NCBI RefSeq assembly: GCF_011492945.1
Contig: NZ_CP045119.1
Span: 3,658,001-3,722,000 of the forward strand
Source of the DNA: Rubrobacter tropicus
Lineage (GTDB): Bacteria; Actinomycetota; Rubrobacteria; Rubrobacterales; Rubrobacteraceae
DNA length: 64,000 nt
Direction: 5' to 3'
In this document: piece by piece, positions 1 through 64,000 of the stretch
Layout of the letters: the number at the start of each line of letters is the position of its first letter
How positions within the stretch are numbered: position 1 is the stretch's first letter
Notes under the pieces: model-generated
What the model was told of the DNA's origin: nothing
Seen by the model: the letters and a program-made list of their open reading frames with translations, nothing else
Database searches by the model: none
Made by a program: the position numbers and the translations under genes

Positions 1-1379
1 ACGACGTGCTCCTCGGGCCAGGCGCGAAGGGTGGCCGCGACGTTCGGGCCGCCGACGAACTCGACGGGCCGGCTCTTCGCCACCTCGACGGCGCGCGAGA
101 TCCAGGCCCCGCTCCCCGTGAGTTCCTCCAGCGCCTCGCCCCCGTAGACGTCGTCGATCAGGACGCCGGCCGCCTCGTCGTCCCCGGCCACCCGCCGGAA
201 CGCCCGCCCGAGCAGCACCTTCAACTCGCGCAACCGCCCGCGCTCCACCCCGAGCTCGTCGGCCAGCTCCTCGAGCTGCCAGCGGTGGTCCACGGCCAGA
301 ATCCGCAACTCCTCCGGGTCGTTGCGGGTCGTGGCCCGGTGCAGGTGCTCCAGCCACCCGTCGTCCCGCAACCGCCTGGGTTTCTCATCCAGCGCCAGGA
401 AGTACTCCAGCTCCTCCGTCGTGGCCATCGCCGGGGAGCACCCGTGCCTGGAGACGACGATGGCGCCGCAGGCGTTCCCGAGCCGCAGGCACTCCTCCAG
501 CGGCTCCTCGCGCAGCCAGCCGCTCAGGAAACCGCTCATGAACGCGTCGCCCGCCCCGACGGAGTTGAAGACCTCGACCGGGAAGCCGGGCACCCGCACC
601 CCGTTTTCGACGTCATCCGGTATGTCGCCGGGGAAGACTATGGCCCCCATCGCTCCCACCTTGAGGACGATGGTCGCCCCGGAGAGGCCGCGGATGTTCA
701 GGAGCGCCTCGCGGGTGTCGGTCGAACCGCCGGCTATCCTTACCTCCTCTTCGGTCCCCACGACGAGGTCGCAGTCGGGCAGCGCGGAGCGGTAGACCTC
801 GGTCACCTCTTCGCTCGCGACGAACATCTCGCCGCCCTGCTCGTGGGGGGCGACGCCCCAGAAGACGGGCCGGTAGTCCAGGTCGAAGACTACCTGCGTT
901 CCGCCCCGCCGCGCCGCCTCTACGGCTTTTACGGAGGCCGCCCTGGCGCCCGGGCGGGAGAGGGGCGTGCCCGTGATCAGGAGCGCCTTGGACGAGGCTA
1001 TAAACTCCGGGTCCACGTCCTCTTCTTCTATGGCAAGGTCGGCCGCGTCGCCGTAGGCGAAGAGCCTCGGGAAGTCGTCTATCGCGCGGACGGCGAGCAG
1101 GACGTAGGGGGTGAGCTTCTCCGGGTCGGGCCTGACCTGGCTCGTGTCCACCCCGTTCTCGGCGAGGGTCTTCCTCACGAAGCGCCCCATCTGCTCGTCC
1201 CCGACGCGGGTGAGCATGGCGCTCCTCACCCCGAGCCTGGCCGTGCCGACGGCTATGTTCGTGGCGCTCCCGCCGACGTACTTGCGGAAGGACTGGACGT
1301 CTTCGAGCTTGGAGCCGTCCTGCTCGGCGTAGAGGTCGACGCTCGTGCGGCCGATACAGACGAGGTCGGGCCCGCTCAT
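1..1379 (-). CDS. iolC: IolC-type sugar kinase fused to DUF2090 (3' end beyond window)
   Basis: PfkB-family carbohydrate kinase, most like 5-dehydro-2-deoxygluconokinase of myo-inositol catabolism, which phosphorylates 2-deoxy-5-keto-gluconate in the cytoplasm. Translating the minus strand from the ATG at 1379 gives an N terminus reading IGRTSVDLYAEQ, a sugar-binding YVGGSATNIAVGTARLG segment and the PfkB signature NSVGAGDAFMSGF with the catalytic Asp. After about residue 320 comes LAVDHRWQLEELADELG and IDDVYGGEALEELT, typical of the DUF2090 aldolase-like domain fused to IolC in some bacteria. The reading frame is open to base 1, so the C terminus is missing. Its ATG overlaps the stop of the upstream dehydrogenase in an ATGA, which implies translational coupling. 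Family and fusion are clear; the exact substrate is inferred. Confidence 0.85.
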   Translation of the reverse strand, partial: MSGPDLVCIGRTSVDLYAEQDGSKLEDVQSFRKYVGGSATNIAVGTARLGVRSAMLTRVGDEQMGRFVRKTLAENGVDTSQVRPDPEKLTPYVLLAVRAIDDFPRLFAYGDAADLAIEEEDVDPEFIASSKALLITGTPLSRPGARAASVKAVEAARRGGTQVVFDLDYRPVFWGVAPHEQGGEMFVASEEVTEVYRSALPDCDLVVGTEEEVRIAGGSTDTREALLNIRGLSGATIVLKVGAMGAIVFPGDIPDDVENGVRVPGFPVEVFNSVGAGDAFMSGFLSGWLREEPLEECLRLGNACGAIVVSRHGCSPAMATTEELEYFLALDEKPRRLRDDGWLEHLHRATTRNDPEELRILAVDHRWQLEELADELGVERGRLRELKVLLGRAFRRVAGDDEAAGVLIDDVYGGEALEELTGSGAWISRAVEVAKSRPVEFVGGPNVAATLRAWPEEHV

Positions 1380-2602
1380 TCGTCGCCCCCCATCCTGCGC
1401 TCGCCGGTCGCGACGCGCGGGTCGGGCGCTCTTGCGGGTTTTGGCTCCTCGACCTTCTCCCAGCGGCCCGTATTACAAGAGCGGTCCATCGCGTCGACGA
1501 CCCGCATGGTCGAGACGATGTCGCGGATGCTCGCCGGCCTCTGACGGCCGTCGGCTATGGAGGAGAGGAACCGCTCGGCCTCGGCGACCTTCAGGTCGTC
1601 GTAGCCCATCGAGATCCCGGCCCCCGGCTGGAACCTGTCGAAATCTCCCATGCCGGGTGCGGCGTGGACCTTGCGGTAACCCCTATCTCCGGTTCCGTCC
1701 GTCCTGTACAACTGCAGTTCGTTGAGGCGCTGGAAGTCCCAGGAGAGGGCGCCGCGCGTGCCGTTCACCTCGAAGCTCATCCGGACGTGGGGGCCTACGC
1801 AGGTCCTGCTGTTCTCGATGGTCCCGCGGACGCCGCTCTCGAACCGGAGGAGGCCGCCCACGTAGTCCTCGTTCTCGACTTCCCCCATGTCGCCGCCCTC
1901 GACGACGAAGTGGCCCGTGCCCATGCCCTCGGGCACCTCCGGCCTCTGCCGGATAAACGTCTCCCGCTGGGCCGAGACGCTCTCGATGGGGCCGAGGAGG
2001 TTCTGGGCCATGTCGACCGAGTGGGGCATGATGTCCCCGAGCACCCCTAGCCCCGCGCCGTCGAGCTTGTAGCGCCAGGTCAGGGCGCCGTTCGGGTCGG
2101 CTGCGTAGTCGGCCAGGAAGTAGCCCCTGTAGTGCGTGATCTCCCCGAGCTCCCCCGCCGCGATGAGCTCCCTGGCGTACTCGACGACCGGAACGTGGCG
2201 GTACATCAGCCCGATCATGCTGACGACCCCGGCCTCTTCAACGGCCTCCCCGATATCGTAAGTCTCGGACGGATACCTCCCGCACGGCTTCTCCAACCAG
2301 ATGTGCTTCCCGGCCCGCGCCGCCGCGACGGCGACCTCTTTGTGCAGGTAGTTCGGCGCCGCGATGCTCACCGCCTCGACCTCGGGGTGCTCGATGACCT
2401 CCCGCCAGTCGGTGGTCCAGCCCTCGTACCCGAGGCGGTCCGCCGCGTCGCGCGCCCGGTCTTCGACCGTGTCTGCCGCGACGACGAGCCTCGGCCGCAA
2501 CTCGCATTCCGGGTAGTGGTCGAGCAGACGCCGGTACGCCCGCGTGTGCAGCGTGCCCATCCAACCCAGGCTGATCGTCCCTATGCCTATCTCTCTTGCC
2601 AC
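1376..2602 (-). CDS. Gfo/Idh/MocA-family oxidoreductase (probable inositol-type dehydrogenase)
   Basis: NAD(P)-dependent sugar or cyclitol dehydrogenase of 408 residues. The N-terminal Rossmann fold starts with IGIGTISLGWMGTLHTRAYR, and the family's EKP motif appears as HIWLEKPCGRYPSET. A GDIMPHSVDMAQNLLGP segment matches the catalytic helix, with Asp and His positioned as in MocA proteins. The GTG at 2602 is preferred over the upstream TTG because AGGGG lies 4-6 bases before it and the protein then begins right at the Rossmann fold. It sits between a GntR regulator and iolC with an ATGA overlap to iolC, so a role in inositol or related cyclitol catabolism is likely. Which inositol isomer it oxidises cannot be told. 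Confidence 0.85.
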   Translation of the reverse strand: MAREIGIGTISLGWMGTLHTRAYRRLLDHYPECELRPRLVVAADTVEDRARDAADRLGYEGWTTDWREVIEHPEVEAVSIAAPNYLHKEVAVAAARAGKHIWLEKPCGRYPSETYDIGEAVEEAGVVSMIGLMYRHVPVVEYARELIAAGELGEITHYRGYFLADYAADPNGALTWRYKLDGAGLGVLGDIMPHSVDMAQNLLGPIESVSAQRETFIRQRPEVPEGMGTGHFVVEGGDMGEVENEDYVGGLLRFESGVRGTIENSRTCVGPHVRMSFEVNGTRGALSWDFQRLNELQLYRTDGTGDRGYRKVHAAPGMGDFDRFQPGAGISMGYDDLKVAEAERFLSSIADGRQRPASIRDIVSTMRVVDAMDRSCNTGRWEKVEEPKPARAPDPRVATGERRMGGDE

Positions 2603-2681
2603 GCTTCCCCTTTCCAAGGCCGCCTGACCGGCGAACGTTTGCGCTTCGCGGCAGCCGGGTCCCCACCCGGATAGCCTTTCC

Positions 2682-3425
2682 TTACAGATCCACCAGCATC
2701 ATCTCGAACCAGTAGGACTCGGCCGGGTAGCTGTGCGAGCCGTACTCTATGGGCCGCCCGTTGGCGTCGTAGGCGATCCTGGTCATCGTCAGGACGGGAT
2801 CTCCGAGTCCCATCTCCAGAAGCTCGGCCTCCTCTGCGCCGGCCTTGCGGGCCCCCACCCGCTGCGTCGCGACGTTCGGCGCGACCCCGCCGCTCCGAAA
2901 CAGCTCGTAGAGCCCGGTCCGCTCCAGGTCTTCTTCCCGGATCTCCACCAGCCCGTCCGGCACCACGTTGTGCATGAGCGCGATGGGGTCGGACCCCGCG
3001 ACCCGTAGCCTGTCGAACCGCACCACGGGGGCGCCGGGCTCCAGCCCCAGATGCTCGGCCACGTCCGGCGGGCAGGGGACCCTTTCCAGCGAGAGCAACC
3101 GCGTCCGCGGCTCCCTGCCGGCCTCTTTGAGGTCATCGAACAGGCTGGTGAGGGCGACCGACCGCCGCACGGGCCTGGGCGCCACCATGGTCCCGATACC
3201 CCGCCGCCGGACGAGCAGGCCCTTATCCACTAGCTGCTTCAGCGCCGCGCGCATCGTGGGGCGGCTGATCCCCAACCGCGTGGCAAGCTCGACCTCACCC
3301 TCGAGCTTGCTCCCCCGCGCCAACCGGCCATCCTCGATGGCCGCCTCCAGAACCTGCGCCGCCTGGTGGTAAAGCGGCACGGGGCTGCCGTGATCCAGCC
3401 TAACCCCATCCAACGCGTCAACCAT
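2682..3425 (-). CDS. GntR/HutC-family transcriptional regulator
   Basis: Cytoplasmic repressor-type regulator of 247 residues. The N-terminal winged helix-turn-helix (residues about 15-80) contains the GntR signature LATRLGISRPTMRAALKQL followed by GLLVRRRGIGTMV. The C-terminal half (about 95-240) is a UTRA ligand-binding domain ending in YGSHSYPAESYWFEMML. The start ATG is preceded by GGGAAGGGA at good spacing. It is the first gene of the minus-strand unit with the dehydrogenase and IolC-DUF2090, so it probably senses an inositol pathway intermediate and controls this unit. A palindrome lies just upstream of its own start, which fits autoregulation. The effector is inferred only from context. 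Confidence 0.88.
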   Translation of the reverse strand: MVDALDGVRLDHGSPVPLYHQAAQVLEAAIEDGRLARGSKLEGEVELATRLGISRPTMRAALKQLVDKGLLVRRRGIGTMVAPRPVRRSVALTSLFDDLKEAGREPRTRLLSLERVPCPPDVAEHLGLEPGAPVVRFDRLRVAGSDPIALMHNVVPDGLVEIREEDLERTGLYELFRSGGVAPNVATQRVGARKAGAEEAELLEMGLGDPVLTMTRIAYDANGRPIEYGSHSYPAESYWFEMMLVDL

Positions 3426-3452
3426 AGAGTCCCTTCCCCATCCTTACACCAC

Positions 3453-3468
3453 TAATGTAAAGACATTA
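3453..3468. promoter_or_regulatory. Candidate GntR operator palindrome
   Basis: A perfect inverted repeat TAATGT-aaag-ACATTA lies 28 bases upstream of the GntR start codon, in an AT-rich patch (3443-3485) that stands out from its surroundings and probably contains the promoter. Position and symmetry suit the operator of the adjacent HutC-type regulator. Binding is inferred. Confidence 0.5.
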
Positions 3469-3573
3469 TGACGTTAATATATAGACCTCGTTCTCGTGTG
3501 TCAAGAGGCACAAGAAAAACTTTGGAGACGCGGGGTGATTGCGAGGTAGGACGTCACGGGTTTGGTTGGGGGG

Positions 3574-4002
3574 TTACTCTTCCTTGCGTTCTTCTTCGGG
3601 GGGCGTGGGGCGGCGGTCTGGGCGGCCTTTACGTTCGGAGCGTTGTTCGACGGTGGCGTGGGCGACGGCGTTCAGGAAGGCGACTATGAGGCCGATGCCG
3701 GTAAAGAGGTAGAAGACGGTGAAGAGCTTGCCGGCGGCGGTCTCGGGGGCGAAGTCGCCGTAGCCGACGGTGGTGAGGGTGATCGAACTGAAGTAAAAAG
3801 AATCCAGCAGGCTCCAGCCCTCGATTTGCCAGTAGAAGAGGGTGCCTGCCAGAAGGGTGACGACCACCAGCGCGAAGAGCCCGCGGAACTCCGGGTCCTT
3901 CAGGGAGCGCCGCAGGGCGCGGGCGAAGCGCAGCGGGACGAGGACCAGGACGGCCAGGAGCAGGAGCACCGCCGCCACCGCCCCGATCATGGCGCGGTCC
4001 AC
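3574..4002 (-). CDS. Small potassium channel (Ion_trans_2 type)
   Basis: Membrane protein of 142 residues with hydrophobic segments at about 5-27 and 43-62, a pore loop and a further helix at about 87-110. The pore carries the potassium selectivity filter in TLTTVGYGDFAPET, the family hallmark. The cytoplasmic tail is short, basic then acidic, with no RCK/TrkA-N regulatory domain, so it is a minimal channel. It lies alone between the inositol unit and the broken histidine kinase on the same strand. No operon partner or ligand-binding domain is visible, so gating cannot be predicted. Confidence 0.87.
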   Translation of the reverse strand: MDRAMIGAVAAVLLLLAVLVLVPLRFARALRRSLKDPEFRGLFALVVVTLLAGTLFYWQIEGWSLLDSFYFSSITLTTVGYGDFAPETAAGKLFTVFYLFTGIGLIVAFLNAVAHATVEQRSERKGRPDRRPTPPEEERKEE

Positions 4003-4178
4003 GCTCCAACAGCGGCGATCCGGCTACGCCGTGATCTAGACCCCATCCCGCTCCCTTCCCGTCTGCCCCATCCGCCCGGGAAATCCGTCCTTTACCTTCC
4101 GCCATGGTACGTTCCACCGGCCTCCGACGGAAGCCCGGACCGGGCGCACCCAGACGGTCTGGACCAGAGAGCCGGCGG

Positions 4179-5931
4179 CTAAACGCTCCAGAGCGTGAAG
4201 AAGAAGGCGGCGCCCTTCCCCGGCTCGCCCTCCGCCCAGGTCTTGCCGCCGTGGCGGTGGACGATGCGGGCGACCGTGGCGAGGCCTATGCCGGTTCCCT
4301 CGAACTCGTCTTCGGCGTGGAGCCTCTGGAAGGGTCCGAAGAGCGCGCCGGCGTAGCGCGGGTCGAACCCGACCCCGTCGTCGCGCACGAAAAAGACGGT
4401 GACGCCCTCGTGGAGTTCGGCGCCGAACTCTATCTTCGCCGCGGGCTCCCTGGAGGTGAACTTCCAGGCGTTTCCGAGCAGGTTCTCGACGACCACCCGC
4501 AGCAGCCTCGCGTCGCCGTCGGCGGTCAGGCCTTCCCGTATCTCGAAGCTCGCGTTCCTCTCCGGGTCGCGCCGCCGGAGTTCGCCGGCCACCTCTGCGG
4601 CGAGGGCCGAGAGGTCCACGTTCGTCCGGCGCATCTCGACCCTCGTTACCCGGGAGAGGTCGAGCAGGGCGTCTATGAGCAGGCCCATGCGCTGGGCCGA
4701 GGCCCGGACGCGGCGGAGGTGGTCCAGGCCCTCGGCGTCGAGGCCGCCGGCGTGGTCTTCCTGCAGGATCCTGGAGAACCCGTCGATGCTCCTGAGGGGC
4801 GCCCTCAGGTCGTGGGAGACGGAGTGGGCGAACTGCTCGAGTTCCGCGTTCGAGCGCGCCAGCTCCGCCATCCTCCGCGCCCGCTCCTCCTCGGCCCGCT
4901 TCCGGTCGGTCACGTCGCGCAGCAGGACGAGCCGGCCCTTGCGGCGGCCCTTCCTATCCACCACGGGGGAGATCGTCAGCTCGTAGTCGCGGGCCTCCGG
5001 TTCTTCGTTGCCCCTGACCTCTTGCCGGACCACGCCCCCCGCCCTCCGGTGTTCCTCGAAGGCGGCCTTCCAGGCGGGGCGAGCCGGGCGAGCGTCATCC
5101 CGACGGCCTCGGAAGCCGGGCGGCCGAGGATGTTCTCGGCCGCGGGGTTCACGTCCACGACGCGGTCTTGCGGGTCGGCCACGATCACGCCGTCGCCCAT
5201 CCCCTCGACGACGTTCCCCGCGCCACGGGGACCAGGTCGAGCAACCTGAAGCCGAACAGCCCGATAACCAGCGCCCCCCCGCCGAGCAAGAAGGCGAAGG
5301 GCGTCGGGTCGAGCCCGGGGACCGGTATTAGCCCAAGGACGTAGACCACGTTCCCCACCCAAGGTATCGCCGCGGCCACCAGCAGCGCCACGCCCTGCCT
5401 CCTGTAGAGCCGCAGCGAGCGGGCGAGCGCGGGGAGCAGAAAAACGGTCCCGGCCAGGATGAGGATCTGAGAGAAAATCCAGTACACGTAGAACCAGGGG
5501 CCATACTCGAAAGCGAGGGCGGGAAAAGCCCGGGAAAGGTCGGACGCCGTGGACGCCCAGACCAGGTTGTGCGCCCCGTTCGTCCACACGAGCGCGAGGG
5601 TGACGAGGGGAACGACGGCCAGCAGCGCCAGGTTACCGCGGGTCAGCCACCCCTCCCGCCCCGTGTACCGGACGCAGAAAGCCAGCCACGCCAGCGGCAC
5701 CGTCGAGATCCCGAAATACTGGACCTTCGCCCAGAAGATTTTCGCGCCCACGTCCGGAGCGCCCGACTCCAGCGCGTACCCCAAAGCCCACACCGACACG
5801 CCGGCCATGAGGACCGCCAGGGTCCGCGCGCCCGGCGCCCCGCGGCGAGTCCAGACGTACCCTGCCAGCGCGGCCGAAAAGACGCCAGACGCGACCAGGA
5901 GGTAGAAGTACGGGGAGAGCTGCCAGCCCAT
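4179..5931 (-). pseudogene. 7TM-PAS sensor histidine kinase broken by two frameshifts
   Basis: Three overlapping frames together spell one sensor kinase. The first (5931 to about 5222) encodes seven hydrophobic helices ending FGFRLLDLVPVAR. The second (about 5222-5072) continues VVEGMGDGVIVADPQDRVV and the first half of a PAS domain. The third (about 5072-4179) completes the PAS domain, then gives HisKA with FAHSVSHDLRAPLRSIDGF and a HATPase with NLLGNAWKFTS and GTGIGLATVARIVH. Comparison with the intact 7TM-PAS protein starting at 9102 places one missing base at 5213-5222 (a short G run on the coding strand) and one at about 5071-5077. All catalytic motifs survive, so either the decay is recent or these are sequencing errors. 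The receiver partner is not in the window. Confidence 0.8.
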
Positions 5932-6345
5932 CAGCGAACCCGGACCGCCGCCTCGACCCGGGAAGAAAAACGAACGAGACGCCCGTGCCGGGCGGCACTA
6001 CCGCAGGGGCCACCGTCGCCATTCGTTGACTCGACCAGTAGATCTCCTCTCGTCGCCGGAAAGCCCGGCCAGAAGATCGTACACCACCCCAAAGAAGGTC
6101 GCCACGAACGTCGGCCGACAGCCGGGTCTCGCCCGAAGGGAATAGATCCCGTACGAGGGCGTGGGCGGCGCGGCACGAGACAACCGACCTGCCCCTTCCT
6201 CGTGTCCCTACGGCCCGTTTAGTTTGCCGCCGCTGCGATGTAGGGTGCAAAGATCCCTCGATGGCGGGACACGGGGAACCCGAAATACGCCTGACAACAG
6301 GTGCCAGGGCGCGGCTAGAGGTCCTCTGCGCGCTCGTTGGGCAGC
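5932..6345. other. Intergenic stretch without recognisable gene
   Basis: About 410 bases separate the histidine kinase remnant from the end of the amidase gene, both on the minus strand. Open frames here are short and lack family features. I see no tRNA, riboswitch core or strong terminator. It presumably holds the promoter of the kinase gene. Confidence 0.4.
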
Positions 6346-7860
6346 TTACCGGGGTTCGTCGGGGAGCGGGGGTACGCTATCTGGGGATCTGCGCGGGTCC
6401 GCCGCCTTTTCGTAGGAGTGCGCGAGCCCGAGCAGGTCCGCCTCTCCGTAGGGCTTCCCGACCAACTCGAATCCGACGGGCACGCCCCCTTCGGAGAAGC
6501 CGGCCGGCAACGAGACGGACGGCAAGTCCGCCTGCGCCGCTATGAGGGCGTTGGTCGGAAACGTGAGCACGGTCCACTTCCAGTCGTCGAGCTCTTTCCT
6601 CGTTGGCGGGAGCACCTGGGAGTTCGGGAAGAGGATGGCGTCGAGGTTGTGCGAGGCCATCACGCCCAAGATGGCCCTTCGGAACTCCTCCCTGGCGGCG
6701 AGCCCCTTGTGGTAATTGGGGTCTTCTTCGGGGTGTTCGGGGGCCTCCTCCGCTATGGCCGTGAAGAGGTCGAGGCGCGGGTGGAAACGCTTGGCGTCGT
6801 AGAGCTCGCCCACCGTGTGGGAACCGGGCCTCGTCGAGAGGAAACCGTCTATGTCGTAGCGGGATTGCGAGAGGTAGAGGGAGGTGACCTCGATAAATCC
6901 CATCAGATTCGGCACGCTCACCGGGTCGACGACCTCCGCGCCGGCGTCCCGCATGGCCTCGATCGCCACGCCCACGACCCTGTTCACCTCGCCGGAGTCC
7001 GGGTCGTCGTCCGGCCCGAACGCCTCGCGCAGTACTCCCACCCTCGCCCCCCTCAAGCCGCCTTCCGAGAGCCCACCAGCGTACCCTCCCGCGCCCCTGG
7101 CGAGCGTGGCAGCCGCGGTGAACGGGTCTGCAGGGTCGTAGCCCACGAGCGCGTCGAGCAGGATCGCGGCGTCCTTCACCGTGCGGGTCATGGGGCCCGC
7201 GGTGTCCTGGAAGACGACCAGGGGAGACATGCCCTTGCGGCTTATAAGTCCTGTGGTGACCCTGAACCCGACCAGGTTGTCGAAGGAGGACGGGACGCGG
7301 ATGGACCCGCCCGTGTCCTCCCCGATCCCCACGGCCCCGAGGTTCGCCGCCACCGCGGCCCCCGTGCCGCCGCTGGAGCCGCCCGGGTCCCGGTCGAGGT
7401 CGTATGGGTTCTTCGTCTCGCCTCCGGCCGAGGAGTAGGCGAACCAGGAGGTCGCGAAGTCCGGGAGGTTGGTCTTCGCGAGGATCAGGGCCCCCGCCTC
7501 CTTTAGCCTCCCCACCGCGGTCGCGTCCTCCTCCGGGACGTAGTCCTCGAAGGCCACGGACCCGAAGGTGGTCCGGATCCCGGCGGTCTCGGCCTGGTCC
7601 TTGACCAGCACGGGAATGCCGTGGAGGGGGCCGACGAACTCGCCTCTCCGCCCGAAAGAGCTGTCGAGTTCGTCGGCCTCGTCCAGCACGTTGGGGTTGA
7701 CCGTGAGGATGGAGTTCAGTTCGGGCCCGTTTTTGTCGTAGGCCTCGATGCGGGCCAGGTACAGCTCCACGAGGCCGCGGCAGGTAAGCTCCCCCGACCG
7801 GAACGCGGAGTGGATGTCGTCTATCGTGGCTTCCTGCAAGCGAAACGATGAAGCGGTCAT
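6346..7860 (-). CDS. Amidase signature family hydrolase
   Basis: Cytoplasmic amidase of 504 residues. The Ser-cisSer-Lys triad is visible: Lys in GIPVLVKDQAETAG, the cis-Ser in the glycine-rich DPGGSSGGTGAAVAANLG and the nucleophile in GEDTGGSIRVPSS. A further conserved block is AGPMTRTVKDAAILLDAL. The ATG at 7860 is chosen because GGGAG lies six bases upstream and the protein then begins with the family's usual helix (MTASSFRLQEATIDDIHSAF). Length matches stand-alone amidases rather than GatA, and there are no gatB/gatC genes nearby. The natural amide substrate cannot be deduced. Confidence 0.88.
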   Translation of the reverse strand: MTASSFRLQEATIDDIHSAFRSGELTCRGLVELYLARIEAYDKNGPELNSILTVNPNVLDEADELDSSFGRRGEFVGPLHGIPVLVKDQAETAGIRTTFGSVAFEDYVPEEDATAVGRLKEAGALILAKTNLPDFATSWFAYSSAGGETKNPYDLDRDPGGSSGGTGAAVAANLGAVGIGEDTGGSIRVPSSFDNLVGFRVTTGLISRKGMSPLVVFQDTAGPMTRTVKDAAILLDALVGYDPADPFTAAATLARGAGGYAGGLSEGGLRGARVGVLREAFGPDDDPDSGEVNRVVGVAIEAMRDAGAEVVDPVSVPNLMGFIEVTSLYLSQSRYDIDGFLSTRPGSHTVGELYDAKRFHPRLDLFTAIAEEAPEHPEEDPNYHKGLAAREEFRRAILGVMASHNLDAILFPNSQVLPPTRKELDDWKWTVLTFPTNALIAAQADLPSVSLPAGFSEGGVPVGFELVGKPYGEADLLGLAHSYEKAADPRRSPDSVPPLPDEPR

Positions 7861-8291
7861 GGTCGTCTCCCGTGTCTCGGCGGGACGCGGATGTGCCCAG
7901 CGCATCCCGGCATCGTTAGAAATCCAGGTAGGCCATCTTACACTTTTGCTCCTCCCGATTGCCCGAGCACCGGCCACGCGGAAGAATCCTCGGCCCGTCG
8001 GACAAAGCCCGTCCGGCGCGTTGGGGTCGCGGCAGACGTCGCGAACCGTGATCCGCCTACACTGAACCGCCCGAGAGACCACCCTCGCGGGACTCTCCGG
8101 CTCCACCGCAGGCATCGGCGTCCAGGCCGTCGGGTCGTGGTCCGGAAGATACGATCGACTGTGGGTCCCTGCCACGGGTGAGATTGGGACATTGCCGAGA
8201 CTAGCCAACCCAAAGAGGATCAGCGACAAGCTATCCGGTCTGAAGCACACCAGGGGGCAGGCTTCGAACCTGGACTAAATGATCCAGAGTC
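7861..8291. other. Intergenic stretch upstream of amidase
   Basis: About 430 bases without a credible gene. The frames present are anonymous low-complexity Arg/Pro/Gly translations. It should contain the amidase promoter. The segment at 8250-8270 contains CTTCGAACC, which resembles a tRNA T-arm, but no cloverleaf can be built around it. Confidence 0.35.
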
Positions 8292-8520
8292 GGACGTAAA
8301 GAACGGCTCAACGAGTAGATCCGCCGCCGCACCGACGTGGTCGGCACCTTCCCCGACCGGAACGCGATCATCCGCCTCGTCGGCGCCGTCCTGGCCGAGC
8401 AGCACGACGAATGGGCCGAAGGCCGCCGCTACCTCGGGCTCGACGTCCTCGCCCGAGCCCGGGCCCTCGGCACCACGACCGGGGAGGTGACCGCCGAGCA
8501 GATCCCGCAAGCCATCGCGG
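8292..8520 (+). pseudogene. IS256-family transposase, C-terminal remnant with in-frame stop
   Basis: The frame reads KERLNE, then a TAG stop at 8316-8318, then IRRRTDVVGTFPDRN, IIRLVGAVLAEQHDEW and GRRYLGLDVLARA. This order is characteristic of the last 60-70 residues of IS256-type transposases. The catalytic domain and inverted repeats are absent, so only a decayed tail remains. It marks a past insertion and deletion between the amidase and the cyclic-di-GMP genes. The upper boundary is uncertain because the frame stays open into unrelated sequence. Confidence 0.65.
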
Positions 8521-8607
8521 CCCGACCCGGCCGCAACGAAGGATCACCCCGGATACACCACGCCAACGAACTTGAGCACTCCGGCGCGACGTGGCACGAT
8601 CTCGCAG

Positions 8608-8752
8608 GTGACCAGCAGACCCGCCGCGGCGCACCACCTGCGCGACCTCGCGTGGCTGCGGCGCGCCCGCGACCGGATCGACCGGGAGTACGCCCGTCCG
8701 CTGGACGTCGAGGCGCTCGCCCGCGGCGCGCACATGTCGGCCGGGCACCTCA
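8608..8752 (+). pseudogene. AraC-family regulator, N-terminal fragment
   Basis: From a GTG at 8608 the frame encodes HHLRDLAWLRRARDRIDREY, then RPLDVEALARGAHMSAGHL, which is the first helix-turn-helix of a small AraC-type regulator. The homology stops abruptly after MSAGHL, where the next residues would normally be a second recognition region (xRQFRxxxGESP). The rest of the gene is missing, so the fragment is almost certainly non-functional. It directly follows the IS256 remnant, suggesting one rearrangement truncated both. Confidence 0.55.
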
Positions 8753-9101
8753 GAGGAGGCCGGTTAGCTTTTCTTTGGGCTTGCGTATCGGGTACGATGT
8801 GAGAAATCAAGGAAGGAAACGTACTTGCTGAGGTCGAAGGGCCGATGGTATTGGGTCTGGATAGAGTCTTCTTTCGGGGTCGCGTATGCATGGCGCACGA
8901 CGCTTCGGTTCGACAAGAATTTGCACGTAAGGTCGGGGTCGATGTTGGGGTCGCAGAAGGAGTCCACGGGGTCGTCGGCAATCAGGAGGGAACATTCTGC
9001 GCGACCGCCGGTTCTCGGCGGGGGTGACTCGGAACCGTGAGTGACCCAGAACGCGAGACGCTTCGCGAGACGCCACCCCTCCGGAACGGCAGGTGGGCCT
9101 G
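8753..9101. other. Anonymous sequence between gene fragments and GGDEF-EAL gene
   Basis: This stretch has lower GC than its surroundings. A minus-strand frame (about 9010-8764) reads LLIADDPVDSFCDPNIDPDL and onward without low-complexity bias, so it may be a fragment of a real gene, but I do not recognise the family. The promoter of the plus-strand gene that begins at 9102 must lie here. Confidence 0.3.
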
Positions 9102-12100
9102 ATGCGCTGGCGAGAGACGCCTTTCGCGATCCCGCTGTTCCTCGCGGCGGTCGTCCTGATTCTGATCGCCCTGTACGTCTGGCGCCGTCGCCGCGGAGCC
9201 CCGGGTGCGACCGCCTTCGTGACGCTGATGGTCGCCGGGGCGACATGGGGGGCGGCGTACGCCCTGTCCCTGGGCGCGACGGACCTTCCAGTCAAGATAT
9301 TCTGGGGGAACGTCAAGTACACGGGCATACTGCTCGTGCCGGCGGCGTGGCTCGTCTTCGCACTCCGGTACACCGGCAGAGCCAAAACTATGACTCGCCC
9401 GATCGTGGCGCTTCTAGCCGTCGAGCCGGTCTTCACGCTGCTGTTGATCTTCACTAACGAGGCGCACGATCTGTTCTGGAGGTCGAGAGAGCCGAGCGTG
9501 GGCGGCGCGTTCCCGACCATCGAGCCGGTCTACGGGCCCTGGTTCTGGGTCAACCTGGCTTACTCTTACCTTCTCATCTCTATCGCAACCTTTCTTCTCG
9601 TTCAGACGTTCGTCCTCTCGGCGGGCCCCTACCGCAGTCAGAGGATCGCCTTGCTGGTTGGGACCCTGATTCCATGGACAGGGAACGCGGCCAACGTTTT
9701 CGGCCTCATCCCGCCCAGGTACCCGGACCCGGCCCCCTTCGCCTTCGTCGTAACCGGTGCGGTCTTCGCCTGGGCCCTCTTCCGACGCGGCCTGCTCGAC
9801 GCCGTGCCGGTAGCGCGTGACGCCGTCGTCGAGGGCATGGGCGACGGGATGGTGGTGCTGGACGTGCAGGACCGGATCGTGGACCTGAACCCCGCCGCAC
9901 GACGCATTTTCGGCCTTTCGGTAGCCGAAACCGTCGGCCGTCCGGTGGGTGAGATCATGCCCGGCCGGGCCGTCCTGCTCGAACGTCACAACGACGCGGA
10001 GGCAGCTTCAGAAGAGGTAGAGTTGGTAGACGGACCGGGGCCGCCACGCGCCTATGAGCTCTCCGTCTCGTCGCTGCGTGACGGGAGGGGACGCCGCGCG
10101 GGGCGCCTGATCATGCTACGCGACGTTACGGAACGCAGACGAATCGAGGACACACTGCGGCGAAGCGAGCAGCGGTTCCGGGCGATCTTCGAGAACACGG
10201 CACTCGGGATATCCATCGCCGACCGCCAGAGGCGGCTACTGGAGACCAACCGCGCCTACCAGGAGATGGTTGGTTACGACGCCGAGGAGCTGTTCGGCAA
10301 ACCCATCGCGGAGCTCTCCCACCCGGACGACGTGACGCAAGACCGGCGATTGAACGAGGCGTTACTCTCTGGCAGCGTCGAACGCTACCAGAGGGAGAAA
10401 CGGTACATCCGTAAAGACGGCGAACTCGTGTGGGTTAGGCCCGCGATCTCCGCCGTGCGCAATGCGGATGGCGAACCCGAGTTTCTAGTCGGCGTGGTGG
10501 AGGACATTACCGAACGCAAGCGGGCCGAGGAAGCTCTCAAAGAGAGCGAGGAGCGCTTCAGGCAGCTCTTCGATCGTTCCGTCGACGCCCTGCTGGTCCA
10601 CGACGAGCGGGGCCGGATCATGGACTGCAACGCCGAGGCTTGCCGCTCTTTAGGCTACTCGCGCGAGGAGCTACTTTCGCTCTCGGTCGGCGACTTCGCC
10701 ACCAACCTCCTCTCGGAAGAGGAGCGGGCGGAGAGAGAGGCGGGGGGCGGCACCCTGTGGCAGCGTGCCCTCACCGGCGAGAGTAGCCTGTCGTCAGGGG
10801 TGCATCTGGGTCGGCACCGCCGCAAGGATGACACGACTTTTCCCGTCGAGGTGCGAGTGGGCCCCGTGGACTACGGGGGAAGAAGGCTGATATTCGCCTC
10901 AGCGCGCGACATTACACGGCGCGAGGCCGCGGAGGAGGCGCTGCGGGCATCCGAAGAGAAATACCGTACCCTCGTCGAAACTGTGCAGGAGGGTATCGGG
11001 TTCGTTGACGACCGCGAACGGATAACCTACTGTAACCGGGCCTATGCCGACATCTTCGACCTCACGCCCGAGGAACTGGTCGGCAGGTCCTTACTGGAAT
11101 TTTTGGACGACGACCAACGCCTCAAAGCTCAAGAACAGACGGCCCTGAGAAAGAAAAACATGCGCTCCGCTTACGAGATCTCCATAACGAGCGCGTCGGG
11201 TAAGAGAAGATACCTCTCGGCTTCCGGGACCCCAATCCTGGACGGCGACGGGTGGTTCCGGGGTGCGGTTCATACCGTAGTGGATATCACGGAGCGCAAG
11301 CACACGGAAGAGGCGCTGCGTGCCTCCGAATCGCATTTCCGCAGGGTGGTCGAGAGCTTAGGCGAGGGTCTGGTCATCACCGACCTGGACGATCTCGTAC
11401 TCGACGCAAACTCCCGCGTCACCGAGCTCACCGGGTACGCCAAGGAAGACCTGCTCGGCCATCCGGCTTACGAGCTACTGCTGCCCCTGGAGGAGCGGCG
11501 GCGGGCGCTTCGCAACAACGAGCGCCGCGCGAGGGGCCTCGTCGAGCGATACGTTACGCGTTTGAGACGCAAGAACGGTACGACGTTTTGGGGGGAGGTC
11601 ACCGCGACCCCCTACCGCGACCCAACGGGCAAGATAGTGGGCACCCTGGGGTCCATCGCGGATATCACCGAGCGGAAGGCGCTGGAGCAGCGCCTGGCGC
11701 ACCAAGCGTTCCACGATGCCCTCACGGGCCTGCCCAACCGGGCCTTCTTCGCGGATCGGCTCGAACGTTCCCTGGCCGGATCCGGCCGGGAGGTGGACGG
11801 GAAGGTCGCCATATTGTTTCTGGACCTCGACAACTTCAAGTACGTCAACGACTCCCTGGGCCACGAAGCCGGCGACCGGTTGCTCGTGGAGGCCTCCCGT
11901 CGGCTGCGAAGATGCCTGCGCGCCGAAGACGTTGCCGCGCGCCTCGGGGGCGACGAGTTTGCAGCCTTGCTCGAGCACGTTCAGGACACGGGCGAGGCCA
12001 CGCGGGTGGCCGAACGGATCGTAGAAGAGCTGCGAGAGCCTTTCATCCTCGACGGCCAAGAGGCCTTCGTAACCCCGAGCATCGGGATCGCCTGCGGCGG

Positions 12101-13019
12101 AGGAAGTTTACGGGAAGGACCGGAGGATCTGCTGCGCGACGCTGACGTGGCCATGTACCGTGCCAAAGAGGAGGGCAAGGCGCGCTACCGCGTCTTCGAC
12201 CCAGCGATGAAGTCGCTCGTCGTCGAGCGCCTGGGGCTGGAGAATGACCTCAGGCGAGCCCTGGAGCGAGACGAGTTCGTGGTGCATTACCAGCCGGTGG
12301 TCGCCCTCGATACCGGACGAATAATCGGCTTCGAGGCGCTGGCGCGCTGGCAGCATCCGGAGCGTGGATGCGTCTCGCCGGCACAGTTCGTGCCGCTTGC
12401 GGAGGAGATCGGGCTTATAGCGTCCATCGGACGCAGGATCCTTCACGAAGCATGCCTGCAGACTCGCGAGTGGCAGATCCGCTACCCGGGCCATCCCTCG
12501 GACCCACCCCTGATCATAGGCGTGAACCTCTCGGCGAAGCAGCTCTCCCATCCCCGCCTTACCGAGGACATTCGAGACGCCTTGCGGGAGAGCGGACTGG
12601 ACCCCGCCTGGTTGACCCTGGAGATCACGGAGAGCGCCGTGGTCGGCAACGGGTCCCGTCACATCGACACCCTGCACGAGCTCAGGGCCGCTGGGGTGCG
12701 GTTCGCCCTGGACGACTTCGGGGTGGGCTACTCCTCCCTGTCGTACCTCAAGCACCTGCCGGTGGGCATGCTGAAGATCGACCGCTCGTTTGTCGAGAAG
12801 ATCGAACAGGATCCTGAGGATGAGGTTCTTGTATCCGGTATGGTCCATGTGGCGAAGGGTTTGGGCCTTAGGGTATTGGCCGAGGGCGTGGAGACGCCAG
12901 ATCAGCTGGCGCGAGTCGAGGCCCTGGGATGCGACCTCGGCCAGGGGTACCTTTTCTCGGAACCGCTGCCCGCCGAGGAGGCGGGCAGACTCCTAACCGC
13001 AGCCCGTAGACTCCCGTGA
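9102..13019 (+). CDS. 7TM-(PAS)5-GGDEF-EAL cyclic-di-GMP turnover protein
   Basis: Membrane sensor of about 1305 residues. Seven N-terminal helices (about 1-225, HisKA_7TM-like) precede five PAS domains (about 240-860), several carrying the PAC ending DITERK or DVTERR. The GGDEF domain (about 865-1030) has an intact signature ARLGGDEFAALLEH and an RAED inhibitory I-site five residues before it. The EAL domain (about 1045-1300) keeps GFEALARW, VNLSAKQL, LEITES, LDDFGVGYSSL, LKIDRSFV and AEGVET, so all metal and catalytic positions are present. It could therefore make or degrade cyclic-di-GMP. ATG at 9102 is used; an in-frame GTG at 9093 is the alternative. The N-terminal module is a paralogue of those at 5931 and 19469. 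Confidence 0.92.
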   Translation: MRWRETPFAIPLFLAAVVLILIALYVWRRRRGAPGATAFVTLMVAGATWGAAYALSLGATDLPVKIFWGNVKYTGILLVPAAWLVFALRYTGRAKTMTRPIVALLAVEPVFTLLLIFTNEAHDLFWRSREPSVGGAFPTIEPVYGPWFWVNLAYSYLLISIATFLLVQTFVLSAGPYRSQRIALLVGTLIPWTGNAANVFGLIPPRYPDPAPFAFVVTGAVFAWALFRRGLLDAVPVARDAVVEGMGDGMVVLDVQDRIVDLNPAARRIFGLSVAETVGRPVGEIMPGRAVLLERHNDAEAASEEVELVDGPGPPRAYELSVSSLRDGRGRRAGRLIMLRDVTERRRIEDTLRRSEQRFRAIFENTALGISIADRQRRLLETNRAYQEMVGYDAEELFGKPIAELSHPDDVTQDRRLNEALLSGSVERYQREKRYIRKDGELVWVRPAISAVRNADGEPEFLVGVVEDITERKRAEEALKESEERFRQLFDRSVDALLVHDERGRIMDCNAEACRSLGYSREELLSLSVGDFATNLLSEEERAEREAGGGTLWQRALTGESSLSSGVHLGRHRRKDDTTFPVEVRVGPVDYGGRRLIFASARDITRREAAEEALRASEEKYRTLVETVQEGIGFVDDRERITYCNRAYADIFDLTPEELVGRSLLEFLDDDQRLKAQEQTALRKKNMRSAYEISITSASGKRRYLSASGTPILDGDGWFRGAVHTVVDITERKHTEEALRASESHFRRVVESLGEGLVITDLDDLVLDANSRVTELTGYAKEDLLGHPAYELLLPLEERRRALRNNERRARGLVERYVTRLRRKNGTTFWGEVTATPYRDPTGKIVGTLGSIADITERKALEQRLAHQAFHDALTGLPNRAFFADRLERSLAGSGREVDGKVAILFLDLDNFKYVNDSLGHEAGDRLLVEASRRLRRCLRAEDVAARLGGDEFAALLEHVQDTGEATRVAERIVEELREPFILDGQEAFVTPSIGIACGGGSLREGPEDLLRDADVAMYRAKEEGKARYRVFDPAMKSLVVERLGLENDLRRALERDEFVVHYQPVVALDTGRIIGFEALARWQHPERGCVSPAQFVPLAEEIGLIASIGRRILHEACLQTREWQIRYPGHPSDPPLIIGVNLSAKQLSHPRLTEDIRDALRESGLDPAWLTLEITESAVVGNGSRHIDTLHELRAAGVRFALDDFGVGYSSLSYLKHLPVGMLKIDRSFVEKIEQDPEDEVLVSGMVHVAKGLGLRVLAEGVETPDQLARVEALGCDLGQGYLFSEPLPAEEAGRLLTAARRLP

Positions 13020-13264
13020 ACGATCCGGACGGGGGTACAGACCAACCCGTCATCTGCCCGCCGCTTCGCGAAGAACCGCGCTGCCCCCTCGCCTCCCGGA
13101 GCCACAGGGTCCGTGGTCTCTTAAAGCAAAGGTAATCCCGCCTAGCCCTCCGCCGTCCGTTCGCCACCAGATCTTGTGATCCCTTCTTTCCCGGCATAGA
13201 TGAGGCAAAATAAGGTGGTCGGGGCCGGCAGGCCCTGACTGCGTCGAGCGGCTACATCGAGGGG

Positions 13265-13285
13265 GTGACCCGAAAATGCTGTTGA
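13265..13285 (+). CDS. Micro-ORF 1 (peptide V/M-TRKCC)
   Basis: GTG ACC CGA AAA TGC TGT followed by TGA. A GAGGGG run directly precedes the start. It is the first of three short frames in this intergenic region that all encode TRK followed by Cys or Ala and an aromatic residue or Cys. It overlaps the second micro-ORF. Whether it is translated is unknown. Confidence 0.3.
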   Translation: MTRKCC

Positions 13286-13302
13286 CCCGCAAGTGCTGGT
13301 AG
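13276..13302 (+). CDS. Micro-ORF 2 (peptide MLLTRKCW)
   Basis: ATG CTG TTG ACC CGC AAG TGC TGG followed by TAG, with GAGGGGG about ten bases before the ATG. An internal TTG would give MTRKCW. Compared with micro-ORFs 1 and 3 the Arg and Lys codons differ only at third positions, as expected for coding repeats. Confidence 0.35.
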   Translation: MLLTRKCW

Positions 13303-13325
13303 AGGCCGAAGGGGTTTTGGGAGGC

Positions 13326-13358
13326 ATGATGAAGGTCAGGGAGGTGAACGCCGGATGA
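13326..13358 (+). CDS. Micro-ORF overlapping the start of micro-ORF 3 (MMKVREVNAG)
   Basis: A ten-codon frame with GGGAGG just upstream. Its TGA stop overlaps the ATG of the next micro-ORF (ATGA), the same coupling arrangement seen between real genes in this window. No family is recognised and the peptide is unlike its neighbours. Confidence 0.25.
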   Translation: MMKVREVNAG

Positions 13359-13375
13359 CCCGTAAGGCCTGGTAG
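13355..13375 (+). CDS. Micro-ORF 3 (peptide MTRKAW)
   Basis: ATG ACC CGT AAG GCC TGG followed by TAG. It has the best ribosome binding site of the group, AGGGAGGT nine bases before the ATG. It ends 21 bases before a 12-bp hairpin, the usual layout of a leader peptide and attenuator ahead of the plus-strand gene at 13514. Confidence 0.4.
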   Translation: MTRKAW

Positions 13376-13395
13376 CTGACATTATATAAAGATCG

Positions 13396-13440
13396 GCGGG
13401 CCGGCGGCCCCCGTTGCCTCGTGGACCGCCGGCCCGCTTT
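13396..13440 (+). terminator. Strong hairpin with short T run (terminator or attenuator)
   Basis: A perfect 12-bp stem, GCGGGCCGGCGG (13396-13407) with CCGCCGGCCCGC (13426-13437), encloses an 18-base loop and is followed by TTT. It lies 376 bases after the GGDEF-EAL gene and 74 before the next start, so it could end the upstream transcript or attenuate the downstream one. Confidence 0.65.
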
Positions 13441-13513
13441 CCACTAGAATGATTTCCCTATGGGAGAAGAAGGGACCACCAGAGGGTCGACGAGGCGCGG
13501 GACGTGAGGAAAA

Positions 13514-14926
13514 TTGCCAACTAGGCTTTCCCGACGATTCTTCGCGCGAGCCTACGTGACCGGCGTTGTTTGCCTGGCTATCCTTGCGCTGGCTTCCTGG
13601 GCAATATGGTTCGGCTTCTACTTGACGCCGACGGTGTTCGCGCTGGGACTCGGGTTAGGTTTTCTGTGCGCCCTGGAGCGCACCTGCCCGGTAAGCCTCG
13701 GCGTGGGCAAGACCTCCTTTGAGTTCGGGGGCGCGCCGATACTGTTCGCCCTGGTGCTCGGCGGCCCCGCGTGCGCTTTGGTGGCGGCCCTCCCCTCTGC
13801 GGTTTACCGCGATCCGTCGCGCACGGCCTTTCAAGGTTCCGTGCATGTGGCACAGGTGCTCGCGGGCGGGCTGGTCTTCTCGCTCCTTTGCCCCTCGACC
13901 CTGCTGGCGTTCCTATCGCAGACCTCCGATGCTGAGTACGCGTCGCCGACCTCGCTCGGGCTGGCGACCCTCGCGGCCGGATTGGTCTTCTACGGGTTGG
14001 ACGCCCTCATCGGGCCTACGCTCATGCTCCTCAAGTACGGACTGTCTTGGCGTGAGGTCATCTTGGAGATCGTCGTTCCGGCCCTGCCGTCGGACGCCCT
14101 GGCCGTCGCGACCGTGCTCGTGGCTGTTCCTACCGTCGCCCTCGGCGGCCCGCTGACTGCCATAGTTTTGCTGGGTGGCACCCTGCTCTCGTCGGTGGCG
14201 ATGGACCGCATCAGAGAGCAGCGCAAGCGGGCGTTGCGACTCGAGGAAGAGAATGCCGCCCTCAAAGACGCGCTGCGCGACTCCAACACGGAGCTCGCCT
14301 CTCAGCTGGTCAGACGGCTAGGATACCGGGACGGGCACGCTGCAGACCATGCCGCCGCCTCTGCCGTGTACGCCTATGACGTGGCGAGGGAGATGGGCCT
14401 CGGCGAGGAGCGCGCCAGGGAGGTGCGCGTCGCTGCGCTGCTCATGGACGTGGGACTCCTATGGTTACCGGATGAGATCCTACTCACGGCCCCCGAGAAG
14501 CTCAACTCCCTGGGCAGCATGCGCCTGGAGGAACACCCGATGGCAGGCGAGGAGGTGCTCGCTTCGGTCCCCGGTCTGGAAGTGGCGTCCAGGTGGGTCA
14601 GATGGCACCACGAAAGGCCCGACGGCGCCGGGTACCCGGATCGCCTGCGCGGCCAGTGGACCCCGACGGAGTCCAAGATTCTCGCGGTCTGTTCTCTCTA
14701 CGCCTCGCTCGTCCTGCAAGGTCCCCACTCGCCAGGGCTCTCCCCGAACGAGGCGCGACGTGCGTTGGTCCGCGGGATGGGCACCGCGGTTGACGAAGAG
14801 GTCGCAAGGGCCTTGTTGATGGTACTCTCGACGGAGGATCCCACCTACGCCTCTGCCTCGGACGACCGCTTCTCTTTCCCGGCACGCGAGAGGAAGATCA
14901 ACGCCTCGGCGGTCCATCGACGGTAG
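13514..14926 (+). CDS. Membrane protein with degenerate HD-GYP domain
   Basis: Protein of 470 residues with about six membrane segments in the first 230 residues, a short coiled coil (about 235-262) and an HD-GYP-like domain (about 265-440). WHHERPDGAGYPDRLRG retains the HHE and GYP parts. However, the metal-binding HD pair is replaced (AALLMDVGLL in place of LLHDVGK), and the later D..DAM motif is lost (CSLYASLVL). It is therefore unlikely to hydrolyse cyclic-di-GMP and may bind ligand or a partner. It starts with TTG just after GAGGA. Its closest relative in the window is the gene at 32441-33853, which has parallel losses. The micro-ORF and hairpin leader upstream may regulate it. Confidence 0.85.
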   Translation: MPTRLSRRFFARAYVTGVVCLAILALASWAIWFGFYLTPTVFALGLGLGFLCALERTCPVSLGVGKTSFEFGGAPILFALVLGGPACALVAALPSAVYRDPSRTAFQGSVHVAQVLAGGLVFSLLCPSTLLAFLSQTSDAEYASPTSLGLATLAAGLVFYGLDALIGPTLMLLKYGLSWREVILEIVVPALPSDALAVATVLVAVPTVALGGPLTAIVLLGGTLLSSVAMDRIREQRKRALRLEEENAALKDALRDSNTELASQLVRRLGYRDGHAADHAAASAVYAYDVAREMGLGEERAREVRVAALLMDVGLLWLPDEILLTAPEKLNSLGSMRLEEHPMAGEEVLASVPGLEVASRWVRWHHERPDGAGYPDRLRGQWTPTESKILAVCSLYASLVLQGPHSPGLSPNEARRALVRGMGTAVDEEVARALLMVLSTEDPTYASASDDRFSFPARERKINASAVHRR

Positions 14927-15227
14927 ATCTGGGTATGCCAATAGCGGCTGAACCGGCAGGCCACGCGCGGCCGCGAGACCGAGCTATCGACAGACGGGCG
15001 CGGCACGTGAATCAGAATATGGTTGGCGCGGAGTGCGGCGCGTTGCCCGCACCTCCGCTGAAACCTGCGTCCCCTGCATGCGTTGCCTGAAGGAGCGAAG
15101 CAAGACGCACCGCAAGCGTGGCACGATTCTAGGGATCTTTCGACAGCAACTACTCTGAAGCGACACACGGGTGGTTCGGCGAGGCCTCCGGGGCAACAGA
15201 TGAGTCCCGGGCGTACGCCGGCGCTTT
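14927..15227. other. Convergent intergenic region with weak hairpin
   Basis: About 300 bases between the stop codons of two converging genes. An imperfect 11-bp hairpin (left arm 15028-15038, right arm 15047-15058, one bulge) could serve as a bidirectional terminator, but it has no T run. Nothing else is recognisable. Confidence 0.35.
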
Positions 15228-17222
15228 TCAGGCGATGCCGGCCCTGGCGCGCACGATCACGGATTCGCCGTCGTCGCCGGGACGCCAGGCGGAGCTGCCG
15301 ACCCGCACCGGTGGGCCTCCGGCTATCTCTTCCGCGATCTCTTCTGCGAGCCGGCGGGCATGCTCTTCGTCGACGCCGGAGCCGACGAGGGCCAGACGGC
15401 GTCCGCCGTGGCGACAGGCCGTGCCGCCGATGCGGGCCGCAACTCTCTGGAGGCCGCGCGCAACCGCCCGGATTTCCTCGTCTCCGGCCGCGTAGCCCTG
15501 CCGCATGTTGGTCCTGCCGATCTCCGTCAGCTCCACGAGAACCACGCCAAACGGGCGCCCCCGCATCTCCGAACGCCGCGCCTCGGCCTGCGCCGTCTCG
15601 TGCAGGTAGCGGCGCGTGTACAGCATCGTCAGGTTGTCCGTCAGCGCGAGCGAACCGTAGCCCAGCACGGGCTCGCCCTCTTTGCGCCTGGCCTGAAGCT
15701 CCGGATCCTCGAGGGCATCTTCAAGCTCGCGGAGCCGGTCGTCGCCTGGCGGTTTGCTGCGCACCTCCTCGACAAAGACGCGCACGATCTCGGGGTCGAA
15801 CTGGGTGCCGGCGTGGTGTTCGAGCTCCTCGCAGGCCCCGGCTACGGACGTCCGCCTCCGGTACGGGCGCTCGGCCGTCATCGCGCTGAAGGCATCCGCC
15901 ACGCAGATAATCCTGGCCTCGAACGGTATTTCCTCCCCGCGCAGGCCTGACGGGTAACCGTACCCATCGTAGCGCTCGTGGTGGTGAAGGATGCCCATCG
16001 CCATCGGCTCAAGCGCCGGCACCTGCTGCACGATGTGGTAGCCGATGCGCGGGTGTAGCTTGACGATATCGGTCTCTTCGGGGGTGAGGGCCGCCGGCTT
16101 GAGCAGAATGCGCTCGCTTATGCCGATCTTGCCGACATCGTGCAGGAGCGAGGCGAAGAGTAATTGCTCCCGGCGTAGGGGCTCGACGCCCAGACGGTCG
16201 GCGACCGCCGCCACGTATCCGGAGACCTCCTCGGAGTGGCCGCGCAGGAACGGGTCCTTCGCTTCGAGCGCCTCCCCCAGTACGCGGACCGTGGCCAGGT
16301 AGGAGGAGCGCAACTCCCCCTGCAGGCGGCCGTTCTTCAGGACCGCGCCAGCCTGGTTACCCAAGGAGAGCAAGACGTCCTCGTCGTACTCGCCGAATCC
16401 GCCCTCCTTGTTGGCGCAAACGATCACGCCGCCGAACTCGTCCTGGATGTAGATCGGGATCGCGACGAGGTTCTGGATCTCTTCGTCCGCCGGGGTGCTC
16501 CCCTCCTCTACCTCTTGGGGCTCATCCTCGCGGATTATCTGGTCGTTCTCGATGACCTCATCGGCGAAGCGCTGCACGATCGCACTTTCCTCCGGGTCGT
16601 TCTCGAAGCCCTCGACGGAGATCAGGTCGAGGTTGCCGTCGGAGTCCTCGTCTTCGCGCGAGAGTAATAGCCCCTTCTCCGCCCCGAGCAGCCTCTTGGT
16701 GAGACGCAGTACCATGCTCGGCACGTCGCCCGGGTCGCCTAAGGCACCCAGCTCCCGGTGCATGCGCATGACCTCTGCCTGCAATTCCCGGTTCCAGCCC
16801 CTCTCCGCCTCCCGCGCCTCCTGCGAACGGGCGCGCAGGTAGCGTTCTCGCTCCAGCTCGCCCTCTCGCGCCTCCAGGTTGGACTCGAGCCGTACCTTCT
16901 CCTGCCGCAACCCGTCTCGCTCCCTGCGGACCCCTCCGATCTCGTCGCGGACCCCGCCCAACTCGGCCTCACGCTTTTGCACCTCGGCCGCCAGTTGCTC
17001 GCGCCCCTTCTCGGCTTCCTCGCGAGCCTCCGCGATCCTGGAACGGTCCCACCACCAGCCGACGAGCGCGAGCAGACCCGCCACCCCGAACAGCAAGGAT
17101 GCCGGGTCATACCCCTCGCTAGCCGGGCCCCCGAAAGCCACGACAAGCGTGTACGCGACAGCCACCAGGAACGTCAAGACCGCCACCGAGATCCAGACGA
17201 CTCCGTACTTGTTTGAACTCAA
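15228..17222 (-). CDS. Coiled-coil GAF-HD-GYP protein with degenerate GGDEF tail
   Basis: Probable cyclic-di-GMP phosphodiesterase of 664 residues. Two N-terminal membrane helices (about 8-30 and 40-58) are followed by a long coiled coil (about 62-150), a GAF-like domain (about 165-305) and an intact HD-GYP domain (about 315-490) with ASLLHDVGKIGISERIL and HHERYDGYGYPSGLRG. The last 150 residues resemble a GGDEF fold (LTDNLTMLYTRRYL) but the signature loop reads HGGRRLALV, so cyclase activity is not expected. It is divergently oriented to the PAS-GGDEF-EAL gene at 17588 and may share a control region with it. Metal ligands are intact, so hydrolysis of cyclic-di-GMP is a reasonable family-based prediction. 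Confidence 0.9.
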   Translation of the reverse strand: MSSNKYGVVWISVAVLTFLVAVAYTLVVAFGGPASEGYDPASLLFGVAGLLALVGWWWDRSRIAEAREEAEKGREQLAAEVQKREAELGGVRDEIGGVRRERDGLRQEKVRLESNLEAREGELERERYLRARSQEAREAERGWNRELQAEVMRMHRELGALGDPGDVPSMVLRLTKRLLGAEKGLLLSREDEDSDGNLDLISVEGFENDPEESAIVQRFADEVIENDQIIREDEPQEVEEGSTPADEEIQNLVAIPIYIQDEFGGVIVCANKEGGFGEYDEDVLLSLGNQAGAVLKNGRLQGELRSSYLATVRVLGEALEAKDPFLRGHSEEVSGYVAAVADRLGVEPLRREQLLFASLLHDVGKIGISERILLKPAALTPEETDIVKLHPRIGYHIVQQVPALEPMAMGILHHHERYDGYGYPSGLRGEEIPFEARIICVADAFSAMTAERPYRRRTSVAGACEELEHHAGTQFDPEIVRVFVEEVRSKPPGDDRLRELEDALEDPELQARRKEGEPVLGYGSLALTDNLTMLYTRRYLHETAQAEARRSEMRGRPFGVVLVELTEIGRTNMRQGYAAGDEEIRAVARGLQRVAARIGGTACRHGGRRLALVGSGVDEEHARRLAEEIAEEIAGGPPVRVGSSAWRPGDDGESVIVRARAGIA

Positions 17223-17541
17223 GAGGTCCCTCCGTTACGCGGGTAGTGGGTTTTGGTGATGCGTTTCACGGAAGCTGCATTCTCTTCCGGTCGAGCCAGG
17301 TTGTCAATTTGTTGCGCGGCCGCCGCAAGCGAGCCGCCCGCCTCCATCGACCGGGCATTTTCTCGTCTGGGTACTCGTACGGTAGAGGTCGCAACATACG
17401 TCGTTTTCGGGCCGTAAGCGTCGGATATTTGACACAGGAATGGCCCAAAGTATGTACCGCACCTCGCCCCTATCGAGCGTCAGGTTAAGGTACAGTACAG
17501 TCTGAATCTTACCCATCAGTCGCTTGGTTGTGTCCGACAAA
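17223..17541. promoter_or_regulatory. Divergent promoter region
   Basis: The 320 bases between the divergent HD-GYP gene and the reading frames preceding the GGDEF-EAL gene must hold promoters for both. AT-richer patches occur at 17390-17460 and 17490-17550. I could not identify a convincing -35/-10 pair, riboswitch or operator. Confidence 0.4.
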
Positions 17542-17601
17542 ATGAGGAAAAGTATGGAAGCGCAACTCGCAAAGAGCCGGGAGAGCCTTGTCAGCGGTTG
17601 A
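17542..17601 (+). CDS. Small ORF overlapping the GGDEF-EAL start
   Basis: ATG at 17542 or 17554 opens a frame of 19 or 15 codons (MEAQLAKSRESLVSG) with GAGG well placed before the second ATG. It ends 14 bases inside the next gene in another frame. It may be a leader peptide coupled to that gene. It could instead be the true N terminus of the gene, separated by a one-base sequence error. Confidence 0.35.
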   Translation: MRKSMEAQLAKSRESLVSG

Positions 17602-19369
17602 GCGGCGCCCAAGGAACGCGCAAGCAGAACTTCCGGAGGCGAGACTCAGGACGCTTATAGAGCAGGCGCCTTTGGCCATGCACGTCTTCGCCCGCGACGG
17701 CACCTCACTCTTGGTAAACAAAGCCTGGGATGAGCTGTGGGACCTTGAAGAGGGGGAAAGCTCCGAAGGCGAGAACGTGTTCGAGGACGAGCAGGTCCGG
17801 GCCGCGGGGCTCCTGCCCCACGTGAGGGAGGCCGTGGAAGGCGAAACCGTTGAGACGCCGCCCCTACTCTACGAACCGCGCCGGACCGGACGCGGAGGTC
17901 AGCCGCGGTGGATGAGGGCGTTCTGCTACCCCGTCAAGGGGGAGGACGGGGAGACGAGGGAGGTGAGCCTCATCATAGAGGACGTTACCGAGCGCAAGAA
18001 TCTCGAGGACAGCCTCGCCCACCGCGCCCTCCACGACGGGCTGACCGGGCTGCCCAACCGGGCGCTCCTAACCGACCGTCTGGTCCACGCCCTCTCCCGC
18101 GTCGGGCGCGAAAACGGGTCGGAGTCCGGCGAGACGGTCGGGGTGCTCTTCCTTGACCTGGACAATTTCAAGCACGTCAACGACTCTCTCGGGCACGGGG
18201 CGGGCGACGGGCTCCTCGTGGAAGTAGCGGCCCGCCTAACGTCCTGCGTCGGGCCGGGCCACACGGTCGCACGGCTGGGCGGCGACGAGTTCGTCATCCT
18301 GCTGGAAGGTCTGGAAAACGAAGAACTGGCGCAGGAGGTGGCGGGGCGTATCGCCCGGGAACTCAGACCGCCGTTCTCCCTGGATGGCCGGGAGGTCTTC
18401 GTAACCGCGAGCGTCGGGGTTGCAATTGGCAAGGTCGGAAAGGGCGGTCAGGAGGACCCCCAGAACCTCCTCAGAAGCGCGGACGTGGCGATGTACACGG
18501 CCAAGGAGCGCGGCAAGGATCGCCACGTCGTTTTCGAGACCTCGATGGACGGCCGGTCGGAGCGGCGCCTGACGCTCGAAGCCGGGCTGAGGTACGCCCT
18601 GGAGCGCGAAGAGCTCGGCGTGCTCTACCAGCCCGTGGTGCGTTTGGCAGACGGCCGAGACGCCGGCGCCGAGGCGCTCGTGCGCTGGAGGCATCCGCAG
18701 CGTGGCGTGGTACCTCCCGCGGCGTTCATACCGCTCGCCGAGGAGACCGGACTTATCATAGGGATCGGGGAGCAAGTGCTCAGGGAGGCCTGCGCCCGGG
18801 CCCGCGAGTGGCGGGACCTTCTGAAAGGGGGCGGTACACCGACGGTCTGGGTCAACCTTTCGGCCCGCCAATTCCACGAGCCAGGCCTCCCTGAGCTCGT
18901 GGAAAGCGTTCTGGAGGAGGCGGGACTCGACCCCGGATCGCTGGGCTTGGAGATAACGGAGGGCGTCGCCATGGACGAGTCGGGGTTCGGTGCCGGGCGC
19001 ACGACGGCCACGCTACGGAACCTCAAGGAGCTGGGGGTGCGTCTGGCCGTGGACGACTTCGGCACAGGGTATTCTTCCCTCTCCTACCTGAAAAGGCTTC
19101 CTTTGGACGTCCTGAAGATCGATCGCTCGTTCGTCTCTGGCCTCGAAAAGAATACCGAAGACCGGGCGATCGTCTCCGCGGTGGCGACCCTCGCGCGGGA
19201 CATGGAGCTCGAGGTGGTGGCCGAGGGCGTAGAGACGGAAGAACAACTCCATATCCTCCGTGAGTTGGGCTGCAGCCTCGCGCAGGGCTACTACTTTGCA
19301 AAGCCGCTGCCGGCCACTGAGGTCTCCGCACGGTTGGAGGGGGGCCTGGCGTCTGCTACGGGTCCGTAG
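17588..19369 (+). CDS. PAS-GGDEF-EAL cyclic-di-GMP turnover protein
   Basis: Soluble protein of 593 residues: one PAS domain (about 20-140, ending DVTERKN), GGDEF (about 145-310) with VARLGGDEFVILLEG, and EAL (about 325-580) with GAEALVRW, VNLSARQF, LEITEG, VDDFGTGYSSL, LKIDRSFV and AEGVET. Both active sites look complete. Unlike the four other cyclase domains in the window it lacks the RxxD inhibitory site (VGPGH where the others have RPED or RAED), so product inhibition may be absent. The annotated TTG start has GGGAGA nearby, but a small ORF overlaps it. The next gene on the same strand, 100 bases on, is a GGDEF-only sensor. Confidence 0.9.
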   Translation: MSAVERRPRNAQAELPEARLRTLIEQAPLAMHVFARDGTSLLVNKAWDELWDLEEGESSEGENVFEDEQVRAAGLLPHVREAVEGETVETPPLLYEPRRTGRGGQPRWMRAFCYPVKGEDGETREVSLIIEDVTERKNLEDSLAHRALHDGLTGLPNRALLTDRLVHALSRVGRENGSESGETVGVLFLDLDNFKHVNDSLGHGAGDGLLVEVAARLTSCVGPGHTVARLGGDEFVILLEGLENEELAQEVAGRIARELRPPFSLDGREVFVTASVGVAIGKVGKGGQEDPQNLLRSADVAMYTAKERGKDRHVVFETSMDGRSERRLTLEAGLRYALEREELGVLYQPVVRLADGRDAGAEALVRWRHPQRGVVPPAAFIPLAEETGLIIGIGEQVLREACARAREWRDLLKGGGTPTVWVNLSARQFHEPGLPELVESVLEEAGLDPGSLGLEITEGVAMDESGFGAGRTTATLRNLKELGVRLAVDDFGTGYSSLSYLKRLPLDVLKIDRSFVSGLEKNTEDRAIVSAVATLARDMELEVVAEGVETEEQLHILRELGCSLAQGYYFAKPLPATEVSARLEGGLASATGP

Positions 19370-19468
19370 CGGGCTTGCCACACGCCAAGGTCGACAGGGA
19401 AGCGAGATGATCATGAGGGTCGAGGCATTGCCGGGCCCGACCTTGTCCATCCACGCGTCGGGAAGAAC

Positions 19469-21394
19469 GTGAGCATCCAGTACACACCTTACGTACTGCT
19501 GCCGCTGGCCTCTGCCCTGGCGCTCGCTTTTCTGGCCGTGGTCGCCTGGCGGCGAAAGGAGACGCCCGCGGCGATGCCTTTCGCCGCGCTTATGATGGCC
19601 GCGTGCGGGTCCAAGCTTGCCTACGCGCTGATGATGCTTTCGGCGTCCGTGAACGGAAAGATTTTCTGGACGAAGGCAGAGTACCTTGGTGCCGCCGCCA
19701 TGCCGGTGGCGTGGCTGGCCTTCGCCCTCGTGTTCGCAGATTTTGCGTGGGGACGAAGACTCCACCGCACCGTGGCCGTCCTGGCCGTGATACCGCTTTG
19801 CACGTTACTGTTCACGTTGACCAGCGGGCTACACGGCTTCGTGTGGGACACGGTCGAACTGGACCGTTCGGGCCCGTTTGTGGTTCTCGAGATGGTGCGG
19901 GGGCCCTGGTATTGGGTCCACGCCGTCTACTCCTACGCGCTCGTTCTCTGCGGCACGGCCTTGCTCGCGTACAAGATCGCCCGCTCTTCGCGACTCTACC
20001 ATCCGCAGGGCGTGGCGCTACTCTCGGGCGTGCTTCTGTCTTGGGGGGCCAGCCTGTCGCACGTCGTGGGGATCAGCCCGGTGCACAACCTGAACCCGGG
20101 CGTGCTGGTCTTCCCGGTCACCGGCGCCCTGTTTGCCCTGGGCCTTTTCCGGTTCCGGTTCCTGGACCTCTCTCCCGTGAGCAGGACCGACGCCTTCACC
20201 AGCCTACGCGACGGGCTCATCGTGACTGACCCCCGGGGGCGCGTCGTCGACCTCAACCCGGTCGCGGCCAGCATCCTGGGCCACGCGCCCGCCCGGGTGC
20301 TCGGTCGTGGCGTCTTTGGCCTCTTGCCGATCAGCCCCGCGATCCACCGAACGGCAGACGATGCGCCGCACCAGGAGATCTCCCTGAAGAACGGCTCGAC
20401 GCGCCGCTACGACGTGACCTTCGCGCCGCTGGAGGGCGACGGGAACTCCCTGGGCCGTCTCTTTTCTTTGAGCGACGTAACGGAGAAGAGGCGCGCCGAA
20501 GAGACACTCAAGGAGAGCGAGGAGCGTTTCCGAGCCGTCTTCGAGGGGGCGGTGATCGGCATGGCACTTACGAACGCCGAAGGCAATCTAGTGCGCGCCA
20601 ACACCGCCCTCAATCTCATGTTCGGCTACGGAGAAGGGGACCTTCGCGGAAGGTCCTTCCACCAACTCACCCACCCCGCAGACCGCATCGCCGGGTCGGA
20701 ACCCTACCGCGAGATCGTGGATGGCCGGCGCGACCGCTACCGGGCGGAGAGGCGCATGCTCAAGAGAGACGGCACGGTGATATGGGCCCGCCTCAGCGCC
20801 TCGGCGATCCGCGGTACGCGTCCGGAGCAGGGGCTGGCCGTCGTCATGGTCGAGGACTTCACGGACAGGAAGGTGCTCGAAGAGGAGCTCACCCACAAAG
20901 CGTTCCACGACCCCCTCACCAACCTGCCCAACAGGCACCTGTTTGCCGACCGTCTGAAGCACGCCTCGGAGCGCGCCACCCGGTCGGCCGAGGGTATGGC
21001 GGTGTTCTTTATAGACATCGACGACTTCAAAGAGGTCAACGACTCCCTGGGCCACGAAGCCGGCGACCGGCTACTTTCGGAGGCCGGCGCGCGCATGAGG
21101 TCCTGCGTGCGGCCCGAGGACACGGTGGCGCGCCTCGGCGGTGACGAGTTCGCGGTCTTGCTGGAGGACGTTACAGAGTGGGAGGCCCGGCAAGCGGCCA
21201 GAAGAATCGGCGAGAAGGTGCGCGCGCCGTTCTATTTGGACGAATCCGGCCGGCGGGTTTCGGTCACCGCCAGCGTGGGCGTCGCCGTCGCCCAGGGCGG
21301 CGGTGCTCTGGACCCTTCAGCCTTGCTCCGGGAGGCGGACCGGGCCATGTATCGCTTGAAACAAAGACCCGGTAGAGGCAACCGTTCTTCGTAA
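19469..21394 (+). CDS. 7TM-PAS-PAS-GGDEF diguanylate cyclase
   Basis: Membrane sensor of 641 residues. Seven helices (about 5-225) are followed by two PAS domains (about 240-345 and 350-470) and a GGDEF domain (about 475-635) with VARLGGDEFAVLLED and an RPED I-site. There is no EAL domain, so it is the only dedicated cyclase-type protein here. The N-terminal module is paralogous to the module of the GGDEF-EAL protein at 9102 and of the broken kinase at 5931: each has a WxxVxYxG-like helix and a conserved GPWxWV segment. The GTG start is preceded by GGGAAG. It converges with the next gene, leaving 46 bases between stop codons. Confidence 0.91.
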   Translation: MSIQYTPYVLLPLASALALAFLAVVAWRRKETPAAMPFAALMMAACGSKLAYALMMLSASVNGKIFWTKAEYLGAAAMPVAWLAFALVFADFAWGRRLHRTVAVLAVIPLCTLLFTLTSGLHGFVWDTVELDRSGPFVVLEMVRGPWYWVHAVYSYALVLCGTALLAYKIARSSRLYHPQGVALLSGVLLSWGASLSHVVGISPVHNLNPGVLVFPVTGALFALGLFRFRFLDLSPVSRTDAFTSLRDGLIVTDPRGRVVDLNPVAASILGHAPARVLGRGVFGLLPISPAIHRTADDAPHQEISLKNGSTRRYDVTFAPLEGDGNSLGRLFSLSDVTEKRRAEETLKESEERFRAVFEGAVIGMALTNAEGNLVRANTALNLMFGYGEGDLRGRSFHQLTHPADRIAGSEPYREIVDGRRDRYRAERRMLKRDGTVIWARLSASAIRGTRPEQGLAVVMVEDFTDRKVLEEELTHKAFHDPLTNLPNRHLFADRLKHASERATRSAEGMAVFFIDIDDFKEVNDSLGHEAGDRLLSEAGARMRSCVRPEDTVARLGGDEFAVLLEDVTEWEARQAARRIGEKVRAPFYLDESGRRVSVTASVGVAVAQGGGALDPSALLREADRAMYRLKQRPGRGNRSS

Positions 21395-21440
21395 GCCGCC
21401 GGTAGACCAACCGCGGTATTCATCGGAGGTCTCGGTTCTG

Positions 21441-24400
21441 TCATCGCGGAGGGAGGGGATATCTCCAGTAGCTGCCCTGTCCTAGGGCGCAACCGAGGGA
21501 GAGCAAGGTCGAGCGCTCGTCTTCGGTCTCCACCCCCTCCGCTACCAGCCCCAGGCCCAAAGACTCGGCCAGGGCAACCGTGGCCGAGACGATCGCGGCG
21601 TTCGCGCGGTTTTTCTTCACCCCGGCCACTATCGACCGGTCGAGCTTAAGTTGGTCGACGGGAAGTTGTCCCAGGGAAGAGAGCGACGAGTATCCCGTCC
21701 CGAAGTCGTCTATGGCCAAACCGACCCCTATACCTTTGAGCTCGCGCAGCACGCCAAGATCGGCGCTCGTTTCCCCGACCAGATCGTCTTCTGTGAGCTC
21801 CAGTGTAAAGGCATCGGGAGGGAGAACCGTCCCCGCGACGGCTCTGGCGACGTCCGACGTAAAGTCCGCGTCGCGTAGCTGGCGCAGGGAGACGTTGATG
21901 TTGATGCGAAACGGCCCGCCGGCGGACCTTATGTCCGGGCCTACGCCCCTCACCTCCTCCCACCACGCCCGTATCTGGCGGCAGGTCTCCCGGAGAACCC
22001 AGCGTCCGATCGGAACGATCAGGCCCGTCTCCTCCGCCACCTGGAGAAAGTCGCGCGGGGCTAGCAAGCCACGCTTCGGGTGTTTCCAACGCAAGAGCGC
22101 CTCAGCGCCGACAGCCTCGCCGGTCTCTATCCTAATGATCGGCTGGTAGTGCAGGCGGAACTGCCCGCGCTCCAACGCCCGGCGCAGGTCGTTCTCCAGG
22201 GAGAGGCGGGTCCTGGCCTGATCCTCCATAAAGGGTTCGAAGACGGCGTAGGACGCCCTCCCTCCCCGCTTGGCCCGGTACATTGCCAGGTCCGCCTCCC
22301 GTAAGAGGTCGCTTGGGTCCTTCGCCCCGCCCTCGCCGCTTGAGATCCCGATGCTGACGGTCACAAAGGCCTCTTGGCCGTCGAGGACGAAGGGGTCACC
22401 CAATGCTTCGGCGATCCTCGCGGCGGCCTTTTCTGCGGCCCCCGCATTCTCCTCCTCCAGCAGTACGACGAACTCGTCGCCGCCGAGGCGCGCCACCGTG
22501 TCCTCGGGCCTCAGGCACTGCTCCAGTCGCCTGCCGACCGCGACGAGCAACCGGTCTCCCACGTCGTGGCCCAACGAATCATTGACGACTTTGAAGTTGT
22601 CTATATCCATGAACAGCAGCGCAACCCGCCCGATGCCCCGCCGCGTCCTCAGGAGGCACCTCTCCAAGCGCTCGGTCAACAGCGCCCGGTTGGGCAGCCC
22701 TGTCAGAGAATCGTGAGTGGCCCGGTAGGCGAGCCGTTCTTCGAGTAACTTGCGCCCCGTGACGTCCCTGAGGACCGCCTGCACCGCCGGCCTGCCCGAG
22801 TAGGTTATGGGCTGTCCGACGACCTCCAAGTCCAGCACGCCACCGTCGAGCCGGAGGTACTTCTCCTCCAACAAGGGTGCCCGGTCGCCCGTCTTGAGGG
22901 TGTGCCGGACGCGCCAGGACACGAGCGCCCGATACGCGGGATGTACGAAGTCCAGAACCTTCCTGCCCACCAAATCCTCCGGCGAGGCCGCACCGAAGAG
23001 CTGCGCCCCGGCCCGGTTTATGAACAGTAGCCGTTCCCCGTCGTGGACGGCGATGGGTTCAGGTGAGAGCTCCACCAGCTTCCGGTAGCGCTCCTCGCTC
23101 TCCTTGAGCGCCATCTCCGTGCGCTTGAACTCGGTGATATCGAACATCACGCCATGCCAGACCTCTGTCTCCCCCTCCTTGCTTATGAGCCTGCCATCCT
23201 CCCTGAGCCACACGATCCGGCCGTCCTTGGCAACCATGCGGAACTCTAGCCTGAAGGGCTCGCCGGTTTGACCGGTACGCACGTCTTCCGCAAGCACGCG
23301 CTCCCTGTCTTCGGGGTGCAACACGGTCTTCCAGAACTCCGGATCGGAGGTGTACTCAGCGGGGGTGTACCCGAGGATCGCCTCGATCTGCGGGCTGATA
23401 TAGGACGTGTAGCTCGTGCCACCTGGATTCTGAGCATGCACGTAGGTGACGGCCGGCACCCCCTCGACTATCGTACGGTACTTCGCCTCGGTCTCCCTGA
23501 TTCGCTCCTCCGCCAGTTTCCGCTCGGTTACGTCCGCAAAGTAACCCTGCCAGAACCTGGGCCTTCCCTCGTCGTCGCGTATCAGCACCGCCTCGTCTCT
23601 GAGCCACACTGCCCGCCCGTCCTTGCGGATCATACGGTACTCTATCCTGAAGGGCTCACCCGTCCCGTTGGTCCTCTCGTTCTCGGCCAGCACCCTCTCG
23701 CGATCTTCGGGATGGAGGATGTTCTGCCAGAACATCGGATCGTGGAGGAACTCTTCGGGCTCGTAGCCCAAGACGTCCCGCACGAAAGGGCTGCGGTAGA
23801 GGGCGGAGTTGCTCTCGTCCGCCGCGTCTATGTAGACGACGGCCGGCACGTTCTCCACCAGCGCCCGGTAGCGCTCTTCGGCCTCCTTGATCCGCGCGTG
23901 TAGCCGGGCGCGGCTGAGCGCGTCGCTCGTGTGCTCGCCCACTGCCTCCAACAGCCGCAGGTCCTCTTCAGCGAGCTTCGCACCGTCGATGCTCTCGACG
24001 TTCAGGGTCCCGATCACCTCGTCCCGGTCGAACAAGGGCACGCAGATTTCGGAGACGATGCCTTGTATAGCGTCCAGGAACTCGGGGTCAGTGTGGGCCT
24101 CTTCGAGGTACGCCGGCTCACCAGAGCGCGCGACGCGCGCCATCACGCCCCGCGAGAGGGGGATGCGCTCCAACACCGAGCGGTACCCCACCTGGCGCTG
24201 CAAGACCAACTCCTTCTGCGGTTCTTCGTCTGCGATCAGGTACGCGCTGACCAGGACGTAGCCGTACGTCTCCGCGACGGCCTCCACGACCGCATCGAAG
24301 ACGTCCCCGGGATCCAGCTCGCGCGAGAGGGCCGTGCGGACCTGGTGGAGCAGGGAGGACTCCCTGGCCTGATGGCGATGACGGCGCTCGCTCTCTCTGA

Positions 24401-25199
24401 GGGCTTCCTCGATCTCCCTCTTCGCCGAGATGTCGGTTAGGTGGCCTTGCCAGTGGGCAAACCCTTCTTCTTTTCCGACCGGCGCGGCCTCGTCGAGCAC
24501 CCACACCACGCGGCCATCGTTGCGAACCATGCGGTACTCCATCGAGAACGACACGCCGGTTCCATCGGCGCCCCTGTCCTCGCCCACAACGCGCCCGCGA
24601 TCCTCCGAATAAGTTACCTCCGTCCAGAAACCGGGGTCTTCTACGAACCGTTCGGGTGGGTAACCCAGAATCTCCTCTACCCTGGGGCTCATGTAGGTCA
24701 CCTCGTAAGAGGCGGGCTCGCTGGTGAGCCCTTTCCGCATATAGATCGCGGCCGGCACGCCCTCGACGAGCTTGCGGTAACGCTCCTCGGCCTCCTCAAG
24801 CCTCCTCTCCGCGAGCTTGCGGTCCGTGACGTCGCGCGAGATGGCGACGATACCGCCCACCTCCGGGTCGGATAGGAGGTTGGTGCGGGTCGCTTCGACG
24901 TGGCGCCAGGAACCGTCTTTATGCCGTATCCTGTACTCGAGCGGCACCTCGATCCCGGGCCTTTCCAGCAGCCGAGAGAAGGCCGCACGAACCCTCTCCG
25001 CGTCGTCCGGGTGGACGTAGTCGAGGCCCTTGCGCCCTACGCGCTCCCCCGGCTCGTATCCCAACGTCCGCCCGATGGAAGGGCTGTCGTAGAGCACCGT
25101 GTCGTCCTCCGCAAGCACGGTGACGATGTCCGCCGCGTTGTTGAGCAGCGAGAGGAACCACCCCTCGCCACCCGGAGAATAGGATGTCATGCTCGACAC
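21441..25199 (-). CDS. Soluble (PAS)2-GAF-(PAS)3-GGDEF-EAL protein
   Basis: Protein of 1252 residues without membrane helices, so a cytoplasmic multi-input sensor. In order: two PAS domains (about 15-265), a GAF domain (about 275-425, with EICVPLFDRDEVIGTLNVES), three PAS domains (about 430-810), GGDEF (about 815-980, VARLGGDEFVVLLEE with an RPED I-site) and EAL (about 990-1240; GAEALLRW, INVSLRQL, LELTED, IDDFGTGYSSL, LKLDRSIV, AEGVET). All key residues for both activities are visible. The EAL domain ends within a few residues of its last helix (GQGSYWRYPLPPR), slightly shorter than usual. Ligands of the PAS and GAF domains cannot be predicted. Confidence 0.92.
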   Translation of the reverse strand: MSSMTSYSPGGEGWFLSLLNNAADIVTVLAEDDTVLYDSPSIGRTLGYEPGERVGRKGLDYVHPDDAERVRAAFSRLLERPGIEVPLEYRIRHKDGSWRHVEATRTNLLSDPEVGGIVAISRDVTDRKLAERRLEEAEERYRKLVEGVPAAIYMRKGLTSEPASYEVTYMSPRVEEILGYPPERFVEDPGFWTEVTYSEDRGRVVGEDRGADGTGVSFSMEYRMVRNDGRVVWVLDEAAPVGKEEGFAHWQGHLTDISAKREIEEALRESERRHRHQARESSLLHQVRTALSRELDPGDVFDAVVEAVAETYGYVLVSAYLIADEEPQKELVLQRQVGYRSVLERIPLSRGVMARVARSGEPAYLEEAHTDPEFLDAIQGIVSEICVPLFDRDEVIGTLNVESIDGAKLAEEDLRLLEAVGEHTSDALSRARLHARIKEAEERYRALVENVPAVVYIDAADESNSALYRSPFVRDVLGYEPEEFLHDPMFWQNILHPEDRERVLAENERTNGTGEPFRIEYRMIRKDGRAVWLRDEAVLIRDDEGRPRFWQGYFADVTERKLAEERIRETEAKYRTIVEGVPAVTYVHAQNPGGTSYTSYISPQIEAILGYTPAEYTSDPEFWKTVLHPEDRERVLAEDVRTGQTGEPFRLEFRMVAKDGRIVWLREDGRLISKEGETEVWHGVMFDITEFKRTEMALKESEERYRKLVELSPEPIAVHDGERLLFINRAGAQLFGAASPEDLVGRKVLDFVHPAYRALVSWRVRHTLKTGDRAPLLEEKYLRLDGGVLDLEVVGQPITYSGRPAVQAVLRDVTGRKLLEERLAYRATHDSLTGLPNRALLTERLERCLLRTRRGIGRVALLFMDIDNFKVVNDSLGHDVGDRLLVAVGRRLEQCLRPEDTVARLGGDEFVVLLEEENAGAAEKAAARIAEALGDPFVLDGQEAFVTVSIGISSGEGGAKDPSDLLREADLAMYRAKRGGRASYAVFEPFMEDQARTRLSLENDLRRALERGQFRLHYQPIIRIETGEAVGAEALLRWKHPKRGLLAPRDFLQVAEETGLIVPIGRWVLRETCRQIRAWWEEVRGVGPDIRSAGGPFRININVSLRQLRDADFTSDVARAVAGTVLPPDAFTLELTEDDLVGETSADLGVLRELKGIGVGLAIDDFGTGYSSLSSLGQLPVDQLKLDRSIVAGVKKNRANAAIVSATVALAESLGLGLVAEGVETEDERSTLLSLGCALGQGSYWRYPLPPR

Positions 25200-25559
25200 G
25201 AGCGCTCTCCTAACCGCCCCCGAAGACGAGCATGGGCCGAAAGAATGCGGGCAACTCTGTTCTCCACCTGTATGGCCTTATTTGCGCAGGCCACATTATA
25301 CCCGCGGAAAGGTTTCGAGGTTCAAGTCTCGCCTAGGCGAGAGACGATATCCCCCAGTCGAGCGCATGCACCGTCTCGGAGGCCGGGACCGCGTGCCTGC
25401 TCATGGCCCGTACCAATCCGGAGCGCTCGCGAACCCTGTTGCGCCCGGAGGAGAAGACGCTTCCCCTGCGGTCCGTAACGACCGTCCCGATTGGTAGGGA
25501 GCCAGCCAGGCCTCCCACGCCGACTCCACGCACATACGCCGGGGTTCTGAGAGATCTTC

Positions 25560-26174
25560 CCAGACGCGAACAAGAGCTTCGACGCCTCCCTCGCCGGCAG
25601 CGGTGCCGAGATAAGGTAGCCCTGGGCCAGCTCGCAACCCAGGTCCCTCGCCAGGGAGAGCTGCTCGGGCCTCTCGATGCCCTCGTTTGCACAAGATGAC
25701 GGAAGCGCTCCTCGCTCTCCTTGAGCGCCTCCTCCACGAGCTTTCTAACGTTGAAGTCCCGGCCCACCGCCTGGTAGCCGAGAAGGTTGCCCCCTCGTCG
25801 AAGACGGCCCTATTGGTCCACTGCTGCCAGCGTACCTCCCCGTCATGCCGCCATACCCAGTGCTCGAAAGCGTCGACCGGGTCTTCGGGGGTCAACGAGG
25901 CCAGGTGCTCTTGCAGTGGACCGCGGTCCTTCTCCGGCAGGAGATCCAGGAAACTACTTCCGAGCAACTCTTCCCGGCTCTTGCCGAAATAGCGGCAGTA
26001 GCCTTCGTTGACATAGGTGCGCGTCAGGTCCGGCAAGGAACGGCAGATCAACTCAGGTAGGTCTTCGATCAGCGCGCGGTAGTTAGCCTCGCTCTCTTTG
26101 AGGGCCGCCTCGGCCGCTTCGCGCCCATCTCCGCCGCTCGCAAATGCCTCTTTCTTCTCGCGCCCTACGCGCAA
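25560..26174 (-). pseudogene. PAS/EAL remnant with frameshift and internal deletion
   Basis: The first frame (26174 to about 25790) encodes a clean PAS domain: ALIEDLPELICRSLPDL, YFGKSREELLGSSF and HWVWRHDGEVRWQQWTN. One base appears missing in a five-base run at 25790-25794. The next frame then continues GRDFNVRKLVEEALKESEER into a second PAS start. At about 25690 the sequence jumps, in a third frame, to the end of an EAL domain (GIERPEQLSLARDLGCELAQ, then GYLISAPLPARE). A GGDEF domain and most of the EAL domain, about 1.4 kb by comparison with neighbours, are therefore gone. Sequence downstream to about 25320 is unrelated or decayed. It cannot make an active enzyme. Confidence 0.75.
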
Positions 26175-26481
26175 TCCTTCGTTCCCCGAACCGGGGTGTT
26201 CGGGGCGCGAATGTTTCTGACGGGATAACGATCAACGCCCTCTTTCGGACGAATCTCAGGAAGTATATTGTCCGCCGATCGTCTATTCCAAAAAGTGTGG
26301 CAAAAGGCGCGACCTCATGGATGCCAAGAGAGTCATCGTCAGAATTTTCGGAGCGAGCGTTACACTAGACGGCATCGCGGCTGTCCTTACCTGAGCCGGT
26401 TCGGTCACTCTCCGCCTGACCTGCCGCAACTCGGCCGTGCCCTTATCCTCGGTAATGCGCAACGGTGCGCGGGCTCATCGT
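26175..26481. other. Intergenic stretch without recognisable gene
   Basis: About 307 bases between the start of the PAS/EAL remnant and the stop of the next GGDEF-EAL gene, both on the minus strand. It is AT-richer at 26210-26300 and may hold the former promoter of the remnant. No RNA gene or strong hairpin was found. Confidence 0.35.
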
Positions 26482-29400
26482 CTACCCGTCCAGGAAGCGC
26501 GGCACCTCTTCGGGGCGCAACGGCCTGGCGAAGTGGTAGCCCTGGGCCATATCGCAGCCCATCTCCCGCAGGCTCGTTGCCTGCTCTCCTTTCTCTACGC
26601 CTTCTGCCACCACCTCCATCCCCAGGGTGTGGGCCAGCTCGATGACCATGCGCACGATCGCCGTGTCTTCCATGTCTTCGCCTAGACCTGCGACGAAAGA
26701 GCGGTCGATCTTCAAGATGTCGGCCGGCAGGCGCTTTAGGTACGAGAGCGAGGAATACCCCACCCCGAAATCGTCTATGGAGATGCGTACCCCCGCCTTC
26801 TTCAACCCGTCCAACGCGGCCGTGTTGCCCTCCAGCGCCTTGACGTAGACCGTCTCCGTCACGTCCAGGGTCAAGCAGCTCGCCTCCAGGCCGGTCTTCT
26901 CCAAGATTTGCTCCACGGTGCCGGCCAGTTCGGTGCGCTGGAGCTGCTTGGCCGAGAGGTTCACAGACAATACGAGCGGGGGCGTGTGAGGGTGACTGTC
27001 CTGCCACTCTTTAGCCTGGCCGCAGGCCTCCTCCAGCACCTTGGTCCCGACGGGAGTTATGAGGCCGCTCTCCTCGGCGATCGGCACGAAATCGGAGGGA
27101 TCGAGCAGACCCCGTCGCGGGTGGTACCACCTGACCAACGCCTCCACGCCCCGGGTCTCGCCGGTTTGGAGGCACACCATCGGCTGGTAGCGGACGGCCA
27201 ACTCCCCCGATTCCACGGCTTTTCTGAGGTCATTCTCAAGCTCTAGGCGTCGGACGGCTCGCTCGTACATCCGCGGGTCGAACATACAATAATCCGAGCC
27301 TTCCTCCTTGGCCCGGTACATAGCCGTGTCGGCATCCCTGAGCAGCTCTTCCGGGCCCCTGCTATAGGACCCTCCCAGGGCGATACCTATGCTCGCGGAG
27401 GCGAACAGCTCCCTGCCCTCGAGGGAGAAAGGCCTCCGGAGCTCAGCCGTGATACGCTCCGCCACCTGGACTGCATCGACCGGGTCCCCGACGTCCTCGA
27501 CGAGCACGGTAAACTCGTCGCCGCCGAATCGAGCTAGCGTGTCCTCCGGACGCAAACAGCGTCGCAGGCGTTCGGCCAGTACCACGAGTAGGAGATCTCC
27601 CACCTCGTGGCCCAGAGAATCGTTGACCACCTTGAAGTTGTCCAGATCTACGAACAGCACCGCGACCTTGCGCCCCCGTTGGCGCCGGGTGCGCCTCAAG
27701 GCCTGACCCAGCCGGTCGACGAAAAGCGCGCGGTTGGGCAGATCTGTCAAAGGGTCATGGTAGGCCCGATGCTTGAGCTGCGCCTCCAGGGCCTTGCGCT
27801 GGGTGAGATCGTGCACGGTGCCGACTACCCGCAAGGGTTCACCCGCCTCATCCCTGACGACCTCCGCCCGACGGTGCAGCCAACGCACCTCCCCGTTCGG
27901 CCTGACGATGCGATGCTCCACGTCGTACGGTTTGTGACCGACCAGGGCCCCGTTTATGACCTCCGAGAGACGTTCCCTGTCTTCTGGATGCACGATCTTC
28001 ATGAACCTCTCGAAGCTCGGCACGAACTCCTGGGGCGCGAGACCGTAGATGCGGTAGACCTCGTCCGACCAGGAGATCTTCCCCGTCCGCACGTCCCACT
28101 CCCACCCGCCAAGGTGCGCCAGCCGCTGTGCCTCCGCCAACCTGATCTCGCTCTTGCGCACGGCCTCCTCGGCCTCCTTGCGCTCTGTCATGTCGAAGAG
28201 TACGCCCTGCCAGTGAAGGGGTTCCCCGGCTTCGTCCCTTATCAGCACCGCCTGCTCGCGTACCCAAACCACCGAGCCATCCCTGGCCAGCAACCGGTAT
28301 TCCTCATCGAACCGCCCGCCATTCCTCTCGAAGCGCTCATCGGCCGCCAGAATTCGCTCCCGGTCCTCGGTGTGTAGCCGCTGCGGCCACAGCCTACCGG
28401 TCAACCACTCTTCCGGCGTATAGCCGAGCATCTCTTCTATCTGCGGGCTCGTGTACAGAGGCGTATCGGAGCCGTCGGCCCGGTCTATGTAGCTCACAGC
28501 CGGGATCTGTTCCACGAGGGTGCGGTAGCGCCCCTCTGCCTCCTTGCGCTCGGTCACGTCCCTGCCGTTGAGCACCACCGCCCCCACGTTCGGGTCGTCC
28601 AGCAGGTTGGTACCCACGGTATCCAGGTGCCGCCAGGAGCCGTCGCGATGCCGCACCCTTACCTCCATCGATACCGGGATGTTCGGCCTGCGTAGGATCT
28701 CGGCGAACGTTTCCCTCGCCCGGGCGACATCGTCTGGATGGATCAGTTCGAACGACTCGGCTCCTATCCTTTCCTCGGGGTCGTAGCCCAACACACGTTC
28801 GAGGGCCGGGCTGGCATACTTGACAGTCCCGTTCGTGTCGTAGAGGGTGATGATGTCCGAGGCGTTTCGGATCAGGGACCGGAAGTGCTCTTCGCTCTTC
28901 CTCAACGCCTCTTCGGTCTTCCTGCGCGCGGTGACGTCGGCAAAGGTCACCACGGCCCCGGTTACCTCGCCGTCCTCCCATATAGGGGTGCTCGTGTACT
29001 CGACGGGAAAGGCGGTGCCATCCTTGCTCCAGAAGACCTCGTCTTCCACGCGGTGGACCTCACCATCCGAGAGCGTCGCGCGGATAGGACACTCCCCTTC
29101 CGGGTAGCGTGTTCCATCGGCTCTGGAGTGGTGGATGGCTTCGTGGAGAGATTGGCCGATCAGCTCTTCGGAACCCAACCCGGTCAACCTCGCGGCCGCC
29201 GGATTGACGAAGGTCGCGCGACCGTTGCGGTCGAGGCCGCATATGCCTTCCCCGGCCGAGCCGAGGATAAGCTCGTTGCGGCGGGCGAGTCGCTCGATGG
29301 TTCGTTCGGCCATCTTGCGCTCGGTAATGTCCACCATCACGCCGAACAGCTGCGTGGGGACGCCGTCCTGGACGCCCACGCACACGATGTCCCGCAGCCA

Positions 29401-30168
29401 CACCACGCCGCCGTCTGCGGAGATCATGCGGTACTCGAAGTGGTGATCCTCTTTCTCGTCCACGGCCCGGCGGCAAAAGTCGACCGCCCACTCGCGGTCC
29501 TCGGGGTGGATATGATCCTGCCAGAACGAAGGCTCTCGCGTCCAGCGCTGCGCCGGATAGCCGAGGATGGTCTCGGCCTGGTCGCTCACGAAGGTGAAGC
29601 GCAGGTCCTGGGCCTCCCCTTTCCAGATGATCGCCTCGACCGAGCCGACGAGTTCCTCGTACTCCCGGCGTAAATCGTAGATTTCCTTCTCAGCTTCCTT
29701 GCGCCGGGTGATGTCGCGGGAGCTGACCACGACGCCACCCACCGCCGGATCGTCGAGCAGGTAGGTACCCGTGCTCTGCATCCACCGCCAGGAGCCGTCG
29801 CTGTGCCTGAAGCGGTACTCGGCCTCGTTTCTGGCGATACCTCCCTCCGACAGAGCCTTCCCTGTCTCTTCAAGGACGTGAGGAAGGTCGTCAGGATGCA
29901 CGTAATCCAGCACGTTCATGCCGACCGTCTCCTCGGGATCGTAGCCCAAGATCCGGCTCCAAGCAGGATTAGCGTAGCGAAGCGTGCCATCCGGATCGAC
30001 GATGCTCACTATCTCGGAAGAGTTCTCCAGGACCGATCGCAACCAGCGATTGTCCTCTCCCGGCGCACCGGTCACATGCTCAGGTTCATGCACTCCACCG
30101 TTCGCACCATTGGTCAGCTCTTCTCGGTCCTGCTTGGGGAACCCCACTGCTCCCTTTCCGACGCCCAT
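26482..30168 (-). CDS. Soluble (PAS)6-GGDEF-EAL protein
   Basis: Protein of 1228 residues with no membrane segments. Six PAS/PAC units (about 35-795) are recognised by repeated phrases such as LGYDPEETVGMNVLDYVHPD and by TERKEAE linkers. GGDEF (about 800-965) reads LARFGGDEFTVLVED with an RPED I-site. EAL (about 975-1225) has GVEALVRW, VNLSAKQL, IDDFGVGYSSL, LKIDRSFV and AEGVEK. The ExTE metal motif reads LDVTET, so one glutamate is replaced by aspartate, which may weaken phosphodiesterase activity. Domain layout parallels the protein at 21441, and the two probably arose by duplication and domain reshuffling. Confidence 0.92.
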   Translation of the reverse strand: MGVGKGAVGFPKQDREELTNGANGGVHEPEHVTGAPGEDNRWLRSVLENSSEIVSIVDPDGTLRYANPAWSRILGYDPEETVGMNVLDYVHPDDLPHVLEETGKALSEGGIARNEAEYRFRHSDGSWRWMQSTGTYLLDDPAVGGVVVSSRDITRRKEAEKEIYDLRREYEELVGSVEAIIWKGEAQDLRFTFVSDQAETILGYPAQRWTREPSFWQDHIHPEDREWAVDFCRRAVDEKEDHHFEYRMISADGGVVWLRDIVCVGVQDGVPTQLFGVMVDITERKMAERTIERLARRNELILGSAGEGICGLDRNGRATFVNPAAARLTGLGSEELIGQSLHEAIHHSRADGTRYPEGECPIRATLSDGEVHRVEDEVFWSKDGTAFPVEYTSTPIWEDGEVTGAVVTFADVTARRKTEEALRKSEEHFRSLIRNASDIITLYDTNGTVKYASPALERVLGYDPEERIGAESFELIHPDDVARARETFAEILRRPNIPVSMEVRVRHRDGSWRHLDTVGTNLLDDPNVGAVVLNGRDVTERKEAEGRYRTLVEQIPAVSYIDRADGSDTPLYTSPQIEEMLGYTPEEWLTGRLWPQRLHTEDRERILAADERFERNGGRFDEEYRLLARDGSVVWVREQAVLIRDEAGEPLHWQGVLFDMTERKEAEEAVRKSEIRLAEAQRLAHLGGWEWDVRTGKISWSDEVYRIYGLAPQEFVPSFERFMKIVHPEDRERLSEVINGALVGHKPYDVEHRIVRPNGEVRWLHRRAEVVRDEAGEPLRVVGTVHDLTQRKALEAQLKHRAYHDPLTDLPNRALFVDRLGQALRRTRRQRGRKVAVLFVDLDNFKVVNDSLGHEVGDLLLVVLAERLRRCLRPEDTLARFGGDEFTVLVEDVGDPVDAVQVAERITAELRRPFSLEGRELFASASIGIALGGSYSRGPEELLRDADTAMYRAKEEGSDYCMFDPRMYERAVRRLELENDLRKAVESGELAVRYQPMVCLQTGETRGVEALVRWYHPRRGLLDPSDFVPIAEESGLITPVGTKVLEEACGQAKEWQDSHPHTPPLVLSVNLSAKQLQRTELAGTVEQILEKTGLEASCLTLDVTETVYVKALEGNTAALDGLKKAGVRISIDDFGVGYSSLSYLKRLPADILKIDRSFVAGLGEDMEDTAIVRMVIELAHTLGMEVVAEGVEKGEQATSLREMGCDMAQGYHFARPLRPEEVPRFLDG

Positions 30169-30374
30169 TCTTCGAGCGGCAAGTATACATCGTGGCGGCT
30201 CGTACCTCGCGCCCCGGAGCCAGGAACCGAAGGCGGTTTCGGCAAACCCCGCGACCTAACGGGACTATGCGATCAGGCCCGCCCCAAGACGCGACACCAA
30301 AGACTTCTCCTCCGCAGGATCTCACCCGGCAAGAATTTCATGCTCTCCCGTCGAACGGTCCGTGGGCGCTTCGC

Positions 30375-32444
30375 TCACATGGCCAGGTCGTCCGCGCGAG
30401 GGGCATCGGGGCCGAGGATCGCCTGGTACAGCGCCTTTGCGACCGTCGGGTCGAACTGGGCGCCGGCCTGGCGCATGATCTCCTCCAGGGCCACCCCGAC
30501 AGGCTTACGGCTGCCGTACGGGCGCTCGCGCGTCATCGAATCGAAGGCATCGGCCACGGCGGCCACCCGCGCGATGAGCGGGATGTCTTCGGCGCGCAGG
30601 CCGTCGGGGTAGCCCAGGCCGTCGAAGCGCTCGTGGTGATGACGGATCGCGGGCAGCGCGACAGCAAGCTCGGGGATAGGGGCCACTATCTCGGCGCCGA
30701 CGGTGGGGTGCCGCTTTATGACAGCGTACTCCTCGTCGGTCAGCCTGCCCGGCTTGTGCAGGATTTGGTCGGGTATGCCGATCTTGCCGACGTCGTGGAG
30801 CAGGGCCCCGATCTCCAAGGCGTCGAGTTCGTCTTGGGGCAACGATAAAGCGCGGCCAATGCTGCCTGCGACGCGCGAAACGCCGGCCGAATGACCCGCC
30901 AGGTACGGATCGCGCGCCACCATGGCCCTCACCAAACCCCGGACGGACGGTTGGTCCGGTTCTGCCGGCCCACTTTCGGAGGTTTCCCGGGCGCCCACAA
31001 CCGCACCGGCGATCCCCCCCGCCTCGCCCCGCGCCTCTTCGAGCGCGAGCAGCGCCGTCGCCACGAGCGTGTCGGGGTTCTCGGCCTGCGTCCCGGGTCG
31101 CGCGAACCCCACCGCCGTCTCCACGCCGGTTCCTATGAGGCCTTTCGATTCTTCGTCGAGAACCCGCATCAGCGAGCGAGCCTTTCCCGCCGCCTGGGCT
31201 TCTTCGCTGACCTGCGCCAGTACGATGATCGTATCCTCCGCGTACCGGAAGGCCCGCAGCCCTCGGCACCCGAGCCTCTTTCCGAGGCGTCCGAGCAGGT
31301 CCTCCGCCGAAGACGAAGCCGCATCCCCCAGCCCGACAGCCAGAACCGCCGGAGCGACGCCGGCAGAAAGCTCGCGACGCAGGACGCGGGCCAACGATGA
31401 CGCGTTCGGCAAACCCGACGACGGGTCGGTTCCGCCGGCGGCGTCCGGGCGCCGCTCCAGCGCGGGCCGCACCTCGGCGGCGAGCCGCAGCAGTTCGCGC
31501 TCCTCTTCCGCCCCCACGCGACCGCCCCCGACGACTATGGCGCCCCACTTCTCCTCGTCGGGTGAGCCCACGGGTACCGCGACGAAGCCTTCCATACCGT
31601 GAACGCCCCCGTCAAGCCGAACGGCGCCACCCTCACGACAGCTCCAGAGCACGAGGCGTTGCACGGAAGGATGCCACCAGCTCGGGCAAGCGTCCGCCTC
31701 CCCCCGCATGACGGTGCGATGCGTGTTGCCCCTGAGCGACGCCACGTGCCCGTAGGGGGCCCCCGCGACGGCGCAAGCGGCCTCCGCGGTGTAGCCGAGG
31801 GCCGACTCGATGTTCAGTGCCTCCAGGACCGGGGTCATGGCGCCGGCTTGCGCGGCGACCCTCCCGGCGCGGTCCCTCTCCTGCGCAACGGCGGCCGACA
31901 GTCCGGCCGCGCGCGTCCGGAGCGCGTGCACTTCAGAGCCCACGAGGAGTGCCGAGGCGCAGAAGAGCACCAGGATCGCCATCCTCAAGGCGAACTGCGA
32001 CAATCCTGAGCTTTCCCACCCCCCTGCGGCGAGCGTGGCGAGCAGGTACCCACCGATAAGGACCAACGCCGCGCCGGCGCTCTGGGCCCTCGCCCGGACG
32101 CGACCCTCCGGGTCACCCGAGACGTTTACCAGCGAGAGCACGGCCGGAAAATACAGCGGGAAGAAGACGGAGGCGGCGCCACCAGTATCCGCCAAGACCA
32201 TGCTTACGATGAGCGTGTCCGCCGTGACAGGCACGATCCTCCGTCGGAAAAGGAGCCCCGGCCGGACGGTCGCGAGCAGGCCCAGGCCGGCCGCGACCAG
32301 CGCCGCCACATAAGCCCACACGGCGTCCCCAAAATTCCAGGATACGCCCAAACACAATAGAACCACGGCCGCGAGCGCCAGGCGGATCGGGCCCTCGTAC
32401 GACTCGCGTATGGGCCGTGCACTCGGGCTCTCGACTTTTTTCAT
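30375..32444 (-). CDS. Membrane GAF-HD-GYP phosphodiesterase
   Basis: Protein of 689 residues with about five to six membrane helices in the first 175 residues. A GAF-like region (about 200-335) is followed by a degenerate GGDEF-like segment (about 345-480; signature replaced by RYAEDTIIVLA) and a complete HD-GYP domain (about 510-675) with GALLHDVGKIGIPDQIL, IKRHPTVGAEIV and HHERFDGLGYPDGL. Family knowledge predicts hydrolysis of cyclic-di-GMP. Its ATG overlaps the stop codon of the upstream degenerate HD-GYP gene (ATGA), so the two membrane proteins are co-translated and may act as a pair. Confidence 0.9.
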   Translation of the reverse strand: MKKVESPSARPIRESYEGPIRLALAAVVLLCLGVSWNFGDAVWAYVAALVAAGLGLLATVRPGLLFRRRIVPVTADTLIVSMVLADTGGAASVFFPLYFPAVLSLVNVSGDPEGRVRARAQSAGAALVLIGGYLLATLAAGGWESSGLSQFALRMAILVLFCASALLVGSEVHALRTRAAGLSAAVAQERDRAGRVAAQAGAMTPVLEALNIESALGYTAEAACAVAGAPYGHVASLRGNTHRTVMRGEADACPSWWHPSVQRLVLWSCREGGAVRLDGGVHGMEGFVAVPVGSPDEEKWGAIVVGGGRVGAEEERELLRLAAEVRPALERRPDAAGGTDPSSGLPNASSLARVLRRELSAGVAPAVLAVGLGDAASSSAEDLLGRLGKRLGCRGLRAFRYAEDTIIVLAQVSEEAQAAGKARSLMRVLDEESKGLIGTGVETAVGFARPGTQAENPDTLVATALLALEEARGEAGGIAGAVVGARETSESGPAEPDQPSVRGLVRAMVARDPYLAGHSAGVSRVAGSIGRALSLPQDELDALEIGALLHDVGKIGIPDQILHKPGRLTDEEYAVIKRHPTVGAEIVAPIPELAVALPAIRHHHERFDGLGYPDGLRAEDIPLIARVAAVADAFDSMTRERPYGSRKPVGVALEEIMRQAGAQFDPTVAKALYQAILGPDAPRADDLAM

Positions 32445-33853
32445 CGGGGGACTGCCCCGTGATCGTTACCCTCCCGGAACCCCAATCGCCCCCCGTTCTC
32501 CAAGCTAAAGAAGGCGAACCGATGGTCGTCGGCCATCCTGTACCCCTCGGATTCGGTGTCCAGGATCCTCAGGAACGCCCGCACCACCACCCCGTCGAAC
32601 TGCGTGTCCACGCCGCCGCCGAGTTCTCGGCGCGCGTCTGCGGGGTTCATGCCCGGGCGGCTGGGTCCGTCGAGTACCATGGCGGCGTAGGCCTGGGCCA
32701 CGGCGAGTATCTTTGCCTCCACGGGTATCCACGCGCCCCTGAGTTTGTCGGGGTAGCCACGGCCGTCCGGTCTCTCATGGTGCCACCTCACCCACGAGGC
32801 CACCTCCCCGAACTCGGGCACCGCGGCGAGCGCCTGCTCGCCGCGGACCGGGTGCTCGGTTAGCCGGGCCTGGGCGACGGAGTTCGGCCTGCCCGTGGCG
32901 AAGAGGATCTCCTCCGGCAGGCCGAAGAGGCCGATGTTATGCAGGAGGCCCGCGATCCGCAACCGTCCCGCGCGGGAATCCTCAAGCCTCATCTCCCGGG
33001 CCAGGTCTGCGGCGTAGACGGCGGTGGCCGCGGCGTGGCGGTGGGTGTAGCCGTCCCGGCGGCCCAGATCGCGGATTATCATGGTGGCGAACGTCGTATT
33101 CGAGCTCGCGAGGGCGTCCTCCATGGAGGACAGGCGATCCGTCAGCTCGCGGATCTTCTCTACCTGCTCCCGGGAGCGGTAGACGAGAACCTGGCTGCAC
33201 ATGGCGCCGGCCACCGTCACCACCGCGGCCACGGGCCCGTAGAGAACGAGCGCCAGCACGCCGAACGCCGCCGTAAGGACGTTGACCAGATCGGGCAGCA
33301 GGTAGGGTTGGACGACCTCCTGCCAGGTCTCGCCGAACGGACGCTCGTACTTTACCTTGTAGGTTGCGGCGCTGACGGCTTCGCTGGCCCCCGTGAGGAC
33401 CACCCCCGAGAGTAGAGCACCGTACAGAACGGCGGCAGGAGGGGCCGAACCATCCAACAGTACCGGTCCCGAGACGAACGAAAAAACTGCACCCGCCAGG
33501 TGAACGATTACTACACTGTGGGCCAACTCGTATGTCGTTCGCAATGGACTTCGTCCGCCGACCAGGATCGCCGACGGAACGGCCGCGAGGGCGGCCCAGG
33601 TCGGACCGACCATCACCACGGCCACCATGAGCGCGATGTCCCACGCGCCAATAGCGGACTGCTCGCTCACGCGCAGCGCGTAGAGGTCCCCGAGCAGGAC
33701 CAGGCTGCCCAGAATCAGGGTGCCCACGATGAGGCGCGCGTCCAGGGTGAGCCCGAAAAGGTACACCCATGAACCGACGAGCGCCGTCGCGAGAGCAGCT
33801 AAGACCCCGACGTAGGTTCTTAGACGATGCTCCCCCGGCTTGTTTTCGCCCAT
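32441..33853 (-). CDS. Membrane protein with degenerate (HN-GYP) domain
   Basis: Protein of about 470 residues with six or so helices (about 10-230), a coiled coil and an HD-GYP-like domain. The metal-binding pair reads AGLLHNIGLFGLPEEIL, so the aspartate is an asparagine and the following lysine is lost. WHHERPDGRGYPDKLRG is kept, and the later D..DAM is AQAYAAM. The same two sites are altered in the protein at 13514, which also shares the N-terminal layout. Catalysis is therefore doubtful. The ATG at 33853 is used; a longer frame to 33910 would translate through repeated leader segments and has no better ribosome site. It is translationally coupled to the intact HD-GYP gene downstream. Confidence 0.85.
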   Translation of the reverse strand: MGENKPGEHRLRTYVGVLAALATALVGSWVYLFGLTLDARLIVGTLILGSLVLLGDLYALRVSEQSAIGAWDIALMVAVVMVGPTWAALAAVPSAILVGGRSPLRTTYELAHSVVIVHLAGAVFSFVSGPVLLDGSAPPAAVLYGALLSGVVLTGASEAVSAATYKVKYERPFGETWQEVVQPYLLPDLVNVLTAAFGVLALVLYGPVAAVVTVAGAMCSQVLVYRSREQVEKIRELTDRLSSMEDALASSNTTFATMIIRDLGRRDGYTHRHAAATAVYAADLAREMRLEDSRAGRLRIAGLLHNIGLFGLPEEILFATGRPNSVAQARLTEHPVRGEQALAAVPEFGEVASWVRWHHERPDGRGYPDKLRGAWIPVEAKILAVAQAYAAMVLDGPSRPGMNPADARRELGGGVDTQFDGVVVRAFLRILDTESEGYRMADDHRFAFFSLENGGRLGFREGNDHGAVPR

Positions 33854-33858
33854 CGCGA

Positions 33859-33929
33859 CGCCCGAGTCCAAAACGCCACTATTTTTGCACAGAACTCGGG
33901 CATCGCACAACGCGCAAATCTGCCCGAGT
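33859..33929 (-). promoter_or_regulatory. Leader with mutually exclusive hairpin arms
   Basis: On the coding strand, ACTCGGGCA (33929-33921) pairs perfectly with TGCCCGAGT (33902-33894) across 18 bases. A second copy of the first arm, GACTCGGGC (33868-33860), lies six bases before the ATG of the HN-GYP gene. The middle arm can pair with either copy but not both, so the downstream pairing would mask the start region. Regulation is inferred from geometry. Confidence 0.4.
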
Positions 33930-34200
33930 CTTTACCAGGTCCTTTTCGCCACGGAAACACACCCCCTCTTTTCGTCTGTACACCCTGCGTTGTCTCCCAT
34001 CCGACGCGGTCTACCAGGTTCGCTTCGCCATGCTTGATCACCCCCTCTTCAGGTTCTCCTACGCACCTAATGCTACTTGCCACCATCCGATTATGCACGC
34101 ATGCGCCCGAACGCCAGCGTGCGTCGCAGCAAGGACGCGGGTCACGGTACGCCTCGCCCCGGCGACAAGTTGGCCCCCGCCGGCCGGATACGCCTGTCTT
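33930..34200. other. Upstream region of the HN-GYP/HD-GYP pair
   Basis: These 270 bases lie between the stop of the MFS transporter gene and the leader hairpins. They are comparatively AT-rich (33950-34100) and should contain the promoter of the HN-GYP/HD-GYP operon. No gene is recognised. Confidence 0.35.
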
Positions 34201-35367
34201 TCACCCCTGCGTCCCTTCGGGCCGTGCCAGCAGGGCAGGCAGCAAGAAGAGCAAGATAAGGACGCCGACGCCGGCGGTGACGAGGCCGGAGAGGGCGTAG
34301 GTAGGACGGGGCCCGAAGGTATCTACGAAGAGCCCGCCAAGAGGGTAGGCCAGCGCCTCTGCGGCGCTGTAACCCGTGAATCGTACGGAGAATACCCGGC
34401 CGAGTAGGGCCTCGGGTACGCGCCTCTGCAAGACCGTGTCCGTAACGACGTTGTCCACACCGTTGGCGACCCCGGCTACGGCGAGCGCGCCCAGCGCCGC
34501 GGCGAAGATTGGTGAAGTTGCCGTTCCGAGCAGGGCCAAGGCCCACGCGAAGATACCGATAAAGTAGATAGGCAGCAGCGGCACCCGATCTCCCAACACG
34601 CCCATGCACGCGCTGCCGACTGCCATTCCGGCGCCCCAGACGCCCAAGAGCAGGCCGTAGCCGGCGTCGCCGGTTCCGAAAGTCTGCTTGGCGAGAAACA
34701 CCTCGGCGGGCGTCGCAAGGTCGGTCGCCAGCACCGTGAGGAAAGCACCCGCGACCATCGCCAGGGGAACGCGTGCGCCAGCGAGGTAGCCGAGCCCGGC
34801 CTTGAACTCGGAGAGGAAACTCTCTTCTGACTCCGCCTCGGGGCCCGAAAGGGGCAGGCGGTAGAGAAGCGCGGCGGAGAACAAGAACGTCGCCGCGTCC
34901 AGAAGAAAGGCGGCGCCCACGCCCACGCCCGCCACGAGAAGCCCGCCGAGGGCCGGTCCGGCCGTCACGGAGACGCTGAAGGTGGCGCTTATCAGTGAGT
35001 TCGCGCGGGTCAGGTCGCCCCCCCCGACTACGCCAGGGAAGGCGGCGCGCACGGTCGGGTTGAAGAGGGCGCGCGCCGCGCCCATCAAGAAGATCAGGAC
35101 GTAAAGGACGGCAAGGTCGCGGGCGAAGACGAACCCTACGGCCAACAGCGCGCGGGCCAGGTCGCTCGCCACCAGGACCATCCTCCTGTCCAGCCTGTCC
35201 GCCAGGACCCCGAAGAAAGGACTGGCGAGCGTCGGCAGGACGCGGGCGACGAGCGCCCCCCCCACCGCCGAGGCGCTGCCGGTGATCTGGACGATCAGAA
35301 CCACGAGCGCGACCATCGATACGGCGTCGCCCACGAAAGAGGCGGCCTGACCGGCCCAGAGCCTCAT
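34201..35367 (-). CDS. MFS-family transporter
   Basis: Integral membrane protein of at least 388 residues with about 11-12 hydrophobic helices. It shows the MFS signature between helices 2 and 3 (GVLADRLDRRMVLVASDLAR) and a conserved FNPTVRAAFPGVV segment found in drug or macrolide-efflux-type MFS proteins. The ATG at 35367 falls inside the typical first motif (RNRGFMRLWAGQ-like). The natural start is probably a non-ATG codon about 11 codons earlier: a CTG at 35400 has GGGAGGGG six bases upstream. No regulator or enzyme is linked to it, so the substrate is unknown. Confidence 0.82.
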   Translation of the reverse strand: MRLWAGQAASFVGDAVSMVALVVLIVQITGSASAVGGALVARVLPTLASPFFGVLADRLDRRMVLVASDLARALLAVGFVFARDLAVLYVLIFLMGAARALFNPTVRAAFPGVVGGGDLTRANSLISATFSVSVTAGPALGGLLVAGVGVGAAFLLDAATFLFSAALLYRLPLSGPEAESEESFLSEFKAGLGYLAGARVPLAMVAGAFLTVLATDLATPAEVFLAKQTFGTGDAGYGLLLGVWGAGMAVGSACMGVLGDRVPLLPIYFIGIFAWALALLGTATSPIFAAALGALAVAGVANGVDNVVTDTVLQRRVPEALLGRVFSVRFTGYSAAEALAYPLGGLFVDTFGPRPTYALSGLVTAGVGVLILLFLLPALLARPEGTQG

Positions 35368-35678
35368 GAAACCGCGATTGCTCAGCAGAGAGTTGCTCAG
35401 CCCGATCCCCTCCCAGGACGGCTTGGTGCCGGCTACCGGCCGGACTCCGGAGTCGCGCCCCGACCTTCCGCCGGTTCGACCTCAACTATAATGGCGGGCG
35501 CCGCGCGGGGCCACGCTTTCGTCGTGCGCTGGACGATTCCTTGACGCCTCCGCCACGGTACTACCCGTCTCTTCTAGGAGATTTCCTCGATGACAACCGC
35601 ATCGGGCGTTTGCGGAGGTGGCCGACTGGGTCCGGGCACGGTAGGGCCCAGCCACAAGCCTAAACCATGCTTGTCCTT

Positions 35679-35876
35679 CTATGAATCATCGCCGGTTCTC
35701 TTGTCCGACTGAGACGGCCCCTCCACGTCCTGCTCGGCCGCCGCTTCGACGGCCTCCTTCGTCCAACTCCATGCATGGAACACGCCTACCCGGGAGCCGT
35801 CCGGCCTGAGTAGATAGAGAAAATCCGGGATGTTGAGCTCCAGACGGTACCCTACGGGCAACTGTGGTTCCGTCAT
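35679..35876 (-). CDS. Small hypothetical protein, 65 residues
   Basis: From the ATG at 35876, preceded by GGAGG at ideal spacing, this encodes MTEPQLPVGYRLELNIPDFL followed by RPDGSRVGVF and an Ala/Glu-rich helix ending QDVEG. No signal peptide or membrane segment is seen. The pattern of a short beta-rich core with an acidic tail is not one I recognise. It stands alone upstream of the tyrosine phosphatase group, on the same strand but 80 bases behind it. The strong ribosome site and sensible composition support a real gene; function is unknown. Confidence 0.6.
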   Translation of the reverse strand: MTEPQLPVGYRLELNIPDFLYLLRPDGSRVGVFHAWSWTKEAVEAAAEQDVEGPSQSDKRTGDDS

Positions 35877-35957
35877 ATGTCCCTCCTCCGCCGCGTATCG
35901 GCGACAACATCGCTTATCGTGCACGTACCCCAACCACCGCGTGTCCGATTTCTACGC

Positions 35958-36443
35958 CTACATTCCGTTACCGACCTTCACACGCTCCACCAGAGCTTCG
36001 AGGTAGCGCAAGAGTTGGCGCACGGAGGCCCGGTGGGCGGTCATAGACTGGCCGTAGGGGTCCGGAATGTCCGTCCCTTCGCCGAAGTCGCCGACGAAGG
36101 TCATCAGGGTGTGCACCTTTGTAGAGGCCTGGGGCGAGAGGCGTAGCAGGGTGTCCGCATGGGTCCGAGTCATCGCGAGCACGAGGTCCGCCCTTTCGAG
36201 CATCCGGGCATCCACCTGACGCGCCCGGTGGCCCTCCGCGAAGACCCCGACCTCCTCGAGCGCCGCGCCGGCCCGGGGAGAGATCCCCTCCCCCACCAGG
36301 GCCGCCACTCCGGCGCTCTTCGCCCTCCAGGAGACGCCCCGCTCCTCGGCCAGGGCGTTGAAGATGGCCTCCGCCATCGGACTACGACACACGTTGGCTG
36401 TGCACACGAACAGAGCCCTCGTGTTGCCATCATCGCTACGCAC
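35958..36443 (-). CDS. Low-molecular-weight protein tyrosine phosphatase (Wzb-like)
   Basis: Cytoplasmic phosphatase of 161 residues. The active-site P-loop CX5R is LFVCTANVCRSPMAEAIF near the N terminus, and the general-acid DP motif appears as DIPDPYGQSM near the C terminus. The GTG at 36443 is used because GGGAGG lies six bases upstream and the P-loop then falls at residues 14-20, as normal. It ends the unit glycosylphosphotransferase, PAS-like protein, phosphatase, overlapping its upstream neighbour by 8 bases. Such phosphatases usually dephosphorylate the polysaccharide tyrosine kinase; the candidate partner is the Wze-like kinase at 59157. Confidence 0.88.
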   Translation of the reverse strand: MRSDDGNTRALFVCTANVCRSPMAEAIFNALAEERGVSWRAKSAGVAALVGEGISPRAGAALEEVGVFAEGHRARQVDARMLERADLVLAMTRTHADTLLRLSPQASTKVHTLMTFVGDFGEGTDIPDPYGQSMTAHRASVRQLLRYLEALVERVKVGNGM

Positions 36444-36873
36444 GTTCGGCCTCCCTACCGTAGCGGTCTTGGGCACCCGGTACCGATCCCGCGCGTCCGT
36501 AGGCGTCTTCGAGGCGCACGATGTCTTCCTCGTCGAACTCGCCCAAGGGGACCTCGAGCATCCTCGCCGGCTCCTCGCTCTCCACCGACAGCCTGTGGAC
36601 CGTCCCGCGATCCGGCGTCGCGAGAGCGTCCCGCACCCAGACGCCATCCTCTGGGTGCAAGTACACGGACAACGGGTTGGCAACGACGACGGTGGGGTCG
36701 CTGGCAACCCGTCCGACCGCCCGGCTCGCGTAGCGCACCGCGAGATCCTGGTCCAGCACCATCGCGACCGCAGGAGCCTCCTCCGCGGGTCGCTGGTAGC
36801 GGATCTCCCTTCTCCCATCGTGCCCTTCGGCTTTATTCAACGCGACCATGCCCCGGGGGTGTTCTTCCAGCAC
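36436..36873 (-). CDS. Small PAS-like protein
   Basis: Protein of 145 residues. The middle (about 35-105) looks like a single PAS fold: AMVLDQDLAVRYASRAVGRV, then VYLHPEDGVWVRDAL, which resembles the HPxD segment of many PAS domains in this window. There is no output domain, so it may be a sensor or adaptor. The GTG start has AAGGGG five bases upstream. It lies 9 bases after the stop of the glycosylphosphotransferase and overlaps the phosphatase start, so all three are one operon. PAS assignment is by pattern only and moderately secure. Confidence 0.65.
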   Translation of the reverse strand: MLEEHPRGMVALNKAEGHDGRREIRYQRPAEEAPAVAMVLDQDLAVRYASRAVGRVASDPTVVVANPLSVYLHPEDGVWVRDALATPDRGTVHRLSVESEEPARMLEVPLGEFDEEDIVRLEDAYGRAGSVPGAQDRYGREAERA

Positions 36874-36882
36874 GCGTTCCCC

Positions 36883-38427
36883 TTAGAACGCGCTGCGGTC
36901 AGTCGCGAGCGCCTTGACCGTGCGAGCCAGCAACACAAGGTCCAACCACACCGACCAATCTCGTACATAGTGGGCGTCCATCCGCACCCGATCCTCAAAG
37001 GAGGTGGTACTCCGTCCACTCACCTGCCACGGGCCCGTCATGCCGGGGTAGACGCGCAGTATGTCGCTCTGGGTCACCCCTATGTCCCCGGACTCCCGCG
37101 GCAGGTAGGGTCTCGGACCGACCAGGCTCATCTCCCCTTTGAGCACGTTCCACAACTGCGGAAGCTCGTCCAGGCTCGTTCTCCTCAGAAACCGGCCGAC
37201 CCGGGTGACACGCGGGTCTTCCCGCAACTTGTGGTACCTGGCATACTCCGCCCTCGCCTCCGGATCCCTCTCCAATATCCGCCGCAGTGCGTCCTCCGCG
37301 TCGGGGATCATGGTCCTGAACTTCAGGCAGGAGAAAGGTTCCCCGTTGCGTCCCAGGCGCGTGTCCGTGTAGAAGATCGGGCCACCCGACTCTAAACGTA
37401 CCAACATGCAAAGCACCAGTAGCAGCGGGACGACGAAGATGCCCCCTGCCGCAGTGGCCAGGAGATCCAGGGCCCTCTTGACCCGACGTACCCACGTATC
37501 GAGCAGGTTGTAGCGGATCTCCACCCCGAAGACGCCGGCAAGGTCCCTGGCGACGACCGCCGAGTTGGCAACGCCCTCGAGGTTCGGTATCACCGTGACG
37601 TGCCGGAAGCCGAAGCTCGCCCAGTGTACGAGCCTCTCCAAGTGCTCTCGGCGGGTATGCGGCATCGCGAAGATCACGGTGTCCACGCCGTACCTCCGAG
37701 AGAGCCTCATAGCGTCGGCCAGGCTCTTGTCGTCGGGGGCCGCCTCGTAGTGCCGCCTGTCCTCCCCAGGATGGCTTCCAAACACGGCTATGGGCTTGTA
37801 TCCGAGGCCCCACTCCTTCGCGAGCAAAGCGACGACGCGCCCTCCGGTCTCTCCGGAGCTGAACACGACCACCGGCTTGCCCCACAGGCGTAGCTTCATC
37901 AGGCGCCACTTTACGAGCTGTCGCACGACAGGGGCGCACAGGAGGAGCCCCGCGCAGCCCATGGCCAGTACGGAACGGGAGACCACATCGTCCACCTGCA
38001 CCGCGACCGCGAACGTTGCGGTTATGGCCAGCGTGGCGAGCACGGCGTAGGTTTGACGCCGCAGTTCCTCCACCGGGTTCATCCCGTAGCCGGGGTACAG
38101 GCCGAGCAGGGCACGCAAGCCCACCCAGACCGTAACGATGGGAAGCACCCCGACAACCGTGACCTCCGAGACCGAGCCTCCCATGAAAAAGGCGCGGAGC
38201 AGTATCGCCAGCTGCCACACGGCGAGCGCGAGCGCACAATCCACCAACACCAGTAGCAGGTCGTTCAGGTGCTGTCGCCACGATTCTCCCAGACGCCCGG
38301 CATGAAGCTCAGCCAGGCTCGTCGGCTTCGCCGGTATCCCTATGGACTGCAACGCTCTCGCACCGAACGCATTTCTTCTGCTCGAGAGGTCGCTTAGCTG
38401 ACTGCCGAAGTTGGGTTCACCCTTCAT
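36883..38427 (-). CDS. Polyprenyl glycosylphosphotransferase (exopolysaccharide initiation)
   Basis: WbaP-type enzyme of 514 residues that transfers a sugar-1-phosphate to undecaprenyl phosphate at the inner face of the membrane. Four to five N-terminal helices (about 50-175) and a Rossmann-like region (about 185-300) are followed by a membrane hairpin (about 318-345) and the bacterial sugar transferase domain. That domain carries [38 protein letters not shown] and [12 protein letters not shown]. Full family length suggests an active enzyme. It heads the operon with the PAS-like protein and phosphatase. A copy of the 26-bp motif is only 28 bases upstream of the ATG, so the true start may be slightly downstream. 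The sugar specificity is unknown. Confidence 0.92.
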
Positions 38428-38454
38428 GCCGAGATGCTAGAAAAGAGCGGTAAT

Positions 38455-38480
38455 CGGCACATCTGCCAACTGGCACATTT
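38455..38480. promoter_or_regulatory. 26-bp EPS motif, site A
   Basis: CGGCACAT-CT-GCCA-AC-TGGCACAT-TT, upstream of the glycosylphosphotransferase. It is 22/26 identical to site B and has the central dyad TGCCA-AC-TGGCA. The half-element GGCACAT is repeated with a 16-base period. Confidence 0.65.
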
Positions 38481-38600
38481 GGAGACACTGTTCAGCAGAT
38501 GGGACATCGAAGAACAACAGACCCTCGGGTTCGTATCCTAGAGCGGACCGCTGATAGCTGAAAGCGGAGGCGAAGCCGCAGCGGGTTGATCGCTGACCGC

Positions 38601-38645
38601 GCGGCTTGCAGAGGCATTGGCCTCTGCAAGCCGCTCTAGGCTTTT
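38601..38645 (+). terminator. 15-bp perfect hairpin followed by CTTTT
   Basis: GCGGCTTGCAGAGGC (38601-38615) pairs perfectly with 38620-38634 around an ATTG loop and is followed by TCTAGGCTTTT. This is the strongest intrinsic terminator in the window. There is no plus-strand gene ahead of it, so it may end an unannotated RNA from about 38480-38600. Confidence 0.7.
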
Positions 38646-38976
38646 GCGCGCGGGGCGACCACCGATACGACACCTCGACGATCCGCAACGCGCTCATGCT
38701 CGGTGCGATTGGCGTCTTTCAAGCTTGCTATCAGTCCTCGGCCAGCGTTCACGCGGCAAAACGTTTACGAAAGTATCGTGCGCATTCCTGTTGATCGTAT
38801 TCTGGGTGGGCACGAATTCTGAACCGATCGACTCCCTCCACACCTACACTGTGAACCCTCCCTTGCGGAACAGGGACCGGGCAAATCCCTCACGAGTACC
38901 GTTTTTTCGTAGGATGCACGGAACGTCTCTCGGTGTCATCATAAGCATCGTGCAACCGTCCGAATCGAAACAGACG
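38646..38976. other. Upstream region of a small membrane protein gene
   Basis: About 330 bases between the hairpin and the plus-strand membrane protein gene. It is AT-richer than average (38740-38900) and probably holds that gene's promoter. The open frame through it lacks any family feature. Confidence 0.35.
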
Positions 38977-39591
38977 ATGGGACCAGGGTCATCACTTGTG
39001 CATTGGGGCAGAGTAGGAGCAATGCTTGCCGGGGTGTTGTTCGTAGTGTGGGGCTACTTCCATGGCCTTGAAAGCTCTTCGGCCCCCCAGGAGGCCGTCG
39101 CAAAAGTACTGGGTTTCGTCGTACCGCTGCTATTCTTGGCAGGCGCGGCAGCGTTCTGTGTTTGGAGTAGGGAACGGTTAGGTTGGGTTGAGTCAGTTGG
39201 GCTCGTCTTTTGTAGCCTGGGCGCGGGGCTTGGCTTCTTATACCGTGTCTTGGATGCCTCTGGTGCCGTAGATGCGGCGGCGAGGTATGCGTACCTTGCC
39301 GGAAAAGGCTTGCCGCCTTTCTTGTTCGACTGGTTTCCTTGCTTACTGCTGGGTTTGACCCTGGTGGGCCTCGCCCATCTTGGCGCGACAACCTCGCAAG
39401 ATTATCGCTGGTTGCCCCTGGCTACGGGACTGTCAGGTTGGCTCTACCACTTTAGCGACGTGAATGGTTTCATCGAGGCTCGCTGGGCTCACGTGCTCTT
39501 CGGGATATTGTTCGGCTGCGGCTGGGTGATGTTGGGTGGCATGATCAGGACCAACAAGAGCGGCCGATACTCCGACGACCCTGGCGGCTAA
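38977..39591 (+). CDS. Hypothetical six-helix membrane protein
   Basis: Protein of 204 residues with hydrophobic segments at about 12-30, 42-62, 70-90, 112-132, 145-160 and 170-190, and a short charged tail. I do not recognise the family. The ATG at 38977 is used; an ATG at 39022 has a closer AGGAG and would remove part of the segment before helix 1. The gene points away from the exopolysaccharide operon and towards the riboswitch-controlled gene but is 490 bases from it. A transport or membrane-sensing role is possible but not shown. Confidence 0.65.
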   Translation: MGPGSSLVHWGRVGAMLAGVLFVVWGYFHGLESSSAPQEAVAKVLGFVVPLLFLAGAAAFCVWSRERLGWVESVGLVFCSLGAGLGFLYRVLDASGAVDAAARYAYLAGKGLPPFLFDWFPCLLLGLTLVGLAHLGATTSQDYRWLPLATGLSGWLYHFSDVNGFIEARWAHVLFGILFGCGWVMLGGMIRTNKSGRYSDDPGG

Positions 39592-40000
39592 GACTCCGTA
39601 AAGAGAGGGCCGCCGCCGCGATTTGACTTTGTCGCTGTGAGATTCTTGGGAGCTCGCGGATAGCGGTGGCGCATCCTGCGTACAGGGCGTCTTTGGGCCG
39701 TCGCGCCGCTTTCGTTGGTGTATCTACGGAGGATACGAGCCGGACTCACGGGGGCCACAACTTGAGAGCGTTCGAAGAATTATCTTAGATCGAAGGGCCC
39801 ACCCCTCCGGCTTTGGAGCGACCGTGTGGCGTGTGTCGGATGCGCTTGTTCTTGTCGTGGAAGAGCTTCGCGCTCCATACTCCTGTTCTCTCGAACACCA
39901 AACCTGGGAACCGATCGGACCGGCAGCTTGCGTCCATTTCACCCGCTAGTGTGCGCATTTACTCCGGTCCCACGTGCATTTGTAGTAGACTGGGCAAACT
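39592..40000. other. Upstream region of the riboswitch transcript
   Basis: About 400 bases with no credible gene. The promoter of the riboswitch transcript should lie near its end, around 39940-39990. The sequence is neither repetitive nor strongly structured. Confidence 0.35.
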
Positions 40001-40078
40001 CACGAAAAGGCAAACCCGTCGCGAGGCGGAGGACGCAAAGCCACGGACCTCTCAGGAGGTGGCCGGGCTACCGAAGGA
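40001..40078 (+). ncRNA. Cyclic-di-GMP-I (GEMM) riboswitch
   Basis: The conserved core is present in order: AAGGCAAACC (40007-40016), a short stem capped by a GCGA tetraloop (40021-40024), GGACGCAAAGCC (40031-40042), a hairpin ACCTC-TCAG-GAGGT (40048-40060) and GGCCGGGCTACCGA (40061-40074). These are the hallmark elements of the GEMM-I cyclic-di-GMP aptamer. The aptamer ends directly at the ribosome site AGGAGGGA of the next gene, so translational control is likely. Whether it turns expression on or off cannot be read from the sequence. Confidence 0.92.
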
Positions 40079-40084
40079 GGGAAG

Positions 40085-41107
40085 ATGGCACGCGGCCCGC
40101 TTGTTATATTATTAGCATTTATCGCAAGCTCCGTCGTATGGTGGGGAGAGGGAACAGCACGGGCGGCGACCGACTGTTCGGGCGTTCAGATCCGCGAAGG
40201 CGACGACATCTCTCTGGTGGCAGACGCCCATGGCGCGCGGACGACGTTCTGCATCAACGACGGCGAGTACCCTGTCGTTCGGTCCGTCAAAGTACAGTCG
40301 GGGGACCGCTTCCGGGGAGTGTACGGTGACGGAACTAGGCCGATAGTAAGGGGCGCAGGCGCTACTACCATCTTCGACACGTTCGGCTCCGACTCAGCTG
40401 CGATCATCGGCCTTCGGGTTCAGGGGGCCATCGGCAGCGAGGCCTGTTCTCCCAACTGCGGGCGGGGCATAGGCGGGGGTGGCACGAACCTCTACGTCTC
40501 TGATGCGCACCTCATGCACAACGCCAATCAGGGCATAGGCGGGGTGGGTCCCGGTCTACTCGTGGTCAACTCCGTGTTCGACGACAACGGGTACGATTCC
40601 ACCTTCACGGGCGAGACTGCCGGGCCGGTGAGCGCGGCGGGCATCAAGAGCGTCAACTCGATGATCATCAGAAACTCGGTCGTCAAAGACAACCGCTGGG
40701 CCGGCCTGTGGTGCGACATCGACTGCACCCGTTTCGAGGTGCACGATTCGACCGTCGTCAGGAACGGCAAGGTCGGCGTGCACGACGAGATCTCCTCCGG
40801 TGCCGCCATCGTCGAGGGTAGTACCATCAGGTACAATGGCGGCCTCGCGGCGGCGGGATCTCGACGGGCAGACCTGATCGCCCTCAACAGCAAGAACTTG
40901 AACGTATTCGGCAACACCTTCGGCGGCAAAAACGGCGCCGCCCTCATTGTCGCTTTCGATGAGGCGAGATTCAGGGCGGAGCCCAGAGGCGATGGGGGAT
41001 TCGCCCTAAGGAATATCGATTTTCACCACAACCGTCTGAACGGTGACGCCCTCTCGGGGTGCGGGCTGCCCGACTGGCGGGTGCACTGCTACAAGAATGG
41101 TAGATGA
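40085..41107 (+). CDS. Secreted right-handed beta-helix protein under c-di-GMP riboswitch
   Basis: Protein of 340 residues with a signal peptide (hydrophobic 5-20, likely cleavage after GTARA at about residue 28). The mature part has beta-helix repeats rich in G, N, D and short beta-strands: GIKSVNSMIIRNSVVKDNRW and VHDSTVVRNGKVGVHDE are typical rungs. Conserved cysteines occur in TDCSG, TTFCIND, CSPNCGRGIGG and WCDIDC. This fold occurs in polysaccharide lyases and surface-binding proteins, but no lyase catalytic motif is evident. It starts six bases after AGGAGG, immediately behind the riboswitch. It is a paralogue of the minus-strand gene ending at 41654. Confidence 0.85.
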   Translation: MARGPLVILLAFIASSVVWWGEGTARAATDCSGVQIREGDDISLVADAHGARTTFCINDGEYPVVRSVKVQSGDRFRGVYGDGTRPIVRGAGATTIFDTFGSDSAAIIGLRVQGAIGSEACSPNCGRGIGGGGTNLYVSDAHLMHNANQGIGGVGPGLLVVNSVFDDNGYDSTFTGETAGPVSAAGIKSVNSMIIRNSVVKDNRWAGLWCDIDCTRFEVHDSTVVRNGKVGVHDEISSGAAIVEGSTIRYNGGLAAAGSRRADLIALNSKNLNVFGNTFGGKNGAALIVAFDEARFRAEPRGDGGFALRNIDFHHNRLNGDALSGCGLPDWRVHCYKNGR

Positions 41108-41212
41108 GGGCGCTCGTACGCCCCGCGACTACCTTCATCTCCGCGTGGCGCGCCGACGATCTCCACGGTCGTGAAGGCCCCAACTTGCGGCGCAGCGACG
41201 GGGATTACCAAC

Positions 41213-41238
41213 GGGCTCGGTCTCTGGAGACCGAGCCC
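41213..41238. terminator. Hairpin between convergent beta-helix genes
   Basis: GGGCTCGGTCT (41213-41223) pairs perfectly with AGACCGAGCCC (41228-41238) around a CTGG loop. It lies about 105 bases after the plus-strand beta-helix gene and lacks a T run, as is common for high-GC hairpin terminators. It could serve both strands. Confidence 0.6.
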
Positions 41239-41653
41239 CGAATGTGCGGTTGCTCCCTCCGTCTGTTGCCACCGTCCTCACGGAATGCCGGCCGCGAGCA
41301 GGTGACCGGGTCGTAGCGAGATGGTTCGGCACGCCGCCTTTGACCCGCCCGCCTGTCTCATCGTTACGATACGGTCTCGGGGGATCACTACCAAAACAGG
41401 CTACGACACGATGGCGTACGCGCGCAGGTCATCTGGCACCGCCCCGGCGTCCCGAATCACAACGTTCAGCAAGGACCGAAATCCCCGAGGCCCTGACTCG
41501 CCCGACTGACGGCCGTTCTCACACTCCGATCGGCATGAACTCCGAGCAGGCAGCGTTGCGCCCATCCTCTAGAACGCCGGTTTCCTGGCCGTGACTCCTT
41601 CCCCGGTCGGGAAGGTAGCGAGGCCCCTGTCCGCGGAAGCTTCCGTTGCAGGA
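41239..41653. other. Convergent intergenic stretch
   Basis: About 415 bases between the hairpin and the stop of the minus-strand beta-helix gene. No gene, RNA motif or further strong hairpin is recognised. Confidence 0.35.
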
Positions 41654-42619
41654 CTAGAGGCATCCCACGCCCGAGAGCGTGCAGCCGACTATAGCGTCGC
41701 CGCCCATCGTGTTGTTGTAAATGCTGATGTTCCCGAGAAGCGGTGTCCAGTCGCGGTCGTCCTCGGCCACGTGGATACCGTAGTACGTGTTGCTCCCGAA
41801 GGCATTGCCGTACACCTCGGCATTGGCGGACGCGTAGATGATGAGCCCAGCGCGGCGCCCGGCCACCGCGGCGTTGGTCCCGTTGCCCCGTATAACGTTG
41901 TTGGCGAAGACGGCCGGACCGCTCGACGCTTCGTAGTGTATGCCCGCCTTGCCGTTCGCCGTGATCGTATTGTTCCTCACCTGAAAGGCGTCGCAGTCGT
42001 TGTCACACCATACGCCGGACCAGTAATTGTCGTGAACGCGAGAGTTGAGCACGGTCATCGAGTTGACGCTCTTGATGCCCGCCGCGCTCTGCGACTCGCC
42101 GAACCTCGCGAAGGCGGGACTTCCGTTGTGATCTATCCGGGAGTAGGTAACGAGAAGCCCGGGTCCCGTGCCCCCGATTCCCTGGTTCTGATTGTGGTGA
42201 GACCACACGTTGTTGATCGTGAGGTTCGTACCACCACCGATGCCTCTTCCGCAGTTCGGCTTGCAGTGGTCTCCGCCCACCGCGCCACTCATCCCGAGTC
42301 CCCGGATCGTGGCCCCGCGGGAACCGTTGGCATCGAACACGTGCTGCGCCTTCGTGGTCGTGACAGACGGACGTGTTCCATCGGAGAACATCCCGATAAA
42401 CCTGTCACGATTCTGGACCCTTACCGGGGTCGGGACAGCATAGTTGCCATCTTTGATGCAGAACGTCGTGCCAGCCCTGGCGTTGGCTGCCACGCTGGAA
42501 AGGTTCTGCCCCGGAGAGACCTGCTTGCCCGTGCAGGTCGCCCCCTCTGCCTGCGGGACGTAGGCAAAAGCCGAGAATAGCGTGGCCAAGGTCGCTGACA
42601 ACACCAACAAACGTTTCAC
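41654..42619 (-). CDS. Secreted right-handed beta-helix protein, paralogue without riboswitch
   Basis: Protein of 321 residues starting at GTG 42619, where GGAGG lies six bases upstream. A signal peptide (VKRLLVLSATLATLFSAFAY, cleavage near QAEGA) is followed by beta-helix rungs. The protein shares many blocks with the product of 40085: GTTFCIKDGNY, DGTRPSV, CKPNCGRGIGGG, NQGIGGTGPGLLV, SAAGIKSVNSM and WCDNDC. The cysteine pattern is conserved. No GEMM core is found in its leader, so the two paralogues are controlled differently. A surface or matrix role is inferred from secretion and the neighbouring exopolysaccharide genes. Confidence 0.83.
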   Translation of the reverse strand: MKRLLVLSATLATLFSAFAYVPQAEGATCTGKQVSPGQNLSSVAANARAGTTFCIKDGNYAVPTPVRVQNRDRFIGMFSDGTRPSVTTTKAQHVFDANGSRGATIRGLGMSGAVGGDHCKPNCGRGIGGGTNLTINNVWSHHNQNQGIGGTGPGLLVTYSRIDHNGSPAFARFGESQSAAGIKSVNSMTVLNSRVHDNYWSGVWCDNDCDAFQVRNNTITANGKAGIHYEASSGPAVFANNVIRGNGTNAAVAGRRAGLIIYASANAEVYGNAFGSNTYYGIHVAEDDRDWTPLLGNISIYNNTMGGDAIVGCTLSGVGCL

Positions 42620-42957
42620 GCTAGACCTCCGTCGTTTTTGCGCTCCCCTGCGATCCTCCTCACAATCTGCCCTTGCCGACTCAGTCCAGGCCGCCTGGGG
42701 CTCGGCTGTACCGGCCACCACAGCAAGCCCGGGCCACGGGTTCGTAAGACGCCCCTACGTAGCCAGAATCGCACGGAGGCCCTGCGAGTAGTACAGCCTA
42801 CAGCGAGAAGCTACGATTCCCCCTCCAAAGGAATTCTTTCGCAGCATCTTACGGTTTTTCTTTCGGCCAAGTATCTACTCAACTGGATACGCTGTATATT
42901 GGTCATCTGACCCATATTTTCTGACCGGCAGACCCATATCCGACCGGGATTACGACA
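42620..42957. promoter_or_regulatory. Leader region with paired GACCCATAT repeats
   Basis: GACCCATAT occurs twice, at 42909-42917 and 42931-42939, exactly 22 bases apart, in an AT-rich patch about 300 bases upstream of the beta-helix gene. The spacing of two helical turns suits a regulator site. The rest of this 338-base region has no gene. Confidence 0.35.
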
Positions 42958-43704
42958 CTAAGAATGCCCAGAGGAAGAGCCCCTATCTCTCGTGCCCCGC
43001 ACCAACCCCAACTCCGCGGCTTTGACGGCCGCCTGAGTGCGGTCAGAGACCTCTAGTTTGGAGATGATGTGTTCCAGATGCTTTTTCACCGTCGAGATGC
43101 TCACGTGAAGCTCCTGGGCGATCTGGTGGTTGGTGTTGCCCTTGACGAGGTACGGCAGCACATCGAGTTCCCGGGGGGTAAGGAGGGTTCCTCTGGCGGC
43201 CCTTTCTGACCGCGCGGGGGTTCGCCCGACCGGTAGGAACTTCGTCTGCTGCTCACGCCTGTTCTCGCCTTCCAGCCTCTTGAGAAGGCGCATAGCCACC
43301 TCGCGGTTGAAAGGAGACATGCCCTCAAGCGTCTTTTGTGCGGCGTTCAGCAGTTGGGCGGGCGTCGACCCTTTCAGAACGTAGCCGGCGGCGCCCAACC
43401 GTACCGCCTCCAGCAGGAGGTCTTCGCTCTCCCTGGTCGCCAGAAGGAGCACCCTCGTTCCGGGACATTCCTCCTTGAGCGCCCTGGCGGCTTCCATTTC
43501 GACGGCATCCGGTTGCGTGAGACCCACCAAAGCGATGTCCGGCCGGAGATCGCGACACAACTCGAGGGCCTCTCGCCCGTCCCGCGCCTCGCCGACCACG
43601 CGCAAGTCGGGCTCGCCCGAAAGTGCGGCCCGTATTCTCTCTCGCGCAAGGGCCTGGCGGTCCAGTATAAGCACCTTTGACGGCGCGGGGTCGTCGTTCC
43701 GCAT
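42958..43704 (-). CDS. NarL/LuxR-type regulator with pseudo-receiver domain
   Basis: Protein of 248 residues: receiver-like domain (about 8-125), linker, and LuxR helix-turn-helix (about 170-235) with LTPRELDVLPYLVKGNTNHQ and STVKKHLEHIISKLEVSDRTQ. The receiver fold is clear, but the phosphoacceptor is gone: RPDIALVGLTQPD has Gly where PDVVLMD has Asp. The acidic pair is also broken (VLILDRQAL instead of a DD motif), while the switch Lys in GYVLKGS remains. Classical phosphorylation is therefore unlikely. No histidine kinase is adjacent. It sits between the secreted beta-helix genes and is the only DNA-binding protein inside the surface locus, so it is a candidate regulator of the 26-bp motif. 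Confidence 0.88.
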   Translation of the reverse strand: MRNDDPAPSKVLILDRQALARERIRAALSGEPDLRVVGEARDGREALELCRDLRPDIALVGLTQPDAVEMEAARALKEECPGTRVLLLATRESEDLLLEAVRLGAAGYVLKGSTPAQLLNAAQKTLEGMSPFNREVAMRLLKRLEGENRREQQTKFLPVGRTPARSERAARGTLLTPRELDVLPYLVKGNTNHQIAQELHVSISTVKKHLEHIISKLEVSDRTQAAVKAAELGLVRGTRDRGSSSGHS

Positions 43705-44038
43705 GTCGGCTCCTTCAGTCCCGGTCTAGGCGACCTCGTCGAGTGGACGACTTGTATCTTTCTCCACAACTCGACAACGGAACAACTCGGACACGTGATC
43801 CCTCCTGGCCCACGGCCTCGGATAACCGGCTGCGCCGCTAGCGCACCGTCGCCCCGACTCGCGGTCTTCCTCTCGACCTCGGCTGAACCTTCTTGCGGCC
43901 AGGAACGATCTACTCCCCTGACGCGTGCGGCATCGAGGCCATCGCTCGACTTGCCGGCATTGCCACAAAGCTCCGTGGGCTCCGACGGGGGCGGAGGCCT
44001 GATCGAGTGACCGTCCTGGACGGAGCGTGCGCGGTTCG
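43705..44038. other. Upstream region of the NarL-type regulator
   Basis: These 334 bases separate the regulator's start from the stop of the large beta-helix gene. They presumably contain the regulator's promoter. No convincing copy of the 26-bp motif, riboswitch or small gene is seen. Confidence 0.35.
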
Positions 44039-46555
44039 TTACGGGACGGTCTTATTCGCCGAAAACTCCGAAGTGTTGCCCGTCGTGTCAGTCGCGGTCG
44101 CGGTTACGCGGTCTCCGCTTGCGACCCCGGTCACCGGCACCGAAAACGTACCGTCAGGGCCGGCGACGGACGAGCCGATGAACGTCTTGCCCTCGCCGTA
44201 GGGGCCCGTGGCTGAATCCGCGATAAAGACCTCGACGGTACATCCCACACAAGCCGTCCCCGTAACCGCAAGAGGCGTGGCCGTCTCTATTACAGGGAAG
44301 TTCAGCTGCTCGTTGGCGTCGCCGTCGACGTCGCCCGGGTCGTTGGGAGTATCTCTGCCAAGGGTCGGGAGGTCGATCCCGAGCCCTGCGTTGCCGAAGA
44401 TTGAGTTGCGTGTGATCGTGTTCCTGTCGCTGTCCGCACCGAAGATGCGCACGCCATTTACCCCGTTGTTCGCGACGACATTATCCGGCCCGACGTACGA
44501 GTCCGAGGAGTTGGTGCCGTTGATGCCGTCGATCTGCACGCCCGAGAGGGCGTTCGGTATAGCAGTGCCATCACGCGCGATGCCGATGCGGTTTCCGTGT
44601 ATCCGGGTACTCTTGGAGTTCTTCGTGACCAGGATCCCCCCCTTCGTGGTGCTGTTCCCGATCACGTTGTCGGCGACCACGTTGTCGACGGGCCTATCCT
44701 CGACCTGCACGTTCCAACCCTCGTGGGAAGCGTAGTCCGGGGCAGCGTTGCCGGAAAGATCGGTGCCGATAAAGTTCCCGACGACCCTGTTTCCCGTCAC
44801 GGCCACGCCGTGGGAGAGCTCGATGCCCTCCAGGCGGTTGCCGGAGATCACGTTGCGTTCGTACTGCTGGGTGCCTCCGATCTGGTTCTGGGCCGCGCTC
44901 AGGTTCAGGTCTACGCCGATCTTGAAGTTGGCCAACCGCTTGTTCCCAGCTGGTCCGAGGCCGATTATGTTGTTGACCACGCGGTTGGAGTTCGAGTTGG
45001 CGAAGAACGATATGCCCCTGCGGGAGTTTCCCGAGATAACGTTGCGGCCCTCGGGCGAAGCGACACCGATCGTGTTGCCGCTCGCGCCGTTCTGCACCCT
45101 GACGCCCTCCCCGTCGTCGACGAACGCCGCAGCGGAGAAGGTGGCGGCGGCGTTCGTCCCGACGAAATTGCCGGCGACCGTGTTGCTGCTGGCGTTGCCG
45201 CCGTACAGCCATATGGCCCTTCGCACCTTGAAGACAGAGAGACCGCGTACTTCGTTCCCGGGGGAGGTCATCGTGAGACCGTACACGCCCTCAGGAAACG
45301 CCTGGGAAGCGGTGATCTGCACCCGAATCTTGGCGTTGCTCGCCAGAGGGGCCGTGTTGGGCGACGACCCCGGCTGGGAATAGCCGTTGATCGTGGTCGG
45401 CCCGGTCTCGTCGCTGATAGTTGGCAGCGTGCTGCCTATCTGGATGCTCTTGACGCCCGTGCCGGGTATGTCGAAAGCTATCGTATCCGGTCCAGGGTGG
45501 AGGTTCGTCTCCTGAATGGCGGCCCGTAGGGTACAGCCGCCGTCGGCGGCGGCGCAGGTCCCGTCCCCGACGTCAGCGTCGACCCCGTCGCCCGTCGAGC
45601 TCACCGTGAACGTCGACACCTCCTGCGCCAGCGCCGGTCGCGGGGATAACCATTCGAAAAGCGAGGAGAGCGGGGCGATCAACGAGCTAGCCGACGACCT
45701 TCCAGCCCCCAGGTCCGCTGCAAATCCCGTCTCCGCCCCGTCGCCGTCGTAATCTGCGGCGATCGTCTGGAGGTCCGCAACATCGACGCAGCCGTCGCGG
45801 TTCACATCCCGGCTACGATCTTCCACGGAGCCACAGGCGCCGCCGGCCTCGCGCAGCGCCGTCCAGTCGAGCGCCACCTCCATGGCGTCGGCGTACGTGA
45901 CCCGTCCGTCTTCGGTCAGGTCGGAGGACCGAGGAGAAGGCACCGGCTCCCTCGAGCCTTGCGACACGACGTCCGGCGCGGGGTAAGAAGGGCCCGCGTT
46001 CCGGGGGCCGACTCGGACAACTACGCTCTTGTCTGCCGCGCGGACGCGCAACAGATTGCCGGTCGCGTCGACGAACTTCGTCTCGGCCAACTCGAACTCC
46101 AGAACACCCGTCCGGTTCGGGACCATGGTGACGGCGAAGGGTTCGACAGCGCCCCCCACGCCACGGGCGGCCTCCGGGGGCTCGTCCGACCGCGTGCATT
46201 CCCCCGTCGGACACGAGAACGCGCCGATGGAGATGCCCCAAGGCTGCTCTACCGGGCCCAGCGACTCGACATCGCGGCCGCTGCGGGAGAGATTCCCGTT
46301 TGTTTGAGAGAATCCAACGAGGTTCGCGGCCTGACGGTCGAAGACCAGGTTGGTTTCGTAGCCGCCGAGGTTGGTCGCGTTCTCTACGCTCAGCATGATC
46401 TTGATCGGTTGCCCGACGTCCACTCGTTCGGGGGCCGAGATGCGGAAGGATGGTCCGGGATCGGCCCGGGCAGACCGGGTCACATCAGGTATCCCCGCGC
46501 ACAACGCGAGCAAGACCGTTCCCACGACCAACAGGTGAATCGTACGTACCATCAT
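44039..46555 (-). CDS. Secreted cohesin-like/dockerin/CSLREA/beta-helix protein
   Basis: Exported protein of 838 residues. A signal peptide (about 1-31, ending SARA) is followed by a cohesin-like beta-sandwich (about 35-180; FRISAPERVDVGQPIKIMLS). Next come two EF-hand-like repeats resembling a dockerin (DLTEDGRVTYADAMEVALDW and DVNRDGCVDVADLQTIAADY), then a CSLREA-type segment (DGGCTLRAAIQETNLHPG). A long parallel beta-helix (about 380-740) of NxIxGN and GNxIGT rungs precedes a C-terminal Ig-like domain with SGDRVTATATDTTGNTSEFS. There is no membrane anchor or LPXTG. ATG at 46552 may be the true start, given the spacing to GGAGG. Site B lies 91 bases upstream. It is probably a matrix or adhesion protein. 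Confidence 0.85.
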   Translation of the reverse strand: MMVRTIHLLVVGTVLLALCAGIPDVTRSARADPGPSFRISAPERVDVGQPIKIMLSVENATNLGGYETNLVFDRQAANLVGFSQTNGNLSRSGRDVESLGPVEQPWGISIGAFSCPTGECTRSDEPPEAARGVGGAVEPFAVTMVPNRTGVLEFELAETKFVDATGNLLRVRAADKSVVVRVGPRNAGPSYPAPDVVSQGSREPVPSPRSSDLTEDGRVTYADAMEVALDWTALREAGGACGSVEDRSRDVNRDGCVDVADLQTIAADYDGDGAETGFAADLGAGRSSASSLIAPLSSLFEWLSPRPALAQEVSTFTVSSTGDGVDADVGDGTCAAADGGCTLRAAIQETNLHPGPDTIAFDIPGTGVKSIQIGSTLPTISDETGPTTINGYSQPGSSPNTAPLASNAKIRVQITASQAFPEGVYGLTMTSPGNEVRGLSVFKVRRAIWLYGGNASSNTVAGNFVGTNAAATFSAAAFVDDGEGVRVQNGASGNTIGVASPEGRNVISGNSRRGISFFANSNSNRVVNNIIGLGPAGNKRLANFKIGVDLNLSAAQNQIGGTQQYERNVISGNRLEGIELSHGVAVTGNRVVGNFIGTDLSGNAAPDYASHEGWNVQVEDRPVDNVVADNVIGNSTTKGGILVTKNSKSTRIHGNRIGIARDGTAIPNALSGVQIDGINGTNSSDSYVGPDNVVANNGVNGVRIFGADSDRNTITRNSIFGNAGLGIDLPTLGRDTPNDPGDVDGDANEQLNFPVIETATPLAVTGTACVGCTVEVFIADSATGPYGEGKTFIGSSVAGPDGTFSVPVTGVASGDRVTATATDTTGNTSEFSANKTVP

Positions 46556-46645
46556 CGCCTCCCCGCAGCCTTGCTATACGGCTCGCACGTTGCTACTAAC
46601 CTGAGCATGACGCCACAATTTCATAGTATGTTTGTTACGAAACAC

Positions 46646-46671
46646 CGGCGCATATGCCAGCTGGCACATCT
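46646..46671. promoter_or_regulatory. 26-bp EPS motif, site B
   Basis: CGGCGCAT-AT-GCCA-GC-TGGCACAT-CT, 91 bases upstream of the cohesin/beta-helix gene. It is the most symmetric copy, with a perfect TGCCAGCTGGCA palindrome at its centre. Confidence 0.65.
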
Positions 46672-46718
46672 TCGCCAGACAACGCCGACCCGGGCGGGCG
46701 AGGGGATACGAAGATCGC

Positions 46719-47627
46719 TTACAGAGGCTGTCCCGCGATCCAGACCGAGAGATCTCGCCCTATAAGATCCTGTAGGGCGCGAATGTCTTTCTTGTAGCTT
46801 TGGAGCAATTCTGCGTAGGTCTCCCTGTCAGGGCGAGGCTTCTCGAGCAACCGCTGGTTGAGCCTCTGGCTCAACCCGTAGCGCACCTCTCCGGGCACGA
46901 GGGCTTTCATTGCCGACCTCAGCGGGTTGGGCTGCAGGAGCAGCTTTCCCAGGAGTCGATTTTTCGGGATCCCGGTGGCGTTGGGCCGCAACGAAGTATC
47001 GACCACGAAGTCTGGGTCCACCCCCAGAAACACGTAGATGTCTTTGAGGAAGCCCATCGGATTCGCCAGCAGGTCGTCGTACAGGTAGACGCGTACCTGC
47101 TCGCGCGGGAACACATCGAAGAAGCGCCCGACCTGGGCCGCGTAGAAGCCGGTCCGCTGGTAGTGCCAGATAAACTCCCACCCTTGCTCGATCCGCTCCT
47201 CCTCGGCGAGCAGCCCTTCTTTGAACGTCAAGTGCTCGCGTCCATCCCTTGCCACGTGCAGGTAGCTCGAGAAGGCCCTCTCGGCGGGGTTCCGGAGCAC
47301 GATGATGAGCTTCGCATCCGGAATGTGCCGATGGATGTTCTCCGCGGATCGGGCGGAGTACAAGTACCAGGGAGAGGCCTCGCCTATGGCCCCCTCACCG
47401 CACACTCCGGCGAACTGCTCCTTGTACGCCTCAAGGTCCGTGATAGCGGTTTCGGAGATCTTCTCGTCGCCGGGGCCTTTGAAATGGATGTTCTGTCCCT
47501 CAAAGGCAAAGAAGTTCGTCTCCTTGGTCGGGCCCATGTACACCTGAGGATGCTGCTTCAAGTAATGGTACAACGCGGTCGTTCCCGACTTGGCCGCGCC
47601 TACTACCAGGAAGTTCGGAAGCGTCAT
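46719..47627 (-). CDS. Sulfotransferase family protein
   Basis: Cytoplasmic PAPS-dependent sulfotransferase-like protein of about 302 residues. The 5'-phosphosulfate loop is PNFLVVGAAKSGTTALYHYL at the N terminus, and the 3'-phosphate-binding region is IIVLRNPAERAFSSYLH. The ATG at 47627 makes the P-loop begin at residue 3, as in the paralogue at 51999; the ORF could begin at 47639. It follows site H and precedes the cohesin/beta-helix gene but has its own leader. It probably sulfates a polysaccharide unit, since two close paralogues flank the gmd/fcl genes; the acceptor is unknown. Confidence 0.88.
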   Translation of the reverse strand: MTLPNFLVVGAAKSGTTALYHYLKQHPQVYMGPTKETNFFAFEGQNIHFKGPGDEKISETAITDLEAYKEQFAGVCGEGAIGEASPWYLYSARSAENIHRHIPDAKLIIVLRNPAERAFSSYLHVARDGREHLTFKEGLLAEEERIEQGWEFIWHYQRTGFYAAQVGRFFDVFPREQVRVYLYDDLLANPMGFLKDIYVFLGVDPDFVVDTSLRPNATGIPKNRLLGKLLLQPNPLRSAMKALVPGEVRYGLSQRLNQRLLEKPRPDRETYAELLQSYKKDIRALQDLIGRDLSVWIAGQPL

Positions 47628-47762
47628 TTCGCCGCCCACGCGTCACGCGTGGTGGAGGGTAAGGGTTCGACCCCCTCCGGTGTCAACAGGGATAGCCCTT
47701 CTCTCGAAACCCGCTTTATCGGTTTACAGAGCATGGCGTGGAGTATAGATTTCGGGTAGATG

Positions 47763-47788
47763 CGGCGCATGGGTCAAGCAGCATATTC
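47763..47788. promoter_or_regulatory. 26-bp EPS motif, site H
   Basis: CGGCGCAT-GG-GTCA-AG-CAGCATAT-TC, about 136 bases upstream of a sulfotransferase gene. The first eight bases are identical to site B; 16/26 match overall. It is one of the weaker copies. Confidence 0.45.
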
Positions 47789-47837
47789 TTTGCAATCAAA
47801 CGGCCACATATCCGGGCCGAACGTGAACCCGTCCGGG

Positions 47838-48788
47838 CTACCTCAGCCAGGTCGAGAGGTCCCTCTCGATAAGGTCTTCCAGCTTGATGATGTCTTCCCG
47901 AAAGTACTCGGCTGTCATCCGCCCACGCGCCTCCGCCGACAACCGGGGCTCCGTAAGGTTTTTGTTGTGCAACCCGCCGCCCACGCGCAGCAGGCCCCGG
48001 TAGTGCTTCTCGGGTACCAGGCGTTTGATAATCGGCCTGGCTCGGCGCAACCCCTGCAGGGTGAGGTGCAAGGTCTTATTCTTCGCGACTCCCGAAGCGT
48101 TGTACCGGATGCTCGTGTCCGGAACGAACGTAGAGTCCACGTCCAGGAACTCGAAGGCGTCCCGCAGCACCTGCACGGGGTCGGCCCGAAAATCGTCGTA
48201 GAGATAGACTTTGATCTGATCCCGTTCGAAGAGATCGAAGTAACGTCTCAGTTGGTCGTAGTAGAGGCCCATTCGGGTATAGTGGAAATCGGGCCACCAT
48301 CCCTCCTCGATGCGCGCTGCCTCTTCTTTGAGCGCCTCGAAAAAGTTCTCTGACGGCTCACGGCCGTCCCGAACCATTTGGCTGTAGTGTGAGAATGCCC
48401 TCTCCACCGGATTACGCAATATGGCGATCAACCTTACGTCGGGCGCGTAGCTCTTTATCCGCCCGGCGGCCTCCGGAACGTAGAGGTAAGAGTGGGAGGC
48501 TTCGCCGATGGCCGTCTCTTCTTCGGCCCCCACGAAGAGCGCGTGGTAAGTGGCAGCGTCGGCTATAGCGTAGGAGATGTACTGGTCGTTTATGGGACCA
48601 GGACCGCGAAATACCGGGTTGGCAGTCTGGAAGGAGAAGAACCTGGTGTGTTTTTTGGGGCTCATATAGATTTGCGGGTGTTGCCTGAAATAGTTCCAGA
48701 GCGCGGTAGTCCCGGACTTTGCCGCTCCTATAACAATAAAGTTCGGCCTCTTGACCGTCCGGGTGGTTGTGTCCCGCTCTTCCTTCAC
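47838..48788 (-). CDS. Sulfotransferase family protein
   Basis: Protein of 316 residues related to the products of 46719 and 51019. The PAPS loop is RPNFIVIGAAKSGTTALWNY, the 3'-phosphate site is IAILRNPVERAFSHYSQM, and the C terminus reads KLEDLIERDLSTWL, as in the paralogues. The GTG at 48788 has AGGAG seven bases upstream. It lies about 150 bases after fcl on the same strand, with a hairpin around the fcl stop codon between them, so it may be partly uncoupled from that operon. A polysaccharide sulfation role is inferred from neighbours. Confidence 0.87.
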   Translation of the reverse strand: MKEERDTTTRTVKRPNFIVIGAAKSGTTALWNYFRQHPQIYMSPKKHTRFFSFQTANPVFRGPGPINDQYISYAIADAATYHALFVGAEEETAIGEASHSYLYVPEAAGRIKSYAPDVRLIAILRNPVERAFSHYSQMVRDGREPSENFFEALKEEAARIEEGWWPDFHYTRMGLYYDQLRRYFDLFERDQIKVYLYDDFRADPVQVLRDAFEFLDVDSTFVPDTSIRYNASGVAKNKTLHLTLQGLRRARPIIKRLVPEKHYRGLLRVGGGLHNKNLTEPRLSAEARGRMTAEYFREDIIKLEDLIERDLSTWLR

Positions 48789-48925
48789 GATCTTGCTCCT
48801 ACTCCAGACTGCACCCTAACCCGAGTGCCGCGCGGTCACTCGCTGGCACCAGGAACTCGACACGAGCTGAAAACCGTCCGCCCGCGTGTAACCGTCGAGC
48901 TGCGTACCTGGACGTTTTCGTCCCG

Positions 48926-48953
48926 CGCGGGGCCGGTCAGGCTCCGGCCCGCG
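48926..48953 (-). terminator. Hairpin around the fcl stop codon
   Basis: CGCGGGGCCGG (48926-48936) pairs with CCGGCCCGCG (48944-48953) with one bulged G, placing the fcl stop codon in the loop. It lacks a T run. It may terminate or pause the gmd-fcl transcript. Confidence 0.4.
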
Positions 48954-49881
48954 TCAGGGACGCCTCGCGAAACCAGGCGTAGGTCTTCTCTATGCCTTCT
49001 CTCAGCGGCGTTCTCGCTTTCCACCCCAGCTTGTGAAGCCTGCCTACGTCGAGCAGCTTTCGCGGGGTCCCGTCCGGCTTCGCAGGGTCGTAAGAGATTA
49101 GGCCCTGATAACCTACTACCTCTCTCACCAACTCGGCCAACTCTGAGATGGCCACGTCTCTTCCCACCCCGACGTTGACGACCTCGCCCGAAGAGTAGTT
49201 GCGCATAAGGTAGACACAAGCATCGGCGAGGTCGTCGACGTGTAGAAACTCTCGTCGGGGCTTGCCCGAACCCCACACGGTCACGGACGGATCTTCGCGT
49301 TCTTTGGCCTCATGAAACTTGCGGATAAGCGCCGGCAACACGTGGCTGGTCGCGAGGTCGAAGTTGTCCCCGGGCCCGTAAAGGTTCGTTGGCATGGCGC
49401 TTATAAAGTTTGCCCCGTACTGCTCCCTGTAAGCCTGGCAAAGCTTTATGCCCGCTATCTTTGCGACGGCGTAGGGCTCGTTGGTAGGCTCGAGTTCTCC
49501 CGTCAGCAGGTGTTCCTCTTTCATGGGCTGGGGGGCGAACTTGGGATAGATGCACGAACTCCCGAGAAAGAGAAGCTTCTCGACGCCGTACCTGTGGGCG
49601 GCGCCCACGACGGCGAGCTCTATTGCCAGGTTCTCCCTCAGAAAGTCTGCCGGGTAGGTGGCGTTGGCCAGGATGCCCCCCACCTTGGCGGCGGCCACAA
49701 ACACGTACTCGGGCCTCACCGATTCGAAGAACTCGTCGACCGCCTTCGCGTCCGTCAGGTCGAGCTCTACCCGGTCCCGGGTGACCACGTTCTCAGCCCC
49801 CTCGGCAAGCAAGCGCCGGACGAGCGCCGATCCCACCAGCCCCCGGTGACCGGCGACAAAGATCTTGCTGTCTCGGTTCAT
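48937..49881 (-). CDS. fcl: GDP-L-fucose synthase
   Basis: Short-chain dehydrogenase of 314 residues that epimerises and reduces GDP-4-keto-6-deoxymannose to GDP-L-fucose. The Rossmann motif is [19 protein letters not shown], the catalytic Ser occurs in [15 protein letters not shown], and the YxxxK pair in [15 protein letters not shown]. Substrate-site residues [12 protein letters not shown] are typical of Fcl/WcaG. The ATG at 49881 overlaps the gmd stop codon as ATGA, so it is translated with gmd. Length matches the family. This pair shows that GDP-fucose is made for the polysaccharide. Confidence 0.94.
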
Positions 49882-50927
49882 AGTGTCGCCATACCCCGAG
49901 ACGCGAAGAGGTGCCCGGCCTCCTTCAGGGTTCTTTCCTGGAGGGCGAGCTCGAAGTCGTGGTCCGTCATGCGCCGGACGAGCTCGTCGAACCCTACCCG
50001 GGGGCTCCACCCCAGCACCGTCTGCGCCTTGGTGGGATTACCCTGCAGCACCTCCACTTCGGTCGGACGGAAGTAGCGAGGGTCGACCTCGACGTACCGT
50101 TCCCAGTCGAGTTCCAGATGCCCGAAAACCCGCGCCACGAAGTCGCGCACCGGGTAGGTCTCCCCAGTGGCTACTACGTAGTCGCCGGGTTCCTCCTGCT
50201 GGAGCATCAACCACATCGCCTCGACGTAGTCGTTGGCGTGTCCCCAGTCGCGCTTGGCATCGAGGTTGCCCAGGTACAGCTTGTCCTGCAGACCCAGCTT
50301 GATGCGCGTGGCGGCACGCGTGATCTTACGCGTGACGAAGGTCTCTCCCCGGCGCTCCGACTCGTGGTTGAAGAGTATGCCGTTGGCCGCGAACAGGCCG
50401 TAGGCCTCCCGGTAGTTGACGGTCGCCCAGTAGGCGTACACCTTTGCGGCGGCGTAGGGGCTGCGCGGGTGGAAAGGCGTCGCCTCCGACTGAAGCGGTG
50501 GCGCGGCTCCGAACATCTCGGAGGTGCCGGCCTGGTAGAACTTCATCTCCTTGTCGGAGAGGGTCGATATATCGCGTATGGCTTCGAGCAGCCTCAGCGC
50601 CCCCATGGCGTCCACGTCGCCGGTGTACTCCGGCTGTTCAAAGGAGACCTTGACGTGCGACTGGGCGCCGAGGTTGTAGACTTCGTCGGGCATCACCTGC
50701 TGGAGAATTCGCCTGAGCCCCGTCCCGTCAGCCAGATCCCCGTAGTGCAAAAACATGCGGGCCTCCGGGTCGTGGGGATCTCTGTAAAGGTGATCTATCC
50801 GATCCGTATTGAAACCCGAGGCCCGACGAACCAGACCGTGGACCTCGTAGTCTCTTTGCAGAAGCAACTCTGCCAGGTAAGAACCGTCCTGCCCGGTGAT
50901 GCCGACGATGAGTGCCCTCTTAGTCAA
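49878..50927 (-). CDS. gmd: GDP-mannose 4,6-dehydratase
   Basis: Protein of 349 residues converting GDP-mannose to GDP-4-keto-6-deoxymannose. Motifs include [38 protein letters not shown], the catalytic Thr-Ser-Glu in [30 protein letters not shown], and [15 protein letters not shown] near the NADP site. The TTG at 50927 is used because GAAAGGAAAG precedes it and the protein then begins at the Rossmann strand. It is followed by fcl with an ATGA overlap and lies about 90 bases after a sulfotransferase gene on the same strand. Confidence 0.95.
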
Positions 50928-51018
50928 CCGACTTTCCTTTCTCTCTAGCGAACCGGCCGGCACGACCTGTTCTTACGCCGCCCGCAGGTGAGCCTTTCGA
51001 GGTCTCCCCTGACAACTC

Positions 51019-51999
51019 TCACGATCCCCTGAACTTCTTGGTCCCTGTCTCGTAGGCTGGTTTCTTCCGGCCGTGCAGCCATACGGAGAGGTCCCGTCCG
51101 GTAAGCTCCTCCAGCTTGAGGATGTCCTCCTCGTACCCGTCGAGCAACTCGGCTCGTATCTCGGGGTCCATAGCCTCCGGTTTGGCGAGCATCAGACCCT
51201 GCGCGCGTCGACGCACCCTGGACGCGAACGGGTAGAGGCGCGAGTTGGCCGAGAAGCTCTCCAAAAACGCGGCGGCCACCGCGTCCATGGCTTTGACCGC
51301 AGCGCGGGCGGCCCGGCTCTTCGGAACCCCGGACGGATTGTGCTTGCGGGAGGTGTCTGGAACGAAACCGTCGTCTACCCCGAGAAGCCTGAAGACGCCC
51401 CGCGCGACGCCGGTCGGGTCGTCCCTCAGATCCTCGTAGAGAAAGATCCCAACCTTCTCCTGTCCGAAAAGCTCGTAGTAAGGTTCCAACTGCGCGTGGT
51501 AGAAACCGAGGTTGCGATAGTGAAAAACGTAGCGCCAGCTCTGGCGCCTGCGCTCCTCCTCCGACCTCAGGGCCTCGGAAAAGTGGGCGAGCGGCTCCAC
51601 CCCCAGCCTGCGGGCGTGCAGAAACGACGAGTAGGCCCGGTCCGCCGGATTGCGCAGGAGCGCTATCACCCTGGCCTGCGACGCGTACTTCTTTATGCGC
51701 CCGGCGGTACCGGGCGCGTACATGTACAGGGTGGAAGCCTCGCCGACGGCGCTCTCGCCCGTGACGTTCTCGAACAGCGCCCGGTACTCGTCGAGGTTAG
51801 TGAACCTGCTGGCTCGACGACGGGCCGGCCCGCCAAATTCCCGCTCCACGATCTCGTGGTCGGCGTTTATCTCGTGGTTGAAGAAGAAGGGTTCCTTTAC
51901 CGGGCTCATGTAGACCTGGGGGTGCTGGTTGAGGTAGTGGTACAAAGAGGTGGTGCCCGCCTTCTGCGCACCCACCATGAAGAAGTTCGGCATTGTCAT
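51019..51999 (-). CDS. Sulfotransferase family protein
   Basis: Protein of 326 residues with the PAPS loop PNFFMVGAQKAGTTSLYHYL, 3'-phosphate site VIALLRNPADRAYSSFLHAR, and the C-terminal KLEELTGRDLSVWLHG shared with its paralogues. Its ATG overlaps the stop of the upstream WecG-type gene (ATGA), directly tying sulfation to sugar transfer in the same operon. A basic C-terminal tail follows the domain. The acceptor is likely a sugar of the repeat unit; specificity is not deducible. Confidence 0.89.
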   Translation of the reverse strand: MTMPNFFMVGAQKAGTTSLYHYLNQHPQVYMSPVKEPFFFNHEINADHEIVEREFGGPARRRASRFTNLDEYRALFENVTGESAVGEASTLYMYAPGTAGRIKKYASQARVIALLRNPADRAYSSFLHARRLGVEPLAHFSEALRSEEERRRQSWRYVFHYRNLGFYHAQLEPYYELFGQEKVGIFLYEDLRDDPTGVARGVFRLLGVDDGFVPDTSRKHNPSGVPKSRAARAAVKAMDAVAAAFLESFSANSRLYPFASRVRRRAQGLMLAKPEAMDPEIRAELLDGYEEDILKLEELTGRDLSVWLHGRKKPAYETGTKKFRGS

Positions 52000-52853
52000 C
52001 TGCTTACCTCGTCGGCCTTTCCTGTCGGAATGCCCCCCAGACGTTCCATCCCCCCGAAGCCGTCCCCGCCGCCCCGCCCCTCGCGGTATCCGCGCATCTC
52101 ACCTCGGCGGTACGCCAGCAGTTGGAGCATGAGCAACCCCAAAAACCTCGGATTGTGTTTGGCGTAGCGTTTCCACAAACGCCTGGGGTCCATCATCAAC
52201 CTGAAAGCCCACTCCAGCCCCGCCTTTTGCATCCAGCGCGGCGCCTGTCTTACCCGGCCCGTATGGAAGTCGAAGGCCGCCCCAACCCCCAGCATGACCG
52301 CGCCGAACTTTCCTCTGTGCTCGGACATCCACCTCTCTTGCCTGGGACAACCTATACCAACCAGGAGGATGCGTGCGCCTGACTCTTGTACCCGCCGCAC
52401 TACCGCGCGGTCTTCCTCGAAAGTCAAGGGGCGGAAAGGTGGCGCTATCTGGCAGGCCACTCGGGCATTGGGGAAGCGCTGACCTATAACCCGGGTGAAG
52501 TCCTCTAGCGACTCGGGGGTGCCGCCGTACAGCCCGACCGGGATACCCTCCCTAGCCGCCCGCTCGATCACGTGCGTCACCAGGTCCGCGCCGCGCACCT
52601 GCGAAGCGTTCTCCGCTCCCAGGCCCTTCAACGCCCACACAAGGGGCTTGCCGTCGGGCGTAACCAGGTCGGCCCCGTTCACGACCTTCCTGAACTCTTC
52701 CGAGTCACGCGTCTCCATCGTCATGTGAACGTTCGCCACGCAAACGTAGGCGGACCTCCCCTCCGTGGCCCACCGCGCTACGTACTCTGACGTTTCTTCG
52801 TAAGATGTGGCATCGACCCTCATGCCCAAGATATTTCTCGAAGCGAGACCCAC
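51996..52853 (-). CDS. WecG/TagA/CpsF-family glycosyltransferase
   Basis: Glycosyltransferase of about 285 residues acting on a lipid-linked sugar at the membrane face. Family motifs are visible: VCVANVHMTMETRDSEEFR, ADLVTPDGKPLVWALKGLG, PVGLYGGTPESLEDF and LLVGIGCPRQERWMSEHRG. The GTG at 52853 is chosen for GAGGAG six bases upstream; an ATG at 52859 is too close to it, and a longer frame to 52958 would run through motif site C. It leads an apparent operon with a sulfotransferase, gmd and fcl. A lipid-linked substrate is inferred from family knowledge. Confidence 0.9.
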   Translation of the reverse strand: MGLASRNILGMRVDATSYEETSEYVARWATEGRSAYVCVANVHMTMETRDSEEFRKVVNGADLVTPDGKPLVWALKGLGAENASQVRGADLVTHVIERAAREGIPVGLYGGTPESLEDFTRVIGQRFPNARVACQIAPPFRPLTFEEDRAVVRRVQESGARILLVGIGCPRQERWMSEHRGKFGAVMLGVGAAFDFHTGRVRQAPRWMQKAGLEWAFRLMMDPRRLWKRYAKHNPRFLGLLMLQLLAYRRGEMRGYREGRGGGDGFGGMERLGGIPTGKADEVSR

Positions 52854-52921
52854 GCGCATCTCCTCACAAAACAGCGAACTACAGTCTGATTCAGGGACGA
52901 TGATATTCGGGGTTAGTCTCT

Positions 52922-52947
52922 TGGCACATCCTCCACCTGGCACATTT
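52922..52947. promoter_or_regulatory. 26-bp EPS motif, site C
   Basis: TGGCACAT-CC-TCCA-CC-TGGCACAT-TT, about 70 bases upstream of the WecG-type gene. It is about 20/26 identical to site A, with both GGCACAT halves perfect and 16 bases apart. Confidence 0.65.
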
Positions 52948-53008
52948 TGCATCGGCACTCCCCGTAGGGACCCCGACGTGCCATCCAGTAAGAACGAGCC
53001 CCCGAATC

Positions 53009-54202
53009 CTACGCTTCGGTTTCGGGCCCCGCGACAACCCCCTCGTAAATACCAGACAACGAACGGTAGTTGGCTTCGGCCGTGTACTTAGATTCGAACT
53101 CCTTGCGAGCTTCCCTGCGCATCCTGCCGATCTCGACAGGGTGGTTCGTCGCCCACTCCACCTTGCCGGCGAGATCGCCCGGGTCGTGGGCCCTGAATTT
53201 GAGCCCGGTGCGGCCGTGGTCTATCAGGGATCTCATGTTGCCGAGATCGCTGGCTATGATCGGAAGGCCCACGGCCAATGCCTCCACGATAACCATGGGG
53301 AAGCCCTCGTACCACACGGAGGGGAAGACGAGCGCCGTGGCGTTTTTCATGAGGTCCAGCACCCGGTCTTTCGGCTGTCTACCCAGCCACTCTACTCCTT
53401 GAGATCGTCTCACCGCCTCCGCGACCTTCGGTCCCAAGGGCCCATCTCCCACGATTTTGAGACGCACCTTTTCCCCGAGTTGCTTCCGCGCCGCCAGCAA
53501 CGTCTCCAGGCCCTTCTCCTGGGAAAGACGGCCAACGTACAGAAAGTACGAGCCTTGCCCCCGCCCCACACCGGGGTCTGGCTGTACGAAATTTGGTTTG
53601 ACCACGATCTTCTCAGCGGGCAACCCCCCCTGGATGAACCTCCCGCGCGAGAAATCGGTGAGGGCCACGTAAGTGTTTACCGTATGCCTCCACGTGCCCA
53701 GCATGCGGTGCACACCCAATGCCGTTGCGACGACCGCGCTCGAGGTGCGACTTCCGCGGTAGCAGGCGTGCGCGATCCCAGGCCACGGCAATGTTTTTCC
53801 GGAGCAGTCCTCACAGACTCCCCCCTCGCGGAAGAACAGAGCGTTCGGGCAGATCAAACGGTAGTTGTGCAGTGTCTGAACTACCGGCACGCCTTCAGCC
53901 CGGGCGGCGTGGTACGCCGCCGGAGATATTAGCGGAAAGGTATTGTGAAAGTGGGCCACCTGGGGACGCTCGCTTCGGATGAGGGCTCGTATCTCCCGAT
54001 AAACCGGTCCGTTCCACACCGTGGCCCCCACAACCGCGAGGCGCCCCATGTCGGAGATCTGGTCGTTGTGCAAGGTGTAGCGGGAGACCGCGTGTCCCCG
54101 GGCTTCGAGGAGTGAGCCCTCATCTGTAAACACCTGATCTTCGCCGCCGGGCTGCTGGTACAGGTTGTGCAACAACATCACCCGCGTGGGTCGTTCCGAC
54201 AA
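53009..54202 (-). CDS. Glycosyltransferase family 4
   Basis: GT-B fold retaining glycosyltransferase of 397 residues. The N-terminal domain contains HNLYQQPGGEDQVFTDEGSL, and the C-terminal domain has YVGRLSQEKGLETLLAARKQ, then VFPSVWYEGFPMVIVEALAV, the nucleotide-sugar EX7E region typical of GT4. The TTG at 54202 has AGGAGG four bases upstream. It overlaps the upstream polymerase gene by 83 bases, unusually long but supported by that ribosome site. It belongs to the same unit as the polymerase, led by motif site I. Donor and acceptor are unknown. Confidence 0.91.
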   Translation of the reverse strand: MSERPTRVMLLHNLYQQPGGEDQVFTDEGSLLEARGHAVSRYTLHNDQISDMGRLAVVGATVWNGPVYREIRALIRSERPQVAHFHNTFPLISPAAYHAARAEGVPVVQTLHNYRLICPNALFFREGGVCEDCSGKTLPWPGIAHACYRGSRTSSAVVATALGVHRMLGTWRHTVNTYVALTDFSRGRFIQGGLPAEKIVVKPNFVQPDPGVGRGQGSYFLYVGRLSQEKGLETLLAARKQLGEKVRLKIVGDGPLGPKVAEAVRRSQGVEWLGRQPKDRVLDLMKNATALVFPSVWYEGFPMVIVEALAVGLPIIASDLGNMRSLIDHGRTGLKFRAHDPGDLAGKVEWATNHPVEIGRMRREARKEFESKYTAEANYRSLSGIYEGVVAGPETEA

Positions 54203-55577
54203 CTTGCCTCCTCATCACGCTTATAAAAACGAGAACCAAACCGAAGGTGAGGACGTGCCAGGACCAGACGAGGTCCACAGCGAAGAACGAACGCACGCAC
54301 AAGATCGTCAAGACGCCCAAGCTCTCGAACCAGAGCAAGCGCGCAAGCTTATGCCTCACGACGTAAGGGTAGAGCCTGATCAACCAAAACCACGTTGCGG
54401 CCAGCGCCAGCGAGAACAGAAGCAGCCCCACGATCCCCGTATCCAAGGCCACCTCGACCCAGGTGCTGTGCACGGTGGAGACGTCTTCACCCAACGCATC
54501 CTGCAGTACGTAACGTCCGCCGACGTTGGCCCCGTAACCACCCAGAGGACTGTTTCCCAGCGCCTCGATACTCGATCGCCAGTAATCGACTCTTCCGGTC
54601 AGGGAAGCCAGGTTCTCATCGGTCTGGTTTCTCTGCATGAACGCGTATATCAAATGACTGTATCGGGTGAGGAATGCCACGCCCATCAGGCCGCCTGAGA
54701 GGAGCAAGAGGCCAAAGCGGCGGCCAGCGACCAAGACAACGATCACGGCCACACAGAGGGCTAGTATCGGAGAGCGACTCTGCGTCAGCACCATGGTAAC
54801 CAAAGAGACCGCCAGTAACGATCCGTAGAGTACCTTGGAGCCGGGCCAAAAGAGCAACCTCACGATGGCGACGATCCCCATTACAGCGCCGATGTGGCCC
54901 ACCGAGTTCGCCGCGATCGCCGGCAGGGCCCCCTGTATCCAAAAGCCCAGTATCCCCTCTCGATAGCCTGACATAATGGCGTACTCGGGCCACACAAGCA
55001 TGCCCAGGTATACGCTGGCGATCAACGAGAAGATCAGAAACCAACCAAAGTCGAAAACCTTCTTGACCGCGTACGGCTGGGAGCGCGGATCCCTCACGGT
55101 CGAGGCGATCAAAGAAACCGTTAGAGCGAAGACGGCCAGCATGGCGCAGTACTCGGAGGCCTTGATCAGCGTACCCGCAGAGGAGACGGACCACAGCGTA
55201 GAAAGCAAACCCCACGTGGCGAAGAGGGAGAACAAACCCAGCACGCCCGTCCGCAGGTCCGAGAAGAAAGCGAACCTGTACCTGGCACCGACCGCCAGGA
55301 GCAACAGAACGCCGAGAGACAGGAAAGCCAGCCGCACGTAGTTGTCGGCTCCCGCCTCTTCCACGGAGAAGCGTACGTCCCTCGAAAGGTTCCACACGGA
55401 GCTGGCGCCGAGCAGGAGCACCCAGACTAGATAGAGCCAGCGAAAGGACAGAACGTGAAAAGGCGGACGGGTAACTTTCCAGCCGACTAGCAACAGCGCC
55501 GGTAGTCCGGCGGTCGTAGCGATCGCCCCCAACAATATGAGCGATACGACGTCATCACCCAGGCGCGCCTGCAACAC
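54120..55577 (-). CDS. O-antigen polymerase/ligase-type membrane protein (Wzy-like)
   Basis: Polytopic protein of 485 residues with about 12 membrane helices. The large loop before the last helices contains the family pattern SLTGRVDYWRSSIEALGNSPLGGYG followed by VHSTWVEVALDTGIVG, as in the O-antigen ligase/polymerase family. GTG start at 55577 with AAAGGA nearby. The gene leads a two-gene unit with the GT4 transferase, and motif site I is 72 bases upstream. It is the first of two such proteins in the window. One may polymerise and the other ligate or polymerise a different unit. Confidence 0.88.
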   Translation of the reverse strand: MLQARLGDDVVSLILLGAIATTAGLPALLLVGWKVTRPPFHVLSFRWLYLVWVLLLGASSVWNLSRDVRFSVEEAGADNYVRLAFLSLGVLLLLAVGARYRFAFFSDLRTGVLGLFSLFATWGLLSTLWSVSSAGTLIKASEYCAMLAVFALTVSLIASTVRDPRSQPYAVKKVFDFGWFLIFSLIASVYLGMLVWPEYAIMSGYREGILGFWIQGALPAIAANSVGHIGAVMGIVAIVRLLFWPGSKVLYGSLLAVSLVTMVLTQSRSPILALCVAVIVVLVAGRRFGLLLLSGGLMGVAFLTRYSHLIYAFMQRNQTDENLASLTGRVDYWRSSIEALGNSPLGGYGANVGGRYVLQDALGEDVSTVHSTWVEVALDTGIVGLLLFSLALAATWFWLIRLYPYVVRHKLARLLWFESLGVLTILCVRSFFAVDLVWSWHVLTFGLVLVFISVMRRQVVGTTHAGDVVAQPVPAARRRRSGVYR

Positions 55578-55648
55578 AGAATCCTTTCGGTCGTGATCCG
55601 CATCCCCTCGGGGTATGTCCGGTAAGGACCGTACCGGGCAGGACGTAC

Positions 55649-55674
55649 CGGCGCATCGGCCAGGTAGCCTATCT
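55649..55674. promoter_or_regulatory. 26-bp EPS motif, site I
   Basis: CGGCGCAT-CG-GCCA-GG-TAGCCTAT-CT, 72 bases upstream of the Wzy-like gene. It is 20/26 identical to site B, including the whole first half and GCCA. Confidence 0.6.
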
Positions 55675-55750
55675 TGGCTGGATCCCTGGAAGACGTCAGC
55701 CGACTCCCTACCGTATACGTGTCGGACATTTTGGTTACGCCCTCACGGCC

Positions 55751-56500
55751 TCACTGCCGCAACAAGTACTCGTAGATAGCCGTGGCCTCGGACAAGAGAG
55801 CCTTCCGTCCTGGCGCCCGCAGGGCGGGCTTGATCCTGCTCTTATGCTCAGTCTTGGCCGCAGAGGGGCGTGCGATCCGCGTCTCTGATATCCCTCCCGC
55901 GTTGCGCTTCTTGTGCATTTCTTCTATGCGAGAGTAGACCCTGTTCACGTTCTCCTCGGTGTGGGAGAACGTAGAGAAGGAGGTCCCGAATTTCTGGTTT
56001 ACGCGCTCGAGGATCGCGCCGTAATCCGTCGTTACCTCTTCGAAGGATGCCAGGACGCAAGCGTTGCGGTGCGCGGCCACCGCCTTGTAGAAAGATACGT
56101 AGTGCTCTATCGCCCGGTCCATCGGTTGCGGATCCCTTATCAACCACGAAGTGATTGCGTCTTCAGGCTCCCGGATAAGTACGATGGTAGGTATTCGCCA
56201 CCGTGCGGCGCACACTACTTGTGCTGGGTAGTGTAGGTGGTGGGCTACGCGAAACTCCTCGCGCTGCGCCTGTTTGAAAGCCCATACCGAGAAGGTATTC
56301 GCGGATCTCGGGTACCCCTCTATCACCAGGTGCGTGTCCCGGCGGACACAGCGGCGGTCGCGTTTGATCCGGCAAACGGCCGAAAACAGAACGGGGTTGC
56401 GGCCCACGAAGCGTTGGAGTTCCCTTTTCGTATCTCTCACGTTTTTCGATGTCGCCGTGCTCGACACGCTGTCGGCGGGCGCTGCATGACCATCCTTCAA
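55751..56500 (-). CDS. Divergent sulfotransferase-like P-loop protein
   Basis: Protein of 249 residues. The N-terminal P-loop variant reads LVIEGYPRSANTFSVWAF, where the usual GAxKSGTT is replaced by GYPRSANT, and a 3'-phosphate-like site IVLIREPEDAITSWLI follows. These motifs place it in the sulfotransferase superfamily but apart from the three other copies. The C-terminal third is basic. It has its own leader containing motif site E. It could sulfate the same polymer at a different position or a lipid carrier. The substrate is uncertain and the activity assignment moderately secure. Confidence 0.72.
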   Translation of the reverse strand: MKDGHAAPADSVSSTATSKNVRDTKRELQRFVGRNPVLFSAVCRIKRDRRCVRRDTHLVIEGYPRSANTFSVWAFKQAQREEFRVAHHLHYPAQVVCAARWRIPTIVLIREPEDAITSWLIRDPQPMDRAIEHYVSFYKAVAAHRNACVLASFEEVTTDYGAILERVNQKFGTSFSTFSHTEENVNRVYSRIEEMHKKRNAGGISETRIARPSAAKTEHKSRIKPALRAPGRKALLSEATAIYEYLLRQ

Positions 56501-56570
56501 GGCGTACCCCCTGGCACCAAGGCTACTACGCGATCTGTTTCTGCGAACATGCTAAGCAGCGGGCCAGCAC

Positions 56571-56596
56571 ATCGCACCCGCCGGGTGACACATCTT
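56571..56596. promoter_or_regulatory. 26-bp EPS motif, site E
   Basis: CATCGCAC-CC-GCCG-GG-TGACACAT-CT, 71 bases upstream of the divergent sulfotransferase-like gene; 18/26 match site B. The right half is nearly perfect. Confidence 0.5.
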
Positions 56597-56665
56597 GCGC
56601 CCCGCGAAACTCCCGGAGATCGAGAGCCGCCCGTGGTCGACGCACCGGTGGGAGCCGAGGGGTCG

Positions 56666-57709
56666 TCAGGCTACCCACGGCTTCCCCTCCCAGATGGCTT
56701 TACGCCAAGGCTGAAGGCCGGTGTCAGGCGATTTGCCGTCTTCAACAGATTTCACGTAAGCATCGTAAGCAGCAAGGCGTGTGAGGGCCCGAGCCTCGTT
56801 TTCGTTCAAGGTGAGCCGTCCCTGTTGAGACAGGTAGGCGGCGACGTAGCGGCCGGCCGCTTCGGGAGCTCGGCGGCGCAGAAGCCCCAGTACCTGCAGA
56901 ACGTAGTGGACGAGATCGAGGTAAGGGAAACCTTGTAAGGTGCCGTATTCCCAGTCTATCGCCCGATGTCCCGCTTCACGCCCTTCGAGCAGGTTCCACG
57001 GAACAAAATCCCCATGCTGCACCGTGACGGGCCACTCCCTGGATGCCAAGGGTTCAAGCAAATTGTCGAACCCAGGTGTGCTCTTTTCGCGCATGCAGAG
57101 CACCCAGGGGTGTCTTTCGAGAGGCACTGGAGGAGACACGAGGAGCGACTCCAGCAGGTTGATCCATCCATCTGAGGGGGTCGGGCGGGGAGAAGGCGGC
57201 CTTCCTGCCACGGGGCTCGTCAGCAGGGCCACGCCCCTACCCAGCGGCCCGTACTTCAGCGGCTTGGGACCAACCTTTTCGGGCAACTCCTGTAGCACGG
57301 ACCATTCCTGACGCATCCTTCTGCGGGCGGCGGCCTTCTCGGCATACTTCACGTAACCTATCACTCGGCCGTTGCCGTCCCAAAGCTGCGCCGTCATGCG
57401 TTGAGCGGGGGTGGGCGTTCCAATCAAGATCACCACCGAAGCCAGCGAAGGCACGGCGTCCTGAACGAACGTCCGTAACGGCCACCCAGCGGAGCGGATC
57501 GTTCGCGCCTGCATCAATCCCGAGGCGGCATTGAGCCTCAACAAGAGACGATACAACCTTGCCGTCAAACGGGAAGCCGGGTAGAGGGCGCTTTGGTCCC
57601 AGCGCTGAAGTGGGCGCTGTGTGGGCAGGTAAAGACGCGGGTTGCGTGGTCCGGGCAATGTGAAGACGCGCGTCTCCGGCGCGAAGAAGAGGCTAAGATC
57701 CACTGTCAC
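56666..57709 (-). CDS. Aminoglycoside phosphotransferase-fold kinase-like protein
   Basis: Protein of about 347 residues with the APH/choline-kinase fold. The catalytic loop reads VQHGDFVPWNLLEG, the metal-binding region IDWEYGTLQGFPYLDLVHY, and an N-lobe Lys lies in GRVIGYVKYAEK. Substrate is probably a small molecule or sugar; such kinases are sometimes found in polysaccharide clusters. GTG at 57709 is preferred over the ORF start at 57748 since it overlaps the upstream flippase by only 17 bases. It forms an operon with the flippase. Confidence 0.78.
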   Translation of the reverse strand: MTVDLSLFFAPETRVFTLPGPRNPRLYLPTQRPLQRWDQSALYPASRLTARLYRLLLRLNAASGLMQARTIRSAGWPLRTFVQDAVPSLASVVILIGTPTPAQRMTAQLWDGNGRVIGYVKYAEKAAARRRMRQEWSVLQELPEKVGPKPLKYGPLGRGVALLTSPVAGRPPSPRPTPSDGWINLLESLLVSPPVPLERHPWVLCMREKSTPGFDNLLEPLASREWPVTVQHGDFVPWNLLEGREAGHRAIDWEYGTLQGFPYLDLVHYVLQVLGLLRRRAPEAAGRYVAAYLSQQGRLTLNENEARALTRLAAYDAYVKSVEDGKSPDTGLQPWRKAIWEGKPWVA

Positions 57710-58949
57710 TGGCTTTTCTACTCGTTGGCGCCGAAAACAGATCTCCACGGGACCGCCGGTGCAAGACGAGCAACATTATGGCCATGGACACCGCGAGGAC
57801 TATCCGGGAGAAAAGTATGCCGATCCCTGCTCCGGCGATGAGCCAGAGGTACATGCACCACACGCCCAGGGTTCCGCCGACCACAGCATAGACTACATAG
57901 ACCCGGAAGAGCCATTCCGGCCTCTCGAGCGACCTTATAGCCTGGGAGAGCACTTCGTTCGCGGCCATGGCGATGGGCAGGAGGCCCAACAGCCACAGCA
58001 GATCCGCGTGTGCCGCGTACCGTCCCCCGTATGCCAGGTTGATCATGGTTTCGTGAAAGAGACCCAGTAAGACCCAGTACAGAATCGGGGCGATCAAGAG
58101 GAGACCGAAGGCGGAACGCACACTGGAACCGAAACTATCCTGTTCCCTGGCCTGCACGAAGGTCGGTAAAAGCAAAGCAGATAGGGCCGTGGTGGCTTGC
58201 AGCATGGGCATCAACAAGTTCATGAGCGCCTTGAAGGCCGCGCCCGCCTCCAAACCACCCCAAACGGGCAGAATCAGATAGTAAACGTTGGTGGGTAGCC
58301 AGTACAACGCCCGGTTCCCGACAGACCAACGACCGTACTCCCAGTGACTCTTGAGGGCCTCGCCGGTCACCCCACCCCTCAATGGTGGCGCCTTCACGCC
58401 GAGACGCACCCCCAACCACAGGCTCACCACGAGGCTGCTTATCGCCATCACGCCGAGCGCGGTCGAAGTGGACAGCCACCCGTAGCGGTACAGCATGAAC
58501 GCCCCAACCAGCATCATCACCATGTACCATGCCCCTCCCCAGGCCGCCAACTGGGGCTCGAAGCGGGCGTAGCACGCCCGACGCATCATCCAGAGAAGGT
58601 GGATGAACGGCTCGGTGAGCGCCAACGCGAAGAAGACGGAAGGGAGAGTGCTGGAGGGATCCCAATAGGCAAAGACCAACCCTGTCACCAACAGAGCCAG
58701 GCTCCCGAGAGTGGCGAAGCCGATGTGACCGTAGACGAGGGCGCCGAGGTACTCAGAGACGCACTCTTTGTATCTTCTCGGACTAAAAACGAGCATGGGT
58801 TCTGTGAGCGTCGCGGCGTGCAGGCACCCTACGAACGTGAAGACCGCAAAGGCCAACCCGAAGGCACCGTATTCGGTGGGCGGAAGCCAACGGGCCAGGA
58901 GTATGTTGAGCGCGAAGTTGGAGGTCGCGAACAATCCTTGATCCGCCAC
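57693..58949 (-). CDS. Polysaccharide flippase (Wzx/oligosaccharide flippase family)
   Basis: Integral membrane protein of 418 residues or more with about 12 helices. The N terminus ADQGLFATSNFALNILLARW, then LPPTEYGAFGLAFAVF, is the standard opening of polysaccharide flippases. The GTG at 58949 is the first conventional start. Homologous sequence (KRWLKKGFYAV) continues upstream to an in-frame stop, so an ATT or other rare start about 20 codons earlier is likely. It exports lipid-linked repeat units to the outer face. It is followed by the kinase-like gene with a small overlap. The leader has only a half-copy of the 26-bp motif. Confidence 0.87.
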   Translation of the reverse strand: MADQGLFATSNFALNILLARWLPPTEYGAFGLAFAVFTFVGCLHAATLTEPMLVFSPRRYKECVSEYLGALVYGHIGFATLGSLALLVTGLVFAYWDPSSTLPSVFFALALTEPFIHLLWMMRRACYARFEPQLAAWGGAWYMVMMLVGAFMLYRYGWLSTSTALGVMAISSLVVSLWLGVRLGVKAPPLRGGVTGEALKSHWEYGRWSVGNRALYWLPTNVYYLILPVWGGLEAGAAFKALMNLLMPMLQATTALSALLLPTFVQAREQDSFGSSVRSAFGLLLIAPILYWVLLGLFHETMINLAYGGRYAAHADLLWLLGLLPIAMAANEVLSQAIRSLERPEWLFRVYVVYAVVGGTLGVWCMYLWLIAGAGIGILFSRIVLAVSMAIMLLVLHRRSRGDLFSAPTSRKASDSGS

Positions 58950-59156
58950 GGCATAGAAACCCTTTTTGAGCCAGCGTTTCGTGGTCCTACCGCTTCCAAT
59001 CTGCTACGCGACGTTCGCCGCACCTTCGGGCACTAGTCAATCACGACAGGGCACAGCGCATGGCCCGGAGCACCAGCACTTCCGGTACGACGAGCCTGAG
59101 AGCTCCGTTCGAAGAGTAACGCTGCGTACGATCATCGGTCTCCCTGCGCAGGCTTA

Positions 59157-59873
59157 TTAGTAACTGTAAGCGGAGTAGAGGCCCTTCTGACCGCCTTTGA
59201 CATTGTTCATGACCGTTCCGAGCACGCTGGCGCCAACGGCGTCCAGCGTGCGCTTGGCCTTGCGCAGGGAGGCCTTGCGCGTCTTTTGCGCGTCGAGGAC
59301 CAGCAGAACGCCGTCACCCTGGGTGGCGAGGATAGCCGGGTCGGAGACGGGGGCCGTGGGGGGGGCATCCAAAAGGACGTAGTCGAACTGCTCGCGTGCT
59401 TTCTCCAAGAGCTCCGAGAAGCGCTTGGAACCTAGCAACTCCGCGGGCCTACTCGGCAGAGGGCCCACAGTCGCGACCTTGAGGAACGGGACCGGCTCGT
59501 GCCAGGTTTCCTGCAGTTCGAGCTCGTTGGCCAGAACGTTTACGACCCCCTTGAAATTGCGCAGCCCGAACACTTGGTGCATCGCCGGCCTGCGAAAATC
59601 GCAGTCGATTATCAGCGTGCTCTTGTCCGCCTGCGCCAGTACGACTCCCAGGTTGGCGCACGTGGTGCTCTTGCCTTCTTTCGGGCCTGGGCTTGTCACC
59701 ACTACAACCTTCGGAGGGTTGTCCACGACCGTGTAGAGGAGGCTGGTGCGCAGGGTACGGTAGTCCTCGGCGGCCATGCCGCCGGGCTCTGCGAGCGTGA
59801 TCAGGTTCTCCGCAGCGATAGCACTGGCCCCGGTCTCTTTGCCCATCTTGGACTCGGTCTTGGGCTGCTGCAT
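59157..59873 (-). CDS. Polysaccharide tyrosine autokinase (Wze/CpsD type)
   Basis: Cytoplasmic BY-kinase of 238 residues. Walker A is TSPGPKEGKSTTCANLGVVL, Walker A' TLIIDCDFRRPAMH and Walker B YVLLDAPPTAPVSD. The C-terminal tail ends YSAYSY, a short tyrosine cluster that can be autophosphorylated. Its ATG immediately follows the stop codon of the Wzz-type gene, so the two are coupled and form a split Wzc as in Gram-positive bacteria. Activation needs the membrane partner, and the phosphatase at 35958 is the likely antagonist. It controls polysaccharide chain length and export. Confidence 0.92.
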   Translation of the reverse strand: MQQPKTESKMGKETGASAIAAENLITLAEPGGMAAEDYRTLRTSLLYTVVDNPPKVVVVTSPGPKEGKSTTCANLGVVLAQADKSTLIIDCDFRRPAMHQVFGLRNFKGVVNVLANELELQETWHEPVPFLKVATVGPLPSRPAELLGSKRFSELLEKAREQFDYVLLDAPPTAPVSDPAILATQGDGVLLVLDAQKTRKASLRKAKRTLDAVGASVLGTVMNNVKGGQKGLYSAYSY

Positions 59874-60662
59874 CTAGCTTGCCCCCTTCTTTTTGGGCTT
59901 CTTCGGGAGCCTGAACTCCCGAACGGCGGCGAAAGTGGGGACCCCGGAGACCTGCATGGCCTCCTCTGGTGAGCGCCAGCTGTCGTCCAGGTACTCGAGC
60001 AGGAAAGCCAGGCCGACGCCCAACATGAGACCCAGCACGAGGGCCAGAAGCCCGTTACGTAAGAGGTTCGGGCTTATGGGAGAAGACGGCACCGCAGCTT
60101 TTTCCCAGGTCACCGCAGTGATAGAGTTGGCGCTCGAGCTGACCTCGGAGACCTGTCCCGAAAACTCGTCTCCTATGGTATTGGCGATCTGGCTGGCCCT
60201 CTCGGGATCCGAGTCCGTGTAGGAGACCTCGATAACCTGCGTCTCGGCGACCTGCTCCACGCTCATGCCAGCGAGGAATTCGTCGGGGGTCGTCTGCAGA
60301 TCGAGGTTCTGGATAACCGCGTCCGCCACGGTGCGCGTGTAGGCCAGCTCCGCCATGGACTGGGTGAGTTGCTGCAGGCCTATGACGTCGTTCGATTCGG
60401 GGGTCAGCCCCTGCCCCTGGCCGACAAGCACCTTGATGGAGGCCTGGTACATCGGGGTCTGCGTGAGGCCGTAACCCACCGCCGCCCCGACGACCAGGAT
60501 GGTCATTAGCAGGATGACCCACGCTTTCCTCCAGAGCGTCTCCAGCAGGTCTCTTACGGAGAGGACCTCCTGGCCCCGGGGAGCGTCCGCCGGCCAACCT
60601 GCGTCGTGGTCGCCGATCGTCGGGGCGGCGTGTCGCGTGCCGTTGGGCAGCATACCTTCCAA
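59874..60662 (-). CDS. Chain-length determinant / BY-kinase adaptor (Wzz/CpsC type)
   Basis: Membrane protein of about 262 residues. Wzz domain with the first helix (VILLMTILVVGAAVGYGL), a large extracytoplasmic region with ISYTD-like VIEVSYTDSDPERASQIANT, and the second helix (NGLLALVLGLMLGVGLAFLL). It ends with the cytoplasmic activating tail DDSWRSPEEAMQVSGVPTFA. The TTG at 60662 with AGGAGG about ten bases upstream is preferred; an ATG at 60653 is the alternative. It activates the kinase encoded next. Site D lies about 123 bases upstream. The long ORF reaching 60806 would translate through that motif. Confidence 0.9.
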   Translation of the reverse strand: MEGMLPNGTRHAAPTIGDHDAGWPADAPRGQEVLSVRDLLETLWRKAWVILLMTILVVGAAVGYGLTQTPMYQASIKVLVGQGQGLTPESNDVIGLQQLTQSMAELAYTRTVADAVIQNLDLQTTPDEFLAGMSVEQVAETQVIEVSYTDSDPERASQIANTIGDEFSGQVSEVSSSANSITAVTWEKAAVPSSPISPNLLRNGLLALVLGLMLGVGLAFLLEYLDDSWRSPEEAMQVSGVPTFAAVREFRLPKKPKKKGAS

Positions 60663-60784
60663 GTCGTCTACACCTCCTGTCTCGCTATGGGCATTCCGGT
60701 AAGCGCGGCCGAACCTCCTGCACCAACGCCCAGCTTCTCTGTCCGAAACCCGATCTTGGGGCGATACTATGAAACGCTGGGAAA

Positions 60785-60810
60785 TTCGGCATGGGCCACC
60801 CGGCATATCT
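60785..60810. promoter_or_regulatory. 26-bp EPS motif, site D
   Basis: TTCGGCAT-GG-GCCA-CC-CGGCATAT-CT, upstream of the Wzz/Wze pair; 17/26 match site B. Part of it also belongs to a perfect inverted repeat, so some of the match may come from that structure. Confidence 0.5.
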
Positions 60811-60844
60811 TGTGCCTGGTTACCCCGGGGGATGCCGGGTGGCC
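60794..60844 (-). terminator. 13-bp perfect inverted repeat
   Basis: GGCCACCCGGCAT (60794-60806) and ATGCCGGGTGGCC (60832-60844) are perfect complements separated by 25 bases that include CCCCGGGG. It lies just downstream of the Wzy/TPR gene and could terminate that operon. It overlaps site D in the promoter of the following genes. Confidence 0.5.
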
Positions 60845-60894
60845 CGTCTCTGGCGGTGACGCGCGGACGGGATCGCCGGGAGGCTCGCGATCAC

Positions 60895-62910
60895 CTAGTT
60901 GTCGACCACCGACTCTCCGCCCACGGACCCTCCGTCGACTCGACGCCCCACGTGTCTTTTGAGGTCGTCGTCGAACGGGTTGCGTGCGGCCGCTTCTTGG
61001 TAGTACTCGCGTGCTTTGTCTTCTCGCCCCCGCTTCTCGTAGAACCTGGCGGCCAGGACGTACGGCGCGTAGTGACGGGGGTTGAGGTCTATCGCCCGCC
61101 CGTAGGCGTCCTCCGCCCCCTCGGCGGCACCCATGCGGGAGGCCAGCTCCGCCTCTCTCTGGGGCAGTCGGGAATCCAGCGGGTCGTATTCCTGTGCGCG
61201 CTGCACGGCCGCGAGTTTTGTCTCGAGGCTTCCGGCCGCGTAACTGCGGGAGAGCTGAACGTCCGCCGCGTACAGCGGCGCGACGACGAGCACCGCCAGG
61301 GCCGCGATGCCGACCCCGCCCGCGCGCAGCGGCCACCGGAGCGGGTGCGGCGCGAGTTCCAACTTCCAGGGCGCCACCAACATTGCCAGGTAGACGATGG
61401 CAGGCAGGGTCACGGCGGGAATCTGCCAGAACCACTCGGCGCCCGAGTGGACGAACCAGTAGGCCACCGCGGCCGTCAGGGCCCCGACCTGCGCCTTGCC
61501 CTCCGAGTGGAAGTTCTTGAACCGCTGCCACAGGCCGGCGACCACGCATACGCCCAGAAAGCCGAAGAAGAGGACGCCGCCTACGATACCGCGCTCGGCC
61601 AGCACCTCCAATGGCAGGGAGTGCGGCTGGCGCGCGAAACCGCTCGCCCGCTCCCGCTCCTGATAGTAAGTGGCCTCCCAATTCTGCGTGCCGACGCCGA
61701 GGACGGGACGCCCGGAGAAGTCTTCCCACGCCACCTGCCACAGGGTGTAGCGTCCTGTGCCGGAGATGCTCAGATAGCGGCTCTGGTCCTCGCCAGCGGT
61801 GTCGTTGGTCCTGAACGCCTCCCACTTTTGCTCTGCCACGCTCACGGGCTCCCCAAAGCGTTCGACAAAGACGGTAGCCCCGACCGTGAGCGCCACGAGG
61901 CACCCGGCCAGCACGAGCCCGCCGACGACCCGCTTGGCCGCAGCCGGGGGCCTCCACCGCACGTCGATGAGGCCCCAGATGAGGCCGTAGAGCCCCACGC
62001 CCGCGGCGCCCAACCAGACGGCCGGGAGCGCCGCGTCGAGCGCCGCCGGGGTGCTCCCTCCGTTCGAAGACACCACGTACACCGCGTTCAGGCCCGGGAA
62101 TGCGAGGTAGAGCACGCCCGCCACCGGGGCGAGGGCGAGCAGCCCGCGCAGGCGCTGCCCGGAGAGCAAAAAGTAGACCGGCAATGAGGCGGCGAGTGCC
62201 ACCATCGCCCCGCGCGACTGGGTGAGGACGGCCAGGTTCAGGCCAAGGACCGCGCCGGCGAGGACCGCGCCGCGCAGCACCGGATTTACCCGCCGGGAGC
62301 CGCCGAGGTAGACGGCGACCCACAACGAAACCAGCAGGAAGGCGGCCTCGCCATTGTAGTAGCCCACGGTGCCGACCAGCCGATCGTTGAAGAAGGAGGC
62401 GTCGGTCCGGGACGGAAGCGCCAGCAGGGTGAGGGCGGCGACGGCGGCCGGTCCGAGCACGGAGGCGGCGAGGACCCACCGCCGGGACGCCCCAAGGGCG
62501 ACGAGCGCCACCGTCGTCAGGAAGACGAGCAAGTAGAGGTACGTCTGTCCCGCGCCGAGCCAGGCGTCGCCCTTGTTGGGCGACCACAGCACGGAGGCCA
62601 GCGTCCAGGCCGTGTAGGCGACAAAGAGCGCGAGCGCGAGGACGCCCCACCGGAGCCTGGCGCCGCCGAAGGGCGCCACCGCCGCCACGAGGAACGCCAC
62701 CGTCGCCACGACAAACGCGCAGGGCGCCCAGTTCCCCACAAAGTAACCACCGTTCGCGTCGCCCATCCACGCGGCGAGCAGCACGGTCACGACGAGGGCT
62801 ACGGTAGGGTACAGCCTCTCCTGGTTCTTGGACGCCTGCGTGCTCCTCCTGAACGCCGCGAGGAGGCGGTTTGAAGAGCCCCTGGGTTCCACGATACCGA
62901 TCCCGAACAT
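60895..62910 (-). CDS. O-antigen ligase/polymerase-type protein with TPR-like tail
   Basis: Polytopic protein of 671 residues. About 12 helices (about 30-520) include the family loop RYTLWQVAWEDFSGRPVLG and then QPHSLPLEVLAERGIVGG. The C-terminal 120 residues are extracytoplasmic or cytoplasmic tetratricopeptide-like helices (AVQRAQEYDPLDSRLPQREA, AYGRAIDLNPRHYAPYVLAA). Such fusions occur in polymerases of Gram-positive exopolysaccharide loci. ATG at 62910 with GGAGGG nine bases upstream. It is 22 bases after the LPXTG gene and probably co-transcribed with it. The ligase versus polymerase role is undecided. Confidence 0.88.
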   Translation of the reverse strand: MFGIGIVEPRGSSNRLLAAFRRSTQASKNQERLYPTVALVVTVLLAAWMGDANGGYFVGNWAPCAFVVATVAFLVAAVAPFGGARLRWGVLALALFVAYTAWTLASVLWSPNKGDAWLGAGQTYLYLLVFLTTVALVALGASRRWVLAASVLGPAAVAALTLLALPSRTDASFFNDRLVGTVGYYNGEAAFLLVSLWVAVYLGGSRRVNPVLRGAVLAGAVLGLNLAVLTQSRGAMVALAASLPVYFLLSGQRLRGLLALAPVAGVLYLAFPGLNAVYVVSSNGGSTPAALDAALPAVWLGAAGVGLYGLIWGLIDVRWRPPAAAKRVVGGLVLAGCLVALTVGATVFVERFGEPVSVAEQKWEAFRTNDTAGEDQSRYLSISGTGRYTLWQVAWEDFSGRPVLGVGTQNWEATYYQERERASGFARQPHSLPLEVLAERGIVGGVLFFGFLGVCVVAGLWQRFKNFHSEGKAQVGALTAAVAYWFVHSGAEWFWQIPAVTLPAIVYLAMLVAPWKLELAPHPLRWPLRAGGVGIAALAVLVVAPLYAADVQLSRSYAAGSLETKLAAVQRAQEYDPLDSRLPQREAELASRMGAAEGAEDAYGRAIDLNPRHYAPYVLAARFYEKRGREDKAREYYQEAAARNPFDDDLKRHVGRRVDGGSVGGESVVDN

Positions 62911-62932
62911 ACCGGCGCCCTCCGGACGTGCC

Positions 62933-63205
62933 CTAGCCGCGCCCCGCGCAGCGACGGACGAGGGCTATGCCGGTGCCCGTCACGATCAGGGCGGCACCGA
63001 CGAACAGGATCAAGGGCCCCCCGGTGTCGGGCAAGACGCTCAACGTGCCGGAGACCCGGCTCGCGTGGTCCATGGTATCGGTGGGCGATCCGTACTGGCC
63101 CTCCCGCGACTGCGCTTGCGCCGACGCGGCGAGGACGAGCATCGTGAGGATCGCGAACGCGCACCCCGAGAGCCTGGCACCGAGATGCGACTGGATTGCG
63201 CTCAT
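62933..63205 (-). CDS. Tiny LPXTG cell-wall-anchored protein
   Basis: Protein of 90 residues. Signal peptide (about 1-32, LTMLVLAASAQAQ), a mature stretch of only about 30 residues, the sortase motif LPDTGG, a membrane helix (LILFVGAALIVTGTGIALV) and the basic tail RRCAGRG. It therefore has all sorting elements but almost no exposed domain. ATG at 63205 has GGAGG five bases upstream. It heads the unit with the Wzy/TPR gene, and motif site F is 95 bases upstream. No sortase gene is in the window. Possible roles are a spacer, a polymer attachment site or a small surface signal. Confidence 0.85.
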   Translation of the reverse strand: MSAIQSHLGARLSGCAFAILTMLVLAASAQAQSREGQYGSPTDTMDHASRVSGTLSVLPDTGGPLILFVGAALIVTGTGIALVRRCAGRG

Positions 63206-63299
63206 AGGAACCTCCGGTTTGGTCTGTGCACGCGGCGCATCCCGCAATTCGCCTCCCCTTACGCCCATCTTTGCGAAGAGGATAGGTAGGAAGGGTTTG

Positions 63300-63325
63300 A
63301 CGTACAAGGGCCACATGGCATATGT
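63300..63325. promoter_or_regulatory. 26-bp EPS motif, site F
   Basis: ACGTACAA-GG-GCCA-CA-TGGCATAT-GT, 95 bases upstream of the LPXTG gene; 16/26 match site A. GCCA and the right half are kept, the left half is weak. Confidence 0.45.
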
Positions 63326-63369
63326 TGAGACCGCCCGCTGTGACCGCCCGCGCGGGTTGGCCGTTGCCT

Positions 63370-64000
63370 TCAGACCGGCGGGCGTCGCAGGGCGTCGAGG
63401 GAACCGGGTGCGCGAATACCTTGCGCCTCGCAAAAGGCGGCGAAGCGTCCACCGTCTCCGGCGAGGAGCGCGTCGGGCTCGCCGGACTCGACCAGCTCGC
63501 CATTCTCCAGCACGTGGACGACGTCCGCGAACCTCGCCGCCGAGAGGCGGTGGGTTATAAGGAGTATCGTCAGCCGACCGCGGAGCCCCTCCACGGCGTC
63601 CAGTACACGCCGCTCGTTCTCGGAGTCGAGGGCGCTGGTCGCCTCGTCGAGGATCAGCAAAGAGGGACGGCGCAGCAGGGCGCGGGCGAGGGCCAGGCGC
63701 TGGCGCTCGCCGCCAGAGAGCCGTACCCCCCGGTCCCCAAGCCTCGTCTCCAGGCCGTCCGGCAGACCCGCAACGAACTTCCGGGCGGCAGCCTGATCGA
63801 GCGCCCCGACGAGCTCCTCTTCGTTGGCGTCCGGACGGGCCCACAGGAGGTTGGAGCGCACGGTGTCGTTGAACAAGAAGGTCTCCTGGGCTACGTAGCC
63901 GATGCGGTCGCGCCAGGAGCCCCGCGCTCCACCCACGAGCGGTCTACCGTCCACCAGCACCGCCCCTTCCGTCGGCGCCAGGAGGCCAGATACGAGGTCG
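63370..64000 (-). CDS. ABC transporter ATP-binding/permease protein, C-terminal part (5' end beyond window)
   Basis: The nucleotide-binding domain of an exporter-type ABC protein. Visible motifs: Q-loop IGYVAQETFLFNDTVRSNLL, signature VRLSGGERQRLALARAL, Walker B LLILDEATSALD and H-loop LLITHRLSAARFADVV. The sequence is in frame through base 64000 (SGLLAPTEGAVLVDG) and lacks Walker A and the membrane domain, which lie beyond the edge. It probably belongs to the half-transporter class (membrane domain fused to the ATPase). Its position next to surface genes suggests export of a lipid, peptide or polymer, but the substrate is unknown. Confidence 0.88.
   Translation of the reverse strand, partial: DLVSGLLAPTEGAVLVDGRPLVGGARGSWRDRIGYVAQETFLFNDTVRSNLLWARPDANEEELVGALDQAAARKFVAGLPDGLETRLGDRGVRLSGGERQRLALARALLRRPSLLILDEATSALDSENERRVLDAVEGLRGRLTILLITHRLSAARFADVVHVLENGELVESGEPDALLAGDGGRFAAFCEAQGIRAPGSLDALRRPPV

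Follow-up and report, generated by a model that had tools for sequence, protein, structure and literature searches.

Known sites of LuxR/NarL-family regulators, as given in PMC7419079 and PMC4471428, are centred at -42.5 or -44.5. The NarL 7-2-7 operators described for ogt and yeaR of Escherichia coli are inverted repeats with a 2-bp centre that lie beside or over the -35 element (PMC7419079), and the lux box of LuxR-type regulators has its dyad centre at -42.5 (PMC4471428). ComA of Bacillus subtilis is a NarL-type activator, and the account in PMC4797271 gives its promoters an inverted and a direct repeat, with class I and class II contacts. For Rubrobacter, the WhiG promoter consensus TAAA / GCCGATAA has been reported, and a genome-wide 5'-end map has been made for Rubrobacter radiotolerans (PMC8325347).

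Here we analyzed a 64,000-nucleotide stretch of the Rubrobacter tropicus genome (the window), in which the original prediction had placed a 26-bp motif upstream of eight exopolysaccharide and surface-protein transcription units. The motif and its candidate regulator (RR1, a response regulator of NarL type whose gene lies 6-7 kb beyond the end of the window) resemble the NarL 7-2-7 system in regulator type and in the inverted repeat with a 2-bp centre at -35, but differ from it in half-site sequence, in an extra GYGCC arm and in a predicted centre at -42.5 rather than -44.5. With the lux box they share the dyad at -42.5 and the HTH superfamily, whereas RR1 has a receiver domain where LuxR-type proteins have a homoserine-lactone domain, and the site sequences are unrelated. 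ComA promoters are described with separate inverted and direct TTGCGG repeats, in contrast to the overlapping elements in a 25-bp unit found here. The solved structures closest to RR1 are those of the response regulators VraR (5hev, E 5.1e-38) and DevR (3c3w, E 2.2e-33), and NarL is also among its solved relatives (1a04, E 1.6e-31). Our literature searches returned zero papers for the motif strings, no description of the motif or regulon and, at the level of search listings, no exopolysaccharide regulator for Rubrobacteraceae. We regard the predicted regulon as new and its kind as known.

The motif is concentrated in one exopolysaccharide region

All eight copies were found where they had been placed, with one adjustment: site E is present, but its register had been off by one base (the 25-mer starts at 56571 and the matching 26-mer is 56570-56595). 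Counted by eye, sites A and B share 22 of 26 bases and sites B and I share 20 of 26, as claimed, and sites A and C share 22 of 26, compared with the "about 20" given. A 25-bp matrix built from 122 matches in related genomes, with zero R. tropicus sites included, recovered all eight. The sites, their matrix scores and their candidate -10 boxes are as follows:

Site A: 38456..38480, minus strand, predicted operator of the WcaJ-type sugar-transferase gene 36883-38427, score 35.6; -10 TAGCAT at 38434-38439, minus strand, TAnnnT offset 17
Site B: 46647..46671, minus strand, upstream of repeat protein 44039-46555 (N-terminal signal, by eye), score 31.9; -10 TACTAT at 46623-46628, minus strand, TAnnnT offset 19
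Site H: 47764..47788, minus strand, upstream of sulfotransferase 46719-47639, score 18.3; -10 TATACT at 47742-47747, minus strand, offset 17
Site C: 52923..52947, minus strand, upstream of WecG-type transferase (likely start 52859), score 29.4; -10 TATCAT at 52900-52905, minus strand, offset 18
Site I: 55650..55674, minus strand, upstream of Wzy_C ligase-like gene 54120-55577, score 29.8; -10 TACGGT at 55628-55633, minus strand, offset 17
Site E: 56571..56595, minus strand, upstream of ORF 55751-56500 (no Pfam match), score 16.1; -10 TAGCAT at 56549-56554, minus strand, offset 17
Site D: 60786..60810, minus strand, upstream of Wzz-type gene (start probably near 60653-60662), score 17.2; -10 TAGTAT at 60764-60769, minus strand, offset 17
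Site F: 63301..63325, minus strand, upstream of 90-aa LPDTG-motif protein (start 63205), score 20.2; -10 TATCCT at 63279-63284, minus strand, offset 17
Weak possible site: 42893..42917, minus strand, upstream of beta-helix gene 41654-42721, scores 8.5 and 12.4; TAnnnT absent at the expected offset
Four further sites past the window end: 67676, 68944, 70240 and 74193 in extended window coordinates, minus strand, found with the 25-bp matrix
Weak site: G000:C1:3727079-3727124, plus strand, upstream of a plus-strand ORF, found in the genome-wide scan

Site orientation follows the direction of the downstream gene. Searching the genome with the originally predicted consensus and up to three mismatches gave six matches, all within 3696455-3726968 (control 0); the 25-mer form gave nine, eight of them in the exopolysaccharide region (control 0), and a combined search for motif and -10 box gave 13, 11 of them in this region (control 1). 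Good matches in the 4.58-Mb genome cluster in a single exopolysaccharide region of about 36 kb that extends beyond the window end, and matches as good scattered across the genome, which had been named as evidence against the motif, were not found. A 27-bp matrix gave no score of at least 10 in positions 1-38000 of the window or 75000-103000 of its extension. When the 103-kb region was Markov-shuffled three times, the top matrix scores were 13.6, 16.2 and 9.9, which makes sites D and E weak when judged on sequence only, although both carry TAnnnT at the common offset 17. The genome-wide scans, controls and shuffled copies reject a chance origin, and the motif observation is stronger than first claimed. 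The motif set appears to comprise roughly twelve genes for surface polysaccharides and surface proteins; it also covers a RiPP-like cluster, LPxTG proteins and a two-component operon.

The motif belongs to a predicted promoter

In gene direction the consensus reads AA-ARATRTGCCR-nn-YGGCnGATGYGCC, followed by 16-17 bp and TAnnnT. The profile contains an inverted repeat with a 2-bp centre, whose arms are only partly symmetrical and are joined by an extra right arm, and this repeat overlaps in a single 25-bp unit with a direct repeat, in which RATRYGCC recurs at 16 bp. At offset 16-19, 11 of the 12 own sites and 79 of 114 sites from relatives (122 before near-identical ones were removed) have a TAnnnT -10 box, a type typical of the primary sigma factor; in other offset windows the means were 0.2 and 2.6 and the maxima 2 and 12. 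Conservation was flat in the motif flanks and, except for a weak C at d5, between motif and -10 box, and no TTGACA-like hexamer was conserved in the -35 slot in the profile of own and relatives' sites. Given its fixed distance to the -10 box, the motif is, on sequence grounds, part of a promoter. Relative to a start inferred from that box, it would span about -53 to -29, with the dyad near -42.5 and the 3' end about 28 bp upstream of the start. Such a placement would match that of LuxR/NarL-type activators overlapping the -35 element, and the fixed operator-to--10 distance together with the overlapped -35 slot is what defines a class II arrangement.

The motif recurs in Rubrobacteraceae

We found 135 motif matches in 36 Rubrobacteraceae genomes, compared with 17 for the reversed pattern. 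Of these, 131 were used, leaving out three sequence duplicates of listed matches (G024:C1:924551, G018:C6:376205 and G026:C583:8620) and one reverse reading of a listed site (G028:C172:5974). A downstream ORF was called for 112 of the 122 relatives' sites, 97 proteins were kept once open, short and repeated ones had been removed, and 89 of these were aligned and searched against Pfam; some family matches are clearly false, such as those inside sigma-factor genes (Sigma70_r3 was matched by 3 of the 89 proteins). The expected conservation in homologous leaders was borne out for some genes, most clearly the WcaJ-type sugar-transferase gene (5 of 5), but not for genes B and H (0 of 3 each), and for 5 of the 12 regulated genes the loci compared included no homolog whose leader was complete. 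The regional concentration and the recurrence support the reading as an exopolysaccharide and surface regulon, and neither scattered matches nor a general lack of leader conservation, the two outcomes named against it, was seen. Because the motif keeps a fixed step ahead of the core promoter and recurs in relatives, it is probably the docking site of a single activator that would switch the surface genes together.

Candidate regulators

The NarL-type protein originally put forward as the binder (RR2) has given way to RR1, since the receiver of RR2 has a G at the position of the phospho-acceptor Asp. The relevant genes are:

RR2: 42958..43704, minus strand, NarL-type protein with Response_reg and GerE (domain search and sequence)
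RR1: L007:7288-8067, minus strand, NarL-type response regulator with an intact receiver and GerE
Histidine kinase of the RR1 module: L007:8179-10875, HisKA_3-type, with PAS, GAF, HisKA_3 and HATPase_c

In the tree, RR2 is a paralog inside the RR1 clade on a long branch. The genome encodes 46 GerE proteins, of which only RR1 and RR2 fall in the exopolysaccharide region; regulators with receiver and GerE domains and a HisKA_3 kinase are what characterizes a NarL/LuxR-type regulon. Beside RR1, its module encodes the PAS/GAF histidine kinase and a receiver-like protein without the Asp (the pseudo-receiver), which has no Pfam match and whose receiver-like fold was assigned by structure prediction and Foldseek. 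Two of the sites sit in this module, which suggests that it is autoregulated. The one in the pseudo-receiver leader (70240) is a weak one, with no TAnnnT at offset 15-20, and the corresponding leader in G004, whose RR1 is 91% identical, scores only 5.

A site scoring at least 18 within 1.5 kb was found at 13 of 30 RR1-family loci, and the other 17 had no strong site. In 10 of the 13 the site lies 13-118 bp beyond the end of the response-regulator alignment, and the pseudo-receiver gene comes next in 6 of these 10. None of the 74 homolog loci whose titles do not name Rubrobacteraceae reached a score of 18, and no site of at least 14 was found at the R. taiwanensis locus or at any of 10 loci of more distant response regulators from RR1-negative genomes. 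Across the 36 genomes, RR1 (match threshold E 1e-50) and the motif occurred together in 15, the motif only in two (G033 and G034), RR1 only, that is with fewer than two sites, in nine, and neither in 10 (Fisher p 0.014, kinship uncorrected). The pseudo-receiver and the motif occurred together in 15, the motif only in two (G006 and G034), the pseudo-receiver only in three (G008, G019 and G029) and neither in 16 (Fisher p 3e-5, kinship uncorrected), and genomes with the pseudo-receiver gene held on average 5.11 sites versus 0.44 without it (p 2.4e-6, for genomes that are related and partly incomplete, uncorrected for kinship). Loci with a linked site are spread over the RR1 clade (in 109 of 500 shuffles the value was as low), and a tree of 41 response-regulator proteins did not narrow down the binder within it.

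Proposed mechanism and alternatives

We consider it fairly probable that the motif serves as operator in an activator-dependent promoter of class II, with RR1, from the kinase/pseudo-receiver module past the window end, as the most likely activator. In this model the inverted repeat AT(n2)GCCR-nn-YGGC(n2)AT, with its centre near -42.5, is the predicted target of a dimer, and the right arm of the operator occupies the -35 slot. Since no TTGACA-like hexamer is conserved there, RNA polymerase carrying the primary sigma factor would depend on the bound activator to be brought to the -10 box. The binding protein and activation rather than repression are, like the start points, what we infer. Sequence alone thereby predicts a surface-polysaccharide and surface-protein regulon of Rubrobacteraceae, its promoters and a specific candidate for its regulator.

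It is rather unlikely that the operator-promoter is real but is bound by a protein other than RR1, be it RR2, a further member of the GerE set of 46 or a member of another regulator family. The size of the GerE complement, the position of RR2 within both the region and the RR1 clade, the two motif-carrying genomes without an RR1 match, and a related motif (V2), which implies that the format is used by more than one regulator, would all suit a different binder; against it, no GerE protein other than RR1 and RR2 lies in the region, sites repeatedly adjoin RR1-clade genes, and the distant regulators of RR1-negative genomes lack sites. Improbable, too, is a repressor that covers -53 to -29 and blocks RNA polymerase: the overlap with the -35 slot is as compatible with repression as with activation, but the unaided promoter would be poor because no TTGACA-like -35 is conserved, and a symmetrical repressor would not need sites oriented in gene direction.

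We give very little credence to the motif being a promoter of an alternative sigma factor, to which the fixed distance to the downstream box would be suited, as the element, at 25 bp and with a dyad of 18 bp, exceeds the usual length of a -35 box, and TAnnnT is primary-sigma-like. Compared with the motif profile by eye, the WhiG/FliA promoter (-35 TAAA, -10 GCCGATAA) reported for Rubrobacter does not fit, and the sigma-54 pattern GG-N10-GC, judged by eye on the sites, has the wrong spacing. An RNA leader element acting by antitermination or as a riboswitch strikes us as scarcely credible, as does a role as a dispersed repeat or recombination site. The motif does lie in the leaders of long polysaccharide operons in a single orientation relative to the gene, but it ends upstream of the predicted start, no covariation was found among the testable dyad pairs (m7-m16 was excluded as set-defining), and the only Rfam match in 36000-64000, at 40000-40076, is not at a motif site; flat flank conservation rejects duplicated leaders and a dispersed repeat.

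More tentatively than the RR1-dependent promoter, we raise the possibility of a promoter format specific to the Rubrobacteraceae lineage, in which a shared frame (an A-rich edge, a RAT left arm, GATGYGCC in the -35 slot and TAnnnT) would carry inner half-sites re-coded, as V1 and V2, for members of the expanded GerE family, with the co-inherited pseudo-receiver tuning the V1 regulator. The V2 sister motif would offer a natural set for how LuxR-type regulators shift DNA specificity. The V1 half-sites of the surface regulon are GCCR/YGGC, and those of V2, which is located elsewhere, are YCCA/TGGG.

A family-wide operator-promoter in the Rubrobacteraceae

The motif found in eight leaders of the window is a real, family-wide operator-promoter. 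The window spans G000:C1:3658001-3722000 of the 4.58-Mb R. tropicus genome. When we scanned this genome with the consensus of the original prediction, allowing up to three mismatches, we obtained six matches, all inside 31 kb, and none with the control. All eight predicted site sequences (A, B, H, C, I, E, D and F) were found in the window, although E had been placed one base out of register. Written as a 25-mer (V1), the motif has nine matches in this genome. Eight fall within 3696456-3732217; the ninth, at 3463092, resembles the variant V2. Across 36 family genomes, R. tropicus included, the 25-mer gave 135 matches versus 17 for the reversed pattern; the corresponding counts for 24 genomes from elsewhere in the phylum were nine and four. 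One position that the pattern left free was C in 100 of 131 matches, which independently indicates a genuine element. A weight matrix built from relatives' matches, without this genome, recovered all eight sites and four more past the window end, where extended coordinates continue the window numbering beyond 64000 into loci L007 and L008.

The motif is a promoter element. Downstream of 11 of the 12 R. tropicus sites, read in gene direction, lies a TAnnnT -10 box, at an offset of 17 in nine sites, 18 in C and 19 in B; the site at 70240, read likewise, lacks one. In relatives, 79 of 114 non-redundant sites carry TAnnnT at offset 16-19, versus a mean of 2.6 and a maximum of 12 in windows of equal width elsewhere. 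Across these 114 sites, bases other than those of the motif and the -10 box show almost no conservation; the exceptions are an A-rich left edge, a weakly conserved C at d5 and a weak purine bias at the would-be start. Assuming that the hexamer spans -12 to -7, the motif covers approximately -53 to -29 and its dyad is centered near -42.5 (-43.5 at offset 18), with the right-arm ATGYGC in the -35 slot. Published work describes NarL 7-2-7 sites that adjoin the -35 element and lie at -44.5 in ogt (PMC7419079), lux boxes centered at -42.5 (PMC4471428), combined inverted and direct repeats for ComA (PMC4797271), and, in R. radiotolerans, WhiG with TAAA/GCCGATAA and type IV pili (PMC8325347). No description of the motif came up among the open-licence papers listed for Rubrobacter on exopolysaccharide, response regulators, the c-di-GMP riboswitch and regulons, binding motifs or LuxR, or under motif strings.

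A whole-genome search with a degenerate motif plus -10 box returned 13 matches, 11 of them in the region (control, 1); loosening it by one base added site C and three matches elsewhere (control, 2). The eight window sites share one orientation; one weak match of this search, at 3727079-3727124 (overlapping 25-mer score 10.3), is on the plus strand. Since this match lies upstream of a plus-strand ORF (L007:6089-6523), motif orientation follows the gene. At site A, transcription is inferred to begin right at the ATG that opens the long WcaJ frame (window 38427), so that the mRNA would be leaderless unless translation starts further inside the frame.

The sister motif V2, RATRNNCCANNTGGGGGATGYGCC, has 122 matches with up to two mismatches in 28 of 36 family genomes, a count that includes some V1 sites; the reversed control has a single match over the 36 genomes together. 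V2 has the same left edge and GATGYGCC arm as V1 but different inner half-sites. TAnnnT follows 12 of 16 non-redundant V2 examples in the same frame and at the same -10 spacing. In R. tropicus, V2 is scattered, with matches including G000:C1:3463092, 1261536, 2068804 and 2956285.

Genes downstream of the sites

The sites define a predicted regulon of surface genes, with the following predicted targets:

Window: WcaJ-type sugar transferase, repeat protein, sulfotransferase, WecG-type transferase, Wzy_C ligase-like protein, ORF without Pfam match, Wzz, small LPxTG-type protein
Extended coordinate 67611, minus: start of a 63-aa RiPP-like precursor
L007:2226-5235, minus: RiPP-like cluster (precursor, then Transglut_core3, HPr-kinase-like, NTP_transf_5 and ABC genes)
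L007:6713-7192, minus: pseudo-receiver gene (conserved receiver-fold protein, no Pfam match)
Also past the window: second small LPxTG-type protein; kinase-response regulator operon, 318 bp from its own site

A strong motif precedes the RiPP-like cluster. The start of the precursor resembles lasso-peptide leaders; as no cyclase-type gene was identified among the genes tested, we do not claim a working lasso pathway. Among 89 downstream proteins in relatives, Pfam matches include five DUF5122, four each of Bac_transf, Big_5 and RTX, and three each of Wzz and Beta_helix.

Conservation in homologous leaders varied between genes. A site scoring at least 16 was present for WcaJ (5/5) and Wzy (1/1), in part for WecG (1/2) and the histidine kinase (1/6), and absent from three other gene sets (0/8). 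Because the loci were preselected for holding a site, only the contrast counts, namely 8 of 22 leaders for genes that follow a site in R. tropicus versus 4 of 60 for the region's remaining genes; the entries for RR1 and RR2 fall on identical places.

Three sulfotransferase genes in the polysaccharide region (window 46719-47639, 47838-48788 and 51019-51999, minus) suggest a sulfated polysaccharide. The small proteins at window 62933-63205 (site F) and L007:5527-5808 (site 68944), both minus, have nearly identical C-terminal halves (SREGQYGSPTDTxDHASRVSGTLSVLPDTGGPLILFVGAALIVTGTGIALVRR). Inside the exopolysaccharide region, a c-di-GMP-I-GGC riboswitch aptamer (window 40000-40076, plus; Rfam RF03167, E 9.9e-12, with a score of 59 bits that just equals the gathering threshold) ends 9 bases 5' of the ATG of a plus-strand beta-helix gene (40085-41107).

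Candidate regulator and pseudo-receiver

The leading candidate binder is RR1, a NarL-type response regulator encoded past the window end. Of 46 GerE matches in the genome, the region holds solely RR1 (3728324) and its paralog RR2 (3701018). RR1 relatives of 58-63% identity lie in six records titled Rubrobacteraceae or Rubrobacter taiwanensis, and 24 of the 36 family genomes encode homologs at E ≤1e-50. A motif scoring at least 18 lies within 1.5 kb at 13 of 30 RR1-homolog loci; in 10 of these 13 it sits 13-118 bp beyond the point where the regulator alignment stops, and in six of those 10 the next gene encodes the pseudo-receiver (G018, G017, G023, G019, G027 and G002:C115). No motif of at least 18 was found at 74 loci of homologs not titled Rubrobacteraceae (1,317,923 bases; one reaches 16), and none of at least 14 at 10 loci of more distant regulators in RR1-negative family genomes. 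Genomes with RR1 average 3.54 V1 sites versus 1.25 without (p 0.005, 36 genomes, kinship ignored and some genomes incomplete). The association has exceptions: G033 and G034 have at least two V1 sites without RR1, nine genomes have RR1 but fewer than two sites, G004 encodes an RR1 91% identical yet its pseudo-receiver leader scores 5, and no site of at least 14 is present at the R. taiwanensis locus. In the tree, all 13 linked regulators fall in a single 31-row clade (support 100/98), RR2 included on a long branch; inside this clade linkage is scattered, 109 of 500 shuffles being as low.

Half of the family genomes (18 of 36) carry the pseudo-receiver gene, often directly behind genes of the RR1 clade. 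Genomes with it average 5.11 V1 sites versus 0.44 without (p 2.4e-6, 36 genomes, with kinship again ignored and some incomplete), although G006 and G034 have at least two sites and lack the gene. An AlphaFold model (153 residues, nine sequences) has a mean pLDDT of 81, and most of its top Foldseek matches are receiver domains, the first being StyR (1yio, E 7.3e-6). The stretch that would hold the phospho-acceptor Asp, placed by eye, reads LLAPGL in R. tropicus, and the protein apparently lacks this residue. We speculate that the pseudo-receiver may compete or pair with RR1.

Follow-up and report, generated by a model that had tools for sequence, protein, structure and literature searches.

Known c-di-GMP control systems

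Riboswitches for cyclic di-GMP (c-di-GMP) are themselves well known, and Vc1 and Vc2 of Vibrio cholerae (GEMM-I, Rfam RF01051) are the closest described counterparts of the RNA analysed here. Vc1 precedes gbpA, the gene of a secreted protein; no anti-Shine-Dalgarno sequence or terminator is apparent in it, and expression falls when c-di-GMP is lowered (PMC4744006). In Rubrobacter, a member of the deep-branching actinobacterial class Rubrobacteria, the same second messenger acts through proteins on transcription initiation: RsiG, with c-di-GMP, binds WhiG, and WhiG-type promoters of R. radiotolerans were mapped before pilus and c-di-GMP genes, riboswitches being unmentioned (PMC8325347). The literature searched contained no c-di-GMP riboswitch from Rubrobacteria, none fused to the ribosome site of a secreted enzyme and none coupled to WhiG-type promoters.

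The window (64,000 nucleotides of the Rubrobacter tropicus sequence NZ_CP045119.1) carries a leader that resembles Vc1 and Vc2 in architecture, in G20, A47 and C92, in the GNRA tetraloop and in its 5'-leader position, and it likewise precedes the gene of a secreted protein. Unlike in Vc1 and Vc2, the 3' strand of helix P1 overlaps the Shine-Dalgarno sequence, and the start codon (ATG, 40085) lies 8 nt past the aptamer end. With the WhiG/RsiG system it shares the organism family and the second messenger, and WhiG-type promoters precede many of its sister riboswitches, whereas the window leader itself is without a WhiG box. What is added to the known systems is a translational mechanism that can be put to the test, together with the association of riboswitch and WhiG promoter in relatives.

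Identity and ligand class of the aptamer

The whole window was searched with cmscan, and the sole RNA-family match at or above the gathering score was located at 40000–40076 (+), with 59.0 bits and E = 2.3e-11 for RF03167 (c-di-GMP-I-GGC). The same interval also scored 59 bits on RF01051 (c-di-GMP-I), for which the gathering score is 35, so that the covariance-model search proposed in the earlier note gave a high-scoring match. RF01051 sites numbered eight in the R. tropicus genome and were found in 0 of 14 control genomes. Aptamer positions are numbered according to PMC3764141. The ligand contacts G20 (40009), A47 (40037) and C92 (40071), read from the sequence, are kept; A47–A49 correspond to 40037–40039 and A95 to 40074. 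The P1 core consists of the pairs G40004–C40072 and C40003–G40073. Rfam alignment and mapping placed P2 at 40010–40036, with the GNRA tetraloop GCGA at 40021–40024 and, relative to the Rfam model, an extra bulged A at 40030, and P3 at 40039–40069. The Shine-Dalgarno sequence AAGGAGG occupies 40074–40080 and thus starts within the last helix strand of the aptamer, which ends at 40076; most relatives are arranged alike. The claim that all GEMM-I elements are present, in order and directly before a ribosome site was thereby borne out, and 40000–40076 is confirmed as a genuine c-di-GMP-I aptamer; its start was corrected to 40000, with an extended P1 strand from 39999.

The top-scoring Rfam label, c-di-GMP-I-GGC, could indicate another cyclic dinucleotide as ligand, either that of a GGC-type variant or cGAMP, which we regard as highly improbable. 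The meaning of 'GGC' was taken from the RF03167 model consensus. This model has the fold of the window RNA and aligns with it end to end at 59.0 bits, but its consensus (GGACGCGAAgCC) prefers G at position 47, where the window (GGACGCAAAGCC) has A47. Because of this difference the window RNA was filed, on its sequence, as a canonical c-di-GMP-I aptamer, the GGC name being a tie of scores with RF01051, and the GGC label was set aside. Positions 47–49 read AAA in all 86 parsed relatives. An A at position 20 is typical of the cGAMP-sensing GEMM-Ib type and is absent in the window, where this base is G40009. Position 20 is G in 84 of the 86 relatives, and the other two, with A, represent the same locus in sister genomes; these sister aptamers (L092, L094; G029:C10:845-921, G009:C4:35295-35371) stand before a gene of the GH26-like cluster. 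The cyclases encoded in the window also speak against another ligand: in five GGDEF domains the GGDEF motif is intact and the canonical Asp is present, which favours c-di-GMP as the signal; cGAMP-making Hypr enzymes carry Ser at the canonical-Asp position (PMC6456294).

Expression platform and proposed mechanism

For comparison, 87 aptamers with flanks were collected from 25 Rubrobacteraceae genomes, 86 of which could be parsed for base positions; genome-wide statistics were based on genome searches and on the retrieved stretches. In most leaders the aptamer ends with CCGAAAGGAG or a similar sequence and the start codon follows a few nucleotides on, so that the P1 3' strand is the Shine-Dalgarno sequence, while in a smaller class the aptamer ends with CCGAACAGC and the Shine-Dalgarno sequence lies further down. 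The distance from aptamer to start codon is 5–20 nt in 39 of 87 leaders. The two P1 strands change together, UCC-ACG occurring with GGA, GCUG-CG with CAGC and, in the window, CUC-ACG with GAG. In the extended P1 register (12–97, 11–98, 10–99 and 9–100), 206 of 340 pairs are formed, compared with 146±7 (maximum 174) in 5000 shuffles; as shuffling leaves relatedness in place, slid registers served as a control for it and gave 114–143 pairs. The covariation holds for unique sequences, where again no shuffle gave as many pairs. It is likewise found in the leaders that use the P1 strand as Shine-Dalgarno sequence (132 pairs vs 113.6±4.3; 0 of 5000 shuffles reach 132) and within the window's own genus (112 pairs vs 94.5±3.8; no shuffle reaches 112).

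In the window, the 5' strand of the extended P1 is CUC at 39999–40001, complementary to the Shine-Dalgarno core GAG at 40077–40079 in the register that covaries in relatives; the extension comprises three pairs only, beyond a 1x3 internal loop. Fold prediction left GGA 40076–40078 unpaired (>0.9) when P2 and P3 were native, and GAG 40077–40079 became paired (~0.9) when the P1 core was imposed. No terminator was found between the aptamer and the start codon. The covariation of the extended P1 and the folds with and without the P1 core speak for a ribosome site that becomes hidden when ligand stabilises P1. The leader is thus likely to be a translational c-di-GMP-I riboswitch in which the P1 extension hides the Shine-Dalgarno sequence at high c-di-GMP. 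Transcription would probably start at about 39998, adjoining the first aptamer bases; c-di-GMP would be bound via G20, A47 and C92, whereupon the P1 core would form, and the extension CUC(39999–40001):GAG(40077–40079) would close over the Shine-Dalgarno sequence and turn translation off. With this site covered at high c-di-GMP, the protein would be made when c-di-GMP is low. The helix of P1 and Shine-Dalgarno sequence would represent a compact translational expression platform, testable by mutation and compensation.

The opposite sign of response was weighed against this reading. When the window leader was folded in isolation and without constraints, the minimum-energy structure differed from the aptamer: in it, the P3 5' strand CCUC (40048–40051) pairs with the Shine-Dalgarno sequence, with an ensemble energy of -43.1 kcal/mol vs -39.3 kcal/mol for native P2 and P3. 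Were this the ligand-free state, expression would be off until ligand activates it: the P3 3' side would form a hairpin with J3/1, and c-di-GMP would restore P3 and free the ribosome site. Vc1 of V. cholerae, which stands before a secreted protein and raises expression with c-di-GMP (PMC4744006), provides a precedent for such an ON switch. These energies, however, leave out tertiary contacts and co-transcriptional folding, and CCUC-like P3 sequences also occur in leaders with the Shine-Dalgarno sequence elsewhere. The anti-aptamer hairpin of the P3 3' strand with J3/1 is complementary, yet its variable pairs do not covary (64–74 paired in 53 of 82 vs 55.8 expected, 65–73 in 66 of 82 vs 64.2), and for this reason it was not adopted as the mechanism. 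Activation by c-di-GMP is considered doubtful. That the aptamer folds but is idle, with no measurable change in the expression of 40085–41107, appears improbable: the window copy ranks second weakest of the eight c-di-GMP-I sites in the genome, and the extra bulged A 40030 and the short P1 extension point in the same direction, but the contacts, the tetraloop and the register of P1 with the Shine-Dalgarno sequence are kept although other bases vary.

Promoters upstream of the riboswitches

A putative -10 box, TAGACT, is placed by its position at 39986–39991 (+), with no matching -35 box, and is the source of the predicted transcription start at about 39998. Across 86 leaders, TANNNT hexamers peak 23–24 nt before G20, and the window TAGACT stands at -23. 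A sigma-70 promoter scan upstream of the window aptamer gave no hit. The WhiG box TAAAG-N12-17-CCGATAA is absent upstream of the window leader, as is the strict pattern from the whole R. tropicus genome.

A WhiG/FliA-type box (the above pattern with small variants) at most 110 nt upstream is present in 25 of the 38 leaders that do not belong to the window's genus, compared with 1 of 49 leaders in the window's genus and 2 of 2921 control segments. A slightly different count gave boxes on the sense strand only (23 vs 0); usually 7–11 nt lie between the end of the -10 and the aptamer, so that transcription should begin at the aptamer. In R. marinus (NZ_CP045121.1), five of six riboswitches lie behind one of the 32 strict boxes of this genome and the sixth behind a box with a single-base change; the six leaders (L066, L074, L096, L106, L114 and L117) place c-di-GMP-I riboswitches directly behind WhiG-type promoters. 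In another bacterial family of this phylum, riboswitches likewise follow a WhiG-type box. Eight of the 49 leaders of the window's own genus (e.g. L121, L122 and L073), and 3 of 2921 controls, carry sigma-B-like boxes of the form GTTT-N11-16-GGGTA.

The best match to the window protein outside its own genome, a relative in genome G018 with 45% identity, carries the WhiG box TAAAGTTTTCCACTTCTGGGGCCCGATAA roughly 85 nt upstream of its start codon (L118:4463-4580). A degenerate aptamer was considered for this leader, which ends with CCACCGAAAGGAAACGATG like true leaders, and was rejected, as no GEMM match was obtained even at E = 10. Judged from these sequences, the window's genus would have the riboswitch without the WhiG layer, and the relative of the window's target, which belongs to another genus, the WhiG layer only. 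For Rubrobacteraceae and some other Actinomycetota, we consider it somewhat more probable than the opposite that c-di-GMP gates the same mRNAs twice, at transcription from WhiG promoters, through the c-di-GMP-dependent anti-sigma factor RsiG that holds WhiG, and then at translation by the helix of P1 and Shine-Dalgarno sequence. Secreted hydrolases and beta-helix proteins would then be locked at two levels and, if both layers cooperate, this would be a simple system for studying why one signal is read twice per transcript.

The encoded protein and its surroundings

The gene behind the aptamer, 40085–41107 (+), encodes a secreted right-handed beta-helix protein of 340 aa. Its translation has a hydrophobic N-terminus and matches Pfam Beta_helix (PF13229) with 28.3 bits at a curated cut-off of 25.9, in agreement with the signal-peptide-bearing beta-helix protein described in the earlier note. 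The structure model was poor (pLDDT 53.8), and a fold search with the protein gave no significant match, only weak polysaccharide-enzyme look-alikes (AlgE4, PL6); a search of the protein against the genome contigs returned no match. A convergent paralogue, 46% identical by BLASTP and with an uncertain first codon, is located at 41654–42721 (-); it weakly matches the AlgE4 C5-epimerase (E = 8e-4), and the Rfam search of its upstream DNA found no riboswitch. Most likely, the window protein acts on or binds polysaccharide and would be used while the matrix programme is off. Between the convergent paralogues, at 41212–41240, lies a long inverted repeat, ggctcggtctctggagaccgagcc, a possible shared terminator.

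Nine genes of the c-di-GMP synthesis or breakdown type, assigned by Pfam and active-site motifs, lie at 9093–33910, which agrees with the many synthases and phosphodiesterases previously seen in the window. They comprise four GGDEF-EAL genes (9093–13019, 17588–19369, 21441–25199 and 26482–30168), one GGDEF gene (19469–21394), three for HD_5 proteins (13514–14926, 30375–32444 and 32441–33910) and one for HD_5 with a degenerate GGDEF-like domain that is without the GGDEF motif (15228–17222); EAL and HD-GYP proteins accompany the five intact GGDEF domains. The genes of a sugar transferase and a phosphatase separate this cluster from the riboswitch gene, past which a response regulator, sulfotransferases, glycosyltransferases and two Wzy-type proteins form an exopolysaccharide locus. 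The claimed direct link from this island to a surface output can reasonably be inferred, although the c-di-GMP pool sensed by the window RNA may be set by the island enzymes or by others encoded in the genome; as eight such loci exist in the genome, the link is not unique to this one.

Targets of sister riboswitches

Downstream genes were picked with a simple script, and Pfam was run on cluster representatives only. The target clusters comprise subtilases (15), GH16 glycosidases (10) and beta-helix proteins (7, and one more by Pfam), next to GH26, GH5, RTX-repeat, GGDEF-EAL and GAF-HD_5 groups, a histidine kinase and a sigma factor. A hydrophobic N-terminal stretch, a crude measure and not a signal-peptide predictor, was present in 45 of 72 riboswitch targets vs 39 of 166 control genes (p = 2e-8). 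A motif like AGIK...G.WCD..C...GI..E.S recurs in most of the beta-helix targets. Elsewhere in the window's genome, a c-di-GMP-I riboswitch precedes a sigma-factor gene (L120:2073-2982) about 2 kb from the best FliA/WhiG match of this genome. In genome G005, a pair of c-di-GMP-I aptamers (L070) on one strand is spaced by about 260 nt, and a GGDEF-EAL gene follows closely after the second.
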